Assembly: GCA_000720535.1 (NCBI GenBank)
Contig: JOAZ01000007.1
Coordinates: forward strand, 1-64,000
Direction: 5' to 3'
Source of the DNA: Streptomyces halstedii
GTDB taxonomy: Bacteria > Actinomycetota > Actinomycetes > Streptomycetales > Streptomycetaceae
DNA length: 64,000 nucleotides
The notes under the pieces are model-generated. The model did not search any database. It saw only the letters and a program-made list of their open reading frames with translations, and was not told the DNA's origin. This document shows, one piece after another, positions 1 to 64,000 of the stretch (its first letter is position 1; each line of letters opens with the position of its first letter). Position numbers and translations under genes: made by a program.

Positions 1-80
1 GCACCGAACTCCACGACGCCTTCGTCTCCCTCGCCTGCAGCCTCATCTGCTACCGACGCCTCACGAACACCCGACCATGA
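1..80 (+). CDS. IS5-like transposase, C-terminal fragment (cut by window edge)
   Basis: The frame open from the window edge to the TGA at 78-80 reads ...FVSLACSLICYRRLTNTRP. This resembles the C-terminus of IS5/IS427-type transposases common in Streptomyces, where an ICYRRL-like string closes the DDE domain. The catalytic residues lie outside the window, so activity cannot be judged. Family assignment rests on about 25 residues and is an inference. Confidence 0.6.
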   Translation, partial: TELHDAFVSLACSLICYRRLTNTRP

Positions 81-101
81 TCGTGTTACGAGCTCTTAGC
101 C
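78..101. repeat. Probable right end of the insertion sequence
   Basis: Directly after the transposase stop lies GTGTTACGAGCTCTTAG, followed by a change to clearly more A+T-rich sequence. A short end right behind the stop codon is typical of IS5-group elements. The partner inverted repeat lies outside the window, so this is only a candidate. Confidence 0.35.
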
Positions 102-200
102 TCCTTTTTACGCAGGCGCGTTCGAAGATCGAAAAATTATTTCAAAGATGAAATTCATTGTGGATGGGAAGGCTCCAGGTATCCCCGCAAGGAGGTACCA

Positions 201-1232
201 ATGGCCACCCCCCTGTCTGCCGCGAAGCTCCTCAAAGCGCTGCGCGCCGAAGGCGTCGCCGTTACCGAAGTCGGCAATTGGCGAACACATAATCGGAACA
301 AAGTGGGTGCCTGGGGCCCCGTCAACGGCAGCATGGTGCACCACACGGTCACCAGTGGCACCGCAGCCACCGTGGCCCTCTGCCGTGACGGGTACGCGGA
401 TCTGCCCGGCCCTCTGTGTCACGGCATGATCGCGAAGAACGGCCGGGTGCACCTCGTGGGCTGGGGCCGCGCCAATCATGCCGGTGGCGGTGATCCCCGG
501 GTGCTGGACCAGGTGATCGCCGAGTCGTACGGCACCCGGCCCTCACCCCCCACCAAGGGCAACAGCAACGGCGTCGACGGCAACGCGCGGTTCTACGGGT
601 GGGAGTGCGAGAACCTCGGTGACGGCAAGGACCCCTGGCCCGCCGCCCAGTACAACGCGATCGTCCGCGTCCAGGCCGCCCTGTGCAGGGCGCACGGCTG
701 GAGCGCGAAGAGCGTGATCGGCCATCTGGAGTGGTCCAACGACAAGATCGACCCCCGGGGTTTCGGCATGCCGGCCCTGCGCACCGACGTCGCCGAGCGG
801 CTGAAGCACCCCGCCGGCTGGAACCCCGGTACCGACCCGAGCAAGGAGGACGACATGCCGACGCGCGTCAACCCGAAGGTCAAGCAGACGAAGAACCGCC
901 CGCAGGGCGAATGGCTGTCCGTCCCGCTGTCCGGCGCCCTGGTCACCGGACCCGCCGACTACTCGGGCACCGTCTACCTCCGGCTGTCCGGCGTCCCCGA
1001 CGGGGCGACGATCCAGTCCCGCTTCTACGAGACGAAGGGCGGCAAGAAGTCGAAGAGCGGCCAGATCACCGAGCACCTGGGGAGCGGCGGTGACACCTTC
1101 ATCGCGGTCACCAACGCGGGCGGCCACTGCGACTCCGGAGCGGCCCTGGCCGTCGAGTACGTCGTGTTCGACGACGGCGGCGGCACCCACGACCTGCTCT
1201 CCGGGCAGGCCCAACTCCTCTACTGGAAGTAG
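201..1232 (+). CDS. N-acetylmuramoyl-L-alanine amidase, endolysin-like
   Basis: This is a 343-residue protein with an Amidase_2/PGRP-type N-terminal domain, predicted to cut the bond between muramic acid and the first peptide residue of peptidoglycan. Probable zinc ligands are His47 or His48 (MVHHT) and His175 (GHLEW), with Asp183 in the KIDPRG motif. Residues from about 215 to 343 form a separate domain rich in short beta-type segments, resembling C-terminal domains of actinophage lysins. No signal peptide is seen, so the enzyme would need a holin or cell lysis to reach its substrate. AAGGAGGT at 189-196 sets the ATG. The gene stands alone beside an IS end and is followed by a strong terminator, which suggests a transferred or prophage-derived gene. 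Confidence 0.85.
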   Translation: MATPLSAAKLLKALRAEGVAVTEVGNWRTHNRNKVGAWGPVNGSMVHHTVTSGTAATVALCRDGYADLPGPLCHGMIAKNGRVHLVGWGRANHAGGGDPRVLDQVIAESYGTRPSPPTKGNSNGVDGNARFYGWECENLGDGKDPWPAAQYNAIVRVQAALCRAHGWSAKSVIGHLEWSNDKIDPRGFGMPALRTDVAERLKHPAGWNPGTDPSKEDDMPTRVNPKVKQTKNRPQGEWLSVPLSGALVTGPADYSGTVYLRLSGVPDGATIQSRFYETKGGKKSKSGQITEHLGSGGDTFIAVTNAGGHCDSGAALAVEYVVFDDGGGTHDLLSGQAQLLYWK

Positions 1233-1239
1233 GGAACGC

Positions 1240-1280
1240 CCCCGTCCTCCGGTGCCGGTGTGCGGCACCGGAGGACGGGG
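1240..1280. terminator. Strong hairpin between convergent genes
   Basis: Perfect 18-bp arms at 1240-1257 and 1263-1280 flank the 5-nt loop GTGTG. The hairpin starts 8 nt after the amidase stop. The facing acyl-CoA dehydrogenase ends at 1445, so it may act in both directions. No U-tract follows, as is common in Streptomyces. Confidence 0.85.
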
Positions 1281-1444
1281 CCCGTCAGTCCCGGTTCCCG
1301 GTGACCGTACGTTTCCTGTTACCGCGTCAGCCGCTCCAGCGGTGCTCCGGCTGCCGGGTCGCGCGGTGTCGGCCACGGCGGCAGGGGCCATGTTCCGCGC
1401 CGGGCCCCACGGCTCCCCGAACCCCGCAGCACCCGGCCCCGCCG

Positions 1445-2659
1445 TCACAGGTACTTCTTGATCTCCCGTCGCGCCAGCGACCGCTGGTGCACCTCGTCCG
1501 GGCCGTCCGCCAGCCGCAACGTCCGGGCCGACGCCCACAGTTCGGCCAGCGGCGAGTCCTGGCTCACGCCACCCGCCCCGTACAGCTGCACCGCCTGGTC
1601 GAGGATGCCCGCCACCGCGCGCGGCGTCGCGATCTTGATCGCCTGGATCTCGGTGTGCGCGCCCCGGTTGCCCACCGTGTCCATCAGCCAGGCCGTCTTC
1701 AGCACCAGCAGCCGCAACTGCTCCACCGTCACCCGGGCGTCCGCGATCCAGTTCTGGACCACGCCCTGCTGGGCGAGCGGCTTGCCGAAGGCCGTACGGG
1801 ACACCGCGCGCCGGCACATCAGCTCGATCGCGCGCTCGGCCATCCCGATCAGCCGCATGCAGTGGTGGATCCGGCCCGGCCCCAACCGCGCCTGGGCGAT
1901 GGCGAAGCCGCCGCCCTCCTCGCCGATCAGGTTCGCGACAGGCACCCGCACATCGGTGAAGACCACCTCGGCGTGGCCGCCGTGTGAGTGGTCCTCGTAG
2001 CCGTACACCCGCATGGCGCGCCGGACTTCGACGCCCGGTGTGTCGCGTGGGACCAGGATCATCGACTGCTGGCGGCGGATGTCCTCGCCGTCCGGGTCCG
2101 TCTTGCCCATCACGATGAAGATCGCGCAGTCCGGGTTCATCGCCCCGGAGATGTACCACTTGCGCCCGTTGACGACGTAGTCCCCGCCGTCCCGGGTGAT
2201 CCGGGTCTCGATGTTCGTCGCGTCGGAGGAGGCCACCTCGGGCTCCGTCATCGCGAACGCCGAGCGGATCTCTCCGGCCAGCAGCGGCTCCAGCCACCGC
2301 TTTCGCTGCGCGTCCGTGCCGAACTGGTGCAGCACCTCCATGTTCCCGGTGTCCGGGGCCGCGCAGTTCAGCGCGGTCGGCGCCAGGTGGGGGCTGCGGC
2401 CGGTGATCTCGGCGAGCGGGGCGTACTGGAGGTTCGTCAGCCCGGCGCCGTACTCCGCGTCCGGCAGGAAGAGGTTCCACAGCCCCAGCCGCCGGGCCTC
2501 CGCCTTGAGGTCCTCCACCACCTGCGGGGTGTCCCACGGGGAGGCGAGCCGGGCGCGCTGCTCCTCCGCGACCTCCTCGGCCGGGTGGACGTGCTCGTCC
2601 ATGAAGGCGAGCAGCCGGGTGCGCAGCTCTTCGGTACGGGCGTCGAACGCGAAGTCCAT
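1445..2659 (-). CDS. Acyl-CoA dehydrogenase (ACAD10/11-like)
   Basis: This 404-residue FAD enzyme is predicted to oxidise acyl-CoA to 2-enoyl-CoA. It has the usual order: an alpha-helical N-domain, a beta-domain with the flavin-contacting run TEPEVASSDATN, and a C-terminal helical domain ending LADGPDEVHQRSLARREIKKYL. The GPDEVH signature and full length fit the ACAD10/ACAD11 branch rather than short-chain dehydrogenases. It starts 6 nt after the stop of the phosphotransferase-like gene, so the two are almost certainly cotranscribed. In animals the same two domains are fused in ACAD10 and ACAD11. Substrate is not evident from sequence. Confidence 0.9.
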   Translation of the reverse strand: MDFAFDARTEELRTRLLAFMDEHVHPAEEVAEEQRARLASPWDTPQVVEDLKAEARRLGLWNLFLPDAEYGAGLTNLQYAPLAEITGRSPHLAPTALNCAAPDTGNMEVLHQFGTDAQRKRWLEPLLAGEIRSAFAMTEPEVASSDATNIETRITRDGGDYVVNGRKWYISGAMNPDCAIFIVMGKTDPDGEDIRRQQSMILVPRDTPGVEVRRAMRVYGYEDHSHGGHAEVVFTDVRVPVANLIGEEGGGFAIAQARLGPGRIHHCMRLIGMAERAIELMCRRAVSRTAFGKPLAQQGVVQNWIADARVTVEQLRLLVLKTAWLMDTVGNRGAHTEIQAIKIATPRAVAGILDQAVQLYGAGGVSQDSPLAELWASARTLRLADGPDEVHQRSLARREIKKYL

Positions 2660-2665
2660 GGGTGG

Positions 2666-3688
2666 TCAGCCTTCCTGGAGGGTGGTGAGGCCGTGCGCGA
2701 TGAAGACCGGCACCAGATCGCCGATGCGGTCGAATCCGGCGCCGACGGTCTGGCCGAGGGTGTAGCGGTAGTGGATGCCCTCAAGGATCACGGCGAGCTT
2801 GAACCACGCGAAGGCCGTGTACCAGGAGACCGCCGAGGTGTCCCGGCCGGAGCGGGCGGCGTAGCGCTCGACCAGCTCGGCGGGGCGGGGATGGCCGGCC
2901 GCGCCGCTGGTGGTGGAGACCGGCGAGTCGGGCAGCTCCAGGTCAGAGCTGTACATCACCAGCAGGCCGAGGTCGGTGAGCGGGTCGCCGAGCGTGGACA
3001 TCTCCCAGTCCAGGACCGCCTTGATCCGGTCGTCCGGCCCGATCAGGACGTTGTCCAGGCGGTAGTCGCCGTGCACGACGGTGGGCGCGGGGGAGTCGGG
3101 CAGGTCCCGGCCGAGCGCGGCGTGCAGCTCGTCGATGCCCGGCAGTTCGCGGTTGCGGGAGGCGTCCAACTGCTTGCCCCAACGTCGCAGTTGGCGATCC
3201 AGGAAGCCGTCGGGCCGCCCGAAGTCCCCGAGGCCGACCGCTACCGGGTCCACGGCGTGCAGATCCACCAGGGTGTCCACGAGCCCCAGCACGGCGGCCC
3301 GGGTACGCGCGGCGCCGAGCGGGGCGAGCTGCTCGGCGGTCCGGTACGGCGTTCCCTCGACGTGCTCCATGACGTAGAAGGGGGAACCGATGACCGCGTC
3401 GTCCTCGCAGAGCAGCAGCGGCTCGGGCACCGGCACGGCCGTCGGGTGCAGGGCGCTGATCACCCGGTGCTCGCGCCTCATGTCGTGCGCGGTGGCCAGC
3501 ACATGGCCCAGCGGCGGCCGGCGGACGACCCAGCGCCCGGTACCGTCCGTCACCAGGTACGTCAGGTTCGAGCGGCCGCCCTCGATCAGCCGGGCCTCCA
3601 GCGGTCCGTTCACCAGCCCCGGCCGCTCGCGGTCGAGGTGACCGCGCAACCGGTCGAGGTCGAGACCTGGCGGGTGGACTGGGCTCAT
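2666..3688 (-). CDS. Phosphotransferase (APH-like acyl-CoA kinase family)
   Basis: This 340-residue protein has an aminoglycoside-phosphotransferase fold. The kinase signature is visible as VVHGDYRLDNVL (catalytic loop) followed by VLDWEMSTLGDPLTDLG (metal-binding Asp). The family is the one fused to acyl-CoA dehydrogenase in ACAD10/11, where the kinase domain acts on hydroxyacyl-CoA; antibiotic resistance is unlikely. The start at MSPVHPPG is chosen because GGAGGT lies 7 nt upstream; a longer reading frame exists but lacks this site. It is the first gene of a two-gene operon with the dehydrogenase. A TetR-type palindrome lies about 40 nt upstream. Confidence 0.85.
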   Translation of the reverse strand: MSPVHPPGLDLDRLRGHLDRERPGLVNGPLEARLIEGGRSNLTYLVTDGTGRWVVRRPPLGHVLATAHDMRREHRVISALHPTAVPVPEPLLLCEDDAVIGSPFYVMEHVEGTPYRTAEQLAPLGAARTRAAVLGLVDTLVDLHAVDPVAVGLGDFGRPDGFLDRQLRRWGKQLDASRNRELPGIDELHAALGRDLPDSPAPTVVHGDYRLDNVLIGPDDRIKAVLDWEMSTLGDPLTDLGLLVMYSSDLELPDSPVSTTSGAAGHPRPAELVERYAARSGRDTSAVSWYTAFAWFKLAVILEGIHYRYTLGQTVGAGFDRIGDLVPVFIAHGLTTLQEG

Positions 3689-3727
3689 GGTTCGCACCTC
3701 CGAGGCGGCCGTACGGGTCGGCACCAT

Positions 3728-3747
3728 CATGCCGACCAGTCGGTATG
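3728..3747. promoter_or_regulatory. Palindrome resembling a TetR-family operator
   Basis: CATGCCGACCAGTCGGTATG matches its own reverse complement at 16 of 20 positions, with the core CCGAC-CAG-TCGG. Such CCGACxxGTCGG palindromes are typical of TetR repressors of fatty-acid and acyl-CoA genes. It lies between the divergent phosphotransferase (start 3688) and enolase-family gene (start 3829). No TetR gene is in the window. Confidence 0.5.
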
Positions 3748-3828
3748 CCGTCCAGTGCCCGCCCGGAATCCAGGTGTGATCTCCGCCGGACCCTGGTCGG
3801 CGGTCGCGTCCCTGAATACAGTTCACGT

Positions 3829-5118
3829 ATGGATGCCGCCTTGTTGATCGAAGACGTCCGGCTCACCCCGATCCTCATCGCCGATCCGCCGCTGCTGAAC
3901 ACCCAGGGCGTCCACCAGCCGTACACCCCCAGGCTCGTGGTGGAGGTCGTCACCCGGGGCGGCGTGACCGGGGTCGGGGAGACCTACGGCGACGGCACCT
4001 ACCTCGAACTGGCCGAGCCGCTCGCCCGTGTCCTGCCCGGCCGCCCGGTCAGTGACGTGAACGGCCTCTTCGCGCTGGCCGAGGAGGTGTGCGGTGCGGC
4101 GCGCGGCGCCGACGAGCGGGTGGACGCGGGCGGACTGCGCGGCGCCCAGACCGCCGACAAGCTCCGGCTCTCCGTCGTCTCCGGGTTCGAGGTCGCCTGC
4201 CTGGACGCGCTCGGCAAGACCCTGGGGCTGCCGGTGCACGCCCTGCTCGGCGGCAAGGTCCGCGACCGCGTCGAGTACAGCGCGTACCTCTTCTACCGCT
4301 GGGCCGCCCATCCCGCAGCCGGTGAACGCGACGACTGGGGCGCCGCCCTCGACCCGGCCGGGGTCGTCGCCCAGGCCCGCCGCTTCGCCCGCGACCACGG
4401 CTTCACCTCCTTCAAGCTCAAGGGCGGCGTCTTCCCGCCCGACGAGGAGATCGCCGCCGTCCGCGCCCTGGCCGAGGCGTTCCCGGGGCAGCCGCTCCGC
4501 CTGGATCCCAACGGTGCCTGGTCCGTGGAGACCTCCCTGCGCGTCGCCGAGGAGCTGAAGGGCGTCCTGGAATACCTGGAGGACCCGGCCAGCGGTACGG
4601 AGGCGATGGCGCGGGTCTCCGCGGGCACGGACCTGCCGCTCGCCACCAACATGTGCGTCACCACCCTCGCCGAGCTGCCCGAGGCCTTCGCCCGCGACGC
4701 GGTCCAGATCGTCCTCTCCGACCACCACTACTGGGGCGGACTGCACCGCACCCGCGAACTGGCCGCGACATGCCGCGCCTTCGGCGTCGGCCTCTCCATG
4801 CACTCCAACACCCACCTCGGCGTCAGCCTGGCCGCGATGACCCATGTCGCCGCCACCGTGCCCGACCTCGGCCACGCCTGCGACAGCCACTACCCCTGGC
4901 AGACCGAGGACGTCCTCACCACCCGCCACACCTTCGAGGACGGGCACCTGACCGTCTCCGAGGCACCGGGACTCGGTGTCGAGCTGGACCGCGACCGGCT
5001 CGCCGCGCTCCACCGGCGCTGGCTGGACGACGACGGCACCCTGCGCTCCCGCGACGACGCGGCCGCCATGCGCCAGGCCGACCCGGGATGGGTGGCCCCG
5101 GCCGTACCCCGCTGGTGA
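3829..5118 (+). CDS. Glucarate dehydratase-like enolase superfamily enzyme
   Basis: The 429-residue protein belongs to the mandelate racemase/glucarate dehydratase group, which abstracts a proton alpha to a carboxylate and eliminates water from sugar acids. The acid/base KxK motif is at Lys196-Lys198 (SFKLKGG). A metal ligand is Asp226 within LDPNGAW, and a catalytic His lies at about 325 (SMHSNTHLG). The MHSNTHLGVSLAAMTHVAA segment is characteristic of glucarate dehydratases. The start at 3829 gives MDAALLIEDVRLTPI, matching the usual N-terminus of the family. Exact sugar acid specificity (glucarate or other) is inferred. Confidence 0.75.
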   Translation: MDAALLIEDVRLTPILIADPPLLNTQGVHQPYTPRLVVEVVTRGGVTGVGETYGDGTYLELAEPLARVLPGRPVSDVNGLFALAEEVCGAARGADERVDAGGLRGAQTADKLRLSVVSGFEVACLDALGKTLGLPVHALLGGKVRDRVEYSAYLFYRWAAHPAAGERDDWGAALDPAGVVAQARRFARDHGFTSFKLKGGVFPPDEEIAAVRALAEAFPGQPLRLDPNGAWSVETSLRVAEELKGVLEYLEDPASGTEAMARVSAGTDLPLATNMCVTTLAELPEAFARDAVQIVLSDHHYWGGLHRTRELAATCRAFGVGLSMHSNTHLGVSLAAMTHVAATVPDLGHACDSHYPWQTEDVLTTRHTFEDGHLTVSEAPGLGVELDRDRLAALHRRWLDDDGTLRSRDDAAAMRQADPGWVAPAVPRW

Positions 5119-5203
5119 GACCGCCGGTGAGGTCGGCCGGTCGGTTCGGCCGGTCCCGGCGGCCTGAGTTGCGGGGCCGCCCGGCCGCGCCGATCGTCGG
5201 AGG

Positions 5204-6139
5204 ATGAAGGCGATCAGCTACAGCAGGTACGGCTCGGCCGACGTCCTGGAGTACGGCGAGCGGCCCGACCCGAAGGTCGGCCCCGACTCGGTCCTGGTGA
5301 AGGTGCGGGCCGCCGCCGTGAACCCGGTGGACTGGAAGGCGCGCGAGGGATACCTCCAGGCGAGCCTGGAAGCGGTCTTCCCCGTGATCCCCGGCTGGGA
5401 CGTCTCCGGGGTCGTCGTGCAGCCGGGCGCCGCCGTGGACGAGTTCGAGGTCGGTGACGAGGTCATCGGCTACGTGCGCGAGGACTTCCTCTCCCGCGGG
5501 ACGTTCGCCGAGTACGTCGCCGCCCCGGTGCGCACCCTGGCCCGCAAACCGCTGAGCGTCGGCTTCGAGGAGGCCGCCGGGCTGCCGCTGTGCGGACTGA
5601 CCGCCCACCAGGTGCTCCACAAGGTCCTGAAGGTCCGCGAGGGCGAGACGGTCCTCGTGCACGCCGCCGCGGGCGGCGTCGGCTCGCTCGCCGTCCAGCT
5701 CGCCCGGCACGCCGGCTGCCGGGTCGTCGGCACCGCCGGTCCCCACAACCACGCGTACGTGCGCGGGCTCGGCGGCGAACCCGTGGAGTACGGCAAGGGG
5801 CTCGCCGACCGGCTCCGCGCCCTGGCCCCGGACGGCTTCGACGCCGCGTTCGACACGGTGGGCGGCGAGGCGCTGCGGGTCTCCGCCGCGACCCTCGCCC
5901 CCGGCGGGCGCCTCGCCTCCATCGCGGACGCCGAGGTCTTCTCCTACGGCGGGCGCTACGCCTTCGTACGCCCCGACGCCACCGACCTCGCCCACCTCGC
6001 CGGACTGGCCGAGCAGGGCATCGTCTCCGTCCACGTGGACCGCACCTTCCCGCTGGAACAGGCCGCGGACGCCTACCGGCTCAACGAACAGGGCCGTACG
6101 CGGGGGAAGGTCGTCGTCACCGTGGACTGGGACACCTGA
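5204..6139 (+). CDS. Zinc-independent MDR oxidoreductase (quinone oxidoreductase-like)
   Basis: This 311-residue medium-chain dehydrogenase/reductase resembles NADPH:quinone reductases. The N-terminal GroES-like domain opens MKAISYSRYGSADVLEY. The NAD(P) site is visible at about residues 146-170 as VHAAAGGVGSLAVQLARHAG, with the AAAGGVG form that is usual in quinone reductases. The zinc-binding cysteines of alcohol dehydrogenases are absent. GGAGG at about 5198-5202 sits very close to the ATG. It follows the dehydratase gene after about 85 nt and may be read with it. Its natural substrate cannot be told. Confidence 0.85.
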   Translation: MKAISYSRYGSADVLEYGERPDPKVGPDSVLVKVRAAAVNPVDWKAREGYLQASLEAVFPVIPGWDVSGVVVQPGAAVDEFEVGDEVIGYVREDFLSRGTFAEYVAAPVRTLARKPLSVGFEEAAGLPLCGLTAHQVLHKVLKVREGETVLVHAAAGGVGSLAVQLARHAGCRVVGTAGPHNHAYVRGLGGEPVEYGKGLADRLRALAPDGFDAAFDTVGGEALRVSAATLAPGGRLASIADAEVFSYGGRYAFVRPDATDLAHLAGLAEQGIVSVHVDRTFPLEQAADAYRLNEQGRTRGKVVVTVDWDT

Positions 6140-6219
6140 CGGGGACGGGCACGGGCACGGCCGCGCCGGACCGCACCTCGGGCCGGGACGGGACGGCCCC
6201 ACCTCGGGACGGCCCGCAC

Positions 6220-6311
6220 GTCGGAACGGCCCCGCGTCGGAACGGCCCCGCGTCGGAACGGCCCCGCGTCGGAACGGCCCCGCGTCGGAACGGCCCCGCG
6301 TCGGAACGGCC
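6220..6311. repeat. 16-bp tandem repeat, about 5.75 units
   Basis: Five exact copies of GTCGGAACGGCCCCGC occupy 6220-6235, 6236-6251, 6252-6267, 6268-6283 and 6284-6299, with a partial sixth to 6311. The array sits between the end of the oxidoreductase gene and the facing DUF202 gene and forms the 3' part of the DUF202 reading frame. Since 16 is not a multiple of 3, each gain or loss of a unit shifts that frame. Confidence 0.95.
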
Positions 6312-6586
6312 ACCGTGCACGCCACGGCCGCCAGTGCGTGGCGCGCCACCAGCGGCGCCGGTTCGGCCGCGCCCATGCGGCCCACCCGCCGGTGCGCCAC
6401 CCGCAGGAAGCCCAGCCACGCCACCAGGCCCGTCGCGAGGCCGGTCAGCGCGGCGGCGTCCGCCCCGCCGCGCACCGCCTGCCGGACCGCGAGCAGCGCC
6501 ACCACCGTGCAGGACAGCGTCGTACGCCGCCAGGCCAGCCGGGTCCGCTCCGGCTGGAGCCCCGGATCGCGTGGGGAGCCCGTCAC
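6305..6586 (-). pseudogene. DUF202 membrane protein whose 3' end is replaced by a tandem repeat
   Basis: The frame starts at a GTG (6586) that overlaps the stop of the preceding DUF202 gene by 4 nt (GTGA). It encodes 94 family-like residues: the DUF202 hallmark QPERTRLAWRRT, a first membrane helix (about 24-38), a second (about 46-63), and the beginning of a third (ALAAVACTVAV). The frame then enters the 16-bp repeat array, reading PTRGRSDAGPFRRGAV twice, and stays open antisense to the oxidoreductase gene down to a stop at 4916. DUF202 proteins of this kind normally end just after the third helix, so the native terminus appears lost. Whether a longer product is made is unknown. Confidence 0.65.
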
Positions 6587-7074
6587 GAGTCCTCCCAGCC
6601 GAACAGGACCACCACCACCATCATGACGGCCACCACGGCGACCGCCAGACTCAGCAGGACGGGGAAGCGGGACACCGGCAGATCCTCGCCGCGCCGCATC
6701 GCCCGCTCGCAGCGGACCCAGTGGTTGACCGCCCGCAGCGCGCACAGGACACCGGCCACCAGCAGGGCGAGCGCGAGACCGGCCCGCACGCCCCACGCCA
6801 GGTGCGGCAGGAACTGATCGACGGCGAAACCCCCGCCGATCAGCGCCAGAGCCGTCCGGAGCCAGGCGAGGAACGTGCGCTCGTTGGCGAGCGAGAAGCG
6901 GTAGTCGGGCGTGACGCCCTCCGCGCGGACCCGCTCCGGCGCGAACCAGAGCCGCACCCCGCGCGCGGACCCGCCGGACCCGCCCGGACCGGACCCGCCC
7001 GGACCCTCCCCACCCGTATCGTCCGTGCCCCCGGCGCCCCCCGCGCCCGCATCCGTACCGCTCGGCCCGCTCAC
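6583..7074 (-). CDS. YidH-like DUF202 membrane protein
   Basis: The 163-residue product has a Gly/Pro-rich N-terminal 40 residues, then the DUF202 signature SLANERTFLAWLRTALAL and three predicted membrane helices, the last (LLSLAVAVVAVMMVVVVLF) near the C-terminus. The GTG at 7074 overlaps the Nudix stop codon by 4 nt (GTGA), which argues for translational coupling and against the longer open frame upstream. The family is known (YidH/YidG type) but has no settled biochemical role. A second DUF202 gene follows with the same 4-nt overlap; paired DUF202 genes are common. Confidence 0.8.
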   Translation of the reverse strand: MSGPSGTDAGAGGAGGTDDTGGEGPGGSGPGGSGGSARGVRLWFAPERVRAEGVTPDYRFSLANERTFLAWLRTALALIGGGFAVDQFLPHLAWGVRAGLALALLVAGVLCALRAVNHWVRCERAMRRGEDLPVSRFPVLLSLAVAVVAVMMVVVVLFGWEDS

Positions 7075-7598
7075 CGTGTGGATCCCGCCTCCCGGGCGCG
7101 GAACTCCCGCAGCCGGTCGTAGGCCTCCCGCCCGTCCGGTACCCAGGTCCAGTCCGGCAGCCGGCGCTCCAGCTCCGCGTCGGTCAGGAAGGTGTGCCAG
7201 GCCACCTCCTCGGCCTGCGGCCGCACCGGCGACGCGCACCGCACCTGGTACACGGCCGACCACCAGCTGTGCTCGGCGCTCTCGTACAGGAAGGTGAACA
7301 GCGGCTCGGGGCGGGGGAGTCCGGACACGCCCAGCTCCTCCTCCGCCTCCCGCAGCGCCGCGTCGTCGTACGACTCGCCCGCGCCCACGACCCCGCCGAC
7401 GAACATGTCGTAGTACGAGGGGAAGAGCATCTTCGTGGGCGTCCTGCGGTGCACGAAGATCCGGCCCGCCGGGTCGCGCGCCTCGATGAAGACGCAGCGG
7501 TGGCGCAGGCCGCGCGCGGTCGCCTCGCCGCGGGGCGCCTGCCCGACGACCATGTCGTGCTCGTCGACGATGTCCAGGATCTCGTCAGCCGGATTCAT
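7071..7598 (-). CDS. Nudix hydrolase
   Basis: The protein of about 175 residues contains a complete Nudix box, GVVGAGESYDDAALREAEEELGV, which binds the metal and hydrolyses a nucleoside diphosphate linked to a variable group. Overall layout resembles the YfcD-type Nudix proteins (MNPADEILDIVDEHDMVVG at the N-terminus). Start codons at 7598 and 7607 both fit; 7598 is preferred because homologues begin near MNPADE and a GAGGAG run precedes it closely. The gene overlaps the 3' end of the DMT transporter gene by 14 nt and is coupled to the DUF202 gene downstream. Confidence 0.8.
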   Translation of the reverse strand: MNPADEILDIVDEHDMVVGQAPRGEATARGLRHRCVFIEARDPAGRIFVHRRTPTKMLFPSYYDMFVGGVVGAGESYDDAALREAEEELGVSGLPRPEPLFTFLYESAEHSWWSAVYQVRCASPVRPQAEEVAWHTFLTDAELERRLPDWTWVPDGREAYDRLREFRAREAGSTR

Positions 7599-8508
7599 GC
7601 TCCTCATCCAACCCCACCCCACTGACAGCCGTGGACCCGTGTCCGGCCCCGTTCTTCCCGGGCGGCATCGCGGGGTGCCTGCCGAGCAGCACGATCCCCG
7701 TCACGATCGCCGCCAGCCCCGCCGCCTGCCAGGCCAGGGCCGCCGCGTCGGTCCGCACGTGATCGCCCAGGAACCCGATGCCACAGACGATGCCGGCGAG
7801 CGGCTGCGCGGCGGTGAGCGGGGGCAGCGACACCCGCAGCGGACCCGCCTCGAAGGCGCTCTGGACCATGATCAGGCTGGTCACCCCCATGACGACGAGC
7901 GCGTACGGCTCCCAGCTCATGAACAGCGAGGCCCAGCCCTCCCCGGTCAGCCGCATCCCGCAGACCCGGGTCAGGGCGTCCTGCAAGCCGTACAGCAGAC
8001 CGCCCGCCAGCCCCAGCAGCGCCGGGGTCCACGGTGCCCGCCGGTGCCGGGCGAAGGCGGTGAGCGTCAGCGACAGCCCCGCCACCACGCCGATCACCAG
8101 CCACCGCCGCAGGGGTTCCGTCACCGCCTCCCCGCCCTTCGGCTGCCCCGCCAGCAGGAACACGGCGACCCCGCAGGCCAGCAGCCAGAGACCGCCCCAG
8201 CCCTGCCGGCCGAGCCGCTGCCCGGTCAGCCAGCGTGACAGGCCCATGGCGAACAGTAGATTGGTGGCCATCAGCGGTTCGACGACCGACACCTCGCCCT
8301 GGCCCAGCGCGAGGGCGCCGAGGACCATGCCGCAGATCATCAGACCGATACCGGCCAGCCAGCTCGGTACCCGCATGAGGTCGAGCAGCAGCCGGGGCGA
8401 GAGGAAGTCGGCCGACGGCGCGGTGCGGGCCGCGGCCTGTTGGAGGACGAAACCGAGGCCCAGGCAGCACGCGGCACCGACGGAGAGCAGGACGACCAGC
8501 ACGGACAC
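7585..8508 (-). CDS. DMT superfamily (EamA-like) integral membrane transporter
   Basis: A roughly 307-residue protein with about nine or ten hydrophobic helices and two repeated halves, as in drug/metabolite transporters. The first helix starts VSVLVVLLSVGAACCLGLGFVLQ, followed by helices near MVLGALALG, LLFAMGLSRWL and GLWLLACGVAVFLLAG. The C-terminus is cytosolic and hydrophilic. The GTG at 8508 is preferred because it places the first helix at the N-terminus; a GTG at 8604 would add 32 basic residues. The gene heads a tightly packed cluster with the Nudix and DUF202 genes. Substrate unknown. Confidence 0.7.
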   Translation of the reverse strand: MSVLVVLLSVGAACCLGLGFVLQQAAARTAPSADFLSPRLLLDLMRVPSWLAGIGLMICGMVLGALALGQGEVSVVEPLMATNLLFAMGLSRWLTGQRLGRQGWGGLWLLACGVAVFLLAGQPKGGEAVTEPLRRWLVIGVVAGLSLTLTAFARHRRAPWTPALLGLAGGLLYGLQDALTRVCGMRLTGEGWASLFMSWEPYALVVMGVTSLIMVQSAFEAGPLRVSLPPLTAAQPLAGIVCGIGFLGDHVRTDAAALAWQAAGLAAIVTGIVLLGRHPAMPPGKNGAGHGSTAVSGVGLDEEHESG

Positions 8509-8736
8509 GTTCCGACGATAAACCCGAGAACGTACGAGATCGGTGAAGCCGCTCCAGGCGGCACGGTTGACGTGGCGGCGGCGGGTGCCGAAGATCTGAC
8601 GCACGAGTAACTTCGGGGGCTCCCGGCGCGCCGTCCGTCCCGTACGCCTGCCCGCGCCACGTACCGCCCGCCCGCCTCACCGTTACGCTCCCGCCCCACC
8701 CGTACCGCACCCGCATCGCCCCGGAGGACGAAACCC

Positions 8737-10392
8737 ATGGCGTACGACGCTGACGTGATCGTGATCGGGGCGGGCCTCGCGGGGCTGGTCGCCACCGCCG
8801 AGCTGGTCGACGCGGGCCGCACGGTGATCCTGCTCGACCAGGAGCCCGAGCAGTCCGTCGGCGGCCAGGCGCACTGGTCCTTCGGCGGGCTCTTCCTGGT
8901 CGACTCGCCCGAGCAGCGCCGGATGCGGATCAAGGACAGCCACGAGCTGGCCCTCCAGGACTGGTACGGCACCGCGGGCTTCGACCGCGCGGAGGACCAC
9001 TGGCCGCGGAAGTGGGCCGAGGCGTACGTCGACTTCGCGGCCGGTGAGAAGCGCTCCTGGCTGCACGCGCGCGGGCTGCGGATCTTCCCGGTCGTCGGCT
9101 GGGCGGAGCGCGGCGGCTACGACGCGGGCGGCCACGGCAACTCCGTACCGCGCTTCCACATCACCTGGGGCACCGGCCCCGCCGTCGTGGCACCCTTCGA
9201 GCGCCGGGTGCGCGAAGGCGTGGCCAAGGGCCTCGTCAGCCTGAGGTTCCGTCACCGGGTGACCGGGCTGGGCCGGACGGCCGGTGCGGTCGACACGGTC
9301 ACCGGCGAGATCCTCGAACCGAGCGACGCCGAGCGGGGCACCGCCAGCGGCCGCGAGGCCGTGGGCGCCTTCGAGCTCAGGGCGCAGGCCGTGATCGTCA
9401 CCTCCGGAGGCATCGGCGGCAACCACGACCTCGTGCGGGCCCAGTGGCCCGAGCGGCTGGGTGCCCCGCCGGCGAAGATGCTCTCCGGGGTCCCGGCCCA
9501 TGTCGACGGCCTGATGCTGGGCGTCGCCGAGGACGCCGGCGCCCACCACATCAACCGTGACCGGATGTGGCACTACACCGAGGGCATCGAGAACTGGAAC
9601 CCGATCTGGGCCCGGCACGCCATCCGCATCCTGCCCGGCCCGTCCTCCCTCTGGCTGGACGCCCGCGGCAAGCGGCTCCCCGTCCCGCTCTTCCCGGGCT
9701 TCGACACGCTGGGCACCCTCGAACACATCACGCGGTCGGGGTACGACTACACCTGGTTCGTCCTGGACCGGAAGATCATCGGCAAGGAGTTCGCCCTCTC
9801 CGGCTCCGAGCAGAACCCGGACCTGACCGGCAAGTCGGTCCGCGGCGTGATCGGCAGGGCGCGCGCCGACGTCCCCGGGCCGGTGCGGGCGTTCATGGAC
9901 CAGGGCGTGGACTTCGTGGTGGAGAAGGACCTGGGCGCACTGGTCCGGGGCATGAACGCGCTGACCGGCACCTCGCTGATCGACGAGGACGAGCTGCGCC
10001 GCGAGATCACCGCCCGCGACCGGGAGATCGCCAACCCGTTCACCAAGGACCTCCAGATCACGGCGATCCGCGGGGCCCGTACCTATCTGGGCGACAAGCT
10101 GATCCGCACGGCGAAGCCCCACCGCATCCTCGACCCGGCCGCCGGCCCCCTGATCGCGGTCCGGCTCAACATCCTGACCCGCAAGTCACTGGGCGGCCTG
10201 GAGACGGACCTGTCCTCCCGCGTCCTGACCCCGGACGGCACGCCGCTGCCCGGCGTCTACGCGGCGGGCGAGGCGTCGGGCTTCGGCGGCGGCGGGGTCC
10301 ACGGCTACCGCTCCCTGGAGGGGACGTTCCTCGGCGGCTGCATCTTCTCCGGGCGGGCCGCGGGCCGAGCGGCGGCCGAGGCCACGGCGTAG
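8737..10392 (+). CDS. FAD-binding dehydrogenase (fumarate reductase/KstD-like flavoprotein)
   Basis: The 551-residue flavoprotein opens with a dinucleotide-binding motif, VIVIGAGLAGLVATAEL, followed by LLDQEPEQSVGGQAHWSFGG. The C-terminus carries the second FAD contact, YAAGEASGFGGGGVHGYRSLEG, typical of the FAD_binding_2 family that includes fumarate reductases and 3-ketosteroid dehydrogenases. GGAGGACG lies about 10 nt before the ATG. It is monocistronic, divergent from the DMT gene. The natural electron acceptor and substrate are not shown by the sequence. Confidence 0.85.
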   Translation: MAYDADVIVIGAGLAGLVATAELVDAGRTVILLDQEPEQSVGGQAHWSFGGLFLVDSPEQRRMRIKDSHELALQDWYGTAGFDRAEDHWPRKWAEAYVDFAAGEKRSWLHARGLRIFPVVGWAERGGYDAGGHGNSVPRFHITWGTGPAVVAPFERRVREGVAKGLVSLRFRHRVTGLGRTAGAVDTVTGEILEPSDAERGTASGREAVGAFELRAQAVIVTSGGIGGNHDLVRAQWPERLGAPPAKMLSGVPAHVDGLMLGVAEDAGAHHINRDRMWHYTEGIENWNPIWARHAIRILPGPSSLWLDARGKRLPVPLFPGFDTLGTLEHITRSGYDYTWFVLDRKIIGKEFALSGSEQNPDLTGKSVRGVIGRARADVPGPVRAFMDQGVDFVVEKDLGALVRGMNALTGTSLIDEDELRREITARDREIANPFTKDLQITAIRGARTYLGDKLIRTAKPHRILDPAAGPLIAVRLNILTRKSLGGLETDLSSRVLTPDGTPLPGVYAAGEASGFGGGGVHGYRSLEGTFLGGCIFSGRAAGRAAAEATA

Positions 10393-10413
10393 GGGGCGCG
10401 ACCGGTCTGTCCG

Positions 10414-10508
10414 GCCTCCGACGGCGAAGGCTTCCGACGGCGAACGCTTCCGAGGGCGAAGGCTTCCTGGGGCGCAGGCTTCCGACGGCGCGGGCTTCCG
10501 GGGCGAAC
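10414..10508. repeat. Imperfect 16-bp tandem repeat, about six units
   Basis: Units resembling GCTTCCGACGGCGAAC start at 10414, 10430, 10446, 10462, 10478 and 10494, each differing by one to four bases. The array fills the convergent junction between the FAD dehydrogenase and gntP. Its period equals that of the array at 6220, and both contain CGTCGGAA on one strand. Confidence 0.85.
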
Positions 10509-10557
10509 GGGGCCGCCGCCCGGCGCGACCGCGCTGCCGACGGGCCCCGTACACACG

Positions 10558-10592
10558 TCACCCGTGGCCCCCGCCCAGGGGACCACGGGTGA
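10558..10592. terminator. Hairpin upstream of the gntP stop
   Basis: The arms TCACCCGTGG (10558-10567) and CCACGGGTGA (10583-10592) are perfect, with additional C/G pairing inside. It lies between convergent genes, 29 nt past the gntP stop on the minus strand, and probably terminates gntP transcription and possibly that of the FAD dehydrogenase. Confidence 0.8.
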
Positions 10593-10620
10593 TCCACGTC
10601 GTACGCGCCCGGCCGCCCGG

Positions 10621-12018
10621 CTACAACACCAGCGACAGCAGCAGGATGAAGGCCAGCGAGACGACCGAGATGATGGTCTCCATCACCGACCAGGTCTTGA
10701 CGGTCTGGCCGACGTCCATGCCGAAGTACTCCTTCACCAGCCAGAACCCGGCGTCGTTGACATGGCTGAAGAAGAGAGAACCCGCGCCCACGGCGAGCAC
10801 CAGCAGGGCCGCTTCCGGCGTGGACATGTCCGCGGCCAGCGGGGCGACCAGTCCGGCGGCGGAGATGGTCGCCACCGTCGCCGAGCCCGTCGCCAGCCGG
10901 ATCGCGACCGCGATCAGCCAGCCGAGCAGCAGGGCGGGGATCGACCAGTTCTCGGAGAAGTCCAGGATCATCTGACCGACACCGGCGTCGATGAGGGTCT
11001 GCTTGAAGCCGCCGCCCGCACCCACGATCAGCAGGACGCCCGCGATCGGGGCGAGCGACTTCTCGACGGTGCCCGCGAGCCGGCCCCGGGTGAACCCGGC
11101 CGCACGGCCCAGCGTGAACATGCCGACCAGGACGGCCGCCAGGAGCGCGATCAGCGGGGAGCCGATCACATCGGTGACCTTCTGGACGCCGTTCGCGGGG
11201 TCGTCCACCACGATGTCGACCAGTGCCTTGACCAGCATCAGCACGACCGGCAGCAGGATCGTCGCCAGGGTCGCGCCGAAGCTCGGACGCCGGTCCAGAT
11301 CCTCGGACGGGCGCTGCGGGATCATCTTCTCCGGCGCCTCGATGTCCACCCAGCGGGCGGCGTAACGGGAGAAGACCGGACCCGCGATGATCACGGTCGG
11401 CACGGCCACCAGGACACCGAGGGCCAGGGTGACGCCGAGATTGGCGTCCAGCGCGTCGATCGCGACGAGCGGGCCGGGGTGCGGGGGGATCAGCCCGTGC
11501 ATCACGGACAGCCCGGCGAGCGCCGGGATACCGATCCGCATCAGGGAGTAGTTGCCGCGCTTGGCGACCAGCAGGACCACCGGGATCAGCAGCACGATCC
11601 CGACCTCGAAGAACAGCGGGAGCCCGATGATCGAGGCGATCAGCACCATCGCCCAGGGCATCGCCCGCCCGCTCGCTCTGGCGAGGATCGTGTCGACGAT
11701 CTGGTCGGCGCCGCCGGAGTCGGCGAGCAGCTTGCCCAGGATCGCCCCGAGTGCGATGAGCACGCCGACGCCCGCCACGGTGGAGCCGAGGCCCGCGGTG
11801 AAGCTGGCGATCGTCTCGGCGGGAGCGGCACCGGCGAAGGAGCCGAGCGCCAGTGAGCCGATGGTCAACGCGAGGAACGCGTGCACCTTGAGCTTCGTGA
11901 TGAGCAGGACGATGACGGCGATGCCCGCCAGTACGGCGATGCCCAGCTGTGCGTTGCCCGCCGAAGTGATGGGTTCGACGGCGTCCGCTGCCAGGATCTC
12001 GACGCTGAGACCGGTCAC
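10621..12018 (-). CDS. gntP: Gluconate:H+ symporter
   Basis: The 465-residue protein is a GntP-family permease with 12 or more membrane helices. Family hallmarks include the motifs GLPLFFEVGIVLLIPV and SVMHGLIPPHPGPLVAID, and the C-terminal LVKEYFGMDVGQTVKTWSVMET. It imports gluconate, which the adjacent gntK product phosphorylates. The start lies 11 nt beyond the gntK stop, so both belong to one operon. The FCD regulator gene divergent from gntK probably controls it. Confidence 0.93.
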   Translation of the reverse strand: MTGLSVEILAADAVEPITSAGNAQLGIAVLAGIAVIVLLITKLKVHAFLALTIGSLALGSFAGAAPAETIASFTAGLGSTVAGVGVLIALGAILGKLLADSGGADQIVDTILARASGRAMPWAMVLIASIIGLPLFFEVGIVLLIPVVLLVAKRGNYSLMRIGIPALAGLSVMHGLIPPHPGPLVAIDALDANLGVTLALGVLVAVPTVIIAGPVFSRYAARWVDIEAPEKMIPQRPSEDLDRRPSFGATLATILLPVVLMLVKALVDIVVDDPANGVQKVTDVIGSPLIALLAAVLVGMFTLGRAAGFTRGRLAGTVEKSLAPIAGVLLIVGAGGGFKQTLIDAGVGQMILDFSENWSIPALLLGWLIAVAIRLATGSATVATISAAGLVAPLAADMSTPEAALLVLAVGAGSLFFSHVNDAGFWLVKEYFGMDVGQTVKTWSVMETIISVVSLAFILLLSLVL

Positions 12019-12029
12019 GGTGGTGATCC

Positions 12030-12539
12030 TTAGTTCGCGAGCCGGCGCAGCGCGGCGACGGCCCGGTCGGTTATTTCCTCAGGGGTGCCGGACACGTCCA
12101 CGGCGACGCCCGCCTCGTCCTCCCGCAACGGCTGGAGGGTGGCGAACTGGGAGTCGAGCAGCGCGGTCGGCATGAAGTGGCCCTTGCGGTCCGCCATGCG
12201 GTGTTCGATGAGGGCGCGGTCGCCGGTCAGATGCAGGAAGACGACACCGGGGGCCCCGGCCCGCAACCGGTCGCGGTAGGCCCGCTTGAGCGCGGAGCTG
12301 CTGACGACCCCGCCGAGCCCCGCCCGGCTGTGCGCCCACTGCCCGATGGCGTCCAGCCAGGGCAGGCGGTCGGCGTCCTCCAGCGGCGTACCCGCCGACA
12401 TCTTGGCGATGTTGGCCGGCGGATGGAAGTCGTCGCCCTCGGCGTAGGGAACGCCGAGTTCGGCGGCGAGCAGGGGACCGATCGTGGTCTTGCCGGTCCC
12501 TGCCACGCCCATCACCACGACGACGTGGGGGGTGCTCAT
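12030..12539 (-). CDS. gntK: Gluconokinase
   Basis: The 169-residue kinase phosphorylates gluconate to 6-phosphogluconate, feeding the pentose phosphate pathway. Its Walker A motif is GVAGTGKTT near the N-terminus, followed by the GntK signature GDDFHPPANIAKMSAGTPL and DRLPWLDAIG. The ATG at 12539 is preceded by GCGAGGC. The frame extends upstream without a suitable start, so the short form matches normal GntK length. It is the first gene of the gntK-gntP operon and is divergent from a GntR/FCD regulator. Confidence 0.95.
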   Translation of the reverse strand: MSTPHVVVVMGVAGTGKTTIGPLLAAELGVPYAEGDDFHPPANIAKMSAGTPLEDADRLPWLDAIGQWAHSRAGLGGVVSSSALKRAYRDRLRAGAPGVVFLHLTGDRALIEHRMADRKGHFMPTALLDSQFATLQPLREDEAGVAVDVSGTPEEITDRAVAALRRLAN

Positions 12540-12588
12540 TGGTGCCTCGCTGTCTTCTTCGACATCGGTCCGTCGCGCTACTGAAACC

Positions 12589-12628
12589 CATACGTATGAC
12601 TTATTCAAGGGGTTGTGACGTAAACGTC
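12589..12628. promoter_or_regulatory. Candidate operators between gntK and the FCD regulator
   Basis: Two palindromes lie in the 129-bp divergent region: CATACGTATG at 12589-12598 and GACGTAAACGTC at 12617-12628. Surrounding sequence is A+T-rich for this genome, fitting a promoter. They are plausible binding sites for the divergent FCD regulator; no consensus for this protein is known from the window. Confidence 0.45.
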
Positions 12629-12668
12629 TTACCTTTTGCCTCCCGGGGCGGCACCGTACGCTGTGGGC

Positions 12669-13370
12669 ATGACCGCACAGAGCCAGGGGCTGCATACACA
12701 TGTGCTGGACACCCTGGGTCTGGAGATCTCCTCCGGCGGCTTCCCCCCGGGGTCCGTCCTACGCACCGACGAGCTCGCCCAGCGTTTCGAGGTCTCCCGT
12801 ACGGTCGTCCGCGAAGTGGTCCGCGTCCTGGAGTCGATGCACCTGGTCGAGTCCCGCCGCCGGGTCGGGGTGACCGTGCTGCCCGCCGAGGAGTGGAACG
12901 TCTACGACCCCCAGGTCATCCGCTGGCGGCTGGCCGGTGCCGACCGGCCCCGGCAACTGCGCTCCCTGACCGTGCTGCGCTCCGCCGTCGAACCCGTGGC
13001 CGCGGGCCTCGCCGCCCGCAACGCCACCCCCGAGCAGTGCGCGGCGCTCACCGAGTGCGCGCTCGGCATGGTCGCCACCTCGCGCGGACAGCGGCTGGAG
13101 GACTACCTCCGGCACGACATCGCCTTCCACCGGATCGTGCTCAACGCCTCGGGCAACGAGATGTTCGCCCGCCTCGGGGACGTCGTCGCCGAGGTCCTGG
13201 CGGGCCGCACCCATCACCAGGTGATGTTCGAGGACCCCGATCCCGCCGCCGTCACCCTGCACGTCCGGCTCGCCGAAGCCGTACGCGAGGGCGCTGCCGC
13301 CGACGCCGAACGGCTGACCAAGGAGATCGCGGTCGGCGCGCTGCACGAACTCGACGTCCTGGCTCCCTGA
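12669..13370 (+). CDS. gntR: GntR-family FCD regulator of gluconate genes
   Basis: This 233-residue protein has an N-terminal winged helix (DELAQRFEVSRTVVREVVRVLESMHLV, about 30-60) and a C-terminal FCD domain with the metal-binding run HDIAFHRIVLNASGN. The position, divergent from gntK-gntP, suggests a gluconate-responsive repressor of both promoters. The start at 12669 is chosen to give MTAQSQGLHTHVLDTLG; an in-frame ATG at 12636 has no ribosome site and would enter the operator region. Confidence 0.85.
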   Translation: MTAQSQGLHTHVLDTLGLEISSGGFPPGSVLRTDELAQRFEVSRTVVREVVRVLESMHLVESRRRVGVTVLPAEEWNVYDPQVIRWRLAGADRPRQLRSLTVLRSAVEPVAAGLAARNATPEQCAALTECALGMVATSRGQRLEDYLRHDIAFHRIVLNASGNEMFARLGDVVAEVLAGRTHHQVMFEDPDPAAVTLHVRLAEAVREGAAADAERLTKEIAVGALHELDVLAP

Positions 13371-13445
13371 CCACCCGGCCCGCCCCGGTACGGTGGTCGT
13401 TCGATCTTCGGAGATACCGGAACAGTCGGGATGGGAGACCGCGTC

Positions 13446-14531
13446 ATGGCGCAGCAGGTACAAGGGGTCATCGCGCCGGGTAAGAACGAGCCGGTGCGGG
13501 TGGAGACGATCCTCGTGCCGGACCCGGGTCCCGGTGAGGCCGTGGTCAAGATCCAGGCGTGCGGCGTCTGCCACACCGACCTCCACTACAAGCAGGGCGG
13601 TATCAACGACGACTTCCCGTTCCTGCTCGGGCACGAGGCGGCGGGTGTCGTGGAGTCCGTCGGCGACGGCGTCACCGACGTCGCCCCCGGAGACTTCGTC
13701 GTCCTCAACTGGCGTGCCGTGTGCGGCCAGTGCCGCGCCTGTCTGCGCGGCCGCCCCTGGTACTGCTTCGACACCCACAACGCGAAGCAGAAGATGACCC
13801 TCCTGGACGGCACGGAGCTGAGCCCGGCCCTGGGCATCGGTGCCTTCGCCGAGAAGACCCTCGTCGCCGCCGGCCAGTGCACCAAGGTCGACCCCGAGGT
13901 CTCCCCGGCGGTCGCCGGGCTGCTCGGCTGCGGCGTCATGGCGGGCATCGGCGCCGCCATCAACACCGGCCAGGTCGGCCGCGGCGACTCCGTCGCGGTC
14001 ATCGGCTGCGGCGGCGTGGGTGACGCGGCCGTCGTCGGGGCCCGGCTGGCCGGCGCGGCGAAGATCATCGCGGTGGACATCGACGACCGCAAGCTGGAGA
14101 CGGCGAAGACGATGGGCGCCACCCACACCGTCAACTCCCGCACCGGCGACCCCGTCGAGGCGATCCGCGCCCTCACCGACGGCAACGGCGCCGACGTGGT
14201 CATCGAGGCGGTCGGCCGCCCCGAGACGTACCAGCAGGCCTTCTACGCCCGCGACCTCGCCGGCACCGTCGTCCTCGTCGGTGTGCCCACCCCCGAGATG
14301 AAGCTGGAACTCCCGCTGCTCGACGTCTTCGGCCGCGGCGGCTCCCTCAAGTCCTCCTGGTACGGGGACTGCCTGCCCTCCCGCGACTTCCCGATGCTGA
14401 TCGACCTGCACCAGCAGGGCCGCCTCGACCTCGGCGCGTTCGTCACCGAGACCATCGGGATCGGCGACATCGAGCAGGCCTTCGGCCGGATGCACGACGG
14501 CGACGTCCTGCGCTCGGTGGTGGTGTTCTGA
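13446..14531 (+). CDS. mscR: S-(hydroxymethyl)mycothiol dehydrogenase / S-nitrosomycothiol reductase
   Basis: The 361-residue zinc alcohol dehydrogenase oxidises the mycothiol adduct of formaldehyde with NAD and can reduce S-nitrosomycothiol. The N-terminus [19 protein letters not shown] is typical of the mycothiol-dependent branch. Catalytic zinc Cys lies in [11 protein letters not shown], and structural zinc ligands in [16 protein letters not shown]. The nucleotide site is [18 protein letters not shown]. An upstream in-frame ATG at 13431 is less likely. The stop shares a base with the start of the MBL gene, so the two are coupled. mshC, needed for mycothiol synthesis, lies in this same window. 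Confidence 0.92.
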
Positions 14532-15160
14532 TGACCGCCCGCATCGACCACCTGGTCACCTCCGGCACCTTCGCCCTCGACGGCGGCGAGTGGGACGTCG
14601 ACAACAACGTCTGGATCATCGGTGACGACACCGAGGCGGTCGTCGTCGACGCCGCCCACGACGCCGCCGCCATCGAGGCCGCGCTCGGTGGACGTACGCT
14701 GCGCGCGATCATCTGCACCCACGCGCACAACGACCACATCGACGCCGCACCGGCCCTGGCCGACGCCACCGGGGCGCCGATCCTGCTGCACCCGGACGAC
14801 CTGCCGCTGTGGCGGCAGACCCACCCGGACCGCACCCCCGACGCCGAACTGGCCGACGGGCAGGAACTGGAGGTCGCGGGCGTACGCCTGACGGTCCTGC
14901 ACACGCCGGGGCACGCCCCCGGCGCGGTCTGCCTCTACGCCCCGCGGCTGAACACCGTCTTCACCGGGGACACGCTCTTCCAGGGCGGGCCCGGCGCCAC
15001 CGGGCGGTCCTTCTCGGACTTCCCGACGATCGTCGACTCCATCAGGGACCGGCTGCTCGGCCTTCCGACGGACACCGTCGTGCGCACCGGACACGGAGAC
15101 TCCACCACCGTGGGCGCGGAGGCCCCGCACCTTCAGGAGTGGATCGCCCGCGGCCACTGA
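14531..15160 (+). CDS. MBL-fold metallohydrolase coupled to mscR
   Basis: The 209-residue protein has the metallo-beta-lactamase fold. Its metal motif is THAHNDHIDAAP (HxHxDH), followed by HTPGHAPGAVCLY, FTGDTLFQGGPGATGRSF and RTGHGDSTTVG, the same order as in glyoxalase II. It overlaps mscR by one base (TGATG). By analogy with glutathione systems it may hydrolyse S-formylmycothiol, the product of mscR, to formate and mycothiol; this function is inferred from the operon. Its last codons lie in a 40-bp tandem duplication. Confidence 0.85.
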   Translation: MTARIDHLVTSGTFALDGGEWDVDNNVWIIGDDTEAVVVDAAHDAAAIEAALGGRTLRAIICTHAHNDHIDAAPALADATGAPILLHPDDLPLWRQTHPDRTPDAELADGQELEVAGVRLTVLHTPGHAPGAVCLYAPRLNTVFTGDTLFQGGPGATGRSFSDFPTIVDSIRDRLLGLPTDTVVRTGHGDSTTVGAEAPHLQEWIARGH

Positions 15161-15230
15161 CCGACCAAGCCCCGTTCACCGGTCCGGCCACGGCCACTGA
15201 CCGACCGGGCCCCGTTCACCGGTCCGGCCA
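15151..15230. repeat. 40-bp tandem duplication at a convergent junction
   Basis: Positions 15151-15190 and 15191-15230 are identical except for AA versus GG at one dinucleotide. The first unit contains the stop of the MBL gene; the second contains the stop of the pseudouridine synthase on the other strand. Each copy therefore carries both stop contexts, showing that the original junction was duplicated. Confidence 0.97.
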
Positions 15231-16160
15231 CGCGGACAGCCGCAGCCCGCTCTCGAAGCGGCGCTCGGCACCCGTGACCGGATCGGTGAACTCCAGCACC
15301 CGGGCCAGCAGTTGCAGGGGACGCCCGTAGTCCTCCCGGCCGGGCGCCGGTTCCGGCCGTACCACCGGGTACACCGGGTCGTGGACCAGCGGCAGCCCCA
15401 GCCCGTTCATGTGCACCCGCAGCTGATGGGTGCGCCCGGTCGCGGGCAGCAGCCGGTAGCGGCCGAGCCCTGCGCGGTGCTCCAGCAGCTCGATCCGGGT
15501 CTCACTGTTCGCCTCACCCGGCTCCACCCGGGCGGCGAGGATCCCGCGCTCCTTGACGATCCGGTTCCGTACGGTGCGCGGAAGCGTCACCCGCGGGTCG
15601 TACGGCGCCACCGCCTCGTACTCCTTGCGCACCAGCCGGTCCCGGAACAGCGTCTGGTAGGCGCCCCGCTCCTCCGGCCGCACGACGAAGAGCACCAGGC
15701 CCGCGGTCAGCCGGTCCAGCCGGTGCGCGGGCTGGAGCGCGGTGATCCCCAGGAGGGCACGCGACCGGGCCACGGCGGTCTCGGTGATGTGCCGGCCGCG
15801 CGGGGTGGTCGCCAGGAAGTGCGGCTTGTCCACGACCACGAGGTGCGCGTCGCGGTGGACCACCTCCACCGGGAACGGCACCGGCACCTCCGGCGCGAAG
15901 TCCCGGTGGAACCAGACATGGCGCCCGGCGGTGTACGGCTCGTCCCCGCCCACCGCGCCGCCGTCCGCCCCCACGAACCGTCCCCCGGCCAGCATGGCGT
16001 CCACCCGGGCGGCGCCGATCGCCCCCGCGAACCGGTCCAGCAGGTGGTCGCGGACGGTCGGCCACGCCCCGGCGGCGTCCTCGGGGAACCGCACCCGCAC
16101 CGGATCGACCCCCTGCCGCTGCGGCAGCGGGGCCGCGGGGGGCCTGGCCCGTCCTCTCAT
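15216..16160 (-). CDS. RluA-family RNA pseudouridine synthase
   Basis: The 314-residue protein isomerises uridine to pseudouridine in structured RNA. The catalytic Asp lies in HRLDRLTAGLVLFV, and the family motif EVVHRDAHLVVVDKP precedes it. GRTHQLRVHMNGLGLPLVHDPVYP closes the active site. A longer open frame extends to 16256, but GGAGAAGG upstream of 16160 supports MRGRARPPAAP as the start. The target RNA is unknown. It is convergent with the MBL gene. Confidence 0.88.
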   Translation of the reverse strand: MRGRARPPAAPLPQRQGVDPVRVRFPEDAAGAWPTVRDHLLDRFAGAIGAARVDAMLAGGRFVGADGGAVGGDEPYTAGRHVWFHRDFAPEVPVPFPVEVVHRDAHLVVVDKPHFLATTPRGRHITETAVARSRALLGITALQPAHRLDRLTAGLVLFVVRPEERGAYQTLFRDRLVRKEYEAVAPYDPRVTLPRTVRNRIVKERGILAARVEPGEANSETRIELLEHRAGLGRYRLLPATGRTHQLRVHMNGLGLPLVHDPVYPVVRPEPAPGREDYGRPLQLLARVLEFTDPVTGAERRFESGLRLSAWPDR

Positions 16161-16254
16161 CGTCCCGTTCCTTCTCCTCGCCTCGTCCCGGGCCCTCTCC
16201 CCGCGTCGGGCGGCCGCGTCGGGCGGCTCCCGGCCGCGACGTGCCCGGCAACGC

Positions 16255-16281
16255 AAAAAACCCCAGGTGACCTGGGGTTTT
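16255..16281 (-). terminator. Rho-independent terminator of tRNA-Leu
   Basis: Perfect arms AAAACCCCAGG and CCTGGGGTTTT flank a 3-nt loop. Read on the minus strand the hairpin ends in TTTTTT, which is unusually canonical for this genome. It starts 7 nt after the tRNA 3' end and so should terminate the tRNA transcript. Confidence 0.92.
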
Positions 16282-16287
16282 CGCTGG

Positions 16288-16372
16288 TGTCCGAGGGGGG
16301 ACTTGAACCCCCACGCCCGATAAAGGGCACTAGCACCTCAAGCTAGCGCGTCTGCCATTCCGCCACCCGGAC
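16288..16372 (-). tRNA. tRNA-Leu (anticodon GAG)
   Basis: The 85-nt gene has acceptor strands GTCCGGG and CTCGGAC with one G-U pair, a long variable arm as in class II tRNAs, and a T arm GGGGGTTCAAGTCCCCC. The anticodon stem is CTAGC/GCTAG around the loop TTGAGGT, which gives anticodon GAG and reads CUC/CUU. No CCA is encoded. No integrated element is seen at its 3' end. Confidence 0.95.
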
Positions 16373-16529
16373 AAGGTGTCTACGCCCCGGTCCTGCTCCG
16401 GTCCGGCCGGCCCCGGCCGCCCCGGGGAACGTGTGAAGGGGCGATGACGGGAGGCGGGCGGTCTTGGGCGCGCGGGGCCGGCGGGCGAGGATGGGGGCAC
16501 GCACCACCGCGACAGTGGAAGGAAGCAGC

Positions 16530-17864
16530 GTGAGCGAGAGCAGCACGGCCCGGACCGTCCCCGGCGGATCCGCCGAGAATGAGGTCGTGGACCTCTGTCG
16601 TGACCTGATCCGGATCGACACCAGCAACTACGGCGACCACTCCGGTCCCGGTGAGCGGCTCGCGGCCGAGTACGTCGCGGAGAAGCTCGCCGAGGTCGGG
16701 CTGGAGCCGAAGATCATCGAGTCCCACAAGGGCCGGGCCTCGACCGTGGCCCGCATCGAGGGAGAGGACCCGTCCAGGCCCGCCCTGCTGATCCACGGGC
16801 ACACCGACGTGGTGCCGGCCAACGCGGCCGACTGGACGCACGACCCGTTCTCCGGGGAGATCGCGGACGGCTGCGTATGGGGCCGCGGGGCGGTGGACAT
16901 GAAGGACATGGACGCGATGACGCTCGCCGTCGTCCGCGAGCGCATGCGCACCGGCCGCAAGCCGCCGCGCGACATCGTGCTGGCCTTCCTCGCCGACGAG
17001 GAGGCGGGCGGCACGTACGGCGCGCGCCATCTCGTCGACCACCACCGGGACCTCTTCGACGGGGTCACCGAGGCGATCGGCGAGGTCGGCGGCTTCTCGT
17101 TCACCGTCAACGAGAACCTGCGGCTCTACCTGGTGGAGACCGCGCAGAAGGGCATGCACTGGATGCGGCTCACCGTGGACGGCACCGCCGGGCACGGCTC
17201 GATGACCAACGACGACAACGCCATCACGGAGCTCTGCGAGGCCGTCGGGCGGCTGGGGCGGCACACCTGGCCGGTCAGGGTCACCAAGACCGTACGGTCC
17301 TTCCTGGACGAGCTGTCCGACGCGCTGGGCACCCCGCTCGACCCCGAGGACATGGAGGCGACCCTCGCCAAGCTCGGCGGGATCGCCAAGATGGTCGGCG
17401 CGACCCTGCGCAACTCGGCCGCGCCCACCATGCTCGGTGCCGGATACAAGGTCAACGTCATCCCGGGGCAGGCCACCGCGCACGTGGACGGGCGCTTCCT
17501 GCCCGGTTACGAGCAGGAGTTCCTGGCCGACCTCGACCGGATCCTCGGACCCCGGGTGAAGCGGGAGGACGTGCACGGCGACAAGGCGCTGGAGACCGAC
17601 TTCGACGGGTCCCTCGTGGACGCCATGCAGCTCGCGCTGAAGGCCGAGGACCCGATCGCCCGCGCCGTGCCCTACATGCTCTCCGGGGGCACGGACGCCA
17701 AGTCCTTCGACGACCTCGGCATCCGCTGCTTCGGCTTCGCCCCGCTCAAGCTGCCGCCGGAGCTGGACTTCGCCGGCATGTTCCACGGGGTGGACGAGCG
17801 GGTCCCGGTGGACGGCCTGACCTTCGGCGTACGGGTGCTCGACCGGTTCATCGACCATTCCTGA
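16530..17864 (+). CDS. M20/M25/M40 family zinc peptidase
   Basis: The 444-residue enzyme is a cytosolic metallopeptidase of the ArgE/DapE/CPG2 family. Metal-binding residues appear in LLIHGHTDVVPAN, WGRGAVDMKDM and LADEEAGGTYGARH, with the catalytic Glu in the last. A dimerisation domain interrupts the catalytic domain from about 190 to 330, and LSGGTDAKSFDDLGIR carries the last ligand region. The GTG at 16530 has GGAAGGAAG just upstream; an earlier ATG is in frame but lacks a site. Substrate (dipeptide or acylated amino acid) is unknown. Confidence 0.9.
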   Translation: MSESSTARTVPGGSAENEVVDLCRDLIRIDTSNYGDHSGPGERLAAEYVAEKLAEVGLEPKIIESHKGRASTVARIEGEDPSRPALLIHGHTDVVPANAADWTHDPFSGEIADGCVWGRGAVDMKDMDAMTLAVVRERMRTGRKPPRDIVLAFLADEEAGGTYGARHLVDHHRDLFDGVTEAIGEVGGFSFTVNENLRLYLVETAQKGMHWMRLTVDGTAGHGSMTNDDNAITELCEAVGRLGRHTWPVRVTKTVRSFLDELSDALGTPLDPEDMEATLAKLGGIAKMVGATLRNSAAPTMLGAGYKVNVIPGQATAHVDGRFLPGYEQEFLADLDRILGPRVKREDVHGDKALETDFDGSLVDAMQLALKAEDPIARAVPYMLSGGTDAKSFDDLGIRCFGFAPLKLPPELDFAGMFHGVDERVPVDGLTFGVRVLDRFIDHS

Positions 17865-17964
17865 GATAAGCCGACGGTAATTCGCCAGCGTGTACGTATG
17901 TGACCGGAAAGAGTGAAAGGGCTGAAGTGCTCGTAGCTCCGTCACTCCCTCCTCGTTACAGGTG

Positions 17965-17989
17965 GTGCGGTCCGCGGCTGGGACCGCAC
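17965..17989 (+). promoter_or_regulatory. Hairpin in the chpH leader
   Basis: Perfect 9-bp arms GTGCGGTCC (17965-17973) and GGACCGCAC (17981-17989) flank the loop GCGGCTG. The hairpin ends 9 nt before the AGGAGG ribosome site of chpH, so it could protect the mRNA or influence initiation. It could not be a terminator without cutting off the chaplin. Confidence 0.5.
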
Positions 17990-18008
17990 TTACCAACCAG
18001 GAGGAATC

Positions 18009-18242
18009 ATGATCAAGAAGGTCGTCGCCATCGCGGCTGCCACCGGTGGTCTCGTGCTCGCGGGTGCGGGTATGGCTTCCGCCGACGCCGGTGCCCAGGG
18101 TGCCGCCATCGGCAGCCCCGGCGTGCTCTCGGGCAACGTCGTCCAGGTCCCGGTGCACGTCCCGGTGAACGTCTGCGGCAACACCATCAACGTGGTCGGT
18201 CTGCTGAACCCCGCCTTCGGCAACACCTGCGTCAACGCCTGA
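18009..18242 (+). CDS. chpH: Short chaplin ChpH
   Basis: The 77-residue secreted surfactant protein coats aerial hyphae as amyloid fibrils. It has a Sec signal peptide (about residues 1-26, MIKKVVAIAAATGG...ASA) and one mature chaplin domain with the conserved string GSPGVLSGNVVQVPVHVPVN, two cysteines (CGN and NTC), and GLLNPAFGNTC. AGGAGG stands 5 nt before the ATG. Its gene neighbour is a long chaplin, as in S. coelicolor chpC-chpH. Chaplin genes are usually under sigma BldN control; no promoter could be assigned with confidence here. Confidence 0.96.
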   Translation: MIKKVVAIAAATGGLVLAGAGMASADAGAQGAAIGSPGVLSGNVVQVPVHVPVNVCGNTINVVGLLNPAFGNTCVNA

Positions 18243-18379
18243 CGTTGAAACGTCAACCCGTAAGGGTGTGAGTCCGGTCGGCCCCGGTGTGCGTGCCATG
18301 CACTCCGGGGCCGCTGGGCATTCGGCCCCGCACGGTTGTGCCGGGGGGTATTTCGGAAGCCAGAAGGCAGGAAAGCAAC

Positions 18380-19177
18380 ATGCGACAGGTCACACGCAAG
18401 GGCCTGATCACCATGGCGGCGGCGGGCGGCGTGCTCGCGCTCAGCGGGGGGTACGCACACGCGGACGCGGGTGCGGCGAGCGCGGCGTCGAATTCACCGG
18501 GTGTCCTCTCGGGGAATTCGATCCAGGTCCCGGTCGACGTCCCCGTCAACGTCTGTGGAAACTCCGTCGACGTCGTCGGCGTGCTCAACCCCGTGAGCGG
18601 AAACGGCTGCGCGAACGGGTCGTCCGCGGACGCCGGGCACATCCAGACCGCCGACGAGGGCTCCCGGCCCGGTCAGGCCGGTCACAGCTCCGCGGACCAG
18701 GGGACCGCCGGTCACACGGCCGGCCACGCGGCCGGGCACGACGAGACCCAGGACAGCGGGCAGGGCACCGGCCGGCACCGCGCGCCCGGTGGTGCCTCGG
18801 CCCAGGGCGTGGCGAAGGGATCACCCGGCATCGCCTCCGGCAACCAGGTGCAGGTGCCGGTCTCCGTCCCCCTCAACGTCTGCGGCAACGGCATCAGCGT
18901 CGTCGGGCTGCTCAACCCGGTCTTCGGCAACACCTGCGAGAACGAGACCGAGCCGGTCGTCCCGGAGGTCCCGCCGACGCCGCCCACCCCGGAGAAGCCC
19001 GTCGAGCCGCCGACGACACCGTCGCAGCCGCCGGCTCCCGAGCCCCAGTTCCAGGCGGGCGAGGAGCTCGCCCACACCGGTGCGGGCGGGCTCGACGTCC
19101 TGATCCCGGCGAGCGCCGGAATGCTGCTCGCGGGTGCGGGCGCGGTCCTCTACCGGAGGTCGCGCAGCGCCGCGTGA
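18380..19177 (+). CDS. chpC: Long chaplin with two chaplin domains and a sortase signal
   Basis: The 265-residue precursor has a signal peptide (about 1-28), a first chaplin domain (about 35-75), a low-complexity His/Gly-rich linker with HTAGHAAGH, and a second chaplin domain (about 145-190). A Pro-rich spacer follows, then a sorting signal LAHTG, a hydrophobic helix and the basic tail YRRSRSAA. It should be attached to peptidoglycan by a class E-type sortase and anchor short chaplins such as ChpH. Both domains keep their two cysteines. The symbol follows the chpC-chpH pairing in S. coelicolor; which long-chaplin orthologue it is cannot be proven here. Confidence 0.92.
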   Translation: MRQVTRKGLITMAAAGGVLALSGGYAHADAGAASAASNSPGVLSGNSIQVPVDVPVNVCGNSVDVVGVLNPVSGNGCANGSSADAGHIQTADEGSRPGQAGHSSADQGTAGHTAGHAAGHDETQDSGQGTGRHRAPGGASAQGVAKGSPGIASGNQVQVPVSVPLNVCGNGISVVGLLNPVFGNTCENETEPVVPEVPPTPPTPEKPVEPPTTPSQPPAPEPQFQAGEELAHTGAGGLDVLIPASAGMLLAGAGAVLYRRSRSAA

Positions 19178-19221
19178 TGTCGTACGACGCGCCTGCGGCC
19201 TCGCCGTACGGCTCGTGAAAG

Positions 19222-19253
19222 GGAGCGGGTCCCGCCGTCGCGGGGCCCGCTCC
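19222..19253. terminator. Bidirectional hairpin between chpC and a DUF5703 gene
   Basis: Arms GGAGCGGGTCCCGC (19222-19235) and GCGGGGCCCGCTCC (19240-19253) pair with one G-T wobble around a CGTC loop. It lies 45 nt past the chpC stop and directly at the 3' end of the facing small gene, so it probably serves both. Confidence 0.8.
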
Positions 19254-19256
19254 GTG

Positions 19257-19445
19257 CTACCAGGTCGCCCGGAGCTGGCGGATGATCCGGCGCCGCAGCC
19301 GCACCCGACGGCTGCCGTCGAGGCGCAGCGTCAGTCGGTCCAACTCCCAGTGCCCGTACTCGGCATGGTCGGTCAAGAGGCGGGTCGCGTCCTTGCGGGA
19401 GACCCCGCGAGGGACGTACACATCGATGAATTCGTATTCCGGCAT
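19257..19445 (-). CDS. DUF5703 small basic protein
   Basis: The 62-residue protein (MPEYEFIDVYVPRGVSRKDA...) matches my recollection of DUF5703, a short actinobacterial family. It is basic in its C-terminal third, RRVRLRRRIIRQLRATW, and begins with a strand-like acidic stretch, perhaps a small nucleic-acid or ribosome-associated protein, but there is no experimental role I know of. It starts 47 nt from the divergent 219-residue gene. Confidence 0.75.
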   Translation of the reverse strand: MPEYEFIDVYVPRGVSRKDATRLLTDHAEYGHWELDRLTLRLDGSRRVRLRRRIIRQLRATW

Positions 19446-19492
19446 CGCATCTATTGTGCGGGCAGAGCCCCGGTACGGATAGCGTCTGCACT

Positions 19493-20152
19493 ATGTCTGA
19501 TGCTGCGCAGCCCACCGCTGCCGAGGTACGCGCCGCCGCCGATGCAATCAAAACCGCGCTCGACCGCCACCTCCAGGCTGTCGAACGCCGTACCGGGGAC
19601 GACGACCCCGCCGTCTACGAGGCATTCAACGAACTGGCCGCCGCGGCCGAGGTCTACGACGAACTCCTCTACGACCGCTACGACGAGGTGACCCCCTTCG
19701 AGATCCCGGGCGCGGACGACTCCCTGCCGCCCTATGCGGGGCCCGGGGACCCGCACGCCCTCTCTGTGCTGATCAGGCGCGACTACGCGGTGGCGGAGCC
19801 CCAGCGGCTGCTCGCCCAGGCGCAGCGGCTCGTCGACCTCGACCCGGATCAGCCGGACGGCACCGCCGTGCCGGTGGTCGGGGCAAGTGTGCACGCCGCG
19901 CTCGGGGTGCTCTTCGGCGAGTACGAGGCGGACGAGATCGCCTCCCGGCACAAGGAGTTCGGCCTGGAGGAGGGGGACTCCACCCTCTGGGTCTCGGCGG
20001 TGGAGGAGCTTCCCGAGGCCGGGGAGTGGCTCGGGGCGCCGTTCGAGGACGCGGACCCCTCGCTCGTGGTCTGCCGCTTCGACGTGAGCGCGGTCTTCGA
20101 CGAGGAGGATCCGGACCCCGACGCGGAGGGCCCGGTCTACCACCGCGTCTGA
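19493..20152 (+). CDS. Conserved actinobacterial protein of unknown function
   Basis: The 219-residue acidic protein begins MSDAAQPTAAEVRAAADAIK with a helical first 75 residues. A central part follows with VPVVGASVHAALGVLFGEYEADEIASRHKEFGL, and the tail is strongly acidic (FDEEDPDPDAEGP). No catalytic motif, signal peptide or membrane helix is visible. The ATG at 19493 is preferred to an upstream in-frame ATG at 19454 because it fits the short divergent promoter. Function unknown. Confidence 0.75.
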   Translation: MSDAAQPTAAEVRAAADAIKTALDRHLQAVERRTGDDDPAVYEAFNELAAAAEVYDELLYDRYDEVTPFEIPGADDSLPPYAGPGDPHALSVLIRRDYAVAEPQRLLAQAQRLVDLDPDQPDGTAVPVVGASVHAALGVLFGEYEADEIASRHKEFGLEEGDSTLWVSAVEELPEAGEWLGAPFEDADPSLVVCRFDVSAVFDEEDPDPDAEGPVYHRV

Positions 20153-20360
20153 CTCCGCCCACCCTGCTCCCGCCCCGCTCCCGCCCACTCCCGCCCGCTC
20201 CGCTGGTCCCCGGTACGCCCCGCACCGGGGGCCAGCGCGGCTCTTCGTGCCCTGCCCCCGCACGGACCCGCCGTGCCCTGATACGGGCCGGTGGGGCCGT
20301 GCGGGGCTATGGGCCTGAAGGGACCGGTGGGCCCGGCGGACCAGTGGGCCGGTGGGTCCG

Positions 20361-20396
20361 TGGGGCTGAACGGGGTCATGGGGCTGAACGGGGCCG
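20361..20396. repeat. 18-bp tandem duplication and related G-rich repeats
   Basis: TGGGGCTGAACGGGGTCA (20361-20378) is followed by TGGGGCTGAACGGGGCCG (20379-20396). Related GGTGGGCC/GGTGGGTCC strings fill 20320-20400. The 273-bp gap 20153-20425 between convergent genes holds nothing else recognisable. Confidence 0.8.
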
Positions 20397-20425
20397 TGGG
20401 TCCGTCCCACCGGCCCCTCAGCGCC

Positions 20426-22771
20426 TCATACCGCAGAGACGGAGCCGTCAGGGGCGGGCAGCGCCTCCAGCAGCGGACGGAGTCTGGTCGTCCGCTCCTG
20501 GACCGGGATCTCGGCCACGGCGCGCGGCAGGGCCTGGTCCACCCCGTGCACCACGGACAGATGCCGCTCACCACGGCTGAACGCGGTGTAGACCCAGGGG
20601 CGGCTCAGCCCGCGGGCCGCGTCGCCCGGCAGCACGACGACCACGGCGGGCCAGCGCATCCCGGCCGCCTGGTGGGCACTGAGCGCCCAGCCGTGCCGGA
20701 CCGAGGACTCCACCCGCTCCGGCCGCACGACGACGGGCGTCCCCGAGCAGTCCAGACGCAGGCCCTCCGCGTCGGCCGACACGACCGACCCGGGCACCAC
20801 CCGGCCCGGTGCCGGTACGTGGACGACCCGGTCGCCGGGGTCGAAGCCGCCGAACCGGCCGGGCCCCGGATTGAGCCGCTGCTTCAGCGCCGCGTTCAGC
20901 GCCGTGGTGCCGGCCGAGCCGCCGTGCCCGACGGTGATGACCTGGGTGTCGGACGGCGGTACGCCGATGGCGCGCGGCACCGAGTCCGCGACCAGCTGCA
21001 CCGTGCGGTGGACCGCCTCACCGGCGTCCCGGACGGGCACGATCACGACCTCCTTGCCGGGTGCGTCGACCTGCCCGAGCTCGCCGATGCCGATGCCCGA
21101 GACCAGCTCGCCGAGGGGACCGGGGTCGGGCGTGCGCGAGACCACCACCGGGCAGGCCCGTGCGGCGAGCACATCCGCGAAGACCCGTCCGGCGCCGGCC
21201 GAGCCGAGCACACCGGGATCACCGCTGAGCACCAGCCGGGTGCCGTCCGCCAGCGCCTCCACGAGCATCGCGCCCGTCTCCACGTCGAGCTGCGGGGCGT
21301 CCAGCACCACCAGCAGGTCGACGGCGAGGGCACCGTCCGCGTCCCGCCCGGGTCCGGCGGCGCCGGAGAGCAGATCGGACAGGACGACGGCGGACCGGGG
21401 ATCACCGACGGCGGCGGCCAGCCCGCGCGCCCCGTCCACGCTGTGGGTGGTGCCCACGGCCCGCAGCCCGAGCCCGTGGGCGGCGGCGATCAGGGCGGCG
21501 GGCTCGGCCCGCGCGCTCTCGCCGCCGCTGTGGGCGACCAGCCCGGCCGTCGCGGCGGTCAGGATCAGCTCACGGGCGGAGGGGGAGGGGGCGGCAGCGG
21601 CGGCGTCCGACCAGTCGGCGCCCTTCTCGCAGGAGTTGACGATCCGGCCCAGCCCGTCCGCGAGCGCCTCCTCGGCCAGGGCGTACCGGTCGAGTCCCAG
21701 CAGGACCGGCACCGGCTCCGGCTCGTCCGGCGCGCCGCCCTCCTGCCCGGCACCGTCCCCGGTGTCCTCCGCGTCCCGCGCCTCCTCCCCGGCCGTGCTG
21801 CCGTCCTCCCCGGCGGCCGGGTCCAGGCCTTCCTGGAAGACCAGGACGACCCCCTCCGCGACGGCGTGCCGCACGGCCGCCTCGGGGTCGCCCACCGCAC
21901 GCTCGGCGAGGGCCGCCCGGACCTCCGTGGCGTCCAGGGCCGTGTGGCCCCGCAACGCGGCCCGCTCCAGCACCCAGCCCACGAGGGCGGCCGTACGCCG
22001 CTCGTCGTCCGGACCGCAGTCGGCGCCGAGCAGCGCGCGGGCGAAGCCGTCGGCCTGCTCCGGGCGTACACCGGGCACGGAGAGCAGCTGCCACGGGTCC
22101 TCCCGCAGGATCCCCGCGGCCTGTTCACCGAGCGACGCGGCGGTCGGGTGCGCCAGCGTCTTCGGGGCCCCGCCCTGGGCGAGCACCGCCTCGACCGAGG
22201 CCGCCGTCCCGGGGGAGACGGATCGCTCGGCGGGCTGCCCGGCGGGCCCGGACGGCCGTACGGGTGCGGGCGTCGCCGCCGGTGCGGCCCGCCGGGGGGC
22301 CGGGGCCGACGCGGGGGAGTCGAAGAAGGCCGTGCCCGGCTTCTCGCCGCTCTCCACGGCCCGTACGGCGGCGAGGAGGTCGGCGGCGGGACCGCTCAGC
22401 TTCGCTCCGGCGGCCGGCGGCCCCTTCTTCGCGGCCTTGCGCTCCTCGATCCGCTCCCGCAGCTCCCGCTGCGCCGCCAGCTCCGCCTCGGCCTCCGACA
22501 CGGCGGGAGACCCGGGCTCCGACACGGCGGGCGCCTCGGCCCCGTCCGCGTCCGCCTCGGCGGCCCGCTCCGCTCCCGTCCCGCCGTCCTGGCCGTCGCC
22601 CCCGGCCCCGTCCGCGTCCCCGTCCGCCGGGGCCGCGGCGTCTCCGCCGCCCTCCGCGTCGCTCCCACCGTCAGGCGTGCCGGCCGGGGCGGAGGCCTCG
22701 TCGCGGGCCTCGCGGGCCCGGTCGTCCTCGGCCGCGGGGTCCGGGGTCTCGCCCCGGTCAAGCGCAGTCAC
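20426..22771 (-). CDS. RecD-like helix-hairpin-helix protein with degenerate ATPase motifs
   Basis: The 781-residue protein has an acidic, low-complexity first 130 residues. A helix-hairpin-helix region follows (LSVPGVRPEQADGFARALLG), with winged-helix-like parts as in RecD2, then a helicase-like half. The C-terminal UvrD_C_2-type segment is recognisable: SSVRHGWALSAHQAAGMRWPAVVVVLP ... RPWVYTAFSRGERHLSVVHG. The stretch where RecD2 has a GxGKT Walker A reads LILTAATAGLVAHSGGESA, and the DE box reads LLVVLDAPQLDVETG, so ATP hydrolysis looks lost. The GTG start overlaps the aldo/keto reductase stop by 4 nt. It may be a non-catalytic DNA-binding relative. Confidence 0.75.
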   Translation of the reverse strand: MTALDRGETPDPAAEDDRAREARDEASAPAGTPDGGSDAEGGGDAAAPADGDADGAGGDGQDGGTGAERAAEADADGAEAPAVSEPGSPAVSEAEAELAAQRELRERIEERKAAKKGPPAAGAKLSGPAADLLAAVRAVESGEKPGTAFFDSPASAPAPRRAAPAATPAPVRPSGPAGQPAERSVSPGTAASVEAVLAQGGAPKTLAHPTAASLGEQAAGILREDPWQLLSVPGVRPEQADGFARALLGADCGPDDERRTAALVGWVLERAALRGHTALDATEVRAALAERAVGDPEAAVRHAVAEGVVLVFQEGLDPAAGEDGSTAGEEARDAEDTGDGAGQEGGAPDEPEPVPVLLGLDRYALAEEALADGLGRIVNSCEKGADWSDAAAAAPSPSARELILTAATAGLVAHSGGESARAEPAALIAAAHGLGLRAVGTTHSVDGARGLAAAVGDPRSAVVLSDLLSGAAGPGRDADGALAVDLLVVLDAPQLDVETGAMLVEALADGTRLVLSGDPGVLGSAGAGRVFADVLAARACPVVVSRTPDPGPLGELVSGIGIGELGQVDAPGKEVVIVPVRDAGEAVHRTVQLVADSVPRAIGVPPSDTQVITVGHGGSAGTTALNAALKQRLNPGPGRFGGFDPGDRVVHVPAPGRVVPGSVVSADAEGLRLDCSGTPVVVRPERVESSVRHGWALSAHQAAGMRWPAVVVVLPGDAARGLSRPWVYTAFSRGERHLSVVHGVDQALPRAVAEIPVQERTTRLRPLLEALPAPDGSVSAV

Positions 22772-23751
22772 AGCGTGCTCCAGTCCTGGTCGGGGTAGCG
22801 GTGCACGGGCGCCGACACGTCGTCGAGCGCCTGGCAGATCTCCTCAGGAAGACTAAGCGCCTCCACTGACAACGCCTCGGTCAGCTGCTGCGCGTTGCGC
22901 GCCCCGACGACCGGGGCCACCACGCCGGGGCGGTCCCGCACCCACGCGAGCGCCACGTGCAGGGCCGTCGTCGCCAGCCCGTCCGCCGCCGTCGCCACCG
23001 CGTCCACGATCCTGCTCGCCGCGTCGTCGAGGTACGGCTCGACGAACGGGGCCAGCACCTCGGAGGCGCCGCGCGAGTCGGACGGCGTCCCCGTGCGGTA
23101 CTTGCCCGTCAGCACCCCGCGCCCCAGCGGGGACGACGGCAGCAGCCCCACCCCCAGGTCCAGCGCCGCCGGCAGCACCTCCCGCTCCACGCCACGCTGC
23201 AACAGGGAGTACTCCATCTGGGTGCTGGCCAGCCGGGTGCGCACCCCGGGCGAGGCGAGCTGCCAGGTCGCCGCCTTGGCCAGCTGCCACCCGCTGAAGT
23301 TCGACACCCCCGCGTACCGGACGCGCCCGGACGACACGGCCAGGTCCATGGCCTGCATGGTCTCCTCCAGCGGCGTCACGGTGTCGAAGGCGTGGATCTG
23401 CCACAGGTCGACGTAGTCCGTGCCCAGCCGCTCCAGGGACGCGTCCAGCGCGGCGAGCAGATGACCGCGCGACCCGTCGAAGCGGCGGTACGGATCGGGC
23501 ACACTCCCGGCCTTCGTCGCGATGACCAGGTCCTCCCGTGGCACCAGGCTGTCGACGAGCCGCCCCAGGAGGTGTTCGGCCTCCCCGCCGCCGTACACGT
23601 CGGCGGTGTCGACGAGGGTGCCGCCCGCGTCCCAGAAGGTCTTCAGCTGTTCGGCGGCGTCGTGCTCGTCGGTGTCCCGGCCCCAGGTGAGGGTGCCGAG
23701 CCCGATCCGGGACACGCGAAGGCCGGTGCGGCCGAGATGCCTCTGCTCCAT
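22768..23751 (-). CDS. Aldo/keto reductase
   Basis: The 327-residue NADPH enzyme has a TIM-barrel fold. Motifs are GLGTLTWGRDTDEHDA, LVDTADVYGGGEAEHLLG (catalytic Asp and Tyr), KAGSVP (catalytic Lys) and YVDLWQIHAFD (catalytic His). The start MEQRHLGRTGLRVSRIGLG is the usual N-terminus; the longer frame to 23808 is not. The stop overlaps the start of the RecD-like gene by 4 nt (GTGA), implying one transcript, although no functional link is evident. Substrate unknown. Confidence 0.9.
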   Translation of the reverse strand: MEQRHLGRTGLRVSRIGLGTLTWGRDTDEHDAAEQLKTFWDAGGTLVDTADVYGGGEAEHLLGRLVDSLVPREDLVIATKAGSVPDPYRRFDGSRGHLLAALDASLERLGTDYVDLWQIHAFDTVTPLEETMQAMDLAVSSGRVRYAGVSNFSGWQLAKAATWQLASPGVRTRLASTQMEYSLLQRGVEREVLPAALDLGVGLLPSSPLGRGVLTGKYRTGTPSDSRGASEVLAPFVEPYLDDAASRIVDAVATAADGLATTALHVALAWVRDRPGVVAPVVGARNAQQLTEALSVEALSLPEEICQALDDVSAPVHRYPDQDWSTL

Positions 23752-23820
23752 GGGCGCTGAGATTACTGGCCGGGGCCCAGCGGGGTCGCGGCCTGTGGAC
23801 AACCCCACCCCGTACGACCG

Positions 23821-23870
23821 GGCCCTGCCGCATCAGGGCCGCCCGCGCTAGAGTCCGGACGTACGTACGT
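23821..23870. promoter_or_regulatory. Divergent region with a hairpin and a 12-bp palindrome
   Basis: GGCCCTG (23821-23827) pairs with CAGGGCC (23834-23840). ACGTACGTACGT at 23859-23870 is a perfect palindrome just after TAGAGT, a possible -10 element. The region separates the aldo/keto reductase from the LLM oxidoreductase, and could hold an operator for either. Confidence 0.35.
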
Positions 23871-23897
23871 TACTGATCGGTAGAGGGAGCGTGGCCC

Positions 23898-24950
23898 ATG
23901 CGGCTCGGCATCAATCTCGGTTACTGGGGCGCCGGTATGGACGGCGACAACCTCGCCGTCGCCCAGGAGGCGGACCGGCTCGGTTACGACGTCTGCTGGG
24001 CGGCCGAGGCCTACGGCTCCGACGTGCCGACCGTGCTGGCCTGGGTCGCCGCGCAGACCGACTCCATCGACGTCGGCTCGGCCATCATGCAGATCCCGGC
24101 CCGCCAGCCCGCCATGACGGCGATGACCGCCGCCACCCTCGACTCGCTCTCCGGGGGCCGCTTCCGTCTCGGCCTCGGCGTGTCGGGCCCGCAGGTGTCC
24201 GAGGGCTGGTACGGCGTCAAGTTCGACAAGCCGCTGGCCCGCACCCGCGAGTACGTCGAGATCGTGCGCAAGGCGATGTCCCGGGAGCGCCTGTCCTACG
24301 AGGGCGAGCACTGGACGCTGCCGCTGCCGGACGGCCCCGGCAAGCCCATCAAGCTGACCGTCCACCCGCAGCGCGAGCACATCCCGCTCTACATCGCGGC
24401 CATCGGGCCGAAGAACCTGGAGCAGACCGGCGAGATCGCCGACGGCGCCCTGCTCATCTTCCCGTCCGCCGACCACCTCGAAGACACCGCCGTCAAGCAC
24501 CTGCGCGCCGGACGCGAGAAGGCCGGCAAGACCATGGAGGGCTTCGACGTCTGCCCGACCCTGCCGCTCGCGGTCGGCGAGGACGTGGGCGGGCTCGCCG
24601 ACATGTTCCGCCCCTACACCGCGCTGTACGTCGGCGGCATGGGCAGCCGGAAGCAGAACTTCTACAACAAGCTCGCCCAGCGCATGGGCTACGAGAAGGA
24701 AGCCGCCGAGATCCAGGACAAGTACCTGTCCGGCGACAAGAGCGGCGCGGCCGCCGCCGTCCCGCACGACCTCATCGACCGCACCACCCTGCTCGGCCCG
24801 GTCGAGCGCATCGCCGAGCGGATGCAGGCCTACGCCGCCGCCGGTGTCACCACGCTGACCCTCGCCCCGGCGGGCTTCACCCTGGACGAGCGGATCGCCG
24901 CCCTGCGCGCCGGCACCGACGCCCTGGAGCGCTCGGGTCTCGCCGCCTGA
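23898..24950 (+). CDS. LLM-class F420-dependent oxidoreductase
   Basis: The 350-residue protein has a luciferase-like TIM barrel. It opens MRLGINLGYWGAGMDGDNLAVAQEADRLGYD, followed by the conserved SGGRFRLGLGVSGPQVSEGWYG segment that builds the deazaflavin pocket. The C-terminal GVTTLTLAPAGFTLDERIAALRAGTDALERSG is typical of the actinobacterial F420 group. It probably reduces or oxidises an organic substrate with cofactor F420. GGGAGCG precedes the ATG. It is monocistronic. Confidence 0.85.
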   Translation: MRLGINLGYWGAGMDGDNLAVAQEADRLGYDVCWAAEAYGSDVPTVLAWVAAQTDSIDVGSAIMQIPARQPAMTAMTAATLDSLSGGRFRLGLGVSGPQVSEGWYGVKFDKPLARTREYVEIVRKAMSRERLSYEGEHWTLPLPDGPGKPIKLTVHPQREHIPLYIAAIGPKNLEQTGEIADGALLIFPSADHLEDTAVKHLRAGREKAGKTMEGFDVCPTLPLAVGEDVGGLADMFRPYTALYVGGMGSRKQNFYNKLAQRMGYEKEAAEIQDKYLSGDKSGAAAAVPHDLIDRTTLLGPVERIAERMQAYAAAGVTTLTLAPAGFTLDERIAALRAGTDALERSGLAA

Positions 24951-25142
24951 CGCCGCGGCCGTCCCGGACGCGCGTCACGGCCGTGGCGGGGGCGCGGAGA
25001 GCCTCCCCGTCACGGTCGTCCCCGGGACGACACGCACCCGGCCGCACGGTCCGGTACCCCCGCCGGACCCGTTCGTGTTGCCTACCTGTTGGTACCGGAT
25101 TTGACTGTCTCTCCGCGGACACCGGTGCGAAAGGCGGCAGTG

Positions 25143-25931
25143 ATGCTCTCGGCGAAGAGTCTGTTCCAGGAGATCCTCGACAACGACGACGCGTTCCGCC
25201 TGTTCTGCTCGATCGCGGCCGGCGGAGAGGCCCAGGGCGGCTGGGAGAACGGACGGATCGCCTCCCTCGTCCCCGCGTCCCTGCGCGGCCTCGGTCCCAA
25301 GATCGCCCGGCACGGCGCCGACGAGGACAAGCACGGCCGGATCTTCAACGCCCTGCTGAAGCAGCGCGGCCTGACGCCCGCCGAGGTGCCGCTGGAGACG
25401 GACTACACCCTCCTGCTGGAACGCCGGGGCATCGGCCTCGCCCATGAGCGGCTCGGCCGCGACGTGCCGCTGACCGAGCGGGACATCATCGTCTACCTCG
25501 CCCACAGCAGGGTCACCGAACAGCGGGCCTCCGAGCAGATGGGACTGCTGCTGCGGCTCTTCGGGGACCACCCCGCCCTGGGGCGCGCGGTGAGGATGAT
25601 CTCCCGGGACGAGGACAACCACCTCGCCTACTGCCACGAGGAACTGCTCCGTCTGGCCGCCGCCGGGCACGGCCGTACGATCCACACCGTCCTGCGCGAG
25701 TGCGCCCTCGCCGAGATCCGTGTGTACCGGGACGTCAGCCTCGCCGTGATGAGCCACATGGGCGCCGTACTGCGCTGGCCCCGCGCCAAGGCGGCCCTGC
25801 CGGCCGCCGGGATCCACGCCACGTACGCGTACGAGCGGGCGGGAGGCTGGCGGCGCATGGTGAGCCTCCGGCAGCCCGTCCGGCGCGACGCGCTGGGTGT
25901 CCCGCCCGTCCCGGACGCGGAGTACGCCTGA
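25143..25931 (+). CDS. Ferritin-like domain protein
   Basis: The 262-residue protein is mostly helical. Metal-ligand type residues recur as in diiron four-helix bundles: HGADEDKHGRIF, ERDIIVYLAHSRVTEQRASEQ and RDEDNHLAYCHEELL. It resembles uncharacterised actinobacterial ferritin-like proteins. AAAGGCGG stands before the ATG at 25143; an earlier in-frame ATG at 25089 has no site. Whether it stores iron or acts as an oxidase is unknown. Its 3' end abuts a 37-bp tandem duplication. Confidence 0.8.
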   Translation: MLSAKSLFQEILDNDDAFRLFCSIAAGGEAQGGWENGRIASLVPASLRGLGPKIARHGADEDKHGRIFNALLKQRGLTPAEVPLETDYTLLLERRGIGLAHERLGRDVPLTERDIIVYLAHSRVTEQRASEQMGLLLRLFGDHPALGRAVRMISRDEDNHLAYCHEELLRLAAAGHGRTIHTVLRECALAEIRVYRDVSLAVMSHMGAVLRWPRAKAALPAAGIHATYAYERAGGWRRMVSLRQPVRRDALGVPPVPDAEYA

Positions 25932-25933
25932 GC

Positions 25934-26007
25934 GGGCGGTACCGGCTACAGCCAGCCGCAGGGCTTGGACGGGCGGTACCGGCTACAGCCAGCCGCGGCG
26001 CTTGAAC
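25934..26007. repeat. 37-bp tandem duplication at a convergent junction
   Basis: Units 25934-25970 and 25971-26007 match at 34 of 37 positions, each beginning GGGCGGTACCGGCTACAGCC. The second unit contains the last codons and stop of corA. The first is a decayed copy beyond it, next to the ferritin-like gene stop at 25931. Confidence 0.95.
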
Positions 26008-26969
26008 TGGCGGTACAGGCTGAAGACCACGAGCACCATCAGCCCGATGACCGCCGGGTACGCCCACACCCAGCCCAGCTCCGGCATGTGCCGGAAGTTC
26101 ATGCCGTAGATCCCCGCCACCATGGTCGGTACGGCCGCCATCGCCGCCCAGGCCGAGATCTTCCGCATGTCGTCGTTCTGCTGCACGCCCACCTGGGCCA
26201 GATGCGCCGAGAGGATGTCCGACAGCAGCCGGTCCAGCCCCTCCACGAGCTCGCTGGCACGGGTCAGGTGGTCGCCCACGTCCCGGAAGAACGGCCGTGA
26301 GCGCGTGTCGACGAACGGCACCGACGAGCTCGCCAGCCGCTCCATCGGCGCCGCCAGCGGGCCGGCCGCCCGGCGGAACTCCAGCAGCTGCCGCTTGAAG
26401 GTGTAGATGCTCGCGGCGGTGTTCTTGGTGTCCGTGCCGCTCTCCGGGGCGAACACGTCCGCCTCCAGCTCCTCCAGGTCCGTCTGGAGCTCCGCCGCGA
26501 CCACGATGTAGTGGTCCACCACCGCGTCGCAGACCGCGTACAGCACCGCCGTCGGGCCGTGCTTGAGCAACTCCGGGTCCGCCTCCAGACGGTGCCGTAC
26601 GTCCGCGAGCGGCGATCCCTCGCCGTGCCGGACCGTCACCACGAAGGAGCCGCCCACGAAGAGCATCAGCTCGTCCGTGGTGACCGCGTCGCTCGCCGAG
26701 TCGTAGACCACCGGTTTGACGACCACGAAGAGCGAATCGTCGTAGATCTCCAGCTTCGGCCGCTGATGGGCGCGCAGGGCGTCCTGCACCGCCAGCGGAT
26801 GCAGCCCGAACTCGTTGCTGACGAGGTCGAACTCCTCCTCCGTGGGCTCGTACAGGCCGATCCAGACGAATCCGTCCTTCGAGGCGCGGGCCTCGGCGAG
26901 GGCGGCGGAGAAGTCGGTGGGCCCCTCGATCCGGCGCCCGTCCCGATAAATGCCGCAATCCATAATCAC
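25983..26969 (-). CDS. corA: CorA-family magnesium/cobalt channel
   Basis: The 328-residue protein has a large cytosolic N-domain and two C-terminal membrane helices. The channel signature is GMN in VAGIYGMNFRHMPELG, and the tail is basic (YRQFKRRGWL). It mediates divalent cation entry, mainly Mg2+. The GTG at 26969 (MIMDCGIYRDG) has GGGAAG 7 nt upstream; an ATG two codons later is an alternative. It is divergent from the histidine phosphatase gene. Confidence 0.92.
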   Translation of the reverse strand: MIMDCGIYRDGRRIEGPTDFSAALAEARASKDGFVWIGLYEPTEEEFDLVSNEFGLHPLAVQDALRAHQRPKLEIYDDSLFVVVKPVVYDSASDAVTTDELMLFVGGSFVVTVRHGEGSPLADVRHRLEADPELLKHGPTAVLYAVCDAVVDHYIVVAAELQTDLEELEADVFAPESGTDTKNTAASIYTFKRQLLEFRRAAGPLAAPMERLASSSVPFVDTRSRPFFRDVGDHLTRASELVEGLDRLLSDILSAHLAQVGVQQNDDMRKISAWAAMAAVPTMVAGIYGMNFRHMPELGWVWAYPAVIGLMVLVVFSLYRQFKRRGWL

Positions 26970-27032
26970 GCGCGCATTCTTCCCTGCCGTCGGCTTCCGT
27001 GCATCCCTCCCGTGCCCTCTACGCTGGCACGT

Positions 27033-27752
27033 ATGCCCACGCTCATCCTCGTACGCCACGGACGTTCCACCGCCAACACCGCCGGAGTACTGGCGGGGCG
27101 CACCCCCGGTGTCGCGCTCGACGAGCGCGGCGCGCTCCAGGCCGCCGCCCTGCCCTCCCGGCTGGCCGGCGTCCCGCTCGCGGCCGCCGTCAGCAGCCCC
27201 CTGCAACGCTGCCGCGAGACGCTCCGGCCGCTGCTCGACGCACGCCCCGGTCTGCCGCTGCACACCGAGGACCGGATCAGCGAGTGCGACTACGGCGACT
27301 GGTCGGGACGCAAACTGGCCGAACTCTCCGACGACCCGCTGATGGCCGTCGTGCAGCAGCACCCCTCGGCGGCGGCGTTCCCCGGGGGCGAGTCCATGCG
27401 GGCCATGCAGGCGCGGGCCGTGGACGCCGTACGCGAGTGGAACGCCCGTGTCGAGGAGGAGCACGGGGACGACGCCGTCTACGCCATGTGCTCGCACGGC
27501 GACATCATCAAGGCACTGGTCGCCGACGCCCTGGGCATGCACCTCGACCTCTTCCAGCGCGTCCACGTCGACCCCTGCTCGGTCACGGCGATCCGCTACA
27601 CCCGGCTGCGCCCCTTCCTGCTGCGCCTGGGAGACACCGGCGACCTGGCGTCCCTCGCGCCGCGCGCGCACGCCCCGGGGGCCGACGCGGACGGGGACAC
27701 GGGCGCCACGGCATCGGACGCGGCTGTCGGGGGCGGCGCGGGGGCGCCGTGA
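27033..27752 (+). CDS. Histidine phosphatase (phosphoglycerate mutase-like)
   Basis: The 239-residue enzyme carries the phosphohistidine motif LILVRHGRSTAN at the N-terminus and the second catalytic His in AMCSHGDIIKAL. A catalytic Glu is in RISECDYGDWSG. The last 35 residues are low-complexity Gly/Ala/Asp. It begins a compact plus-strand run with DUF3090, an SCO1664-family gene and mshC, an arrangement also seen in mycobacteria. It may remove phosphate from a small molecule or from the products of the neighbouring kinase-like protein. Confidence 0.87.
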   Translation: MPTLILVRHGRSTANTAGVLAGRTPGVALDERGALQAAALPSRLAGVPLAAAVSSPLQRCRETLRPLLDARPGLPLHTEDRISECDYGDWSGRKLAELSDDPLMAVVQQHPSAAAFPGGESMRAMQARAVDAVREWNARVEEEHGDDAVYAMCSHGDIIKALVADALGMHLDLFQRVHVDPCSVTAIRYTRLRPFLLRLGDTGDLASLAPRAHAPGADADGDTGATASDAAVGGGAGAP

Positions 27753-27860
27753 TCGCTCCGCGCAGTAGGGTGGACGCGCCGTGACGGCCTGCCGGGGGAA
27801 GGCTTCCCCCAGGGCCCCGGCCGCCCCCATTCGCCTTCCAGATCTCAAGGGAGACAGGAC

Positions 27861-28454
27861 GTGTCCCGTCAGGTGTTCCTCTACGACCCCCCGGACCGCT
27901 TCGTGGCCGGCACGGTCGGGCTGCCTGGCCGCCGTACGTTTTTCCTCCAGGCATCCTCAAGGGGACGGGTCACGAGCGTGGCCCTGGAGAAGACCCAGGT
28001 CGCCGCGTTGGCCGAGCGGATCGACGAACTCCTCGACGAGGTCGTCCGCAGGACCGGCGGCAACTCGCCGGTACCGGCCGTCGCCCCCATGGAGGTGGCC
28101 GACACCGCGCCCCTGGACGCCCCCGTCGAGGAGGAGTTCCGGGTCGGCACGATGGCGCTCGCCTGGGACGGCGAGGAGCAGCGCATGATCGTCGAGGCGC
28201 AGGCCCTCGTCGAGCTGGACGCCGACTCCGAGGACGACCTCGCCGAGGCGGAGGAGCGCCTCCTCCAGGACGAGGAGAACGGCCCGCCGATGCTGCGCGT
28301 CCGGCTCAGCGGCGCCCAGGCGCGGGCGTTCGCCAAGCGCGCCCTGGACGTCGTGAACGCCGGGCGGCCGCCGTGCCCGCTGTGCAGCCTGCCCCTCGAC
28401 CCGGAAGGACACGTATGCCCGCGGCAGAACGGATACCGGCGCGGAGCCTCCTGA
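27861..28454 (+). CDS. DUF3090 protein with C-terminal zinc-ribbon motif
   Basis: The 197-residue protein begins SRQVFLYDPPDRFVAGTVGLPGRRTFFLQA, the DUF3090 signature. The C-terminus holds [23 protein letters not shown], a likely zinc site (C-x2-C, then H-x-C). The middle part is strongly acidic (DADSEDDLAEAEERLLQDEENG). AAGGGAGACAGG precedes the GTG start. Its end overlaps the start of the SCO1664-family gene by 40 nt, so their translation is linked. No activity is known. Confidence 0.88.
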   Translation: MSRQVFLYDPPDRFVAGTVGLPGRRTFFLQASSRGRVTSVALEKTQVAALAERIDELLDEVVRRTGGNSPVPAVAPMEVADTAPLDAPVEEEFRVGTMALAWDGEEQRMIVEAQALVELDADSEDDLAEAEERLLQDEENGPPMLRVRLSGAQARAFAKRALDVVNAGRPPCPLCSLPLDPEGHVCPRQNGYRRGAS

Positions 28455-29296
28455 CCGGGGCCGCGCTGCGCACCCTGCTCACCGAGGGGGAGCTCACGGT
28501 CCTGGGACAGGTGCGCGGCGCCTCCAACGCGGTGCTCCACTGCACGGTCGCGCACGAGGGCGAGGAACGCCTCTGCGTGTACAAACCGGTCGCCGGGGAG
28601 CAGCCCCTGTGGGACTTCCCGGACGGCACGCTCGCCCAGCGGGAGGTGGCCGCCTACGAGATCTCCGAGGCCACCGGATGGGGCCTCGTACCGCCCACGG
28701 TGCTGCGGGACGGGCCCTACGGCCGGGGCATGTGCCAGCTCTGGATCGAGGCGGACGAGGGCGCCGGGGACGCGACCGGGGAGCGGACGGACGAGGCGGG
28801 CGCCCACGCGCTGCCGCCGCTGCTCGCGCTCGTGGAGGACGAGGAGCCGGGAGACGGCTGGAAGGCCGTCGGCTTCGCCGAGGTCGGCGAGGGCCGGACG
28901 GCCCTGCTGGTGCACGCGGACGACCCCCGGCTGCGCCGGCTCGCGGTCCTGGACGCGGTGATCAACAACGGCGACCGCAAGGGCGGGCACCTGCTGCCCG
29001 CGCCGGGCGGCCGGCTGTACGCCATCGACCACGGCGTCACCTTCCACGCGGACGACAAGCTGCGGACCCTGCTGTGGGGGTGGGCCGGTGAGCCGCTCAC
29101 GGCGGAGGCCGTCGAGGCGCTGGACCGGCTCGCGGCCGGCCTGGAACCGGGCACGGCGCTGGCCACCCGGATGGCGGAACTGATTACCGCGGCGGAGCTG
29201 GACGCGCTGCGCGGGCGGGTGGCGGCGCTGCGCGCGTCCGGGCGGCACCCGCTGCCGGGCGGTGAGTGGCCGGCCATTCCCTGGCCGCCGGTCTGA
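28415..29296 (+). CDS. SCO1664-family protein (PI4K/HipA-like kinase fold)
   Basis: The 293-residue protein shows kinase-like landmarks. A likely ATP-binding Lys lies in [13 protein letters not shown], a helix-C-like Glu in [10 protein letters not shown], a catalytic loop in [13 protein letters not shown] and a metal-binding DHG in [10 protein letters not shown]. This order resembles type II PI4-kinase-like bacterial proteins, which can act on proteins or nucleotides. GGAAGGA precedes the ATG at 28415, inside the DUF3090 gene. The neighbours (phosphatase and zinc-ribbon protein) suggest a small signalling or modification unit; that is inference. Confidence 0.8.
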
Positions 29297-29471
29297 GCGC
29301 CCGCGCCGAACGGGCCGTGTCCGTGCCCCTGGTCACGGCCGCGACCAGCCACGTCGCCCCCTCCGGTGCGCGGGAGCCGGAGGGATGGGGCCCACCGCGC
29401 AAGACCGCCTCTTCGGCCAGGATCACCGGTCCGGTTCGTATCCGGAAGCATCGTCCGGTTACGCTCATGAC

Positions 29472-30701
29472 ATGCATGCCTGGCCCGCTTCTGAGGTCCC
29501 CGCCCTGCCTGGCAAGGGCCGCGACCTTCGGATCCACGACACCGCGACCGGCGGACGGATCACCCTTGACCCCGGTCCCGTCGCCCGCATCTATGTCTGC
29601 GGCATCACGCCGTACGACGCGACCCACATGGGTCATGCGGCGACCTACAACGCGTTCGACCTCGTTCAGCGCGTGTGGCTCGACACCAAGCGTCAGGTCC
29701 ACTACGTCCAGAACGTCACCGACGTGGACGACCCGCTGCTGGAGCGGGCCGTGCGCGACGGTGAGGACTGGACGGAGCTCGCCGAGCGCGAGACCGCCCT
29801 GTTCCGCGAGGACATGACCGCTCTGCGCATGCTTCCCCCGAAGCACTACGTCGGGGCCGTGGAGGCGATACCCGGCATCGTCCCGCTGGTGGAGCGCCTG
29901 CTGGACGCGGGCGCCGCCTACGAGCTCGACGGCGACGTGTACTTCTCCGTCGAGTCCGACCCGCACTTCGGCGGGGTCTCCCACCTGGACGCCGAGGCCA
30001 TGCGCCTGCTCTCCGCCGAACGCGGCGGCGACCCGGAGCGCCCCGGCAAGAAGAACCCCCTCGACCCGATGCTCTGGATGGGCGCCCGCGAGGGCGAACC
30101 CAGCTGGGACGGCGCCCGCCTCGGCCCCGGCCGGCCCGGATGGCACATCGAGTGCGTGGCCATCGCCCTGGAACACCTCGGCATGGGCTTCGACGTCCAG
30201 GGAGGCGGCTCCGACCTCGCCTTCCCGCACCACGAGATGGGCGCCTCCCACGCCCAGGCGCTGACCGGCGCGTACCCCTTCGCCCAGGCGTACGTGCACG
30301 CCGGCATGGTCGCCCTGGACGGCGAGAAGATGTCCAAGTCCAAGGGCAACCTGGTCTTCGTCTCGGCGCTGCGCCGCGACGGCGTGGACCCCGCCGCGAT
30401 CCGGCTCGCGCTGCTCGCCCACCACTACCGCTCCGACTGGGAGTGGACCGACCAGGTGCTCGCCGACGCCGTCGCCCGCCTCGCCCGGTGGCGCGCCGCC
30501 GTCTCCCGGCCGGACGGGCCGTCCGCCGACGCGCTGGTCGACGAGGTACGCGCCGCTCTCGCCGACGACCTGGACTCCCCGGCCGCCCTGGCCGCCGTGG
30601 ACCGCTGGGCCGGACAGCAGACCTCCGGCGGCGGTACGGACGAGGGCGCGCCCGGCGTGGTCTCGCGCACCGTCGACGCCCTGCTGGGCGTCGCTCTCTA
30701 G
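29472..30701 (+). CDS. mshC: Cysteine:glucosaminyl inositol ligase (mycothiol synthesis)
   Basis: The 409-residue enzyme ligates cysteine to GlcN-inositol using ATP, the third step of mycothiol synthesis. It is a paralogue of cysteinyl-tRNA synthetase and keeps the class I motifs: zinc Cys in [19 protein letters not shown] (HxGH-like HMGH) and [11 protein letters not shown] (KMSKS). Length and the lack of an anticodon-binding domain separate MshC from CysS (about 460 residues or more). The N-terminus [16 protein letters not shown] is typical of Streptomyces MshC. A terminator follows at 30811-30850. Confidence 0.96.
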
Positions 30702-30810
30702 GAGACCTCTCCCGGAGACACCCGACGGGGCCCCGCGGAGGCGCGGTACGGCCCGCGCGGTCCTGTTCCGCCGGGTGTCCCGGACACCGCCCGCACCGGC
30801 CCACGCACGC

Positions 30811-30850
30811 GACCGGCCCCGGACCTCTCGTACGAGGTCCGGGGCCGGTC
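30811..30850. terminator. Strong hairpin after mshC
   Basis: Perfect 17-bp arms at 30811-30827 and 30834-30850 flank the loop TCGTAC. It lies about 110 nt after the mshC stop and before the facing PAC2 gene, so it may serve both. Confidence 0.85.
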
Positions 30851-30898
30851 TTCTGCCCGTTCTCATCCTGACGGCGCGTCGGCCGGTTCCGGCACCGG

Positions 30899-30959
30899 CG
30901 GTGCGCCGGACCGGTCCTGGCGGTGCGCGGACCGGTCCTGGCGGTGCGTCAGCCGGTGG
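30899..30959. repeat. 21/22-bp tandem repeat at the mshC/PAC2 junction
   Basis: Units begin CGGTGCG: 30899-30920 (CGGTGCGCCGGACCGGTCCTGG, 22 bp), 30921-30941 (21 bp) and a diverged partial copy from 30942. The last copy contains the PAC2 stop (30949-30951). Confidence 0.85.
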
Positions 30960-32058
30960 ACGGGTCGTCGGGCGACCCGCCGTCCTCGGGGCCCTCGCCG
31001 TGCCCGGGGCCCTTGCCGTCGTCCTCGGAACCCCCACCGCCCTCGGCGGCGCCGCCGTCCTCCCTGGGCCCGCCGCCGTCCGGGCGTGAGGTCCCCGGCC
31101 GCCCCTTCTCCGGCCGCTGCGGGCGCGGCGGCCTCGTACGGTCGCCGGAGGCGTCCCGCAGATAGGACAGGTCGCCGCTCTCGGTGGCATGGCCGCCGGG
31201 TCCCTGCCCGGGGCCGCCGACGTCCCGGCGGCGCAGATACCGCTCGAACTCCCGGGCGATGGCCTCGCCGGACGCCTCGGGCAGTTCCGCGGTGTCCCGC
31301 GCCTCCTCAAGGGTCTGCACGTACTCCGCCACCTCGCTGTCCTCCGCGGCCAGCTGGTCCACGCCGAGCTGCCAGGCACGGGCGTCCTCGGGCAGTTCGC
31401 CCAGGGGGATCCGCAGGCCGAGCAGGTCCTCCAGCCGGTTCAGCAGGGCCAGCGTCGCCTTCGGGTTCGGCGGCTGCGACACGTAGTGCGGCACCGCCGC
31501 CCACAGGCTCACCGCCGGCACGCCGGCGTGGGTGCAGGCCTCCTGGAGGATGCCGACGATGCCGGTCGGGCCCTCGTACCGCGTCTCCTCCAGGTCCATC
31601 GTCCGGGCCAGATCCGGGTCGGAGGTGACCCCGCTGACCGGTACCGGCCTGGTGTGCGGGGTGTCGCCGAGCAGCGCCCCCAGGATGACGACCATCTCGA
31701 CGCCGAGCTCATGGGCGAACCCCAGGATCTCGTTGCAGAACGAACGCCAGCGCATCGACGGCTCGATGCCCCGGACCAGGACCAGGTCGCGGGGTTCGTC
31801 CCCGCCCACCCGGACCACGGACAGGCGTGTCGTCGGCCATGTGATCTTGCGGGACCCGCCCTCCATCCAGACCGTGGGCCGGTTGACCTGGAAGTCGTAG
31901 TAGTCCTCGGCGTCGAGCGCCGCGAAGACCTCGCCCTTCCATTCCCGGTTCAGATGTCCGACCGCTGTGGAGGCGGCGTCACCGGCGTCGTTCCAGCCTT
32001 CGAACGCGGCCACCATGACCGGGTCGATCAGCTCGGGTACTCCCTCGAGCTCGATCAC
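30949..32058 (-). CDS. PAC2-family protein (proteasome assembly chaperone fold)
   Basis: The 369-residue protein has an N-terminal PAC2 domain (residues 1 to about 285), starting [28 protein letters not shown] and including [19 protein letters not shown]. In eukaryotes and archaea the fold serves 20S proteasome assembly; the bacterial function is unproven. The last 85 residues are disordered, rich in Gly, Asp and Pro, and end PDDPSTG without an HbYX motif. GGAAGGAGG stands 5 nt before the GTG at 32058. The gene lies in the same conserved actinobacterial block as the proteasome genes and metH. Confidence 0.88.
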
Positions 32059-32239
32059 CCAGGCCTCCTTCCGAAGTTCCCTTGTGTACGTACCAACCTT
32101 ACGGCGTCCCCGCCCTCCCGCCGCAGTGTGTTTGCGTCGATCAGGGAACCGTGCCGGGGCTTGATTCATCCGAGCTGTTTCCGTCGAAACCGGTCAAACA
32201 CCACTCCGGCTCTGGACCCAGGGGCAGGTGGAGGGATAT

Positions 32240-32269
32240 ACATCGGATGACCAAGAAGAGGTCCGATGT
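32240..32269. promoter_or_regulatory. Two candidate FCD-regulator sites upstream of the fuconate operon
   Basis: ACATCGGATGA (32240-32250) and AGGTCCGATGT (32259-32269) match the palindrome ACATCCGATGT found upstream of the FCD regulator gene at 10/11 and 9/11 positions. Together they make an inverted pair, ACATCGGA...TCCGATGT, placed just before the dehydratase start. Confidence 0.65.
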
Positions 32270-32288
32270 TATTCCCCTGGGGGCGCAC

Positions 32289-33659
32289 ATGAGTCAGACC
32301 GTCACGCGGTTCGAGGTCCACGACATCCGGTTCCCCACCTCGGAACAGCTCGACGGCTCGGACGCCATGAACCCCGACCCCGACTACTCCGCCGCCTACG
32401 TCGTGCTGCGGACGGACGGGAGCGAGCGGGCGGGTGAGGAGGGCGGCACGGACGGGCCGGGCGGGGGGACCGGCCCCGAGGGCCACGGTTTCTGCTTCAC
32501 CATCGGGCGCGGCAACGAGGTCATGGCCGCCGCCATCGGCGCGCTCCGCCCCTACCTGCTGGGCCGCCCCGTCCCCCGTACCGCCGCCGCGCTCGGCGAC
32601 CTGTACCGCGAGCTCACCCATGACTCCCAACTGCGCTGGCTGGGGCCCGAGAAGGGCGTGACGCACATGGCGGTGGGCGCGGTCGTCAACGCCGCCTGGG
32701 ACCTCGCGGCGAAGCTGGCCGGAGAGCCCGTATGGCGGTTCCTGGCCGGGATGACACCCGAGGAGCTGGTCTCCCTCGTCGACTTCCGGTACCTCACCGA
32801 CGTCCTCACCCCCGACGAGGCGCTGGCCGTCCTCCGCGCCGCGGAACCGGGCCGCGCCGAGCGCGCCGAGCGGCTGCTGGACGAGGGCTACCCCGCGTAC
32901 ACCACCTCACCGGGCTGGCTGGGGTACGACGACGCCACGCTGGCGCGGCTCGCCCGGCAGGCCGTCGCGGACGGATTCACCCAGATCAAGCTGAAGGTCG
33001 GCGGAGACCTCCGGGACGACGTCCGCAGACTGTCCCTGGCCCGCGAGGCCGTGGGACCGGACATCCGTATCGCCCTGGACGCCAACCAGCGCTGGGACGT
33101 CGCGGAGGCGGTGGCGTGGATGACCGCGCTCGCCCCCTACGACCCGTACTGGATCGAGGAACCGACCAGCCCCGACGACGTACTCGGCCACGCCGCCGTG
33201 CGCGCCGGACAGCCGGTCAAGGTGGCCACCGGCGAACACATCGCCAACCGGGTCGTGTTCAAGCAACTGCTCCAGGCCGGTGCGACCGACTTCGTCCAGA
33301 TCGACGCCACCCGGGTCGCCGGGGTCAACGAGAACCTCGCCGTCCTGCTGCTCGCCGCCAAGTACGGCGTCCCGGTCTGCCCGCACGCCGGGGGCGTCGG
33401 ACTCTGCGAACTGGTCCAGCACCTCGCGATGTTCGACTACGTCGCCGTCTCCGGCACCTGGGAGGACCGGGTCGTCGAGTACGTCGACCACCTCCACGAG
33501 CACTTCGCCGACCCGGCCGTCATCGTGTCCGGACGCTATGCCGCCCCCCTCGCCCCGGGGTTCTCCGCACGGATGCTCCCCGCCTCGCTCGCCGACCACC
33601 GCTATCCGCAGGGCCCCCTCTGGCAGGCCCGCCGCACCCCGGAGGAGACCGACCGATGA
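32289..33659 (+). CDS. L-fuconate dehydratase (enolase superfamily)
   Basis: The 456-residue enzyme is predicted to dehydrate L-fuconate to 2-keto-3-deoxy-L-fuconate. The N-terminus [31 protein letters not shown] is the fuconate dehydratase signature. The acid/base KxK pair is in [10 protein letters not shown]. Metal ligands lie in [19 protein letters not shown] and [29 protein letters not shown] completes the active site. The ATG at 32289 is chosen; an in-frame ATG at 32247 lies within the operator pair. It overlaps the SDR start by 4 nt. Confidence 0.9.
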
Positions 33660-34429
33660 CCGGTGCACAAGACTTCGACGGACTGTCCGCCCTCGTGACG
33701 GGCGGTGCCTCGGGCATAGGAGCCGCCGTGGCGGGCCTCCTGCTGGCCCGCGGCGCACGCGTCGCCGTGCTCGACCGGGAGACGGCGGGCGTCCCGGACG
33801 GGGCGCTGGCGATCGAGGCCGACGTGTGCGACGACGCGGCCGTCCGCGCGGGCGTCGAGCGGGCCGCCGCGGAACTGGGCGGCCTGCACACCCTCGTCCC
33901 CAACGCCGGGATCGGCGCCGTCGGCACCGTCGAGGACAACGACGACCAGGAGTGGGACCGGGTCTTGGACGTCAACGTCCTCGGCATGGTCCGCGCCGCC
34001 CGCCACGCCCTGCCCCATCTGCGCCGGGCGGCCGTCGGCCGGCCCGGCGCCGTGTCGATCACCCACACCTGCTCGGTGGCGGCCACCGCCGGGCTGCCGC
34101 GGCGCGCCCTGTACAGCGCGAGCAAGGGGGCCGTGCTCGCGCTCACCCTCGCCATGGCCGCCGACCACGTCCGCGAGGGGATCCGGGTCAACTGCGTCAA
34201 CCCCGGCACGGCCGAGACCCCGTGGATCGGCCGGCTGCTCGCCCAGGCCGAGGACCCGGTGGCCGAACGCACGGCCCTCGACGCCCGCCAGCCGATGGGG
34301 CGGCTGGTCCGGGCGGAGGAGGTCGCCGCCGCGGTCGTCTATCTGGCGAGCCCGGCGGCCGCGTCCGTCACCGGAACCGCGCTCGCCGTGGACGGCGGGA
34401 TGCAGGGACTGCGCCCGCGCCCGGCCTGA
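33656..34429 (+). CDS. Short-chain dehydrogenase, probable 2-keto-3-deoxy-L-fuconate dehydrogenase
   Basis: The 257-residue SDR has the cofactor motif [12 protein letters not shown], the NAG motif in PNAGIGAVG, the catalytic Ser-Tyr-Lys set ([26 protein letters not shown]) and the PG motif in [12 protein letters not shown]. Its ATG overlaps the dehydratase stop (ATGA), so they form an operon. The expected next step of L-fucose oxidation is NAD-dependent oxidation of 2-keto-3-deoxy-L-fuconate; the assignment is by context. Confidence 0.85.
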
Positions 34430-34441
34430 CCCGCGTGGACC

Positions 34442-34513
34442 GGGCACGCGGCGGGGGCGCGTGGGCAGGGCGCGTGGACGGGGTGTGCGGAAGGGGCACG
34501 TGGCGGGGGCACG
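34442..34513. repeat. Imperfect G-rich repeats at the SDR/FCD junction
   Basis: GGGCACGCGGCGGGGGCGCG (34442-34461) recurs at 34494-34513 with 18 of 20 matches. Shorter GCGTGG and GGGG strings lie between. The 97-bp gap separates convergent genes. Confidence 0.55.
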
Positions 34514-34526
34514 CGGACCGGCCGGC

Positions 34527-35198
34527 TCACAGCGTCGAGCGCAGCCACTGCTCCACGCTCGCCACGTGCACCGTCGCCCAGGACCGGGCCGCCTCCGCGT
34601 CCCTGTCCCTGAGCGCGGCGAGGATCGCCCGGTGCTCGTGCAGGGTGCGGCTGACCGCGTCCTCCTGGGTGAGTCCGCGCCACACCCTGGCCCGGGTCGT
34701 CGGCCCGGACAGGCCGTCGAGCAGGGAGCACAGGACCGAGTTGCCGGACTCCCGCACGATGCCCCGGTGGAACTCCAGGTCACAGGCGACCAGTTCCTCC
34801 ACCGAGGGGTCAGGCCCCAGGGCGTCCAGCTGCGCGCCGAGGGCGTCCAGCCGGTCCTCGCCGATGCGCGCGGCGGCCATCGCGGTGGCCGCCGGCTCCA
34901 GGATGCGGCGCACGGCGAGGAACTCCAGCACCGTGTCGTCGCGGTGGAAGTCCACCACGAAGCTGAGCGCCTCCAGCAGGAGTTGCGGGTCCAGACTCGT
35001 GACGTACGTGCCGTCGCCCTGGCGGACGTCGAGGATGCGGATCAGCGACAGCGCGCGCACCGCCTCCCGCAGAGAGTTGCGGGAGAGCCCCAGCTCCGCG
35101 GCGAGCTCGCTCTCCTTGGGCAGCCGGTCGCCGGGCGCCAGAGCGCCCGAGACGATCATTCCCTTGATCTTCTCGATCGCTTCGTCGGTGACGGCCAT
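34527..35198 (-). CDS. FadR-like GntR/FCD regulator of the fuconate operon
   Basis: The 223-residue protein has a winged-helix N-terminus (LPKESELAAELGLSRNSLREAVRALSLI) and an FCD effector domain with CDLEFHRGIVRESGNSVL. The ATG at 35198 is preceded by GAGGAGG. A perfect palindrome, ACATCCGATGT, lies 23 nt upstream and near-copies flank the start of the dehydratase operon. It likely represses its own gene and the fuconate genes until a sugar-acid intermediate binds. Confidence 0.87.
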   Translation of the reverse strand: MAVTDEAIEKIKGMIVSGALAPGDRLPKESELAAELGLSRNSLREAVRALSLIRILDVRQGDGTYVTSLDPQLLLEALSFVVDFHRDDTVLEFLAVRRILEPAATAMAAARIGEDRLDALGAQLDALGPDPSVEELVACDLEFHRGIVRESGNSVLCSLLDGLSGPTTRARVWRGLTQEDAVSRTLHEHRAILAALRDRDAEAARSWATVHVASVEQWLRSTL

Positions 35199-35220
35199 GG
35201 AGGGCCTCCTCGCGCACAAG

Positions 35221-35231
35221 ACATCCGATGT
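35221..35231. promoter_or_regulatory. Perfect 11-bp palindrome ACATCCGATGT (autoregulatory site)
   Basis: The palindrome is centred 28 nt upstream of the FCD regulator start codon and shares its half-sites with the pair at 32240-32269. Shared occurrence at exactly these two promoters supports it as the operator of this regulator. Confidence 0.65.
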
Positions 35232-35305
35232 ATCAGGTCATTATGCGGCCCCCGTCCCCGCCCCGGTCACCGGCTCCCTTCCCGGCCCCGCCCACCACGC
35301 CGGAA

Positions 35306-35325
35306 GGCGGCCCCGAAGGGCCGCC
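35306..35325 (-). terminator. Terminator hairpin of the glycerol operon
   Basis: GGCGGCCC (35306-35313) and GGGCCGCC (35318-35325) flank a CGAA loop, 20 nt beyond the glpD stop on the minus strand. Confidence 0.8.
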
Positions 35326-35344
35326 CCCGGACCGTGCGCGGCGG

Positions 35345-36955
35345 TCAGCGCTTCTCGGCCAGCATCTTCTCGACCCGGTCCTTGAGGTCGTCCGTCGCCA
35401 GCCCCCGGATCGTCAGCGTCGTCCGGCGGCGCAGCACGTCGTCCGCCGTCTCGGCCCACTCGCGGTCGCGCGCGTACGCCACCTGCGCCCAGATCTCCGG
35501 GGCGTCCGGGTGGACGCGCTCCGCGAGCGCCGGGTCCTCGTTGGCCAGGCGCGCGATGTCGAAGGAGAGCGAGCCGTAGTGGGTGGCGAGGTGGCGTGCC
35601 GTGTCGGCCGCCATCCGGGGCCCCGGCGTCCCGCCGTCGACCAGCAGCCGGTGCGCCACCGCGTCCGGGTTGGCGATGCCCGGCAGCGGCAGCTTCTTCG
35701 GCAGCCGCGCCATCGGCTCCATGTCCTCGGCCAGCGGGTGCCCCGGGAGGGCGGCCAGCTTGTTCATCACCGTACGGCCGATGTGGCGGAACGTCGTCCA
35801 CTTGCCGCCGGCCACCGACAGCATCCCGCCGCGGCCCTCCGTGACGACCGTCTCCCGCTTCGCCTTCGACGTGTCGCCGGGGCCGCCGGGCAGGACCCGC
35901 AGACCCGCGAAGGAGTAGGTGATCAGATCGCGGGAGAGCTGCTGGTCGCGGACGGAGAACGCCGCCTCGTCCAGGATCTGCGCCGTGTCCTTCTCGGTGA
36001 CCGAGACGTCGGCCGGGTCGCCCTCGTACTCCTCGTCGGTCGTACCGAGCAGCAGCATGTCCTCCCACGGCAGGGCGAAGGTGATCCGGTACTTGTCGAT
36101 CGGGGTCGCCAGCGCGGCCTTCCAGGGGCGGGTGCGCCGCAGCACCAGGTGCGCGCCCTTGGACAGGCGTATGGAGGGCGCCGCCTGCGGGTCCTCCATC
36201 CTGCGCAGGTGGTCCACCCACGGTCCGGTGGCGTTCAGGACGAGGCGGGCGTCCACCCCGAACTCCGTACCGTCCTGACGGTCCTCCAGGTCCGCGCCGG
36301 TGACCCGGCCCCGGGTGAAGCGCAGCCCGGTGACCGCGGCGTGGTTGAGGACGACGGCGCCCGCGTCGGCCGCGGCGCGGACCGTCATCAGCGCCATCCG
36401 GGCGTCGTTCATCTGGTCGTCGCCGTAGACCGCGACGGCCTTGAGGTTGTCCGTGCGCAGCTCGGGAACGTCGCGGCGGGCCCGTGCCGGGCTGATCACA
36501 TGGCCGACGCCGTCGCCGAAGGCGGACAGCGCCGAGTAGGCGAAGACGCCCGCGCCGAGCTTGGCCGCGCCGTGCGGGCCGCCCTTGTAGACGGGAAGGT
36601 AGAAGGTGAGCGGGCTGGCCAGGTGCGGGGCGACCTGACGGGAGACCGCGCGGCGCTCGAAGTGGTTCTCGGCCACCAGCTTCACCGCGCCGGTCTGGAG
36701 GTAGCGCAGGCCGCCGTGGAGCAGCTTGGACGAGGCGGAGGAGGTGGCGCCGGCGAAGTCGCCGGCGTCCACCAGGGCCACCCGCAGCCCGGACTGCGCG
36801 GCGTGCCAGGCCGTGGAGATGCCCAGGATGCCGCCGCCGATCACCAGGAGGTCGTACGTCGCCTTGGAGAGCTGTTCCCGGGTCTCGGCCCGGCTCGGGA
36901 GGGAGCCGGAGGCCGGGTGCGTCCCGAGGGTGGGGACGCTCTGCAGGGTGGTCAT
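35345..36955 (-). CDS. glpD: Glycerol-3-phosphate dehydrogenase (FAD)
   Basis: The 536-residue membrane-associated flavoenzyme oxidises glycerol-3-phosphate to dihydroxyacetone phosphate and passes electrons to quinone. The FAD site is DLLVIGGGILGISTAWHAAQ, followed by GDFAGATSSASSKLLHGGLRYL, a strong GlpD signature. It starts 5 nt from the glpK stop, so it is the last gene of the glpF-glpK-glpD operon. In S. coelicolor the matching operon is glycerol-induced, glucose-repressed and controlled by GylR. Confidence 0.96.
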   Translation of the reverse strand: MTTLQSVPTLGTHPASGSLPSRAETREQLSKATYDLLVIGGGILGISTAWHAAQSGLRVALVDAGDFAGATSSASSKLLHGGLRYLQTGAVKLVAENHFERRAVSRQVAPHLASPLTFYLPVYKGGPHGAAKLGAGVFAYSALSAFGDGVGHVISPARARRDVPELRTDNLKAVAVYGDDQMNDARMALMTVRAAADAGAVVLNHAAVTGLRFTRGRVTGADLEDRQDGTEFGVDARLVLNATGPWVDHLRRMEDPQAAPSIRLSKGAHLVLRRTRPWKAALATPIDKYRITFALPWEDMLLLGTTDEEYEGDPADVSVTEKDTAQILDEAAFSVRDQQLSRDLITYSFAGLRVLPGGPGDTSKAKRETVVTEGRGGMLSVAGGKWTTFRHIGRTVMNKLAALPGHPLAEDMEPMARLPKKLPLPGIANPDAVAHRLLVDGGTPGPRMAADTARHLATHYGSLSFDIARLANEDPALAERVHPDAPEIWAQVAYARDREWAETADDVLRRRTTLTIRGLATDDLKDRVEKMLAEKR

Positions 36956-36960
36956 GTTCT

Positions 36961-38496
36961 CTACTCCTCTGCGGTGGTGTCGTCGAGCCAGCCCATCGAC
37001 CGCTGGACGGCCTTGAGCCAGCTCTTGTACTCGCGGTCACGGGTGGCCGCGTCCATACGGGGGGTCCACTCGGCGGCCCGGCGCCAGTTGGCGCGCAGCG
37101 CGTCGGTGTCCGGCCAGAAGCCGACGGCGAGGCCGGCGGCGTAGGCCGCGCCGAGGCAGGTGGTCTCGGCGACCATGGGGCGCACCACGGGCGCGTCCAG
37201 GAAGTCCGAGAGCGTCTGCATCAGCAGGTTGTTGGAGGTCATGCCGCCGTCGACCTTGAGGGCGGTCAGCTCGACGCCGGAGTCCTTCGTCATGGCGTCG
37301 CTGATCTCGCGGGTCTGCCAGGCGGTGGCCTCCAGCACGGCACGGGCGATGTGCGCCTTGGTGACGTAGCGGGTGAGGCCGGTGATGACCCCGCGGGCGT
37401 CGGGACGCCAGTACGGCGCGAACAGCCCGGAGAAGGCGGGGACGAAGTACGCGCCCCCGTTGTCCTCGACCGAGGACGCGAGTGTCTCGATCTCGGCGGC
37501 GGAGTTGATCAGGCCCATCTGGTCGCGCATCCACTGCACCAGCGAACCGGTGACCGCGATGGACCCCTCCAGGGCGTACACCGGCTCGCTGTCGCCGATC
37601 CGGTACCCGACGGTCGTCAGCAGCCCGTTGTACGAGTTCACGGGGCGGTGGCCGGTGTTCATCAGCATGAAGGTGCCGGTGCCGTACGTGGACTTGGCCT
37701 CGCCCTCGGCGAAGCAGGTCTGGCCGAACAGGGCGGCCTGCTGGTCGCCCAGCGCGGAGGCCACCGGGACGCCGTCCAGGACACCGCCCTTGGCCTTGCC
37801 GTACACCTCGGCGGAGGACCGGATCTCGGGCAGCAGGGCCGCCGGGATGTCCATCGAGCTGAGGATGCCGGGGTCCCACGCCATGTCGTGCAGGTTCATC
37901 AGCAGGGTGCGTGAGGCGTTGGTGACGTCCGTGACGTGGACGCCGCCCTCGGTGCCGCCGGTCAGGTTCCAGATGACCCAGGAGTCCATGGTGCCGAAGA
38001 GGATGTCGCCCCGTTCGGCGCGTTCGCGCAGCCCCTCGACGTTGTCGAGCAGCCAGCGGACCTTGGGGCCGGCGAAGTACGAGGCGAGCGGCAGGCCGGT
38101 CTGGCGGCGGAAGCGGTCCTGGCCGACGTTGCGGCCGAGTTCCTTGCACAGGGCGTCCGTGCGGGTGTCCTGCCAGACAAGGGCGTTGTGGACCGGCTCA
38201 CCGGTGTTCCTGTCCCACAGCAGCGTGGTCTCGCGCTGGTTGGTGATGCCGATCGCCTTGACGTCGGCGGAGGTGATGCCCGCCTTGACGACCGCGCCCG
38301 CGACCACCTCCTGGACGTTCTCCCAGATCTCCTTGGCGTCGTGCTCCACCCAGCCGGGCTTCGGGAAGATCTGCTCGTGCTCCTTCTGGTCGACGGAGAC
38401 GATCCGGCCGTCCTTGTCGAAGACGATGCAGCGGCTGGAGGTGGTGCCCTGGTCGATGGCCGCGATGAACGGGCCGGTGGTGTGTGCGTCGGTCAC
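36961..38496 (-). CDS. glpK: Glycerol kinase
   Basis: The 511-residue FGGY kinase phosphorylates glycerol. The N-terminus has [21 protein letters not shown] and [13 protein letters not shown]. The C-terminal FGGY signatures include [12 protein letters not shown] and [21 protein letters not shown]. The GTG at 38496 follows GGGAG; the frame stays open far upstream through glpF, but that extension is antiparallel noise in another frame of glpF. It lies 41 nt after glpF and just before glpD. Confidence 0.97.
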
Positions 38497-38537
38497 GGTG
38501 TGCTCCCGGAGGTCTGTGGGGTGGTGGTGGTCGCGTC

Positions 38538-39329
38538 TCAGGCGAAAGCGAGGTTGTAGAGCCCGCCGGCCAGTGCGCCGCCGATCAGCGGTCCCACCAC
38601 CGGTACCCAGGCGTAGCCCCAGTCGGAACCGCCTTTGTTCGGCAGGGGCAGCAGGGCGTGCACGATGCGCGGACCGAGGTCGCGCACCGGGTTGATGGCG
38701 TAACCGGTCGGCCCGCCGAGCGAGAGGCCGATGCCGACGACGACCAGCGAGGTGATGAGCGCGCCGAGGGGGCCCAGGCCGTTGCCGTCGTCGTTGAGGC
38801 CCTGGGTGAGGATCGCCAGGATCAGCACCGCGGTGGCGATGATCTCCGTGACCACGTTCTGGACCGCGTTGCGGATCTCCGGGCCGGTGGAGAAGACGCC
38901 GAGCACCGGGCCCGCCTTCGGGGCCGTCGACTGGTCGACCATGCCCTCCTCGGCGGGCTGGTCCGCGACGATCTCGGGGTCGGTCAGATGGGCGTGGAAC
39001 TGCCCGTAGTAGACCGCCCAGACCAGCACCGCGCCGATCATGGCGCCGAGCAGCTGCGAGGCCAGGTACAGCGGGACGTCGCCCCACGGGGTGCCGCCCT
39101 GGATCGCGAGACCGAGGGTGACGGCCGGGTTGAGGTGGGCGCCCGACACGCCCGAGGCGATGTAGGCGCCGGTCAGGACGGCGAAGCCCCACCCGAAGGT
39201 GACGGCCACCCAGCCGGCGTTGTGCGCTTTCGAACGCTTGAGGGTGACGGCGGCACAGACACCGCCGCCGAGCAGAACCAATATGGCGGTACCGATGGTC
39301 TCGCCGATGAAGATGTCGGAGCTGGACAC
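38538..39329 (-). CDS. glpF: Glycerol uptake facilitator (aquaglyceroporin)
   Basis: The 263-residue MIP channel has six membrane helices and two half-helices. The first channel motif is canonical ([12 protein letters not shown]). The second reads [12 protein letters not shown], so the usual NPA is NPV, while the arginine and aspartate that define a glycerol channel remain. AAAGGAG stands 5 nt before the GTG at 39329. It is first in the glpF-glpK-glpD operon. A GylR-type site lies upstream. Confidence 0.95.
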
Positions 39330-39488
39330 CGCGACTCCTTTGTCCTTCGTCCAGGGGAACGCGGTCCGTCGGGTTTCCTCCGGTGGACCGCGCCCCAGGT
39401 GGGTACACCTCACATGCGCGTACCTCACCTGTAGAGGGCTAGACCGGCCCTCGGCACTGTCACACCCTAACTCTTATTGCCGTTAGGT

Positions 39489-39504
39489 GTTCGACAATGC
39501 CGAC
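39489..39504. promoter_or_regulatory. Candidate GylR operator upstream of glpF
   Basis: GTTCGACAATGCCGAC at 39489-39504 shares GTTCGACAATGC exactly with the sequence upstream of gylR (40390-40401). It lies 160 nt before the glpF start, beside A+T-rich promoter-like sequence (TAACTCTTATTG at 39469-39480). Confidence 0.65.
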
Positions 39505-39602
39505 CGGTGAACGGCAGTGTTTCTCTCCGGGAAGGGCGCGTCAAGGGTTTCGGGCAGCCGAATGCGCTGGGTCGGGCAGGGGCCACGCGGGGCGCGGCGG
39601 CC

Positions 39603-40367
39603 TCAGAAGCGGTTGGCGCCCAGGTCGCGGGAGACGGCGCGGGCGCACTCCCGCACCGCGGTGATCAGCTCGGGCCGCAGCTCGCCGCCGGGGCGCACGC
39701 GTTCGACCGAGCCCGTCACGGCCACCGCGCCGACCGGCATCCGGCGCCGGTCGTGGATGGGCGCGGCCACGGCGGCCACGCCCTCCCAGGTCTCCTCCGT
39801 GTCCGAGGCCCAGCCCCGCGCCCGTACCGTGTCCAGCAGGGCCTCGAACTCCGGCTCGGCGGTCACGGTGCGGGGGGTGTAGGGCCGCCGCTCCGCCTCG
39901 GTGGCCTCGCTGTGCGCCACCGGGTCGTAGGCGCAGAGCACCTTGCCCAGGGCCGTGGAGTGCAGCGGCTGCATGGCGCCGACCTCCAGGACCTGGCGGC
40001 TGTCGTCGGGCCGGAAGACGTGGTGGACGATCAGCACGCCCCGCTGGTGCAGGACGCCCAGGTGGACGCTCTCGCCGCTGGAGCGGGCCAGGTCGTCCGT
40101 CCACACCAGGGCGCGGGCCCGCAGCTCGTGGACGTCCAGATAGCTGTTGCCCAGCCGCAGCAGCTCCGCGCCGAGCTGGTAGCGCCCGGACGCCGGGTCC
40201 TGCTCCACGAAGCCCTCGTGCTGGAGGGTGCGCAGGATGCCGTGCGCGGTGCCCTTGGCCAGGCCCAGCGAGGAGGCGATGTCGGACAGCCCGAGCCGGC
40301 GCTCGCCGCCCGCCAGCAGACGCAGCATCGCCGCGGCCCGCTCCAGCGACTGGATGTTCTTGGCCAT
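39603..40367 (-). CDS. gylR: IclR-family glycerol operon regulator
   Basis: The 254-residue protein has an N-terminal winged helix (LERAAAMLRLLAGGERRLGLSDIASSLGLAKGTAHGILRTL) and an IclR effector domain (LHSTALGKVLCAYDP, VTGSVERVRPGGELRPELI). GGAGGAG precedes the ATG at 40367. It is placed directly upstream of glpF and on the same strand, as gylR is in S. coelicolor, where it acts as a glycerol-responsive repressor of the operon and of itself. Confidence 0.93.
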   Translation of the reverse strand: MAKNIQSLERAAAMLRLLAGGERRLGLSDIASSLGLAKGTAHGILRTLQHEGFVEQDPASGRYQLGAELLRLGNSYLDVHELRARALVWTDDLARSSGESVHLGVLHQRGVLIVHHVFRPDDSRQVLEVGAMQPLHSTALGKVLCAYDPVAHSEATEAERRPYTPRTVTAEPEFEALLDTVRARGWASDTEETWEGVAAVAAPIHDRRRMPVGAVAVTGSVERVRPGGELRPELITAVRECARAVSRDLGANRF

Positions 40368-40389
40368 CGCGCCGTACTCCTCCACCTCG

Positions 40390-40426
40390 GTTCGACAATG
40401 CTGAACACTATCGGTCGATGCCGAAC
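40390..40426. promoter_or_regulatory. Candidate GylR operator at the gylR promoter
   Basis: TTCGACAATGCTGAA at 40391-40405 is an imperfect palindrome (arms TTC...GAA), and TCGATGCCGAAC follows at 40415-40426 as a second related half. The first element is shared exactly with the glpF upstream region. Confidence 0.6.
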
Positions 40427-40607
40427 TTTGTCCGGTGGCGCGACGGGTTCGCGTCATCGCCTCGACCCGGCGTGTCATCCGCACAGCATGCAGTCCGCCC
40501 GCTGGGACGCGACGACCGGCCCGTGCGGTGCCCGGCTACCCTGGCGGCGTGCCCCTTCCGCTGAAGGGCGCAAAGCCGACAGCCGTCGCATTCCAGGGAG
40601 AACATCC

Positions 40608-44109
<3,502 letters not shown>

Positions 44110-44120
<11 letters not shown>

Positions 44121-44153
44121 CCCGTTGTCCGACGCGCGGTGAGCCGTGGTCCG
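44110..44153. repeat. 22-bp tandem duplication over the metH stop codon
   Basis: Units 44110-44131 (ACGCGCGGTAACCCGTTGTCCG) and 44132-44153 match at 19 of 22 positions. The first holds the TAA stop of metH; the second carries TGA at the equivalent place. Confidence 0.85.
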
Positions 44154-44196
44154 CGCGCCGTATCCGTACGAGTCGTACACTGGTCGGTCCAGTGCA

Positions 44197-44235
44197 GGCC
44201 GGTCGCCGTTCCCACCGGGACGGCGGCCGGCCTTC
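44197..44235 (+). terminator. Terminator-like hairpin between metH and the HAD gene
   Basis: GGCCGGTCGCCGT (44197-44209) pairs with ACGGCGGCCGGCC (44220-44232) with one wobble and a 10-nt loop, followed by TTCTC. It would end metH transcripts before the next gene at 44261. Confidence 0.7.
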
Positions 44236-44260
44236 TCGTCCCTCATGGAAGGTGTGCCGG

Positions 44261-44962
44261 ATGACCAGTACGGTTCCCGCGTCCCTGACCCGTACGGCCG
44301 AGGGCTCGGCCTTGCAGGCCGTCCTGCTCGACATGGACGGCACCCTCGTGGACACGGAGGGCTTCTGGTGGGACGTGGAGGTCGAGGTCTTCGCCGATCT
44401 CGGCCACCGGCTCGACGCCGCCTGGCGCGACGTGGTGGTCGGCGGCCCGATGACCCGCAGCGCGGGCTACCTCATCGAGGCCACCGGAGCCGTGATCGAC
44501 CTCGAAGAGCTCACCGTGCTGCTGAACGACCGCTTCGAGAAGCGCATCGGACGGGGGGTCCCGCTCATGCCGGGAGCCGCCCGGCTGCTGGCCGAACTCG
44601 CCGCGCACGAGGTGCCCACGGCGCTGGTCTCCGCCTCGCACCGCCGGATCATCGACCGGGTGCTGGACTCGGTCGGCCACCACCACTTCGCGCTCACCGT
44701 CGCCGGTGACGAGGTCGCCCGTACCAAGCCGCACCCCGAGCCGTACCTCGCCGCAGCCGCCGGTTTCGGAGCGGAGCCGGGGCGCTGCGCGGTCATCGAG
44801 GACACCGCCACGGGGGTCGCGTCGGCCGAGGCGGCGGGTTGCCGGGTGGTCGCGGTGCCCTCCGTCGCGGACATCGCGCCCGCGCCGGGACGGGCGGTCG
44901 TCCCTTCCCTCGAACATGTGGATCTCGCTTTCCTGAAAGGCCTGGTGACCGGAAAGCGATGA
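44261..44962 (+). CDS. HAD-family hydrolase (phosphatase)
   Basis: The 233-residue protein has all four HAD motifs: LLDMDGTLVDTE (nucleophile Asp), LVSASH, RTKPHPEPYL (Lys) and VIEDTATGVASAEAAG. A helical cap lies between motifs I and II, as in beta-phosphoglucomutase-like phosphatases. GGAAGG precedes the ATG. It is separated from metH by a hairpin. Substrate is unknown. Confidence 0.88.
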   Translation: MTSTVPASLTRTAEGSALQAVLLDMDGTLVDTEGFWWDVEVEVFADLGHRLDAAWRDVVVGGPMTRSAGYLIEATGAVIDLEELTVLLNDRFEKRIGRGVPLMPGAARLLAELAAHEVPTALVSASHRRIIDRVLDSVGHHHFALTVAGDEVARTKPHPEPYLAAAAGFGAEPGRCAVIEDTATGVASAEAAGCRVVAVPSVADIAPAPGRAVVPSLEHVDLAFLKGLVTGKR

Positions 44963-45326
44963 GCTGGGCACCGAGAGTTTCCCTGTGAATGTAAAGCGAA
45001 ATTCGTGTCGTCGGGATGTGTGGTCCCGTCTTCCAAAATGGGCCTAAATCAGGTTCATGACAATTCGCGGACAGGGGTCCGGCGCGTGAGGTTCGTCACT
45101 CCGAAGGGGTGCCGAAGCCCCCGGTGAGCAGCGCGTCCGCCTGCCTCGGGCGGGCATACGTCCGGGTTCATGAAGCGCTGTACGAAACATTCCCGAGCGT
45201 GTCGTAGACGCCCCGTCATGGGCGATCACCGAGTGAGTACACCGCTCATTCCCACCGGTCAAAGCACCTGGGCGGCGCCTACTAATCTCGGCTTTCTCAC
45301 ATGACGGAATGAGGGAGAACGTCCAG
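44963..45326. other. 364-bp non-coding gap upstream of the lipoprotein gene
   Basis: The gap is relatively A+T-rich for this genome, especially 44985-45060. No credible gene or known RNA family is recognised. TACTAA at 45280-45285 is a possible -10 element 42 nt before the start codon. Alternating CCGAGTGAGTACACCGCTCATTC near 45228-45250 includes a weak inverted repeat. It may be a long leader. Confidence 0.4.
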
Positions 45327-46916
45327 ATGAACCGCAAGACGCTGGTGCTGCCCGCCGTGGTGGGCCTGCTCGCGCCGGTACTCGCCGCCTGTGGCGGGTC
45401 GGACGCCGGGGGCGACGCCATCGTCGTCGGGACCACGGACCAGTTCGTCGCCTCGAAGGACAACCCGGCTCCGCTCGACCCCGCCATCGGCTACGAGGCG
45501 GGCGTGTGGAACGTCCTGCGGCAGACCGTGCAGACGCTGACCCACATACCGCGCGGTGGCGGCGAGCCCGTGCCCGAGGCGGCCGAGACCTGCCAGTTCA
45601 CCGACACGAGGAACGAGAGCTACCGGTGCACCCTGCGTGAGGGCCTCACCTTCGCCGACGGCACGCCCCTCACCACCGAGGACGTGAAGTACTCCCTCCA
45701 GCGCGTCATCGACATCAAGGACGAGAGCGGCCCGGTCGGTCTGCTCGACAACATCGACACGATCGAGACCAACGGCGAGGACGAGATCGTCTTCCACCTG
45801 AGCAACCCGGACGCGACCTTCCCGTACAAGCTCGCGACCCCGGCGGCCGGGATCGTCCAGAAGGACAAGTACCCGGCCAAGGCCCCCCGGGACGGCTTCG
45901 AGGTCGACGGCTCCGGCCCGTACACCATGAAGCCCGAGGTCGAGGACGGCCAGGTCGTCAAGGTGGTGTTCACCAGGAACCCGAAGTACAAGGGCGATCT
46001 GAAGGTCCTCAACAGCAAGGTCGAGCTGGACCTCTTCCCCGACGCCGAGGCGATGGGCAAGGCGCTCGACGACAAGAAGATCGACATGATGACGCGCACC
46101 ATGTCGCCCGAGCAGTCGCAGAAGATGCTCATGGAGCCCCAGGAGGGCGTCAAGCTCACCGAGATGCCCGGACTGGCCATCAGCTACCTCGCCTTCAACA
46201 CCGAGGACCCCGCGGTGGAGAACAAGGCGGTACGCCAGGCCATGGCCCAGGTCATCGACCGCGGGGAGATCGCCGGCGAGGTGTACGGGAGCACCGCCGA
46301 GCCGCTCTACTCGCTCATCCCGTCAGGCATCACCGGGCACACCAACTCCTTCTTCAACACCTACGGTGAGCCCAGCACCTCCGCGGCCGCCAAGACCCTC
46401 CAGGAGGCCGGCATCAGCACCCCGGTCGCCTTCACGCTGCACTACACGACCGACCACTACGGCCCCGCCACCGCCGCCGAGTTCAAGGCGCTGGCCAAGC
46501 AGCTCAACGGTTCAGGGCTGTTCGAGGTCAAGGTCGAGGGCACCCCGTGGGCCGAGTACCGCCCCGCCCAGCGGAAGGGCGAGTACGCGGTCTACGGCAT
46601 GGGCTGGTTCCCGGACTTCCCGGACCCGGACACCTACACGGCGCCGTTCCTCGACAAGAACAACTTCCTCAACTCGCCCTACCGGTCCGCCCTCGCGCAG
46701 GAGACGCTCATCCCCGAGTCCCGCAGCGCGGCCGACCGCAGCACGGCGTCCCCGATCTTCGAGAAGCTCCAGGACATCGTTGCCAAGGACGTCCCGGTCC
46801 TCCCGGTCTGGCAGGGAAAGCAGTACGTCGCCTCGCTCGACGGGCTGACCGGAGTGGAGTGGGCCGTCACCTCCTCGGCCGACCTCCAGCTCTGGGAGCT
46901 CGGCAAGAGCACCTGA
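45327..46916 (+). CDS. Peptide-type ABC transporter substrate-binding lipoprotein
   Basis: The 529-residue protein belongs to solute-binding family 5 (oligopeptide/nickel). It has a signal peptide and lipobox LAACGG (Cys around residue 22). Family motifs are LREGLTFADGTPLTTEDVKYSLQRV and LAFNTEDPAVENKAVRQAMAQVIDR. AGGGAGA stands before the ATG at 45327. No permease or ATPase genes are adjacent, so it is an orphan binding protein here and must work with components elsewhere. Its 3' end abuts a 35-bp repeat. Confidence 0.9.
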   Translation: MNRKTLVLPAVVGLLAPVLAACGGSDAGGDAIVVGTTDQFVASKDNPAPLDPAIGYEAGVWNVLRQTVQTLTHIPRGGGEPVPEAAETCQFTDTRNESYRCTLREGLTFADGTPLTTEDVKYSLQRVIDIKDESGPVGLLDNIDTIETNGEDEIVFHLSNPDATFPYKLATPAAGIVQKDKYPAKAPRDGFEVDGSGPYTMKPEVEDGQVVKVVFTRNPKYKGDLKVLNSKVELDLFPDAEAMGKALDDKKIDMMTRTMSPEQSQKMLMEPQEGVKLTEMPGLAISYLAFNTEDPAVENKAVRQAMAQVIDRGEIAGEVYGSTAEPLYSLIPSGITGHTNSFFNTYGEPSTSAAAKTLQEAGISTPVAFTLHYTTDHYGPATAAEFKALAKQLNGSGLFEVKVEGTPWAEYRPAQRKGEYAVYGMGWFPDFPDPDTYTAPFLDKNNFLNSPYRSALAQETLIPESRSAADRSTASPIFEKLQDIVAKDVPVLPVWQGKQYVASLDGLTGVEWAVTSSADLQLWELGKST

Positions 46917-46978
46917 CACAACCCGGGCCCGGCCCGGGGCTCACCCGCCCCCGGCCGGACCCGTGCGCGGTCCTCCGT

Positions 46979-47062
46979 CTCACCGGGCGCCTGGCGGGTG
47001 CGTCCGTCCCCGCCTCACCGGGCGCCTGACCCGTGCGCCCGTCCCCGCCTCACTGGGCGCCG
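46979..47062. repeat. 35-bp tandem repeat over the response-regulator stop
   Basis: Units 46979-47013 and 47014-47048 begin CTCACCGGGCGCCTG and end GTCCCCGC; a third partial copy starts at 47049 and contains the response-regulator stop (47050-47052). The array fills most of the 133-bp convergent gap. Confidence 0.93.
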
Positions 47063-47721
47063 GGACGCACCAGCCCGCTCTCGTACGCGTAGACGGCGGC
47101 CTGCACCCGGTCGCGCAGGCCCAGCTTCGTCAGCACGTGCCCCACATGCGTCTTGACCGTCGTCTCACTCACGAACAGGTCGGCGGCGATCTCCGCGTTG
47201 GACAGTCCGCGGGCGACCAGCTTCAGCACCTCCACCTCGCGATCCGTGAGGGTGTCCAGCGCGTCCGGGACGGGCTCCTCGCCCGACGGCAGATGGTCCG
47301 CGTACTTGTCGAGCAGCCGGCGCGTGATGCTCGGCGCCAGCATCGCCTCGCCCGCGGCCACCACCCGGATGGCCTGCACCAGCTCATGGGCCGGGGCGTC
47401 CTTCAGCAGGAAGCCGCTGGCCCCGGCGCGCAGCGCCTCCACCACGTACTCGTCGAGGTCGAACGTGGTCAGGACCAGGACCTTCGCCGGACCGTCCCGG
47501 CCGGGGCCGGTGATCTGGCGGGTCGCCTCCACGCCGTCCATCCGCGGCATCCGGATGTCCATCAGCACCACATCGGGTTGCAGCGCCCGCACCTGGTCGA
47601 TGGCCTGAAGACCGTCACCGGCCTCCCCGACCACCGCGAGATCGCCCTCGGCCTCCAGGATCATCCGGAAACCGGTGCGCAGCAGGGGTTGGTCGTCGAC
47701 CAGCAGGACGCGGATAGCCAC
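47050..47721 (-). CDS. NarL/LuxR-family response regulator (no adjacent kinase)
   Basis: The 223-residue regulator has a receiver domain with the phospho-acceptor Asp in VVLMDIRMPRMDG and a C-terminal LuxR HTH (LTDREVEVLKLVARGLSNAEIAADLFVSETTVKTHV). AAGGAGA precedes the GTG at 47721. Streptomyces NarL regulators usually lie beside a histidine kinase gene; none is present here, so it is an orphan in this window. It is 11 nt from the nuclease stop, so the two are probably cotranscribed. Confidence 0.92.
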   Translation of the reverse strand: MAIRVLLVDDQPLLRTGFRMILEAEGDLAVVGEAGDGLQAIDQVRALQPDVVLMDIRMPRMDGVEATRQITGPGRDGPAKVLVLTTFDLDEYVVEALRAGASGFLLKDAPAHELVQAIRVVAAGEAMLAPSITRRLLDKYADHLPSGEEPVPDALDTLTDREVEVLKLVARGLSNAEIAADLFVSETTVKTHVGHVLTKLGLRDRVQAAVYAYESGLVRPGAQ

Positions 47722-47732
47722 AGAGTCTCTCC

Positions 47733-48644
47733 TTAAGGGCCTTCGAGGGCCACCGTCGGTCCGGCCTCGGCCCGGACCGGCTCCATTCTGCCCTGCCCAC
47801 CCTCCACCGACCCGGCCGGGCGGACCAGCAGCGGATATACCGGGGGAGTCCCGCCGAACTCCGGGCAGACCGCCTGGTGGTCGCACCAGCCGCACAGCTT
47901 GGTCGGCCGCGGCCGCCACTCACCCGTCTCGGTGGCCAGCCGGATCGCCTCCCACAGGGCGAGCAGCTTGCGCTCCACCCGCTCCAGGTCCGCGGGGACC
48001 GGATCGTAGGTGAGCACGTCCCCGCTGCCCAGGTAGACCAGTTGCAGCCGGCGCGGGACCACCTTCTTCAGGCGCGTGATCACCAGGGCGTAGAACTTCA
48101 TCTGGAACAGCGCGCCCTCCGCGTACTCCGGGCGCGGGGCCTTGCCCGTCTTGTAGTCGACGATCCGCACCTCCCCGGTGGGGGCCACGTCGACCCGGTC
48201 GATCACGCCCCGCAGCCGCAGTCCCGAATCGAGCTCCGTCTCGACGAACATCTCCCGCTCGGCCGGCTCCAGGCGCGTCGGGTCCTCCAACGAGAACCAC
48301 CGCTCCACCAGCCGCTCCGCCTCGCCCAGCCACCCGGCCAGCCGCTCGCCGTCCGGGTCCCCGGCGAACAGCCCCGCCAGCTCCGGCTTCGACGCGAGCA
48401 GCCGGTCCCACTGCCCCGGGACCAGAGCCTTGGCACGCGGCGCCGTACGCTCCGCCGCGGGGGCGTCGAAGAGCCGCTCCAGCACCGCGTGCACCAGCGT
48501 GCCCCGGGTGGCCGCCTCGCTGGGCTTCTCGGGCAGTTTGTCGATGACCCGGAAGCGGTAGAGCAAGGGGCACTGCATGAAATCGCTCGCGCGGGACGGG
48601 GACAGGGACGAGGGTGGCTGGGGCGGGCGCGGTACGGACGTCAT
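47733..48644 (-). CDS. RecB-like PD-(D/E)XK nuclease with probable Fe-S cluster
   Basis: The 303-residue protein is a PDDEXK_1 nuclease like the C-terminal domain of RecB/AddB and Cas4. The nuclease core is LRGVIDRVDVAPTGEVRIVDYKTGKAP (Asp...Asp-x-Lys). Cysteines at the start (FMQCPLLYRF) and end (LCGWCDHQAVCPEF) match the four-Cys iron-sulphur arrangement. No helicase domain is attached. It lies divergent from the M50 protease gene and upstream of the response regulator. A matching gene lies near trmI in mycobacteria. Confidence 0.88.
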   Translation of the reverse strand: MTSVPRPPQPPSSLSPSRASDFMQCPLLYRFRVIDKLPEKPSEAATRGTLVHAVLERLFDAPAAERTAPRAKALVPGQWDRLLASKPELAGLFAGDPDGERLAGWLGEAERLVERWFSLEDPTRLEPAEREMFVETELDSGLRLRGVIDRVDVAPTGEVRIVDYKTGKAPRPEYAEGALFQMKFYALVITRLKKVVPRRLQLVYLGSGDVLTYDPVPADLERVERKLLALWEAIRLATETGEWRPRPTKLCGWCDHQAVCPEFGGTPPVYPLLVRPAGSVEGGQGRMEPVRAEAGPTVALEGP

Positions 48645-48747
48645 GTCGAAGACCCTACGGCCCGCCACCGACAGCGAGCGGCATACCATCGACCGCAGGG
48701 CTCACGCACAGCAGAGGCGTGGCTACGCCACCGACCGAAGGGACCAC

Positions 48748-49998
48748 GTGGACAAGAGCGGCGACAGCGGGCGCCCGCAGCCCGGCGCGGGGGGCGGCGA
48801 CCCCGGCTCCGGGCCGGACAAGGGCCGGCCGCGCCGCCCCGAGGACCCCGGCGGCGGCCTCCTCATGGGCCGCCCCTTCGGCGTACCGGTGTACGTCGCG
48901 CCCAGCTGGTTCGTCGTCGCCGCCCTGATCACCTGGGTCTTCGGCGGCCAGCTCGACCGCGTCCTGCCGCACCTCGGCGCCGCCCGCTACCTGGTGGCCC
49001 TCTTCTTCGCGATCGCCTTCTACGCCTCGGTGCTCGTCCACGAGCTCGCCCACACGGTCGTCGCCCTGCGCTACAAGCTGCCGGTCCGCCGGATCCAGCT
49101 CCAGTTCTTCGGCGGCGTCTCGGAGATCGAGAAGGAGTCCGAGACCCCCGGCCGCGAGTTCGTCCTCGCCTTCGTGGGGCCCCTGCTCTCGCTCGTGCTG
49201 GGCGGCCTGTTCTTCATCCCCCTCCAGTTCGTCGAGGCGGGCACCGTCCCCGGTGTGCTGCTCGCCGGGCTGATGGTCTCCAACCTCATCGTCGCTGCCT
49301 TCAACCTGCTGCCCGGCCTGCCCCTGGACGGCGGCCGCATGCTCCGCGCCGTCGTCTGGAAGATCACCGGCAAGCCGATGAGCGGGACCGTCGCCGCCGC
49401 CTGGGTCGGGCGCGGCCTCGCCGTCACCGTCCTCGTCGGGCTGCCGCTGCTCACCCACACCGGCGCGCTCGGCGGCAGGGCCGGTGACATCGGCGGGGTG
49501 GAGACCGTCACCGACGCCCTGCTCGCGGCGATCCTGGCCGCGATCATCTGGACCGGGGCGGGCAACAGCCTGCGGATGGCCCGGCTGCGCGAACACCTCC
49601 CGGACCTGCGCGCCCGCACGCTCACCCGGCGCGCGGTGCCCGTCGAGTCCGCCACCCCGCTCTCCGAGGCGCTGCGCCGCGCCAACGAGGCGGGCGCCCG
49701 CGCCCTGGTCGTCGTCGACGGACAGGGCAACGCCAAGAGCGTCGTCCGCGAGGCCGCCATCGCGGGCGTCCCGGAACACCGCAGGCCCTGGATGGCCGTC
49801 AGCGGACTCGCCCAGGACATCACCGAGGGCATGCGGGTCCCGGCCGAGCTCGCCGGAGAGGCCCTGCTGGACCGGCTCAAGGCGACCCCGGCCACCGAGT
49901 ACCTGGTCGTCGAGGAGAGCGGCGAGATCTACGGCGTCCTGTCCACCACCGACGTGGAGCGCGCCTTCGTGGCCGCGATGGCCCGCCCCCGTTCCTGA
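48748..49998 (+). CDS. Site-2 protease family (M50) with CBS domains
   Basis: The 416-residue membrane metalloprotease has HELAH (zinc, in SVLVHELAHTVVALRY) and the second motif NLLPGLPLDGGRML (zinc Asp). About six helices are followed by tandem CBS-like segments (from ESATPLSEALRRANEAGARALVVV to YGVLSTTDVERAF). Such enzymes cut membrane-anchored substrates such as anti-sigma factors; the target here is unknown. The GTG at 48748 follows GAAGGG. The first 45 residues are a flexible Gly/Pro-rich tail. Confidence 0.9.
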   Translation: MDKSGDSGRPQPGAGGGDPGSGPDKGRPRRPEDPGGGLLMGRPFGVPVYVAPSWFVVAALITWVFGGQLDRVLPHLGAARYLVALFFAIAFYASVLVHELAHTVVALRYKLPVRRIQLQFFGGVSEIEKESETPGREFVLAFVGPLLSLVLGGLFFIPLQFVEAGTVPGVLLAGLMVSNLIVAAFNLLPGLPLDGGRMLRAVVWKITGKPMSGTVAAAWVGRGLAVTVLVGLPLLTHTGALGGRAGDIGGVETVTDALLAAILAAIIWTGAGNSLRMARLREHLPDLRARTLTRRAVPVESATPLSEALRRANEAGARALVVVDGQGNAKSVVREAAIAGVPEHRRPWMAVSGLAQDITEGMRVPAELAGEALLDRLKATPATEYLVVEESGEIYGVLSTTDVERAFVAAMARPRS

Positions 49999-50078
49999 GC
50001 CCGTCCGTTCCTGAGCCGGTCCGTTCCTGAGCCGCGCCCCGCCGCCCGGACCCGTCCGCCCCGCCGCCCGGACCCGCC
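49999..50078. repeat. Two adjacent tandem duplications after the M50 gene
   Basis: A 16-bp unit (CCCGTCCGTTCCTGAG at 50000-50015, CCGGTCCGTTCCTGAG at 50016-50031) repeats the gene end, including its TGA. A separate 22-bp unit (CGCCCCGCCGCCCGGACCCGTC) follows at 50035-50056 and 50057-50078. Confidence 0.9.
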
Positions 50079-50156
50079 GTACCGCCGTCCGAGCCCCCGC
50101 CGCCCGGCCCGGGAACCCCGGAAAGAGGGCCACCGGAATACCGGTAGGCTGAGCAC

Positions 50157-51068
50157 ATGTCCGAACCGACCGGTGCCGCCCGCCGTCGCGGCCCATTCAA
50201 AGTCGGGGACCAGGTCCAGCTCACCGACCCCAAGGGACGCCACTACACCTTCACGCTCGAAGCCGGAAAGAACTTCCACACCCACAAGGGTTCTTTCCCG
50301 CACGACGAGCTGATCGGTGCTCCCGAGGGCAGTGTTGTCCGTACCACGGGAAACGTCGCCTACCTCGCGCTGCGCCCCCTGCTCCCCGACTACGTCCTGT
50401 CCATGCCCCGCGGTGCCGCCGTGGTCTACCCCAAGGACGCGGGGCAGATCCTCGCCTTCGCCGACATCTTCCCCGGCGCCCGCGTCGTGGAGGCCGGGGT
50501 CGGCTCCGGAGCGCTGAGCACCTTCCTGCTGCGCGCCATCGGCGAGCAGGGCATGCTGCACTCCTACGAGCGCCGCGAGGACTTCGCCGAGATCGCCCAG
50601 CAGAACGTCGAGCGCTACTTCGGCTCGCCGCACCCCGCCTGGCAGCTCACCGTCGGCGACCTCCAGGACAACCTCTCGGACGCCGACGTCGACCGTGTCG
50701 TCCTGGACATGCTCGCCCCGTGGGAGTGCCTGGACGCCGTCTCCAAGGCGCTGGTGCCCGGCGGCATCCTCTGCGCGTACGTCGCGACCACCACCCAGCT
50801 CTCGCGGACCGTCGAGTCCATCCGCGAGATCGGCTGCTTCGCGGAACCGCAGCCCTGGGAGTCGATGATCCGCAACTGGCACGTCGAGGGCCTGGCCGTG
50901 CGCCCCGACCACCGGATGATCGGCCACACCGGATTCCTCGTCACCGCCCGCCGCCTCGCGGACGGCGTCGAGCCGCCGGTGCGCCGCCGTCGCCCCTCCA
51001 AGGGCGCCTACGGTGAGGACTACGACGGCCCCGGCAGTCGCGGCGGCTCCGCCGCCGGCCGCGACTGA
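50157..51068 (+). CDS. trmI: tRNA (adenine58-N1)-methyltransferase
   Basis: The 303-residue enzyme methylates A58 in the T loop of tRNA using AdoMet. An N-terminal beta domain (FKVGDQVQLTDPKGRHYTFTLEAG) precedes a Rossmann domain with the AdoMet motif RVVEAGVGSGALSTFLLRA. The motif VVLDMLAPWECLDAV follows. Its position beside the proteasomal ATPase gene is conserved in actinobacteria, including mycobacteria. A terminator follows at 51104. Confidence 0.94.
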   Translation: MSEPTGAARRRGPFKVGDQVQLTDPKGRHYTFTLEAGKNFHTHKGSFPHDELIGAPEGSVVRTTGNVAYLALRPLLPDYVLSMPRGAAVVYPKDAGQILAFADIFPGARVVEAGVGSGALSTFLLRAIGEQGMLHSYERREDFAEIAQQNVERYFGSPHPAWQLTVGDLQDNLSDADVDRVVLDMLAPWECLDAVSKALVPGGILCAYVATTTQLSRTVESIREIGCFAEPQPWESMIRNWHVEGLAVRPDHRMIGHTGFLVTARRLADGVEPPVRRRRPSKGAYGEDYDGPGSRGGSAAGRD

Positions 51069-51103
51069 CCGACCCCGCCGGCCGACAGGCCCGGTACAAC
51101 GCA

Positions 51104-51158
51104 CAGGCGCCGCCGCCGAGTTCCCCGGACCGCTCCGGGAGCCGGCGGCGGCGCCTTT
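51104..51158 (+). terminator. Rho-independent terminator after trmI
   Basis: Arms AGGCGCCGCCGCCG (51104-51117) and CGGCGGCGGCGCCT (51142-51155) are followed by TTT. The 24-nt loop holds an inner pairing CCCCGGA/TCCGGGAG. Confidence 0.87.
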
Positions 51159-51300
51159 TCGCCGGGCCGCGACAGGCCGCCGCGACCCCGGCGTTCCCCC
51201 GCGGTGTGAGGTGTGGCACGATGCTGGCCACCCCACTGCCGCCGACGACCGGCCGGCAGCCGCCTCACCAGGCCTCCAGGAACCACAGGAGACATACCGC

Positions 51301-51879
51301 GTGCAGACCTCCGCGCTCCCGGACCTCGCGCACACCGGTGCCAAGCCGGTGCACTGGCTCGCCACGGCCGCGGCCATGGCCGCCGTCGTCGCCCTCGCGG
51401 GAGTGCTCCAGCCCGAGGCGGCCACCGCGACCGCCCAGGCGTCGGAGCACGGCACCACCTCCGGGAGCGGTACCGCCGCCGCGCCGGATCCGGCCGGCGT
51501 CGTCTTCCCGGTGGAGTGCGGCAGCACGGGCCAGACCGTGACCGAGAGCGCGCCCGGGGACCTCGACGGCGACGGCAGGCCCGAGACCGTCGTCTCGGTC
51601 CGCTGCACCACCGGCTTCGGCACCCCGCCCAGCGGCGTCTACGTCCTCACACAGACGGACGGGGCCGCACCCCGGGTCGTGGCGACCCTGGTGGACCCCG
51701 CCGACAACCAGTCCGTCACCCACCTCGCCGTCCACGACGGCACGGTCTCGGCGACCCTGTTCGGCTACTCCTCGGCCGACGTGCCGCGCTGCTGCCCCGA
51801 CCAGCGGGAGAGCGTGTCCTGGCGGTGGAAGGGGAACGCCTTCGTCCGCTCCACCGGGGACGGCGCGGCCGCGGTCTGA
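51301..51879 (+). CDS. Secreted or membrane-anchored protein of unknown function
   Basis: The 192-residue protein has a hydrophobic segment (WLATAAAMAAVVALAGVL, about 19-36) that may be a signal peptide or anchor. A short Ser/Thr/Gly linker is followed by a domain with DLDGDGRPETVVSVRC, a calcium-binding-like DxDGDG repeat of the FG-GAP/integrin type. Four or five cysteines (ECG, RCTT, CCPDQ) could form disulphides. AGGAGA precedes the GTG. Function unknown. Confidence 0.75.
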   Translation: MQTSALPDLAHTGAKPVHWLATAAAMAAVVALAGVLQPEAATATAQASEHGTTSGSGTAAAPDPAGVVFPVECGSTGQTVTESAPGDLDGDGRPETVVSVRCTTGFGTPPSGVYVLTQTDGAAPRVVATLVDPADNQSVTHLAVHDGTVSATLFGYSSADVPRCCPDQRESVSWRWKGNAFVRSTGDGAAAV

Positions 51880-51890
51880 CCGGCCTCCGA

Positions 51891-52202
51891 CTACTCCGCG
51901 TCCGGACCGAAGACCTCCACGCTGTCCGAGACGCGCCGTACATGGATGCAGTCGCCCGGACACTCCTTGGCCGAATCCACCACGTCCTGGAGCAGCGGCA
52001 GCGGCACCGGAGTGGTGGCGCCCTTGTCCTGGAGCAGTTCGTCGTCGGTGCTCTTGACATACGCGAGCCCGTCGATGTCCAGCTCGAACACCTCAGGTGC
52101 GTACTGCACACAGATGCCGTCGCCCGTACAGAGGTCCTGGTCGATCCAGACCTCCAGGTCCTCTGTGTCGCTGCCGCCCGGAGCGTCCTGCTGCACGGTC
52201 AT
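51891..52202 (-). CDS. Single-cluster ferredoxin
   Basis: The 103-residue protein has an N-terminal cluster motif LCTGDGICVQYAPEVFELD and a last cysteine in KECPGDCIHV. The spacing C-x2-D-x2-C with aspartate in place of a middle cysteine fits actinobacterial [3Fe-4S] or Asp-ligated ferredoxins that serve P450s and other oxidoreductases. It is divergent from arc and faces the secreted protein with only 12 nt between stops. No P450 lies nearby. Confidence 0.88.
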   Translation of the reverse strand: MTVQQDAPGGSDTEDLEVWIDQDLCTGDGICVQYAPEVFELDIDGLAYVKSTDDELLQDKGATTPVPLPLLQDVVDSAKECPGDCIHVRRVSDSVEVFGPDAE

Positions 52203-52444
52203 GTGTCCTGCCGTTTCCCTGCGTATGCGAACCAATTGAAGCCAGCCCTGACGGGTGTTGAACGCTTCGACGATACAACCGGCGGCTTTCCCGGGGCGAA
52301 GGGTGGGTATTCCCTTGGCGTGAGGGAGAGCGCAAGGGTGAAGATCGGACACGCCTCGATCTGTTTGTGATCTAGGGGTTTCAATCATCACCCACCCAGG
52401 TAGGGTCAGGAAGCGTCCAGCTCCCCTTGGAGGAGGTGAGGACC
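52203..52444. promoter_or_regulatory. Divergent promoter region between ferredoxin and arc
   Basis: This 242-bp region is less G+C-rich than its surroundings near 52360-52400. TAGGGT at 52401-52406 is the usual vegetative -10 form and lies 38 nt before the arc GTG. A canonical -35 could not be matched at the normal distance. No small gene is seen. Confidence 0.45.
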
Positions 52445-54211
52445 GTGGCAGCCCACGACGACGACATCAACCGCGGCATCCGGCCCGGGCGGGGGTCCGA
52501 TGACCCAGCCGGCCAGGTTGTCTTTCTTGAGCAGGAAATCGCCGTCCTGCGACGTAAGCTCGCCGACTCTCCGCGTCATACGAGGATTCTCGAAGAGCGG
52601 ATCGTCGAGTTGCAGACCAACCTCGCAGGCGTGTCCGCACAGAACGAGCGGCTCGCCGGCACACTGCGCGAGGCCCGCGACCAGATCGTGGCCCTCAAGG
52701 AGGAGGTCGACCGGCTCGCACAGCCGCCGGCCGGCTTCGGCGTGTTCCTTCAGGCCAACGACGACGGCACCTGCGACATCTTCACCGGGGGCCGCAAGCT
52801 CCGGGTGAACGTCAGCCCCAGCGTCGAGCTCGACGGCCTGAGGCGAGGCCAGGAAGTCATGCTCAACGAAGCGCTCAACGTGGTCGAGGCCATGGAATTC
52901 GAGCGGGCCGGGGACATCGTCACCCTCAAGGAGATCCTTGAGGACGGCGAGCGCGCCCTGGTCATCGGACACACCGACGAGGAACGGGTGGTGCGGCTCG
53001 CCGAGCCCCTGCTGGACATCACCATCCGTCCCGGCGACGCGCTCCTGCTCGAACCCCGGTCCGGCTACGTCTACGAAGTGGTTCCCAAGAGCGAGGTCGA
53101 GGAGCTGGTCCTCGAAGAGGTCCCGGACATCGACTACGACAAGATCGGCGGTCTGGGCGATCAGATCGAGCTGATCCGCGACGCGGTCGAGCTCCCGTAC
53201 CTGCATCCGGACCTCTTCAAGGAGCACGAGCTGCGTCCGCCGAAGGGCATCCTGCTCTACGGCCCGCCCGGCTGCGGCAAGACGCTCATCGCCAAGGCCG
53301 TGGCCAACTCCCTGGCCAAGAAGGTCGCCGAGGTGACCGGACAGCCCGCGGGGAAGAGCTACTTCCTCAACATCAAGGGACCCGAGCTCCTCAACAAGTA
53401 CGTCGGTGAGACCGAGCGGCACATCCGCCTGGTCTTCCAGCGTGCCCGGGAGAAGGCGAGCGAGGGCACCCCCGTCATCGTCTTCTTCGACGAGATGGAA
53501 TCGCTCTTCCGCACCCGCGGCTCCGGTGTCAGCTCGGACGTGGAGAACACCATCGTCCCCCAGCTGCTCGCCGAGATCGACGGGGTGGAGGGCCTGGAGA
53601 ACGTCATCGTCATCGGCGCCTCCAACCGCGAGGACATGATCGACCCCGCGATCCTGCGGCCCGGCCGCCTCGATGTGAAGATCAAGATCGAGCGCCCGGA
53701 CGCGGAGGCGGCGAAGGACATCTTCGCGAAGTACCTCACGCCGTCGCTGCCGCTGCACACGGACGACCTCGACGAGCACACCGGTTCCCGCGAGGCCGCC
53801 GCCCACGCCATGATCCAGTCGGTCGTGGAGCGGATGTACACGGAATCCGAGGAGAACCGCTTCCTCGAAGTCACCTACGCGAACGGCGACAAGGAAGTCC
53901 TGTACTTCAAGGACTTCAACTCCGGAGCCATGATTCAGAACATCGTGGACCGGGCGAAGAAAATGGCCATCAAGGCATTCCTCGAACAGGGCCAGAAGGG
54001 CCTGCGCGTCTCCCATCTCCTCCAGGCCTGCGTGGACGAGTTCAAGGAGAACGAGGACCTGCCCAACACCACCAATCCGGACGACTGGGCCAGGATTTCC
54101 GGAAAGAAGGGGGAGCGGATCGTCTTCATCCGTACCCTCGTCACCGGAAAGCAGGGCGCGGACACGGGTCGCTCCATCGACACCGTGGCGAATACCGGGC
54201 AATACCTGTAG
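52445..54211 (+). CDS. arc: Proteasomal AAA+ ATPase ARC (Mpa)
   Basis: The 588-residue ring ATPase recognises Pup-tagged proteins and unfolds them into the 20S proteasome. It has an N-terminal coiled coil that binds Pup (about 25-80: [16 protein letters not shown]...[17 protein letters not shown]), tandem OB-type domains, Walker A GPPGCGKT and Walker [11 protein letters not shown]. The C-terminus ends GQYL, the docking motif that opens the proteasome gate. The GTG at 52445 gives the standard 588-residue length. It begins the plus-strand arc-dop-pup-prcB-prcA run. A terminator follows directly, so arc is likely monocistronic. Confidence 0.97.
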
Positions 54212-54217
54212 AACACA

Positions 54218-54257
54218 GGCCGGCTGCGGATGCCCTGCCGGGCATCCGCAGCCGGCC
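54218..54257 (+). terminator. Strong terminator after arc
   Basis: Perfect 17-bp arms at 54218-54234 and 54241-54257 flank a 6-nt loop and are followed by GTTTTC. It separates arc from dop. Confidence 0.93.
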
Positions 54258-54447
54258 GTTTTCCCGGGAGTTCCGGCTCCTTCCGAACAATTGACGTAAT
54301 TGATCTCCCCTCCGGCGCGGAGGCGCTCTAGGCTCTGCCGTACCGCCGATGTCGCGCCTGCGGGACGGGCACCGCACGCGCGGGGACCAGCAGCGGTACT
54401 TGAGCGCCGCTCCCGGACGGGGAGCGCCGCCGGGCAAGGAGGGCCGC

Positions 54448-55959
54448 ATGACCGTACGGCGAGTAATGGGCATCGAGACGGAGTACGGGATCTCCGTCCC
54501 CGGTCAACCCAACGCCAATGCCATGCTCACCTCGTCCCAGATCGTCAACGCCTACGCGGCGGCGATGCACCGGGCGCGCCGCGCCCGCTGGGACTTCGAG
54601 GAGGAGAATCCGCTGCGTGACGCGCGAGGCTTCGACCTCGCCCGTGAGACCGCCGACTCCAGCCAGCTCACCGACGAGGACATCGGCCTGGCCAATGTCA
54701 TCCTCACCAACGGCGCACGGCTGTACGTCGACCACGCGCATCCGGAGTACAGCTCCCCGGAGATCACCAACCCGCTGGACGCGGTGCTCTGGGACAAGGC
54801 CGGCGAGCGGGTGATGGCCGAGGCGGCCGAGCGGGCCGCCGCGATCCCCGGCGCCCAGCCGATCCACCTCTACAAGAACAACACCGACAACAAGGGCGCC
54901 TCGTACGGCACGCACGAGAACTACCTGATGAAGCGGGAGACGCCGTTCTCGGACATCGTGCGCCATCTGACGCCGTTCTTCGTCTCGCGCCAGGTCGTCA
55001 CCGGGGCGGGCCGGGTCGGTATCGGCCAGGACGGCCAGGAGCACGGCTTCCAGCTCAGCCAGCGCGCCGACTACTTCGAGGTGGAGGTCGGCCTGGAGAC
55101 CACGCTCAAGCGCCCCATCATCAACACCCGGGACGAGCCCCACTCCGACGCCGAGAAGTACCGCAGGCTGCACGTGATCATCGGCGACGCGAACCTCTCC
55201 GAGATCTCGACCTATCTCAAGCTCGGCACCACCTCGCTGGTGCTCGCCATGATCGAGGACGGCTTCATCAAGGTCGACCTCGCCGTCGACCAGCCGGTGC
55301 GCACCCTGCACCAGGTCTCGCACGACCCCGGCCTCCGGCGGCTCGTCACGCTCCGCAGCGGCCGGACACTGACCGCCGTACAGCTCCAGATGGAGTACTT
55401 CGAGCTGGCCCGCAAATACGTCGAGGAGCGGTACGGCGCGGACGCCGACGAGCAGACGAAGGACGTCCTGGTCCGCTGGGAGGACACCCTGAACCGGCTG
55501 GAGACCGACCCGATGAGCCTGGCGGGTGAGCTGGACTGGGTCGCCAAGCTGGAGCTCATGGAGGGCTACCGGCGCCGTGACAACCTGGGCTGGGACGCCC
55601 CGCGCCTGCACCTGGTGGACCTCCAGTACGCCGACGTACGGCCCGACAAGGGGCTGTACAACCGTCTGGCGTCCCGGGGGAGGATGCGGCGCCTGCTCGA
55701 CGAGAACGACGTCGAGCGGGCCCGCACCAAGCCGCCCGAGGACACCCGGGCCTACTTCCGGGGCCGCTGCCTGGAGCAGTACGCGGACGACGTCGCCGCG
55801 GCCTCCTGGGACTCGGTCATCTTCGACCTGCCCGACCGTGACTCACTGCAACGGGTGCCCACGATGGAGCCGCTGCGGGGGACCCGTGAGCACGTCAAGA
55901 ACCTCCTGGACCGCTGCCGCACCGCGGAGGAGCTGGTCCGGACGCTCACGGGGGGCTGA
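54448..55959 (+). CDS. dop: Pup deamidase/depupylase
   Basis: The 503-residue carboxylate-amine ligase homologue deamidates the C-terminal Gln of Pup and also removes Pup from proteins. Motifs are [14 protein letters not shown] (catalytic Glu/Asp region), [16 protein letters not shown] and [21 protein letters not shown]. The Dop-specific loop follows the [14 protein letters not shown] segment (about 24-70), absent in PafA. AAGGAGGGCC precedes the ATG. It is followed closely by pup. Confidence 0.97.
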
Positions 55960-56052
55960 AAGGCGCGTCGGAGGGGAATCAATCACATGACCTGGGGACG
56001 TTGAGGAAAGTACCGGGCCGATGTCGGACCCCGTGGGTAGGGTCTGATCAAG

Positions 56053-56070
56053 TGCTTCGAATGCTTCGAA
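56053..56070. repeat. 9-bp direct repeat in the pup leader
   Basis: TGCTTCGAA occurs twice in a row at 56053-56061 and 56062-56070, 19 nt before the pup start and 10 nt after TAGGGT (56038-56043), a likely -10 element. It therefore lies at or just after the expected transcript start and could bind a regulator or shape the 5' end. Confidence 0.5.
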
Positions 56071-56088
56071 CCGAGCGGGGTGAGCTAG

Positions 56089-56307
56089 ATGGCGACCAAG
56101 GACACCGGCGGCGGACAGCAGAAGGCGACACGCTCCACCGAGGAGACCGAGGAGCAGGTGCAGGACGCACAGGCGTCCGAGGACCTCAAGGAGCGGCAGG
56201 AGAAGCTGAACGACGACGTGGACGACGTCCTCGACGAGATCGACGACGTCCTGGAGTCCAACGCCGAGGACTTCGTGCGCAGCTTCGTGCAGAAGGGCGG
56301 CCAGTAG
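56089..56307 (+). CDS. pup: Prokaryotic ubiquitin-like protein Pup
   Basis: The 72-residue protein is intrinsically disordered, with a Gln/Glu-rich first half and a helix-forming middle (DLKERQEKLNDDVDDVLDEIDDVLES) that pairs with the ARC coiled coil. It ends VQKGGQ. As the last residue is Gln, Dop must deamidate it to Glu before PafA can ligate it to lysines. GGGGTGAGC precedes the ATG. The hairpin at 56364-56403 separates pup from prcB. Confidence 0.98.
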   Translation: MATKDTGGGQQKATRSTEETEEQVQDAQASEDLKERQEKLNDDVDDVLDEIDDVLESNAEDFVRSFVQKGGQ

Positions 56308-56363
56308 CGGCCGGATCCCCGGACCGCCGGGGCCGTCGGCCGGCCCGTGCCGCCGGCCGGTAG

Positions 56364-56403
56364 TTCCGCGGGATGCCCGTATCCGTACCGGCATCCCGCG
56401 GAA
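56364..56403 (+). terminator. Hairpin between pup and prcB
   Basis: Perfect arms TTCCGCGGGATGCC (56364-56377) and GGCATCCCGCGGAA (56390-56403) lie around a 12-nt loop. Position suggests it limits read-through from pup into the proteasome subunit genes. Confidence 0.8.
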
Positions 56404-56425
56404 TCGCTTCCGCACCGGGATCGTG

Positions 56426-56453
56426 TTGATCACCGCCGACAGGCGGGTAGGGT
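56426..56453 (+). promoter_or_regulatory. Candidate vegetative promoter of prcB-prcA
   Basis: TTGATC (56426-56431) and TAGGGT (56448-56453) are separated by 16 nt, close to the housekeeping-sigma consensus of actinobacteria. It lies after the terminator hairpin and about 98 nt before the prcB start. Confidence 0.6.
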
Positions 56454-56550
56454 CCGTGGCGTAGTGCTTCAACTGCAATTCGGCCGTCGGCAAGTTGGGG
56501 GATGATCCTGACACCTTGCGCGGGGCCGCCGCATACCTGGAGGGAATCGC

Positions 56551-57396
56551 GTGGAAGCCAACACTCGTAGTACCGGGCGTCTACCAGCTGCCTTCCTGAC
56601 GCCGGGCTCGTCCTCGTTCATGGACTTCCTGTCCGGCCACGTGCCCGAGATGCTGCCCGGCAACCGCAGCCTCCCGCCCGTGCAGGGCGCGTTCGAGGCG
56701 CCGCACGGTACGACGATCGTGGCGGCCACGTTCCCCGGCGGGGTGGTGCTCGCCGGTGACCGGCGGGCCACCATGGGCAACATGATCGCCCAGCGCGACA
56801 TGCAGAAGGTGTTCCCGGCCGACGAGTACTCGGCGGTGGGCATCGCCGGCACGGCCGGACTCGCGATCGAGATGGTCAAGCTGTTCCAGCTGGAGCTGGA
56901 GCACTTCGAGAAGGTCGAGGGCACCACGCTCTCCCTGGAGGGCAAGGCCAACCGCCTGTCCACGATGATCCGCGGCAATCTCTCGATGGCCATGCAGGGC
57001 CTCGCCGTCGTCCCGCTGTTCGCCGGTTTCGACGTCGACCGCGGGAAGGGCCGGATCTTCTCCTACGACGTCACCGGCGGCCGGTCGGAGGAGCAGGGGT
57101 ACGCCTCCACCGGCTCCGGATCCCTCTTCGCGCGGGGCTCGATGAAGAAGCTCTACCGCGACGACCTGACCGAGGAGCAGGCGCTCACCCTGGTCGTGCA
57201 GGCGTTGTACGACGCGGCGGACGACGACTCGGCCACCGGCGGCCCCGACCTGGCCCGGCGGCTCTTCCCGATCGTCACCGTCATCACCGACGAGGGCTTC
57301 CGGAAGCTGACCGACGCGGAGTCCTCCGAGGTCGCGCGCTCGGTCGTCGAGCGCCGGCTCCAGGAGCCCGACGGCCCGCGCGCCGCCCTGCTCTGA
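56551..57396 (+). CDS. prcB: 20S proteasome beta subunit
   Basis: The 281-residue precursor carries a 53-residue propeptide. The catalytic Thr54 is within [24 protein letters not shown], so cleavage before it exposes the active N-terminus. Lys and Asp partners are present ([12 protein letters not shown] region). Mature beta rings form the two inner rings of the chamber. The GTG start is used. It is 55 nt before prcA and cotranscribed. Confidence 0.97.
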
Positions 57397-57451
57397 CCGG
57401 CCCGACTCCTCTTCGATGCACTCGTCACTGACAGAAAGGGACGGATAGCCG

Positions 57452-58333
57452 GTGTCGACGCCGTTCTATGTCTCACCCCAGCAGGCCATGGCCGACCGGG
57501 CGGAATACGCCCGGAAGGGCATCGCCCGTGGTCGCAGCCTGGTTGTGCTGCAGTACGCCGACGGCATTGTGTTCGTCGGCGAGAACCCGTCCCGTGCTCT
57601 GCACAAGTTCAGCGAGATCTACGACCGGATCGGCTTCGCGGCCGCCGGCAAGTACAACGAGTACGAGAACCTCCGCATCGGCGGCGTCCGTTACGCGGAC
57701 CTGCGCGGATACACCTACGACCGCGACGACGTGACGGCCCGTGGGCTCGCCAACGTCTACGCGCAGACGCTGGGCACCATCTTCTCCAGCGCCGCCGAGA
57801 AGCCGTACGAGGTGGAGCTGGTGGTCGCCGAGGTGGGCGCCGGGCCCGAGGGCGACCAGATCTACCGGCTGCCGCACGACGGCTCGATCGTGGACGAGCA
57901 CGGCTCGGTCGCGGTCGGCGGCAACGCGGAACAGATCAGCGGCTTCCTGGACCAGCGTCACCGTGACGGGATGTCACTCGCCGAGGCGCTGAAGCTGGCC
58001 GTGCAGGCCCTTTCGCGGGAGGCCAACGGCAACGAGCGGGAGATCCCCGCCGAGCGGCTGGAGGTCGCGGTCCTGGACCGGACGCGGCCGCAGCAGCGCA
58101 AGTTCAAGCGGATCGTGGGGCGGCAGCTGACCCGGCTGCTCGACGCGGACGGCGCGGGTGCGACCCCGACGGACGCCCCGTCCGACACGGAGGAGCCCGA
58201 CGCCCCGTCCTCGGGGGACGCGGGCGGCACCGGCCGGGAAGGCGCGGCGGAGACCGGTGCCGGGGAGACCGGCAAGGACGGCAAGGACGGTGCCGATGGC
58301 GCCGACGGCACGGAAGGGTCCGGGAAGGAGTAG
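57452..58333 (+). CDS. prcA: 20S proteasome alpha subunit with long C-terminal tail
   Basis: The 293-residue subunit forms the outer gate rings. The N-terminus [27 protein letters not shown] is the gating segment typical of PrcA. The folded domain ends near residue 232 (LTRLLDAD). A tail of about 60 residues follows, rich in Gly, Asp, Glu and Thr and ending with collagen-like [20 protein letters not shown]. It is longer than I expect for Streptomyces PrcA (about 250 to 260 residues), and no HbYX-type motif is present. The tail may come from repeat expansion. Confidence 0.96.
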
Positions 58334-58465
58334 CCCTCCTCGCCCGGTGACCGAACGGACGCCCCCGGCAGCCCCCACGCGGCGGCCGGGGGCGCCGTCG
58401 CGCTCCGGGCCAGGCCGGGCTTGAGCTCGCGGGCCGGGCCTGAGCGGGCTGGGCGCGCGGCCCGA

Positions 58466-58540
58466 GGCCCGGGGCACCGCCGTACCGCCAGGCCCGGGGC
58501 ATCACCGTACGGTCACGGCCGGGGCACCGCCGTACCGTCA
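58466..58540. repeat. 25-bp tandem repeat, three units, over the lacI-type stop
   Basis: Units 58466-58490, 58491-58515 and 58516-58540 follow the pattern GGCCCGGGGCACCGCCGTACCGTCA with a few substitutions. The stop of the facing regulator gene (58538-58540) is the last codon of the third unit. The gap separates prcA from that gene. Confidence 0.95.
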
Positions 58541-59566
58541 GGGCCGGGCGGCGGGTGCCGTGGAGCCGCGGGACACCAGACGGACGGGCAGGTCGCCCCC
58601 TTCCGCGGGGCGGCCGTCCAGGACCGCGAGCAGGGCCGTCATGCCGCGCCTGCCGACCTGCTCGGCCGGCAGCCGCACCGTGGTCAGCTCCGGCTCCACC
58701 GCCGTGGCGAGGGCGAGGTCGTCGAAGCCGGTCACCGAGATGTCGTCGGGCACCCTCAGCCCGCGCCGGCGGACCGCCTTGCAGGCGCCCGCGGCCAGGA
58801 TGTCGTCGTCGCAGACGATCGCCGTGGGCGGCGGCCCCGGCTCCGCCAGGACCGCTTCGGCGGCCGCCGTCGCGGCCCGTACGTCCAGCGGAGCGGTCAC
58901 GGTCCGGAGCGTGGCCCCCGGCACCCCGGCCAGCACCCCGCCGAGGGCACGGGCGCGTACCGCGAAGGTCCAGGTGTCCACCGCGGAGGCGAGGTGGACG
59001 AAGCGGCGGTGCCCCAGGTCCAGCAGATGTCCCGTCACCTGCCGCATGCCGTCCGCGATGTCGAGGTTCACCCGCGCCGCCACGCCGGTGTCGCCCGGAT
59101 CGCTGTCCAGCATCACCAGGGGCAGCCCCGTGCCCCGCAGCGCCCCCAGGGCGTCCGAGGCCATGGACGAGGCGATGACCCCGTCCAGCGACGCCCGCGC
59201 GGAGGCGAACGGGTCCCGCGCCGGGCCGGTGCCGTCGGGCGACGGGTAGAGCACCACACCGAAACCGTGCTCCGCGGCGACGGCGGCCGCACCGGTGTAC
59301 ACCCGGGCGAAGAACTCGTTGGTGAGGGCGGGGACGACGAGCAGCGCGGTACGGGTGTCGCCCAGCCGGAGACTGCGCGCCGCCAGGTTCGGCCGGTAGC
59401 CCAGTTCCCGGGCGCTCTCCCGGACCCGCCCGGCCGTGGTCTCGGACACCCGGCCGCGCCACTTGCCGCCGAGCACCAGCGAGACCGTGGCCTGGGAGAC
59501 CCCCGCGGACCGGGCCACGTCCCGGCTGGTGGGCCGGGGTGGGGCGGGCCGCCGCGCGCTGCTCAC
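58538..59566 (-). CDS. LacI-family transcriptional regulator
   Basis: The 342-residue protein has an N-terminal HTH (TSRDVARSAGVSQATVSLVLGGKWRGRVS) and a periplasmic-binding-like effector domain with ALLVVPALTNEFFARVYTG and VTGFDDLALATAVEPELTTVR. GGAGG stands 5 nt before the GTG. It is divergent from an MFS gene and probably controls it. A near-palindrome TTATACGTAA lies in the promoter region (59644-59653). Its position between prcA and pafA is also seen in S. coelicolor as I recall. Confidence 0.88.
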   Translation of the reverse strand: MSSARRPAPPRPTSRDVARSAGVSQATVSLVLGGKWRGRVSETTAGRVRESARELGYRPNLAARSLRLGDTRTALLVVPALTNEFFARVYTGAAAVAAEHGFGVVLYPSPDGTGPARDPFASARASLDGVIASSMASDALGALRGTGLPLVMLDSDPGDTGVAARVNLDIADGMRQVTGHLLDLGHRRFVHLASAVDTWTFAVRARALGGVLAGVPGATLRTVTAPLDVRAATAAAEAVLAEPGPPPTAIVCDDDILAAGACKAVRRRGLRVPDDISVTGFDDLALATAVEPELTTVRLPAEQVGRRGMTALLAVLDGRPAEGGDLPVRLVSRGSTAPAARP

Positions 59567-59693
59567 TCATGCCTCCGTGCTGGAACCGTACGGTGCGCGG
59601 GATGGACCCGCCGACTGCGCACATGGTACGTATGGACTCCGACGTTATACGTAAAACCCCGGACGTGAGGCGGACCGGGGGAGAGGGGCGGGC

Positions 59694-60953
59694 ATGGCCG
59701 CGGGCTATCTGGACATCCTCCGGGCGCGGCACGCCGCCAGACTGCTGGCGGGGACCCTGGTGGGGCGGCTGCCCAACGGCACCGCCCCGATCGCGATCGT
59801 GCTGTTCACCCGGGCCGAGGGCGGCGGCTACACCCTGGCCGGGGCGCTCGCCGCCGCGTACGGCCTGGCCACGGCCGTCGGGCAGCCGCTGCTGGGGCGG
59901 GCCGTGGACCTGTACGGCCAGCCGCGCGTCCAGCTGCCGGCCGCCGTGGTCTCCGCGCTCGGCATGGTCCTGCTGGCGGTGTGCGGCCTCGGGGTCCTCC
60001 CGCTCGCCTACGCGGCGGTGATCGTGGCCGGGCTGTTCACCCCGCCGCTGGAGGGCGGGCTGCGCGCCCTGTGGCCGAGCGTGCTCGGCCGGGAGGACCG
60101 GGTGCACCGGGCCTACGCCATGGACGCGGTCGCCCAGGAGGTGATGTTCACCCTCGGCCCGCTCCTCGTGACGCTGCTGGTGGCGCTCTGGTCTCCCGCG
60201 GCCGCGCTCCTGGTGATCAACGCCCTGGGGGTCCTCGGCGCGCTCTGGGTCGTGCTCAGCGAACCCTCCCGCGCCTGGCGCTCCGCACCCCGTGAGGCGC
60301 ACTGGCTGGGCGCCCTGCGCTCACCCGGACTCCTCGCCCTGCTCGGCGCGTTCTTCTTCGTCGGACTCGCCCTCGGCTCGATCACGGTGGCGGGCGTGGC
60401 GTACGCGGACGACCACGGCCGCGAGTCGGTGTACGGCTGGCTGATGGCCGCCCTCGGGCTCGGCGCGCTGATCGGCGGCGCGGCGTACGGGGCGCGGCAG
60501 TGGGCCGGGGCGCCCGAGCGGCGGCTACGGGGCATCGTCGCCCTGCTGGCCCTGGGCTACCTGCCGTTGACCCTGACCCCCGGGGTGGTCGCCATGACCG
60601 CGCTCGCCGCGCTCGCCGGGGTGTTCCTCGCCCCGGCCATCGCCTGCTCGTTCATCGTGGTGGACCGGCACGCGCCGCGGGGCACGGTGACCGAGGCGTT
60701 CTCCTGGCTCGTGACGACGTTCGGCGTGGGCGCCGCGGCCGGAACGGCCGTCGCCGGCCCGGCCGTCGAGCTGGGCGGGACGGCCCAGGGTTTCGCCGTC
60801 GCGGGGGCCGGTGGAGTGGCCGCGCTGCTGGTGCTGCTCGCCACCGGAAAGGTCCTCGCGGCACCCGTCCGTACGCCCGAGGTCGTGATCGGACCGGAAA
60901 ATGATCGCAACGGTGCGGCCGAACCCGGTTTCAGCTCAGGCCATAAGGCGTAA
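59694..60953 (+). CDS. Major facilitator superfamily transporter
   Basis: The 419-residue protein has about 12 membrane helices in two halves, starting MAAGYLDILRARHAARLLAGTLVGRLPNGTAPIAIVLF. The RAEGGGYTLAGALAAAYGLATAVGQPLLGRAVDLYG segment resembles loop 2-3 of MFS exporters. The substrate is unknown. It is divergent from the LacI gene and ends 9 nt before pafA, so pafA may receive read-through. Confidence 0.87.
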   Translation: MAAGYLDILRARHAARLLAGTLVGRLPNGTAPIAIVLFTRAEGGGYTLAGALAAAYGLATAVGQPLLGRAVDLYGQPRVQLPAAVVSALGMVLLAVCGLGVLPLAYAAVIVAGLFTPPLEGGLRALWPSVLGREDRVHRAYAMDAVAQEVMFTLGPLLVTLLVALWSPAAALLVINALGVLGALWVVLSEPSRAWRSAPREAHWLGALRSPGLLALLGAFFFVGLALGSITVAGVAYADDHGRESVYGWLMAALGLGALIGGAAYGARQWAGAPERRLRGIVALLALGYLPLTLTPGVVAMTALAALAGVFLAPAIACSFIVVDRHAPRGTVTEAFSWLVTTFGVGAAAGTAVAGPAVELGGTAQGFAVAGAGGVAALLVLLATGKVLAAPVRTPEVVIGPENDRNGAAEPGFSSGHKA

Positions 60954-60962
60954 TGTTCAGTC

Positions 60963-62324
60963 ATGGACCGCCGCATTTTCGGGCTGGAGAACGAGTACGG
61001 CGTCACGTGCACGTTCAGGGGACAGCGCCGACTGTCACCTGATGAAGTGGCGCGCTACCTCTTCCGCCGTGTTGTGTCATGGGGCCGCAGCAGCAACGTC
61101 TTCCTGCGGAACGGCGCCCGCCTGTACCTCGACGTGGGATCGCATCCGGAATACGCAACCCCCGAATGCGACAATGTGACCGAACTGGTCACGCACGACA
61201 AGGCGGGCGAGCGCATTCTCGAAGGTCTGCTCGTCGACGCCGAACGCCGCCTGCACGAGGAGGGAATCGCGGGCGACGTCTATCTCTTCAAGAACAACAC
61301 CGACTCGGCCGGAAACTCCTACGGGTGCCACGAGAACTACCTCGTCGCCCGGCACGGAGAATTCTCCCGGCTCGCGGACATCCTCATTCCGTTCCTCGTC
61401 ACCAGACAGCTCATCTGCGGCGCGGGCAAGGTGCTCCAGACGCCGCGCGGAGCCGTCTACTGCGTGAGCCAGCGGGCCGAGCACATCTGGGAGGGTGTCA
61501 GTTCCGCCACGACGCGCTCCCGGCCCATCATCAACACCAGGGACGAACCGCACGCCGACGCGGAGCGCTACCGCCGCCTGCACGTCATCGTCGGCGACTC
61601 CAACATGTCCGAGACGACCATGCTGCTCAAGGTCGGCGCCACCGACCTGGTGCTCCGCATGATCGAGGCGGGCACCGTGATGCGTGACCTGACGCTGGAG
61701 AACCCGATCCGGGCCATCCGCGAGGTCAGCCACGACATCACCGGCCGCCGAAAGGTGCGCCTGGCCAGCGGCCGGGAGGCCTCGGCCATAGAGGTCCAGC
61801 GCGAGTACTACGAGAAGGCGGTCGACTTCGTCGAGCGCCGGGGCATCCGCACCGGCACCGTCGACCAGGTCCTGGAACTCTGGGGCCGCACGCTGGACGC
61901 CGTCGAGGCGGAGGACCTCGACCGGATCGGCACCGAGATCGACTGGGTCATGAAGTACAAGCTCATCGAGCGCTACCGGGCCAAGCACAACATGACCATG
62001 TCCAACCCCCGGGTCGCCCAGATAGACCTCGCCTACCACGACATCCACCGCCGCCGGGGGCTCTACTACCTCCTGGAGCGCAAGGGACAGGCCGCCCGCA
62101 TCTGCAACGACCTGAAGATCTTCGAGGGCAAGTCCGTGCCCCCGCAGACCACCAGGGCACGGCTGCGCGGCGACTTCATCCGGCGGGCCCAGGAGCAGCG
62201 CAGGGACTTCACCGTCGACTGGGTGCACCTCAAGCTCAACGACCAGGCGCAGCGCACCGTGCTGTGCAAGGACCCGTTCCGCTCGGTCGACGACCGCGTG
62301 GAGAAACTCATCGCCGGCATGTGA
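60963..62324 (+). CDS. pafA: Pup-protein ligase
   Basis: The 453-residue enzyme phosphorylates the C-terminal Glu of Pup and forms an isopeptide bond to substrate lysines. Motifs are [18 protein letters not shown] (catalytic Glu), [18 protein letters not shown] (base Asp) and [21 protein letters not shown]. It lacks the Dop loop, as expected for PafA. The start is very near the MFS stop, with only a weak ribosome site (GTTCAG), so it may rely on coupling or be leaderless. A terminator follows at 62359. Confidence 0.97.
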
Positions 62325-62358
62325 TCCGGGCCGTACCCCCTACGGCCGTGACGCGTTC

Positions 62359-62387
62359 GGGCCCCGTACGTTCTTCGTACGGGGCCC
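62359..62387 (+). terminator. Terminator after pafA
   Basis: GGGCCCCGTACG (62359-62370) and CGTACGGGGCCC (62376-62387) flank a TTCTT loop, 35 nt after the pafA stop. Confidence 0.87.
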
Positions 62388-62473
62388 GTCGCCCGTGCAC
62401 CCGCGGGGAGCGCCGGAGAGCCCTTAGAGTGGCCCGGACCCCCTGTACGTGCCGTCTGAGATCTGAGGAACCA

Positions 62474-63409
62474 GTGCGCCGACTTGCCGGCCTTCTCGTC
62501 GTCCCCCTACTGCTGCTGTCCACGGCGGCCTGCGGCGACGACAAGGCCTCCGACTCCACCTCGACCAAGAACGGCGCCCCCGCGATCACCGCGGGCGCGA
62601 AGTTCGGCGAGAAGCCCACCCTGGCCAAGGGCGAGGGCACCCCACCCAAGGAACTGAAGACCGAGGTCATCAGCGAGGGTGACGGCGCGAAGCTCAAGAA
62701 CGGCGACGCGATCCAGGTGAACTACCTGGGCCAGGCGTGGGACTCCGACAAGCCGTTCGACAACAGCTTCGACCGCAAGCAGCCCTTCGACCTGACCCTC
62801 GGTGCGGGCATGGTCATCCAGGGCTGGGACAAGGGCCTCGTCGGCCAGAAGGTCGGCAGCCGCGTCGAGCTGGTCATCCCGCCGGACCTCGGCTACGGCG
62901 AGCAGGGCCAGGGCGACATCAAGCCCAACGCCACGCTGGTCTTCGTCGTGGACGTCCTGAAGGCGACTCAGATCCCCGCCTCCGCCAAGGGCACCGAGGT
63001 CGCCCAGGACAACATCGACCTGCCCAAGGTCGGGACGAACACCGACGGCAAGGCGCCCTCGGTGAAGATCCCCGCGAGCGACCCGCCGAAGAAGCTCGTC
63101 TCCAACTACGTCCTGGAGGCCAAGGGCGACGTGGTCAAGGAGACCGACAGCGTCGTCGTCAACTACGTGGGCATGGTGTGGAAGGACAAGAAGACGTTCG
63201 ACAGCACCTACGAGACGGGCAAGACCCAGACCTTCCCGCTGGCCCAGGTCACCCTCAAGGGCCTCAAGGACGGCCTGATCGGCAAGACGGTCGGCAGCAG
63301 GGTGCTGCTCGTCGTCCCGCCGTCCGAGGGCTTCGGGGACGAGGCGCAGCAGAGCATCCCCGCCAAGTCGACGCTCGTCTTCGCCGTGGACATCCTCGCG
63401 AAGATGTAA
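62474..63409 (+). CDS. Double-domain FKBP-type peptidyl-prolyl isomerase lipoprotein
   Basis: The 311-residue precursor has a lipobox STAACGDD after a hydrophobic signal, so it should be tethered outside the membrane. It has two FKBP domains: about 60-165 (AIQVNYLGQAWDSDKPFDNS, VIQGWDKGLVGQKVGSRVELVIP) and about 205-310 (VVVNYVGMVWKDKKTFDST). The second lacks some active-site aromatics (LKGLKDGL in place of IxGWDxGL), so it may be structural. GAGGAA precedes the GTG. It stands between pafA and a cytosolic FKBP gene. Confidence 0.92.
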   Translation: MRRLAGLLVVPLLLLSTAACGDDKASDSTSTKNGAPAITAGAKFGEKPTLAKGEGTPPKELKTEVISEGDGAKLKNGDAIQVNYLGQAWDSDKPFDNSFDRKQPFDLTLGAGMVIQGWDKGLVGQKVGSRVELVIPPDLGYGEQGQGDIKPNATLVFVVDVLKATQIPASAKGTEVAQDNIDLPKVGTNTDGKAPSVKIPASDPPKKLVSNYVLEAKGDVVKETDSVVVNYVGMVWKDKKTFDSTYETGKTQTFPLAQVTLKGLKDGLIGKTVGSRVLLVVPPSEGFGDEAQQSIPAKSTLVFAVDILAKM

Positions 63410-63453
63410 GACTGTCCCGGTTGCCCAGTTCATCATTTAGAGGAGCAAAGTCA

Positions 63454-63828
63454 GTGAGCATCGAGAAGCCCGAGATCGACTTCCCGGGTGGCGAGCCGCC
63501 GGCCGACCTGGAGATCAAGGACATCTGGGAAGGTGACGGGGCGGTGGCCGAGAAGGGCCAGACCGTCTCCGTCCACTACGTCGGCGTGGCCTTCTCCACC
63601 GGTGAGGAGTTCGACGCCTCCTGGAACCGCGGCACCCCGCTCCAGTTCCAGCTCGGCGCCGGACAGGTCATCGCGGGCTGGGACCAGGGCGTGCAGGGCA
63701 TGAGGGTCGGCGGCCGCCGCCAGCTGACCATCCCCGCGCACCTCGCGTACGGCGACCGCGGCGCCGGTGGCGGCCGTATCGCCCCGGGCGAGACGCTGAT
63801 CTTCGTCTGCGACCTGGTCGGCGTCTGA
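63454..63828 (+). CDS. FKBP-type peptidyl-prolyl isomerase (cytosolic)
   Basis: The 124-residue protein is a single FKBP domain with complete active-site features: VSVHYVGVAFSTGEEFDASW, VIAGWDQGVQGMRVGGRRQL and IPAHLAYGDRGAGG. No signal peptide is present. AGAGGAG precedes the GTG. It follows the lipoprotein FKBP by 44 nt and is followed by a terminator and pafB, an arrangement I recall from other streptomycetes. Confidence 0.95.
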   Translation: MSIEKPEIDFPGGEPPADLEIKDIWEGDGAVAEKGQTVSVHYVGVAFSTGEEFDASWNRGTPLQFQLGAGQVIAGWDQGVQGMRVGGRRQLTIPAHLAYGDRGAGGGRIAPGETLIFVCDLVGV

Positions 63829-63847
63829 GCCGCCGGGTGTGACAGCG

Positions 63848-63881
63848 GCGAGGGCCCGTGCCGGACGGCACGGGCCCTCGC
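63848..63881 (+). terminator. Terminator after the FKBP gene
   Basis: GCGAGGGCCCGTGCC (63848-63862) and GGCACGGGCCCTCGC (63867-63881) form a perfect 15-bp stem around a GGAC loop, followed by TTTGG. Confidence 0.9.
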
Positions 63882-63945
63882 TTTGGTCCGGACACCCCGG
63901 GGCGGTACGGTCGGGCGTCGAGGAGCACGTACAGAAAGGGCGTCG

Positions 63946-64000
63946 ATGGCGATCGCCAAGGCCGAACGGCTGATGAACCTGGCGCTGTGCCTGCTGGGTA
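63946..64000 (+). CDS. pafB: PafB, N-terminal fragment (cut by window edge)
   Basis: The frame starts at the ATG 63946 and reads MAIAKAERLMNLALCLLG..., the standard PafB N-terminus. PafB is a WYL-domain transcription activator that with PafC controls the mycobacterial DNA-damage response. AGAAAGGG lies before the start. Only 18 codons are in the window. Confidence 0.85.
   Translation, partial: MAIAKAERLMNLALCLLG

What the first reader, a model, noticed from the sequence alone, without database searches (positions are those of the whole stretch)
6220..58540. Short tandem duplications recur at convergent gene ends
Nine of the twelve convergent gene junctions in this window carry a tandem duplication or repeat: 16 bp at 6220 and 10414, 40 bp at 15151, 18 bp at 20361, 37 bp at 25934, 21/22 bp at 30899, weak at 34442, 35 bp at 46979 and 25 bp at 58466. 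In several, one unit contains a stop codon of one or both genes. Two same-strand gene ends (metH at 44110, M50 protease at 49999) show it too. I saw none of similar clarity inside coding regions. This may reflect replication slippage where two transcripts meet, or relaxed selection after stops, but the regularity is striking. Unit sizes differ, so it is not one mobile repeat.
Basis: seen in the sequence. Interest (0 to 1): 0.7.

Follow-up and report, generated by a model that had tools for sequence, protein, structure and literature searches.

The report
Slippage duplications tolerated after stop codons
Short head-to-tail DNA duplications really do pile up where genes end in this Streptomyces genome, most likely because copying slips that fall after a stop codon harm nothing and so persist; convergent gene ends look special mainly because they hold two such safe zones and no promoter.

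Summary
In detail: with my own gene calls and TRF, 9 of 12 convergent junctions in the window carry an array. In 1.2 Mb sampled elsewhere in the same genome the ranking holds: 37/146 convergent, 63/399 codirectional and 19/169 divergent gaps of at least 20 bp; shuffled gaps give few or none. The window is an upper outlier (9/11 against 37/146), and it was picked because it looked striking.

The feature belongs to gene 3' ends more than to convergence. Arrays peak 60-120 bp after stops and nearly vanish just before starts. Over five samples, arrays overhang 72 stops and 4 starts. Per gene end, convergent (46/336) and codirectional (48/399) rates are alike. Most orthologous junctions in other Streptomyces lack arrays. 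Units do not fold beyond shuffles and mostly lie apart from terminator-like stems.

Best reading: slippage duplications that survive where they are silent. A modest extra effect of convergence is not excluded, and one other Streptomyces shows the reverse ranking. The kind is ordinary; the 3.6-fold difference in burden between related species is the better lead.

The parts
6189..6311 (.). 16-bp unit x7.6 in convergent gap 6139/6583 (zinc-dehydrogenase-like / DUF202 genes)
   Evidence: TRF score 202, 95% match; Pfam
10417..10509 (.). 16/32-bp array in convergent gap 10392/10621 (FAD_binding_2 / GntP permease)
   Evidence: TRF score 126; Pfam
15151..15232 (.). 40-bp duplication spanning both stop codons of convergent gap 15160/15216 (Lactamase_B / pseudouridine synthase); the gap in relative G187 is 4 bp
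   Evidence: TRF score 150, 95%; Pfam; ortholog
20354..20400 (.). 18-bp array in convergent gap 20152/20426; the gap in G187 is 65 bp, here 273 bp
25925..26021 (.). 37-bp array spanning both stops of convergent gap 25931/25983; copies of the corA 3' end (coding tail RQFKRRGWL*, neighbouring copy RPSKPCGWL*)
   Evidence: TRF score 145; Pfam CorA; translations; G187 gap 15 bp
30897..30948 (.). 21-bp array next to the stop of the PAC2 gene in convergent gap 30701/30949; a hairpin seen also in relatives lies elsewhere in the gap
   Evidence: TRF score 97; Pfam; orthologs by eye
34432..34521 (.). weak 26-bp array in convergent gap 34429/34527
   Evidence: TRF score 89, 68% match
44110..44162 (.).
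   Evidence: TRF score 71
46954..47061 (.). 35-bp array reaching over the stop of a LuxR-type response regulator gene; convergent gap 46916/47050 is 133 bp here, 22 bp in G187
   Evidence: TRF score 140; Pfam; stop-containing motif repeated in the units
49989..50109 (.). 16-bp x2.9 over the M50 protease stop, then 22-bp x3.4; same-strand gap 49998/50157
   Evidence: TRF scores 85 and 88; Pfam
58398..58548 (.). 29-bp and 25-bp arrays in convergent gap 58333/58538 (proteasome subunit / LacI family)
   Evidence: TRF scores 70 and 119; Pfam
16152..16208 (.).
   Evidence: TRF score 65
35246..35296 (.). 25-bp array in a same-strand gap (35198/35345)
   Evidence: TRF score 67
6974..7005 (.). perfect 15-bp duplication in a same-strand gap (6957/7071)
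   Evidence: TRF score 64

Best explanation
The arrays are tandem duplications, mostly of 13-40 bp, made by replication slippage between short direct repeats and kept where they do no harm. A tandem duplication whose unit reaches past a stop codon leaves the protein unchanged, because the first copy still holds the stop. A convergent gap is therefore silent from both sides. A codirectional gap is silent only in its upstream, 3' part, and a divergent gap is bounded by promoters and starts on both sides. Shown here: position, stop/start asymmetry, like rates per gene end, absence at most orthologous junctions, end microhomology, no fold in the units. Inferred: that slippage is the mutational step and that selection, not local mutation rate, sets the pattern.
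For: Coverage by arrays reaches 18-20% at 60-120 bp after stops in convergent gaps and 9% at 60-90 bp in codirectional ones, and is 0.0-0.2% within 15 bp upstream of starts. Gene ends overhung by arrays: 72 stops (70 arrays), 4 starts. Periods of stop-overhanging arrays show no frame (22, 22 and 26 for remainders 0, 1 and 2), whereas 109 of 115 arrays inside genes are multiples of 3. Arrays per 3' end outside the window: 46/336 convergent, 48/399 codirectional, the latter counting only arrays nearer the stop and corrected gaps of at least 20 bp. Of the window's 12 convergent junctions 6 could be matched in relative G187: 4 carry arrays here and 0 there, with gaps of 55, 273, 51 and 133 bp against 4, 65, 15 and 22 bp (the window was picked for its arrays). 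Arrays of score 60 or more are at only 3/53, 7/74, 6/42 and 0/6 orthologous junctions in loci of other Streptomyces, those printed being unalike by eye. No unit is shared among 151 intergenic arrays of this genome beyond shuffled units (28 against 26 of 11,325 pairs share 12 bp). End microhomology of perfect two-copy duplications averages 5.1 bp (141 intergenic) against 1.3 in simulated ones. Indels of 8 bp or more between close species are most frequent in convergent gaps (37, 6.6 and 4.5 per kb).
Against: In a fixed 100-bp stretch after the stop, convergent ends beat codirectional ones (21/121 against 9/152, Fisher p 0.003), though long convergent gaps are partly long because of arrays. In G312 the ranking is reversed (2/42 convergent, 21/146 codirectional, 8/52 divergent). 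At TRF score 100 or more, convergent and codirectional gaps do not differ (9/146, 24/399). Microhomology is weakest where arrays are densest: convergent median 2 bp, mean 3.1 (35), codirectional mean 5.8 (81), divergent 5.8 (25), and no microhomology at all is the commonest single value (28 of 141); partial copies left from longer arrays could mimic it. In close-species alignments few indels looked like tandem duplications anywhere (1 of 73, 2 of 66, 2 of 19). Within-species copy-number change could not be looked for.
Confidence: 0.72

Rival explanations
1. Convergent gene ends are a mutational hotspot: colliding or terminating transcripts, or fork/transcription conflict, raise the slippage rate there.
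For: Fixed 100-bp stretches after stops: 21/121 convergent against 9/152 codirectional. Gap-matched coverage is about twofold higher in convergent gaps of 200-300 bp. Mantel-Haenszel odds ratio 1.74, convergent against all other gaps, over five samples.
Against: Per gene end, rates are alike. Per stop-proximal kb after length correction the differences are not significant (p 0.58, 0.29, 0.068), though all three lean to convergent. Leading and head-on codirectional genes have similar array rates (22/234 and 14/126; my sums). G312 has fewer arrays at convergent gaps.
Confidence: 0.16
2. The arrays work: as terminators, backup stops, or RNA elements at 3' ends.
For: Position just after stops; some units hold a stop codon.
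Against: Unit folding z-scores average 0.01 and -0.11 (51 and 65 units). Arrays cover 15% of the best stem where random placement predicts 37% (23 arrays). Stop-overhanging periods are not mainly multiples of three (22 of 70). Most orthologous junctions have none. No strand preference in codirectional arrays (34 C-rich, 33 G-rich of 70).
Confidence: 0.06
3. The terminator hairpins provoke slippage in neighbouring DNA, so arrays mark hairpin-bearing ends.
For: Stems of at least 11 bp are common in convergent gaps (49%, 1% in shuffles).
Against: Of 44 array-bearing convergent gaps of 50-600 bp, 19 have such a stem; of 77 array-free ones, 40 do. So stems are not commoner where arrays are.
Confidence: 0.05

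Closest known systems
Slippage-generated VNTR/minisatellite loci of bacteria (recalled class)
   Same: Head-to-tail units, lineage-specific, partial end copies.
   Different: Here many short, mostly 2-3 copy arrays spread over gene 3' ends; copy-number polymorphism within a species could not be tested.
Tandem repeats of archaeal Borg elements (PMC9879509; passages read)
   Same: Recent, independently arising; repeats in ORFs have periods divisible by three; about half intergenic or with the first unit in a gene end; flanking partial repeats.
   Different: Borg units are perfect and A-enriched; these are G+C-rich, often decayed, and lie on a bacterial chromosome.
Bidirectional intrinsic terminators of convergent genes (recalled class)
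   Same: Strong stems lie in the same gaps and look alike in relatives by eye.
   Different: The arrays lie mostly outside the stems and their units do not fold beyond shuffles.

Membership tests
Slippage-generated tandem repeats (VNTR-like) | Adjacent head-to-tail copies beyond chance | tested here: met
   TRF and a second detector against shuffles
Slippage-generated tandem repeats (VNTR-like) | End microhomology in perfect two-copy duplications | tested here: met
   141 intergenic, mean 5.1 bp against 1.3 simulated; 4 bp or more in 34% convergent, 44% codirectional, 60% divergent against 4% simulated; decay of longer arrays not excluded
Slippage-generated tandem repeats (VNTR-like) | Copy number varies between strains of a species | not testable with these tools
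   The genome collections hold one genome per species
Slippage-generated tandem repeats (VNTR-like) | Absent or different at orthologous sites | tested here: met
   Present in 3/53, 7/74, 6/42, 0/6 junctions; 0 of 6 in G187
Dispersed mobile repeat (MIRU/REP/BOX-like) | One unit sequence shared among sites | tested here: not met
   151 intergenic units of this genome's sample share long words hardly more than shuffled units: 28 against 26 pairs at 12 bp, 8 against 3 at 14 bp, of 11,325; longest shared by two of the 16 window units 11 bp
Intrinsic terminator element | Unit folds into a stem more stable than shuffles | tested here: not met
   Mean z 0.01 (51 units) and -0.11 (65 units)
Backup stop codons | Period a multiple of three so copies are in frame | tested here: not met
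   22 of 70 stop-overhanging arrays

The most novel reading that the evidence does not exclude
Convergent gene ends in actinomycetes are true hotspots of tandem-duplication mutation, driven by transcripts meeting or terminating there, and lineages differ several-fold in this mutational activity; the gaps between convergent genes grow by repeated copying of gene tails.
Probability: 0.15. Interest if true: 0.65.

Novelty: new member of a known kind. Interest (0 to 1): 0.36.

Why it matters
It turns a striking visual pattern into a simple rule: short duplications persist where they are silent, and a stop codon makes the far side of a gene end silent. It also explains part of how convergent gaps can grow in Streptomyces, by copies of gene tails, and shows that array burden differs about 3.6-fold between two related species of near-equal G+C (0.80 against 0.23 arrays per intergenic kb; G+C 0.724 and 0.719). 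If the residual convergent excess proved mutational, it would be a direct footprint of transcription on genome evolution.

Tried and rejected
Terminator or RNA function, Rho-type C-rich skew in codirectional arrays (34 C-rich, 33 G-rich of 70), in-frame backup stops, replication orientation, a shared mobile unit, G+C as the cause of locus differences (Spearman 0.05 over 79 of 80 loci, one locus under 12 kb dropped). Arrays in convergent gaps had a higher absolute skew than array-free gap centres (0.21, 56 arrays, against 0.14, 86 gaps, p 0.001); I did not pursue this. A NucS family match is present in all four genomes searched, so its loss does not explain the burden; a passage read in PMC11109965 says that loss of NucS 'did not considerably affect' the indel rate in its Streptomyces strain and reports only 1-4 bp indels. 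Ku and other repair genes were not searched. The close-species duplication count (13 hand-picked pairs, gaps over 700 bp dropped) was too sparse to decide. Paper searches (open-licence PMC only, listings seen; three of them returned no paper) listed nothing that describes this pattern in Streptomyces; that is weak evidence of absence. An E. coli stretch was fetched but not analysed.

Limits: my gene caller is home-made. Genes under 60 codons with low score and gaps under 20 bp were left out of most counts. The own-genome sample is 60 stretches of 20 kb from contigs C1-C11, not random. The 80 loci all come from one orthologous region. In the self-check, confidence was lowered from 0.74 to 0.72 and the hotspot rival raised from 0.15 to 0.16, because convergent duplications show the weakest microhomology.
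Full report
What is there. TRF on the window lists 103 rows at score 30 or more. A home-made codon-model gene caller, trained on the window plus 60 stretches of the same genome (1.264 Mb), finds 12 convergent junctions in the window.

Is it more than chance, and general? Arrays per 10 kb in window plus stretches are 16.2 convergent, 8.3 codirectional, 4.7 divergent and 1.1 coding at TRF score 60. Leaving the window out, gaps of at least 20 bp with an array are 37/146, 63/399 and 19/169; convergent against divergent p 0.002, against codirectional p 0.013. Three rounds of dinucleotide-shuffled gaps gave 0, 0 and 1 gap at score 70. A different detector on gaps of 60-500 bp agrees: 27/99, 34/309 and 11/149 against 1.4%, 0.6% and 0.4% in shuffles. 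At score 100 the convergent-codirectional difference disappears (9/146, 24/399). The window is an outlier within its own genome (9/11 against 37/146, p 0.0003). It was picked because it looked striking, so I do not read more into that; clustering among the other stretches is not significant (p 0.08).

It is a gene-end feature. Array coverage climbs from 7% just after stops to 18-20% at 60-120 bp in convergent gaps, and peaks at 9% in codirectional ones; it is 0.0-0.2% within 15 bp upstream of starts. Over five samples arrays overhang 72 stops and 4 starts. Inside genes 109 of 115 arrays have periods divisible by three; arrays in gaps show no clear frame. Counting per 3' end outside the window, convergent ends carry 46/336 and codirectional ends 48/399 (stop-proximal arrays only). 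Per stop-proximal kb, with gap lengths corrected for the extra copies, convergent values are 1.8, 3.4 and 2.2 and codirectional 1.2, 2.5 and 1.0 in three length classes, none significantly different (p 0.58, 0.29, 0.068), though all lean the same way. In fixed 100-bp stretches after stops convergent ends lead clearly, 21/121 to 9/152, p 0.003. Selecting long convergent gaps favours array-bearing ones, so I regard a convergence effect as unresolved rather than shown.

How old are the arrays? A stretch of a complete relative (G187; about 90% identical over the 3' part of mshC; fetched) has orthologs for 6 of the window's 12 convergent gaps. Four carry arrays here and none there, and the gaps are 55, 273, 51 and 133 bp here against 4, 65, 15 and 22 bp; in codirectional gaps 2 of 19 carry arrays here and 0 there, in divergent gaps 0 of 8 in both. 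Among 80 Streptomyces loci around the window's mshC gene, orthologous junctions carry arrays in 3/53, 7/74, 6/42 and 0/6 cases. Where printed they differ by eye in unit and place, while similar hairpins recur. At the corA junction the array consists of copies of the corA tail: the gene ends RQFKRRGWL* and the neighbouring copy reads RPSKPCGWL*. At 15151 one 40-bp duplication spans both stops, so each gene keeps an intact end. The 151 array units sampled in this genome are not one family.

Mechanism. A duplication that reaches past a stop leaves the protein unchanged, so such events are silent; those overlapping starts and promoters are not. Perfect two-copy duplications have end microhomology of 5.1 bp on average (141 intergenic) against 1.3 bp for simulated duplications without it, as expected of slippage between short direct repeats. 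The effect is smallest in convergent gaps (35 cases, median 2 bp, 34% with 4 bp or more against 4% simulated), and partial copies from decayed longer arrays could add to it. Units do not fold beyond shuffles, and arrays mostly avoid the strong stems of convergent gaps (17 of 23 arrays with no overlap). Indels in general are most frequent in convergent gaps between close species, which fits relaxed constraint, although such gaps align poorly and few indels there were recognisable tandem duplications (1 of 73).

Variation between genomes. Arrays per intergenic kb: 0.80 in this genome without the window, 0.23 in G187 (p 5e-6), 0.68 in G312, 0.64 in G026 of another family, 0.61 over 79 of the 80 loci. 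Convergent enrichment holds in four of five samples and reverses in G312; pooled odds ratio 1.74, p 0.0002. Replication orientation makes no visible difference in three genomes with the origin placed by dnaA (for G026 a circular chromosome with opposite terminus was assumed). Burden shows no relation to G+C among the loci, and a NucS match is present in all four genomes searched.

Verdict. A true, statistically solid pattern with an ordinary explanation: slippage duplications persist in the untranslated, promoter-free DNA after stop codons. The open points are a possible residual convergent excess and the several-fold difference between species.

Noticed in passing
window 16152-16227: Two different tandem repeats (23 bp and 13 bp units) next to each other in a divergent gap, where arrays are rare.
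   Followed up: no
L108, L119, L089 near the mshC gene: A short motif (GCTGCGGGCAGTCGTG) lies after mshC in three of the 267 loci held, and four times in all in L108; looks like a dispersed small repeat.
   Followed up: partly
window 20426-22771 (-): RecD2-type helicase-like gene is only 69% identical to the G187 ortholog although most neighbouring genes are 78-95% identical.
   Followed up: no
G000 versus G187: Median convergent gap is 98 bp in this genome and 55 bp in the relative G187, with a 3.6-fold higher array burden.
   Followed up: partly
own genome, convergent arrays: Arrays in convergent gaps have higher absolute G/C skew than array-free gap centres (0.21 against 0.14); no preferred strand in codirectional gaps.
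   Followed up: no
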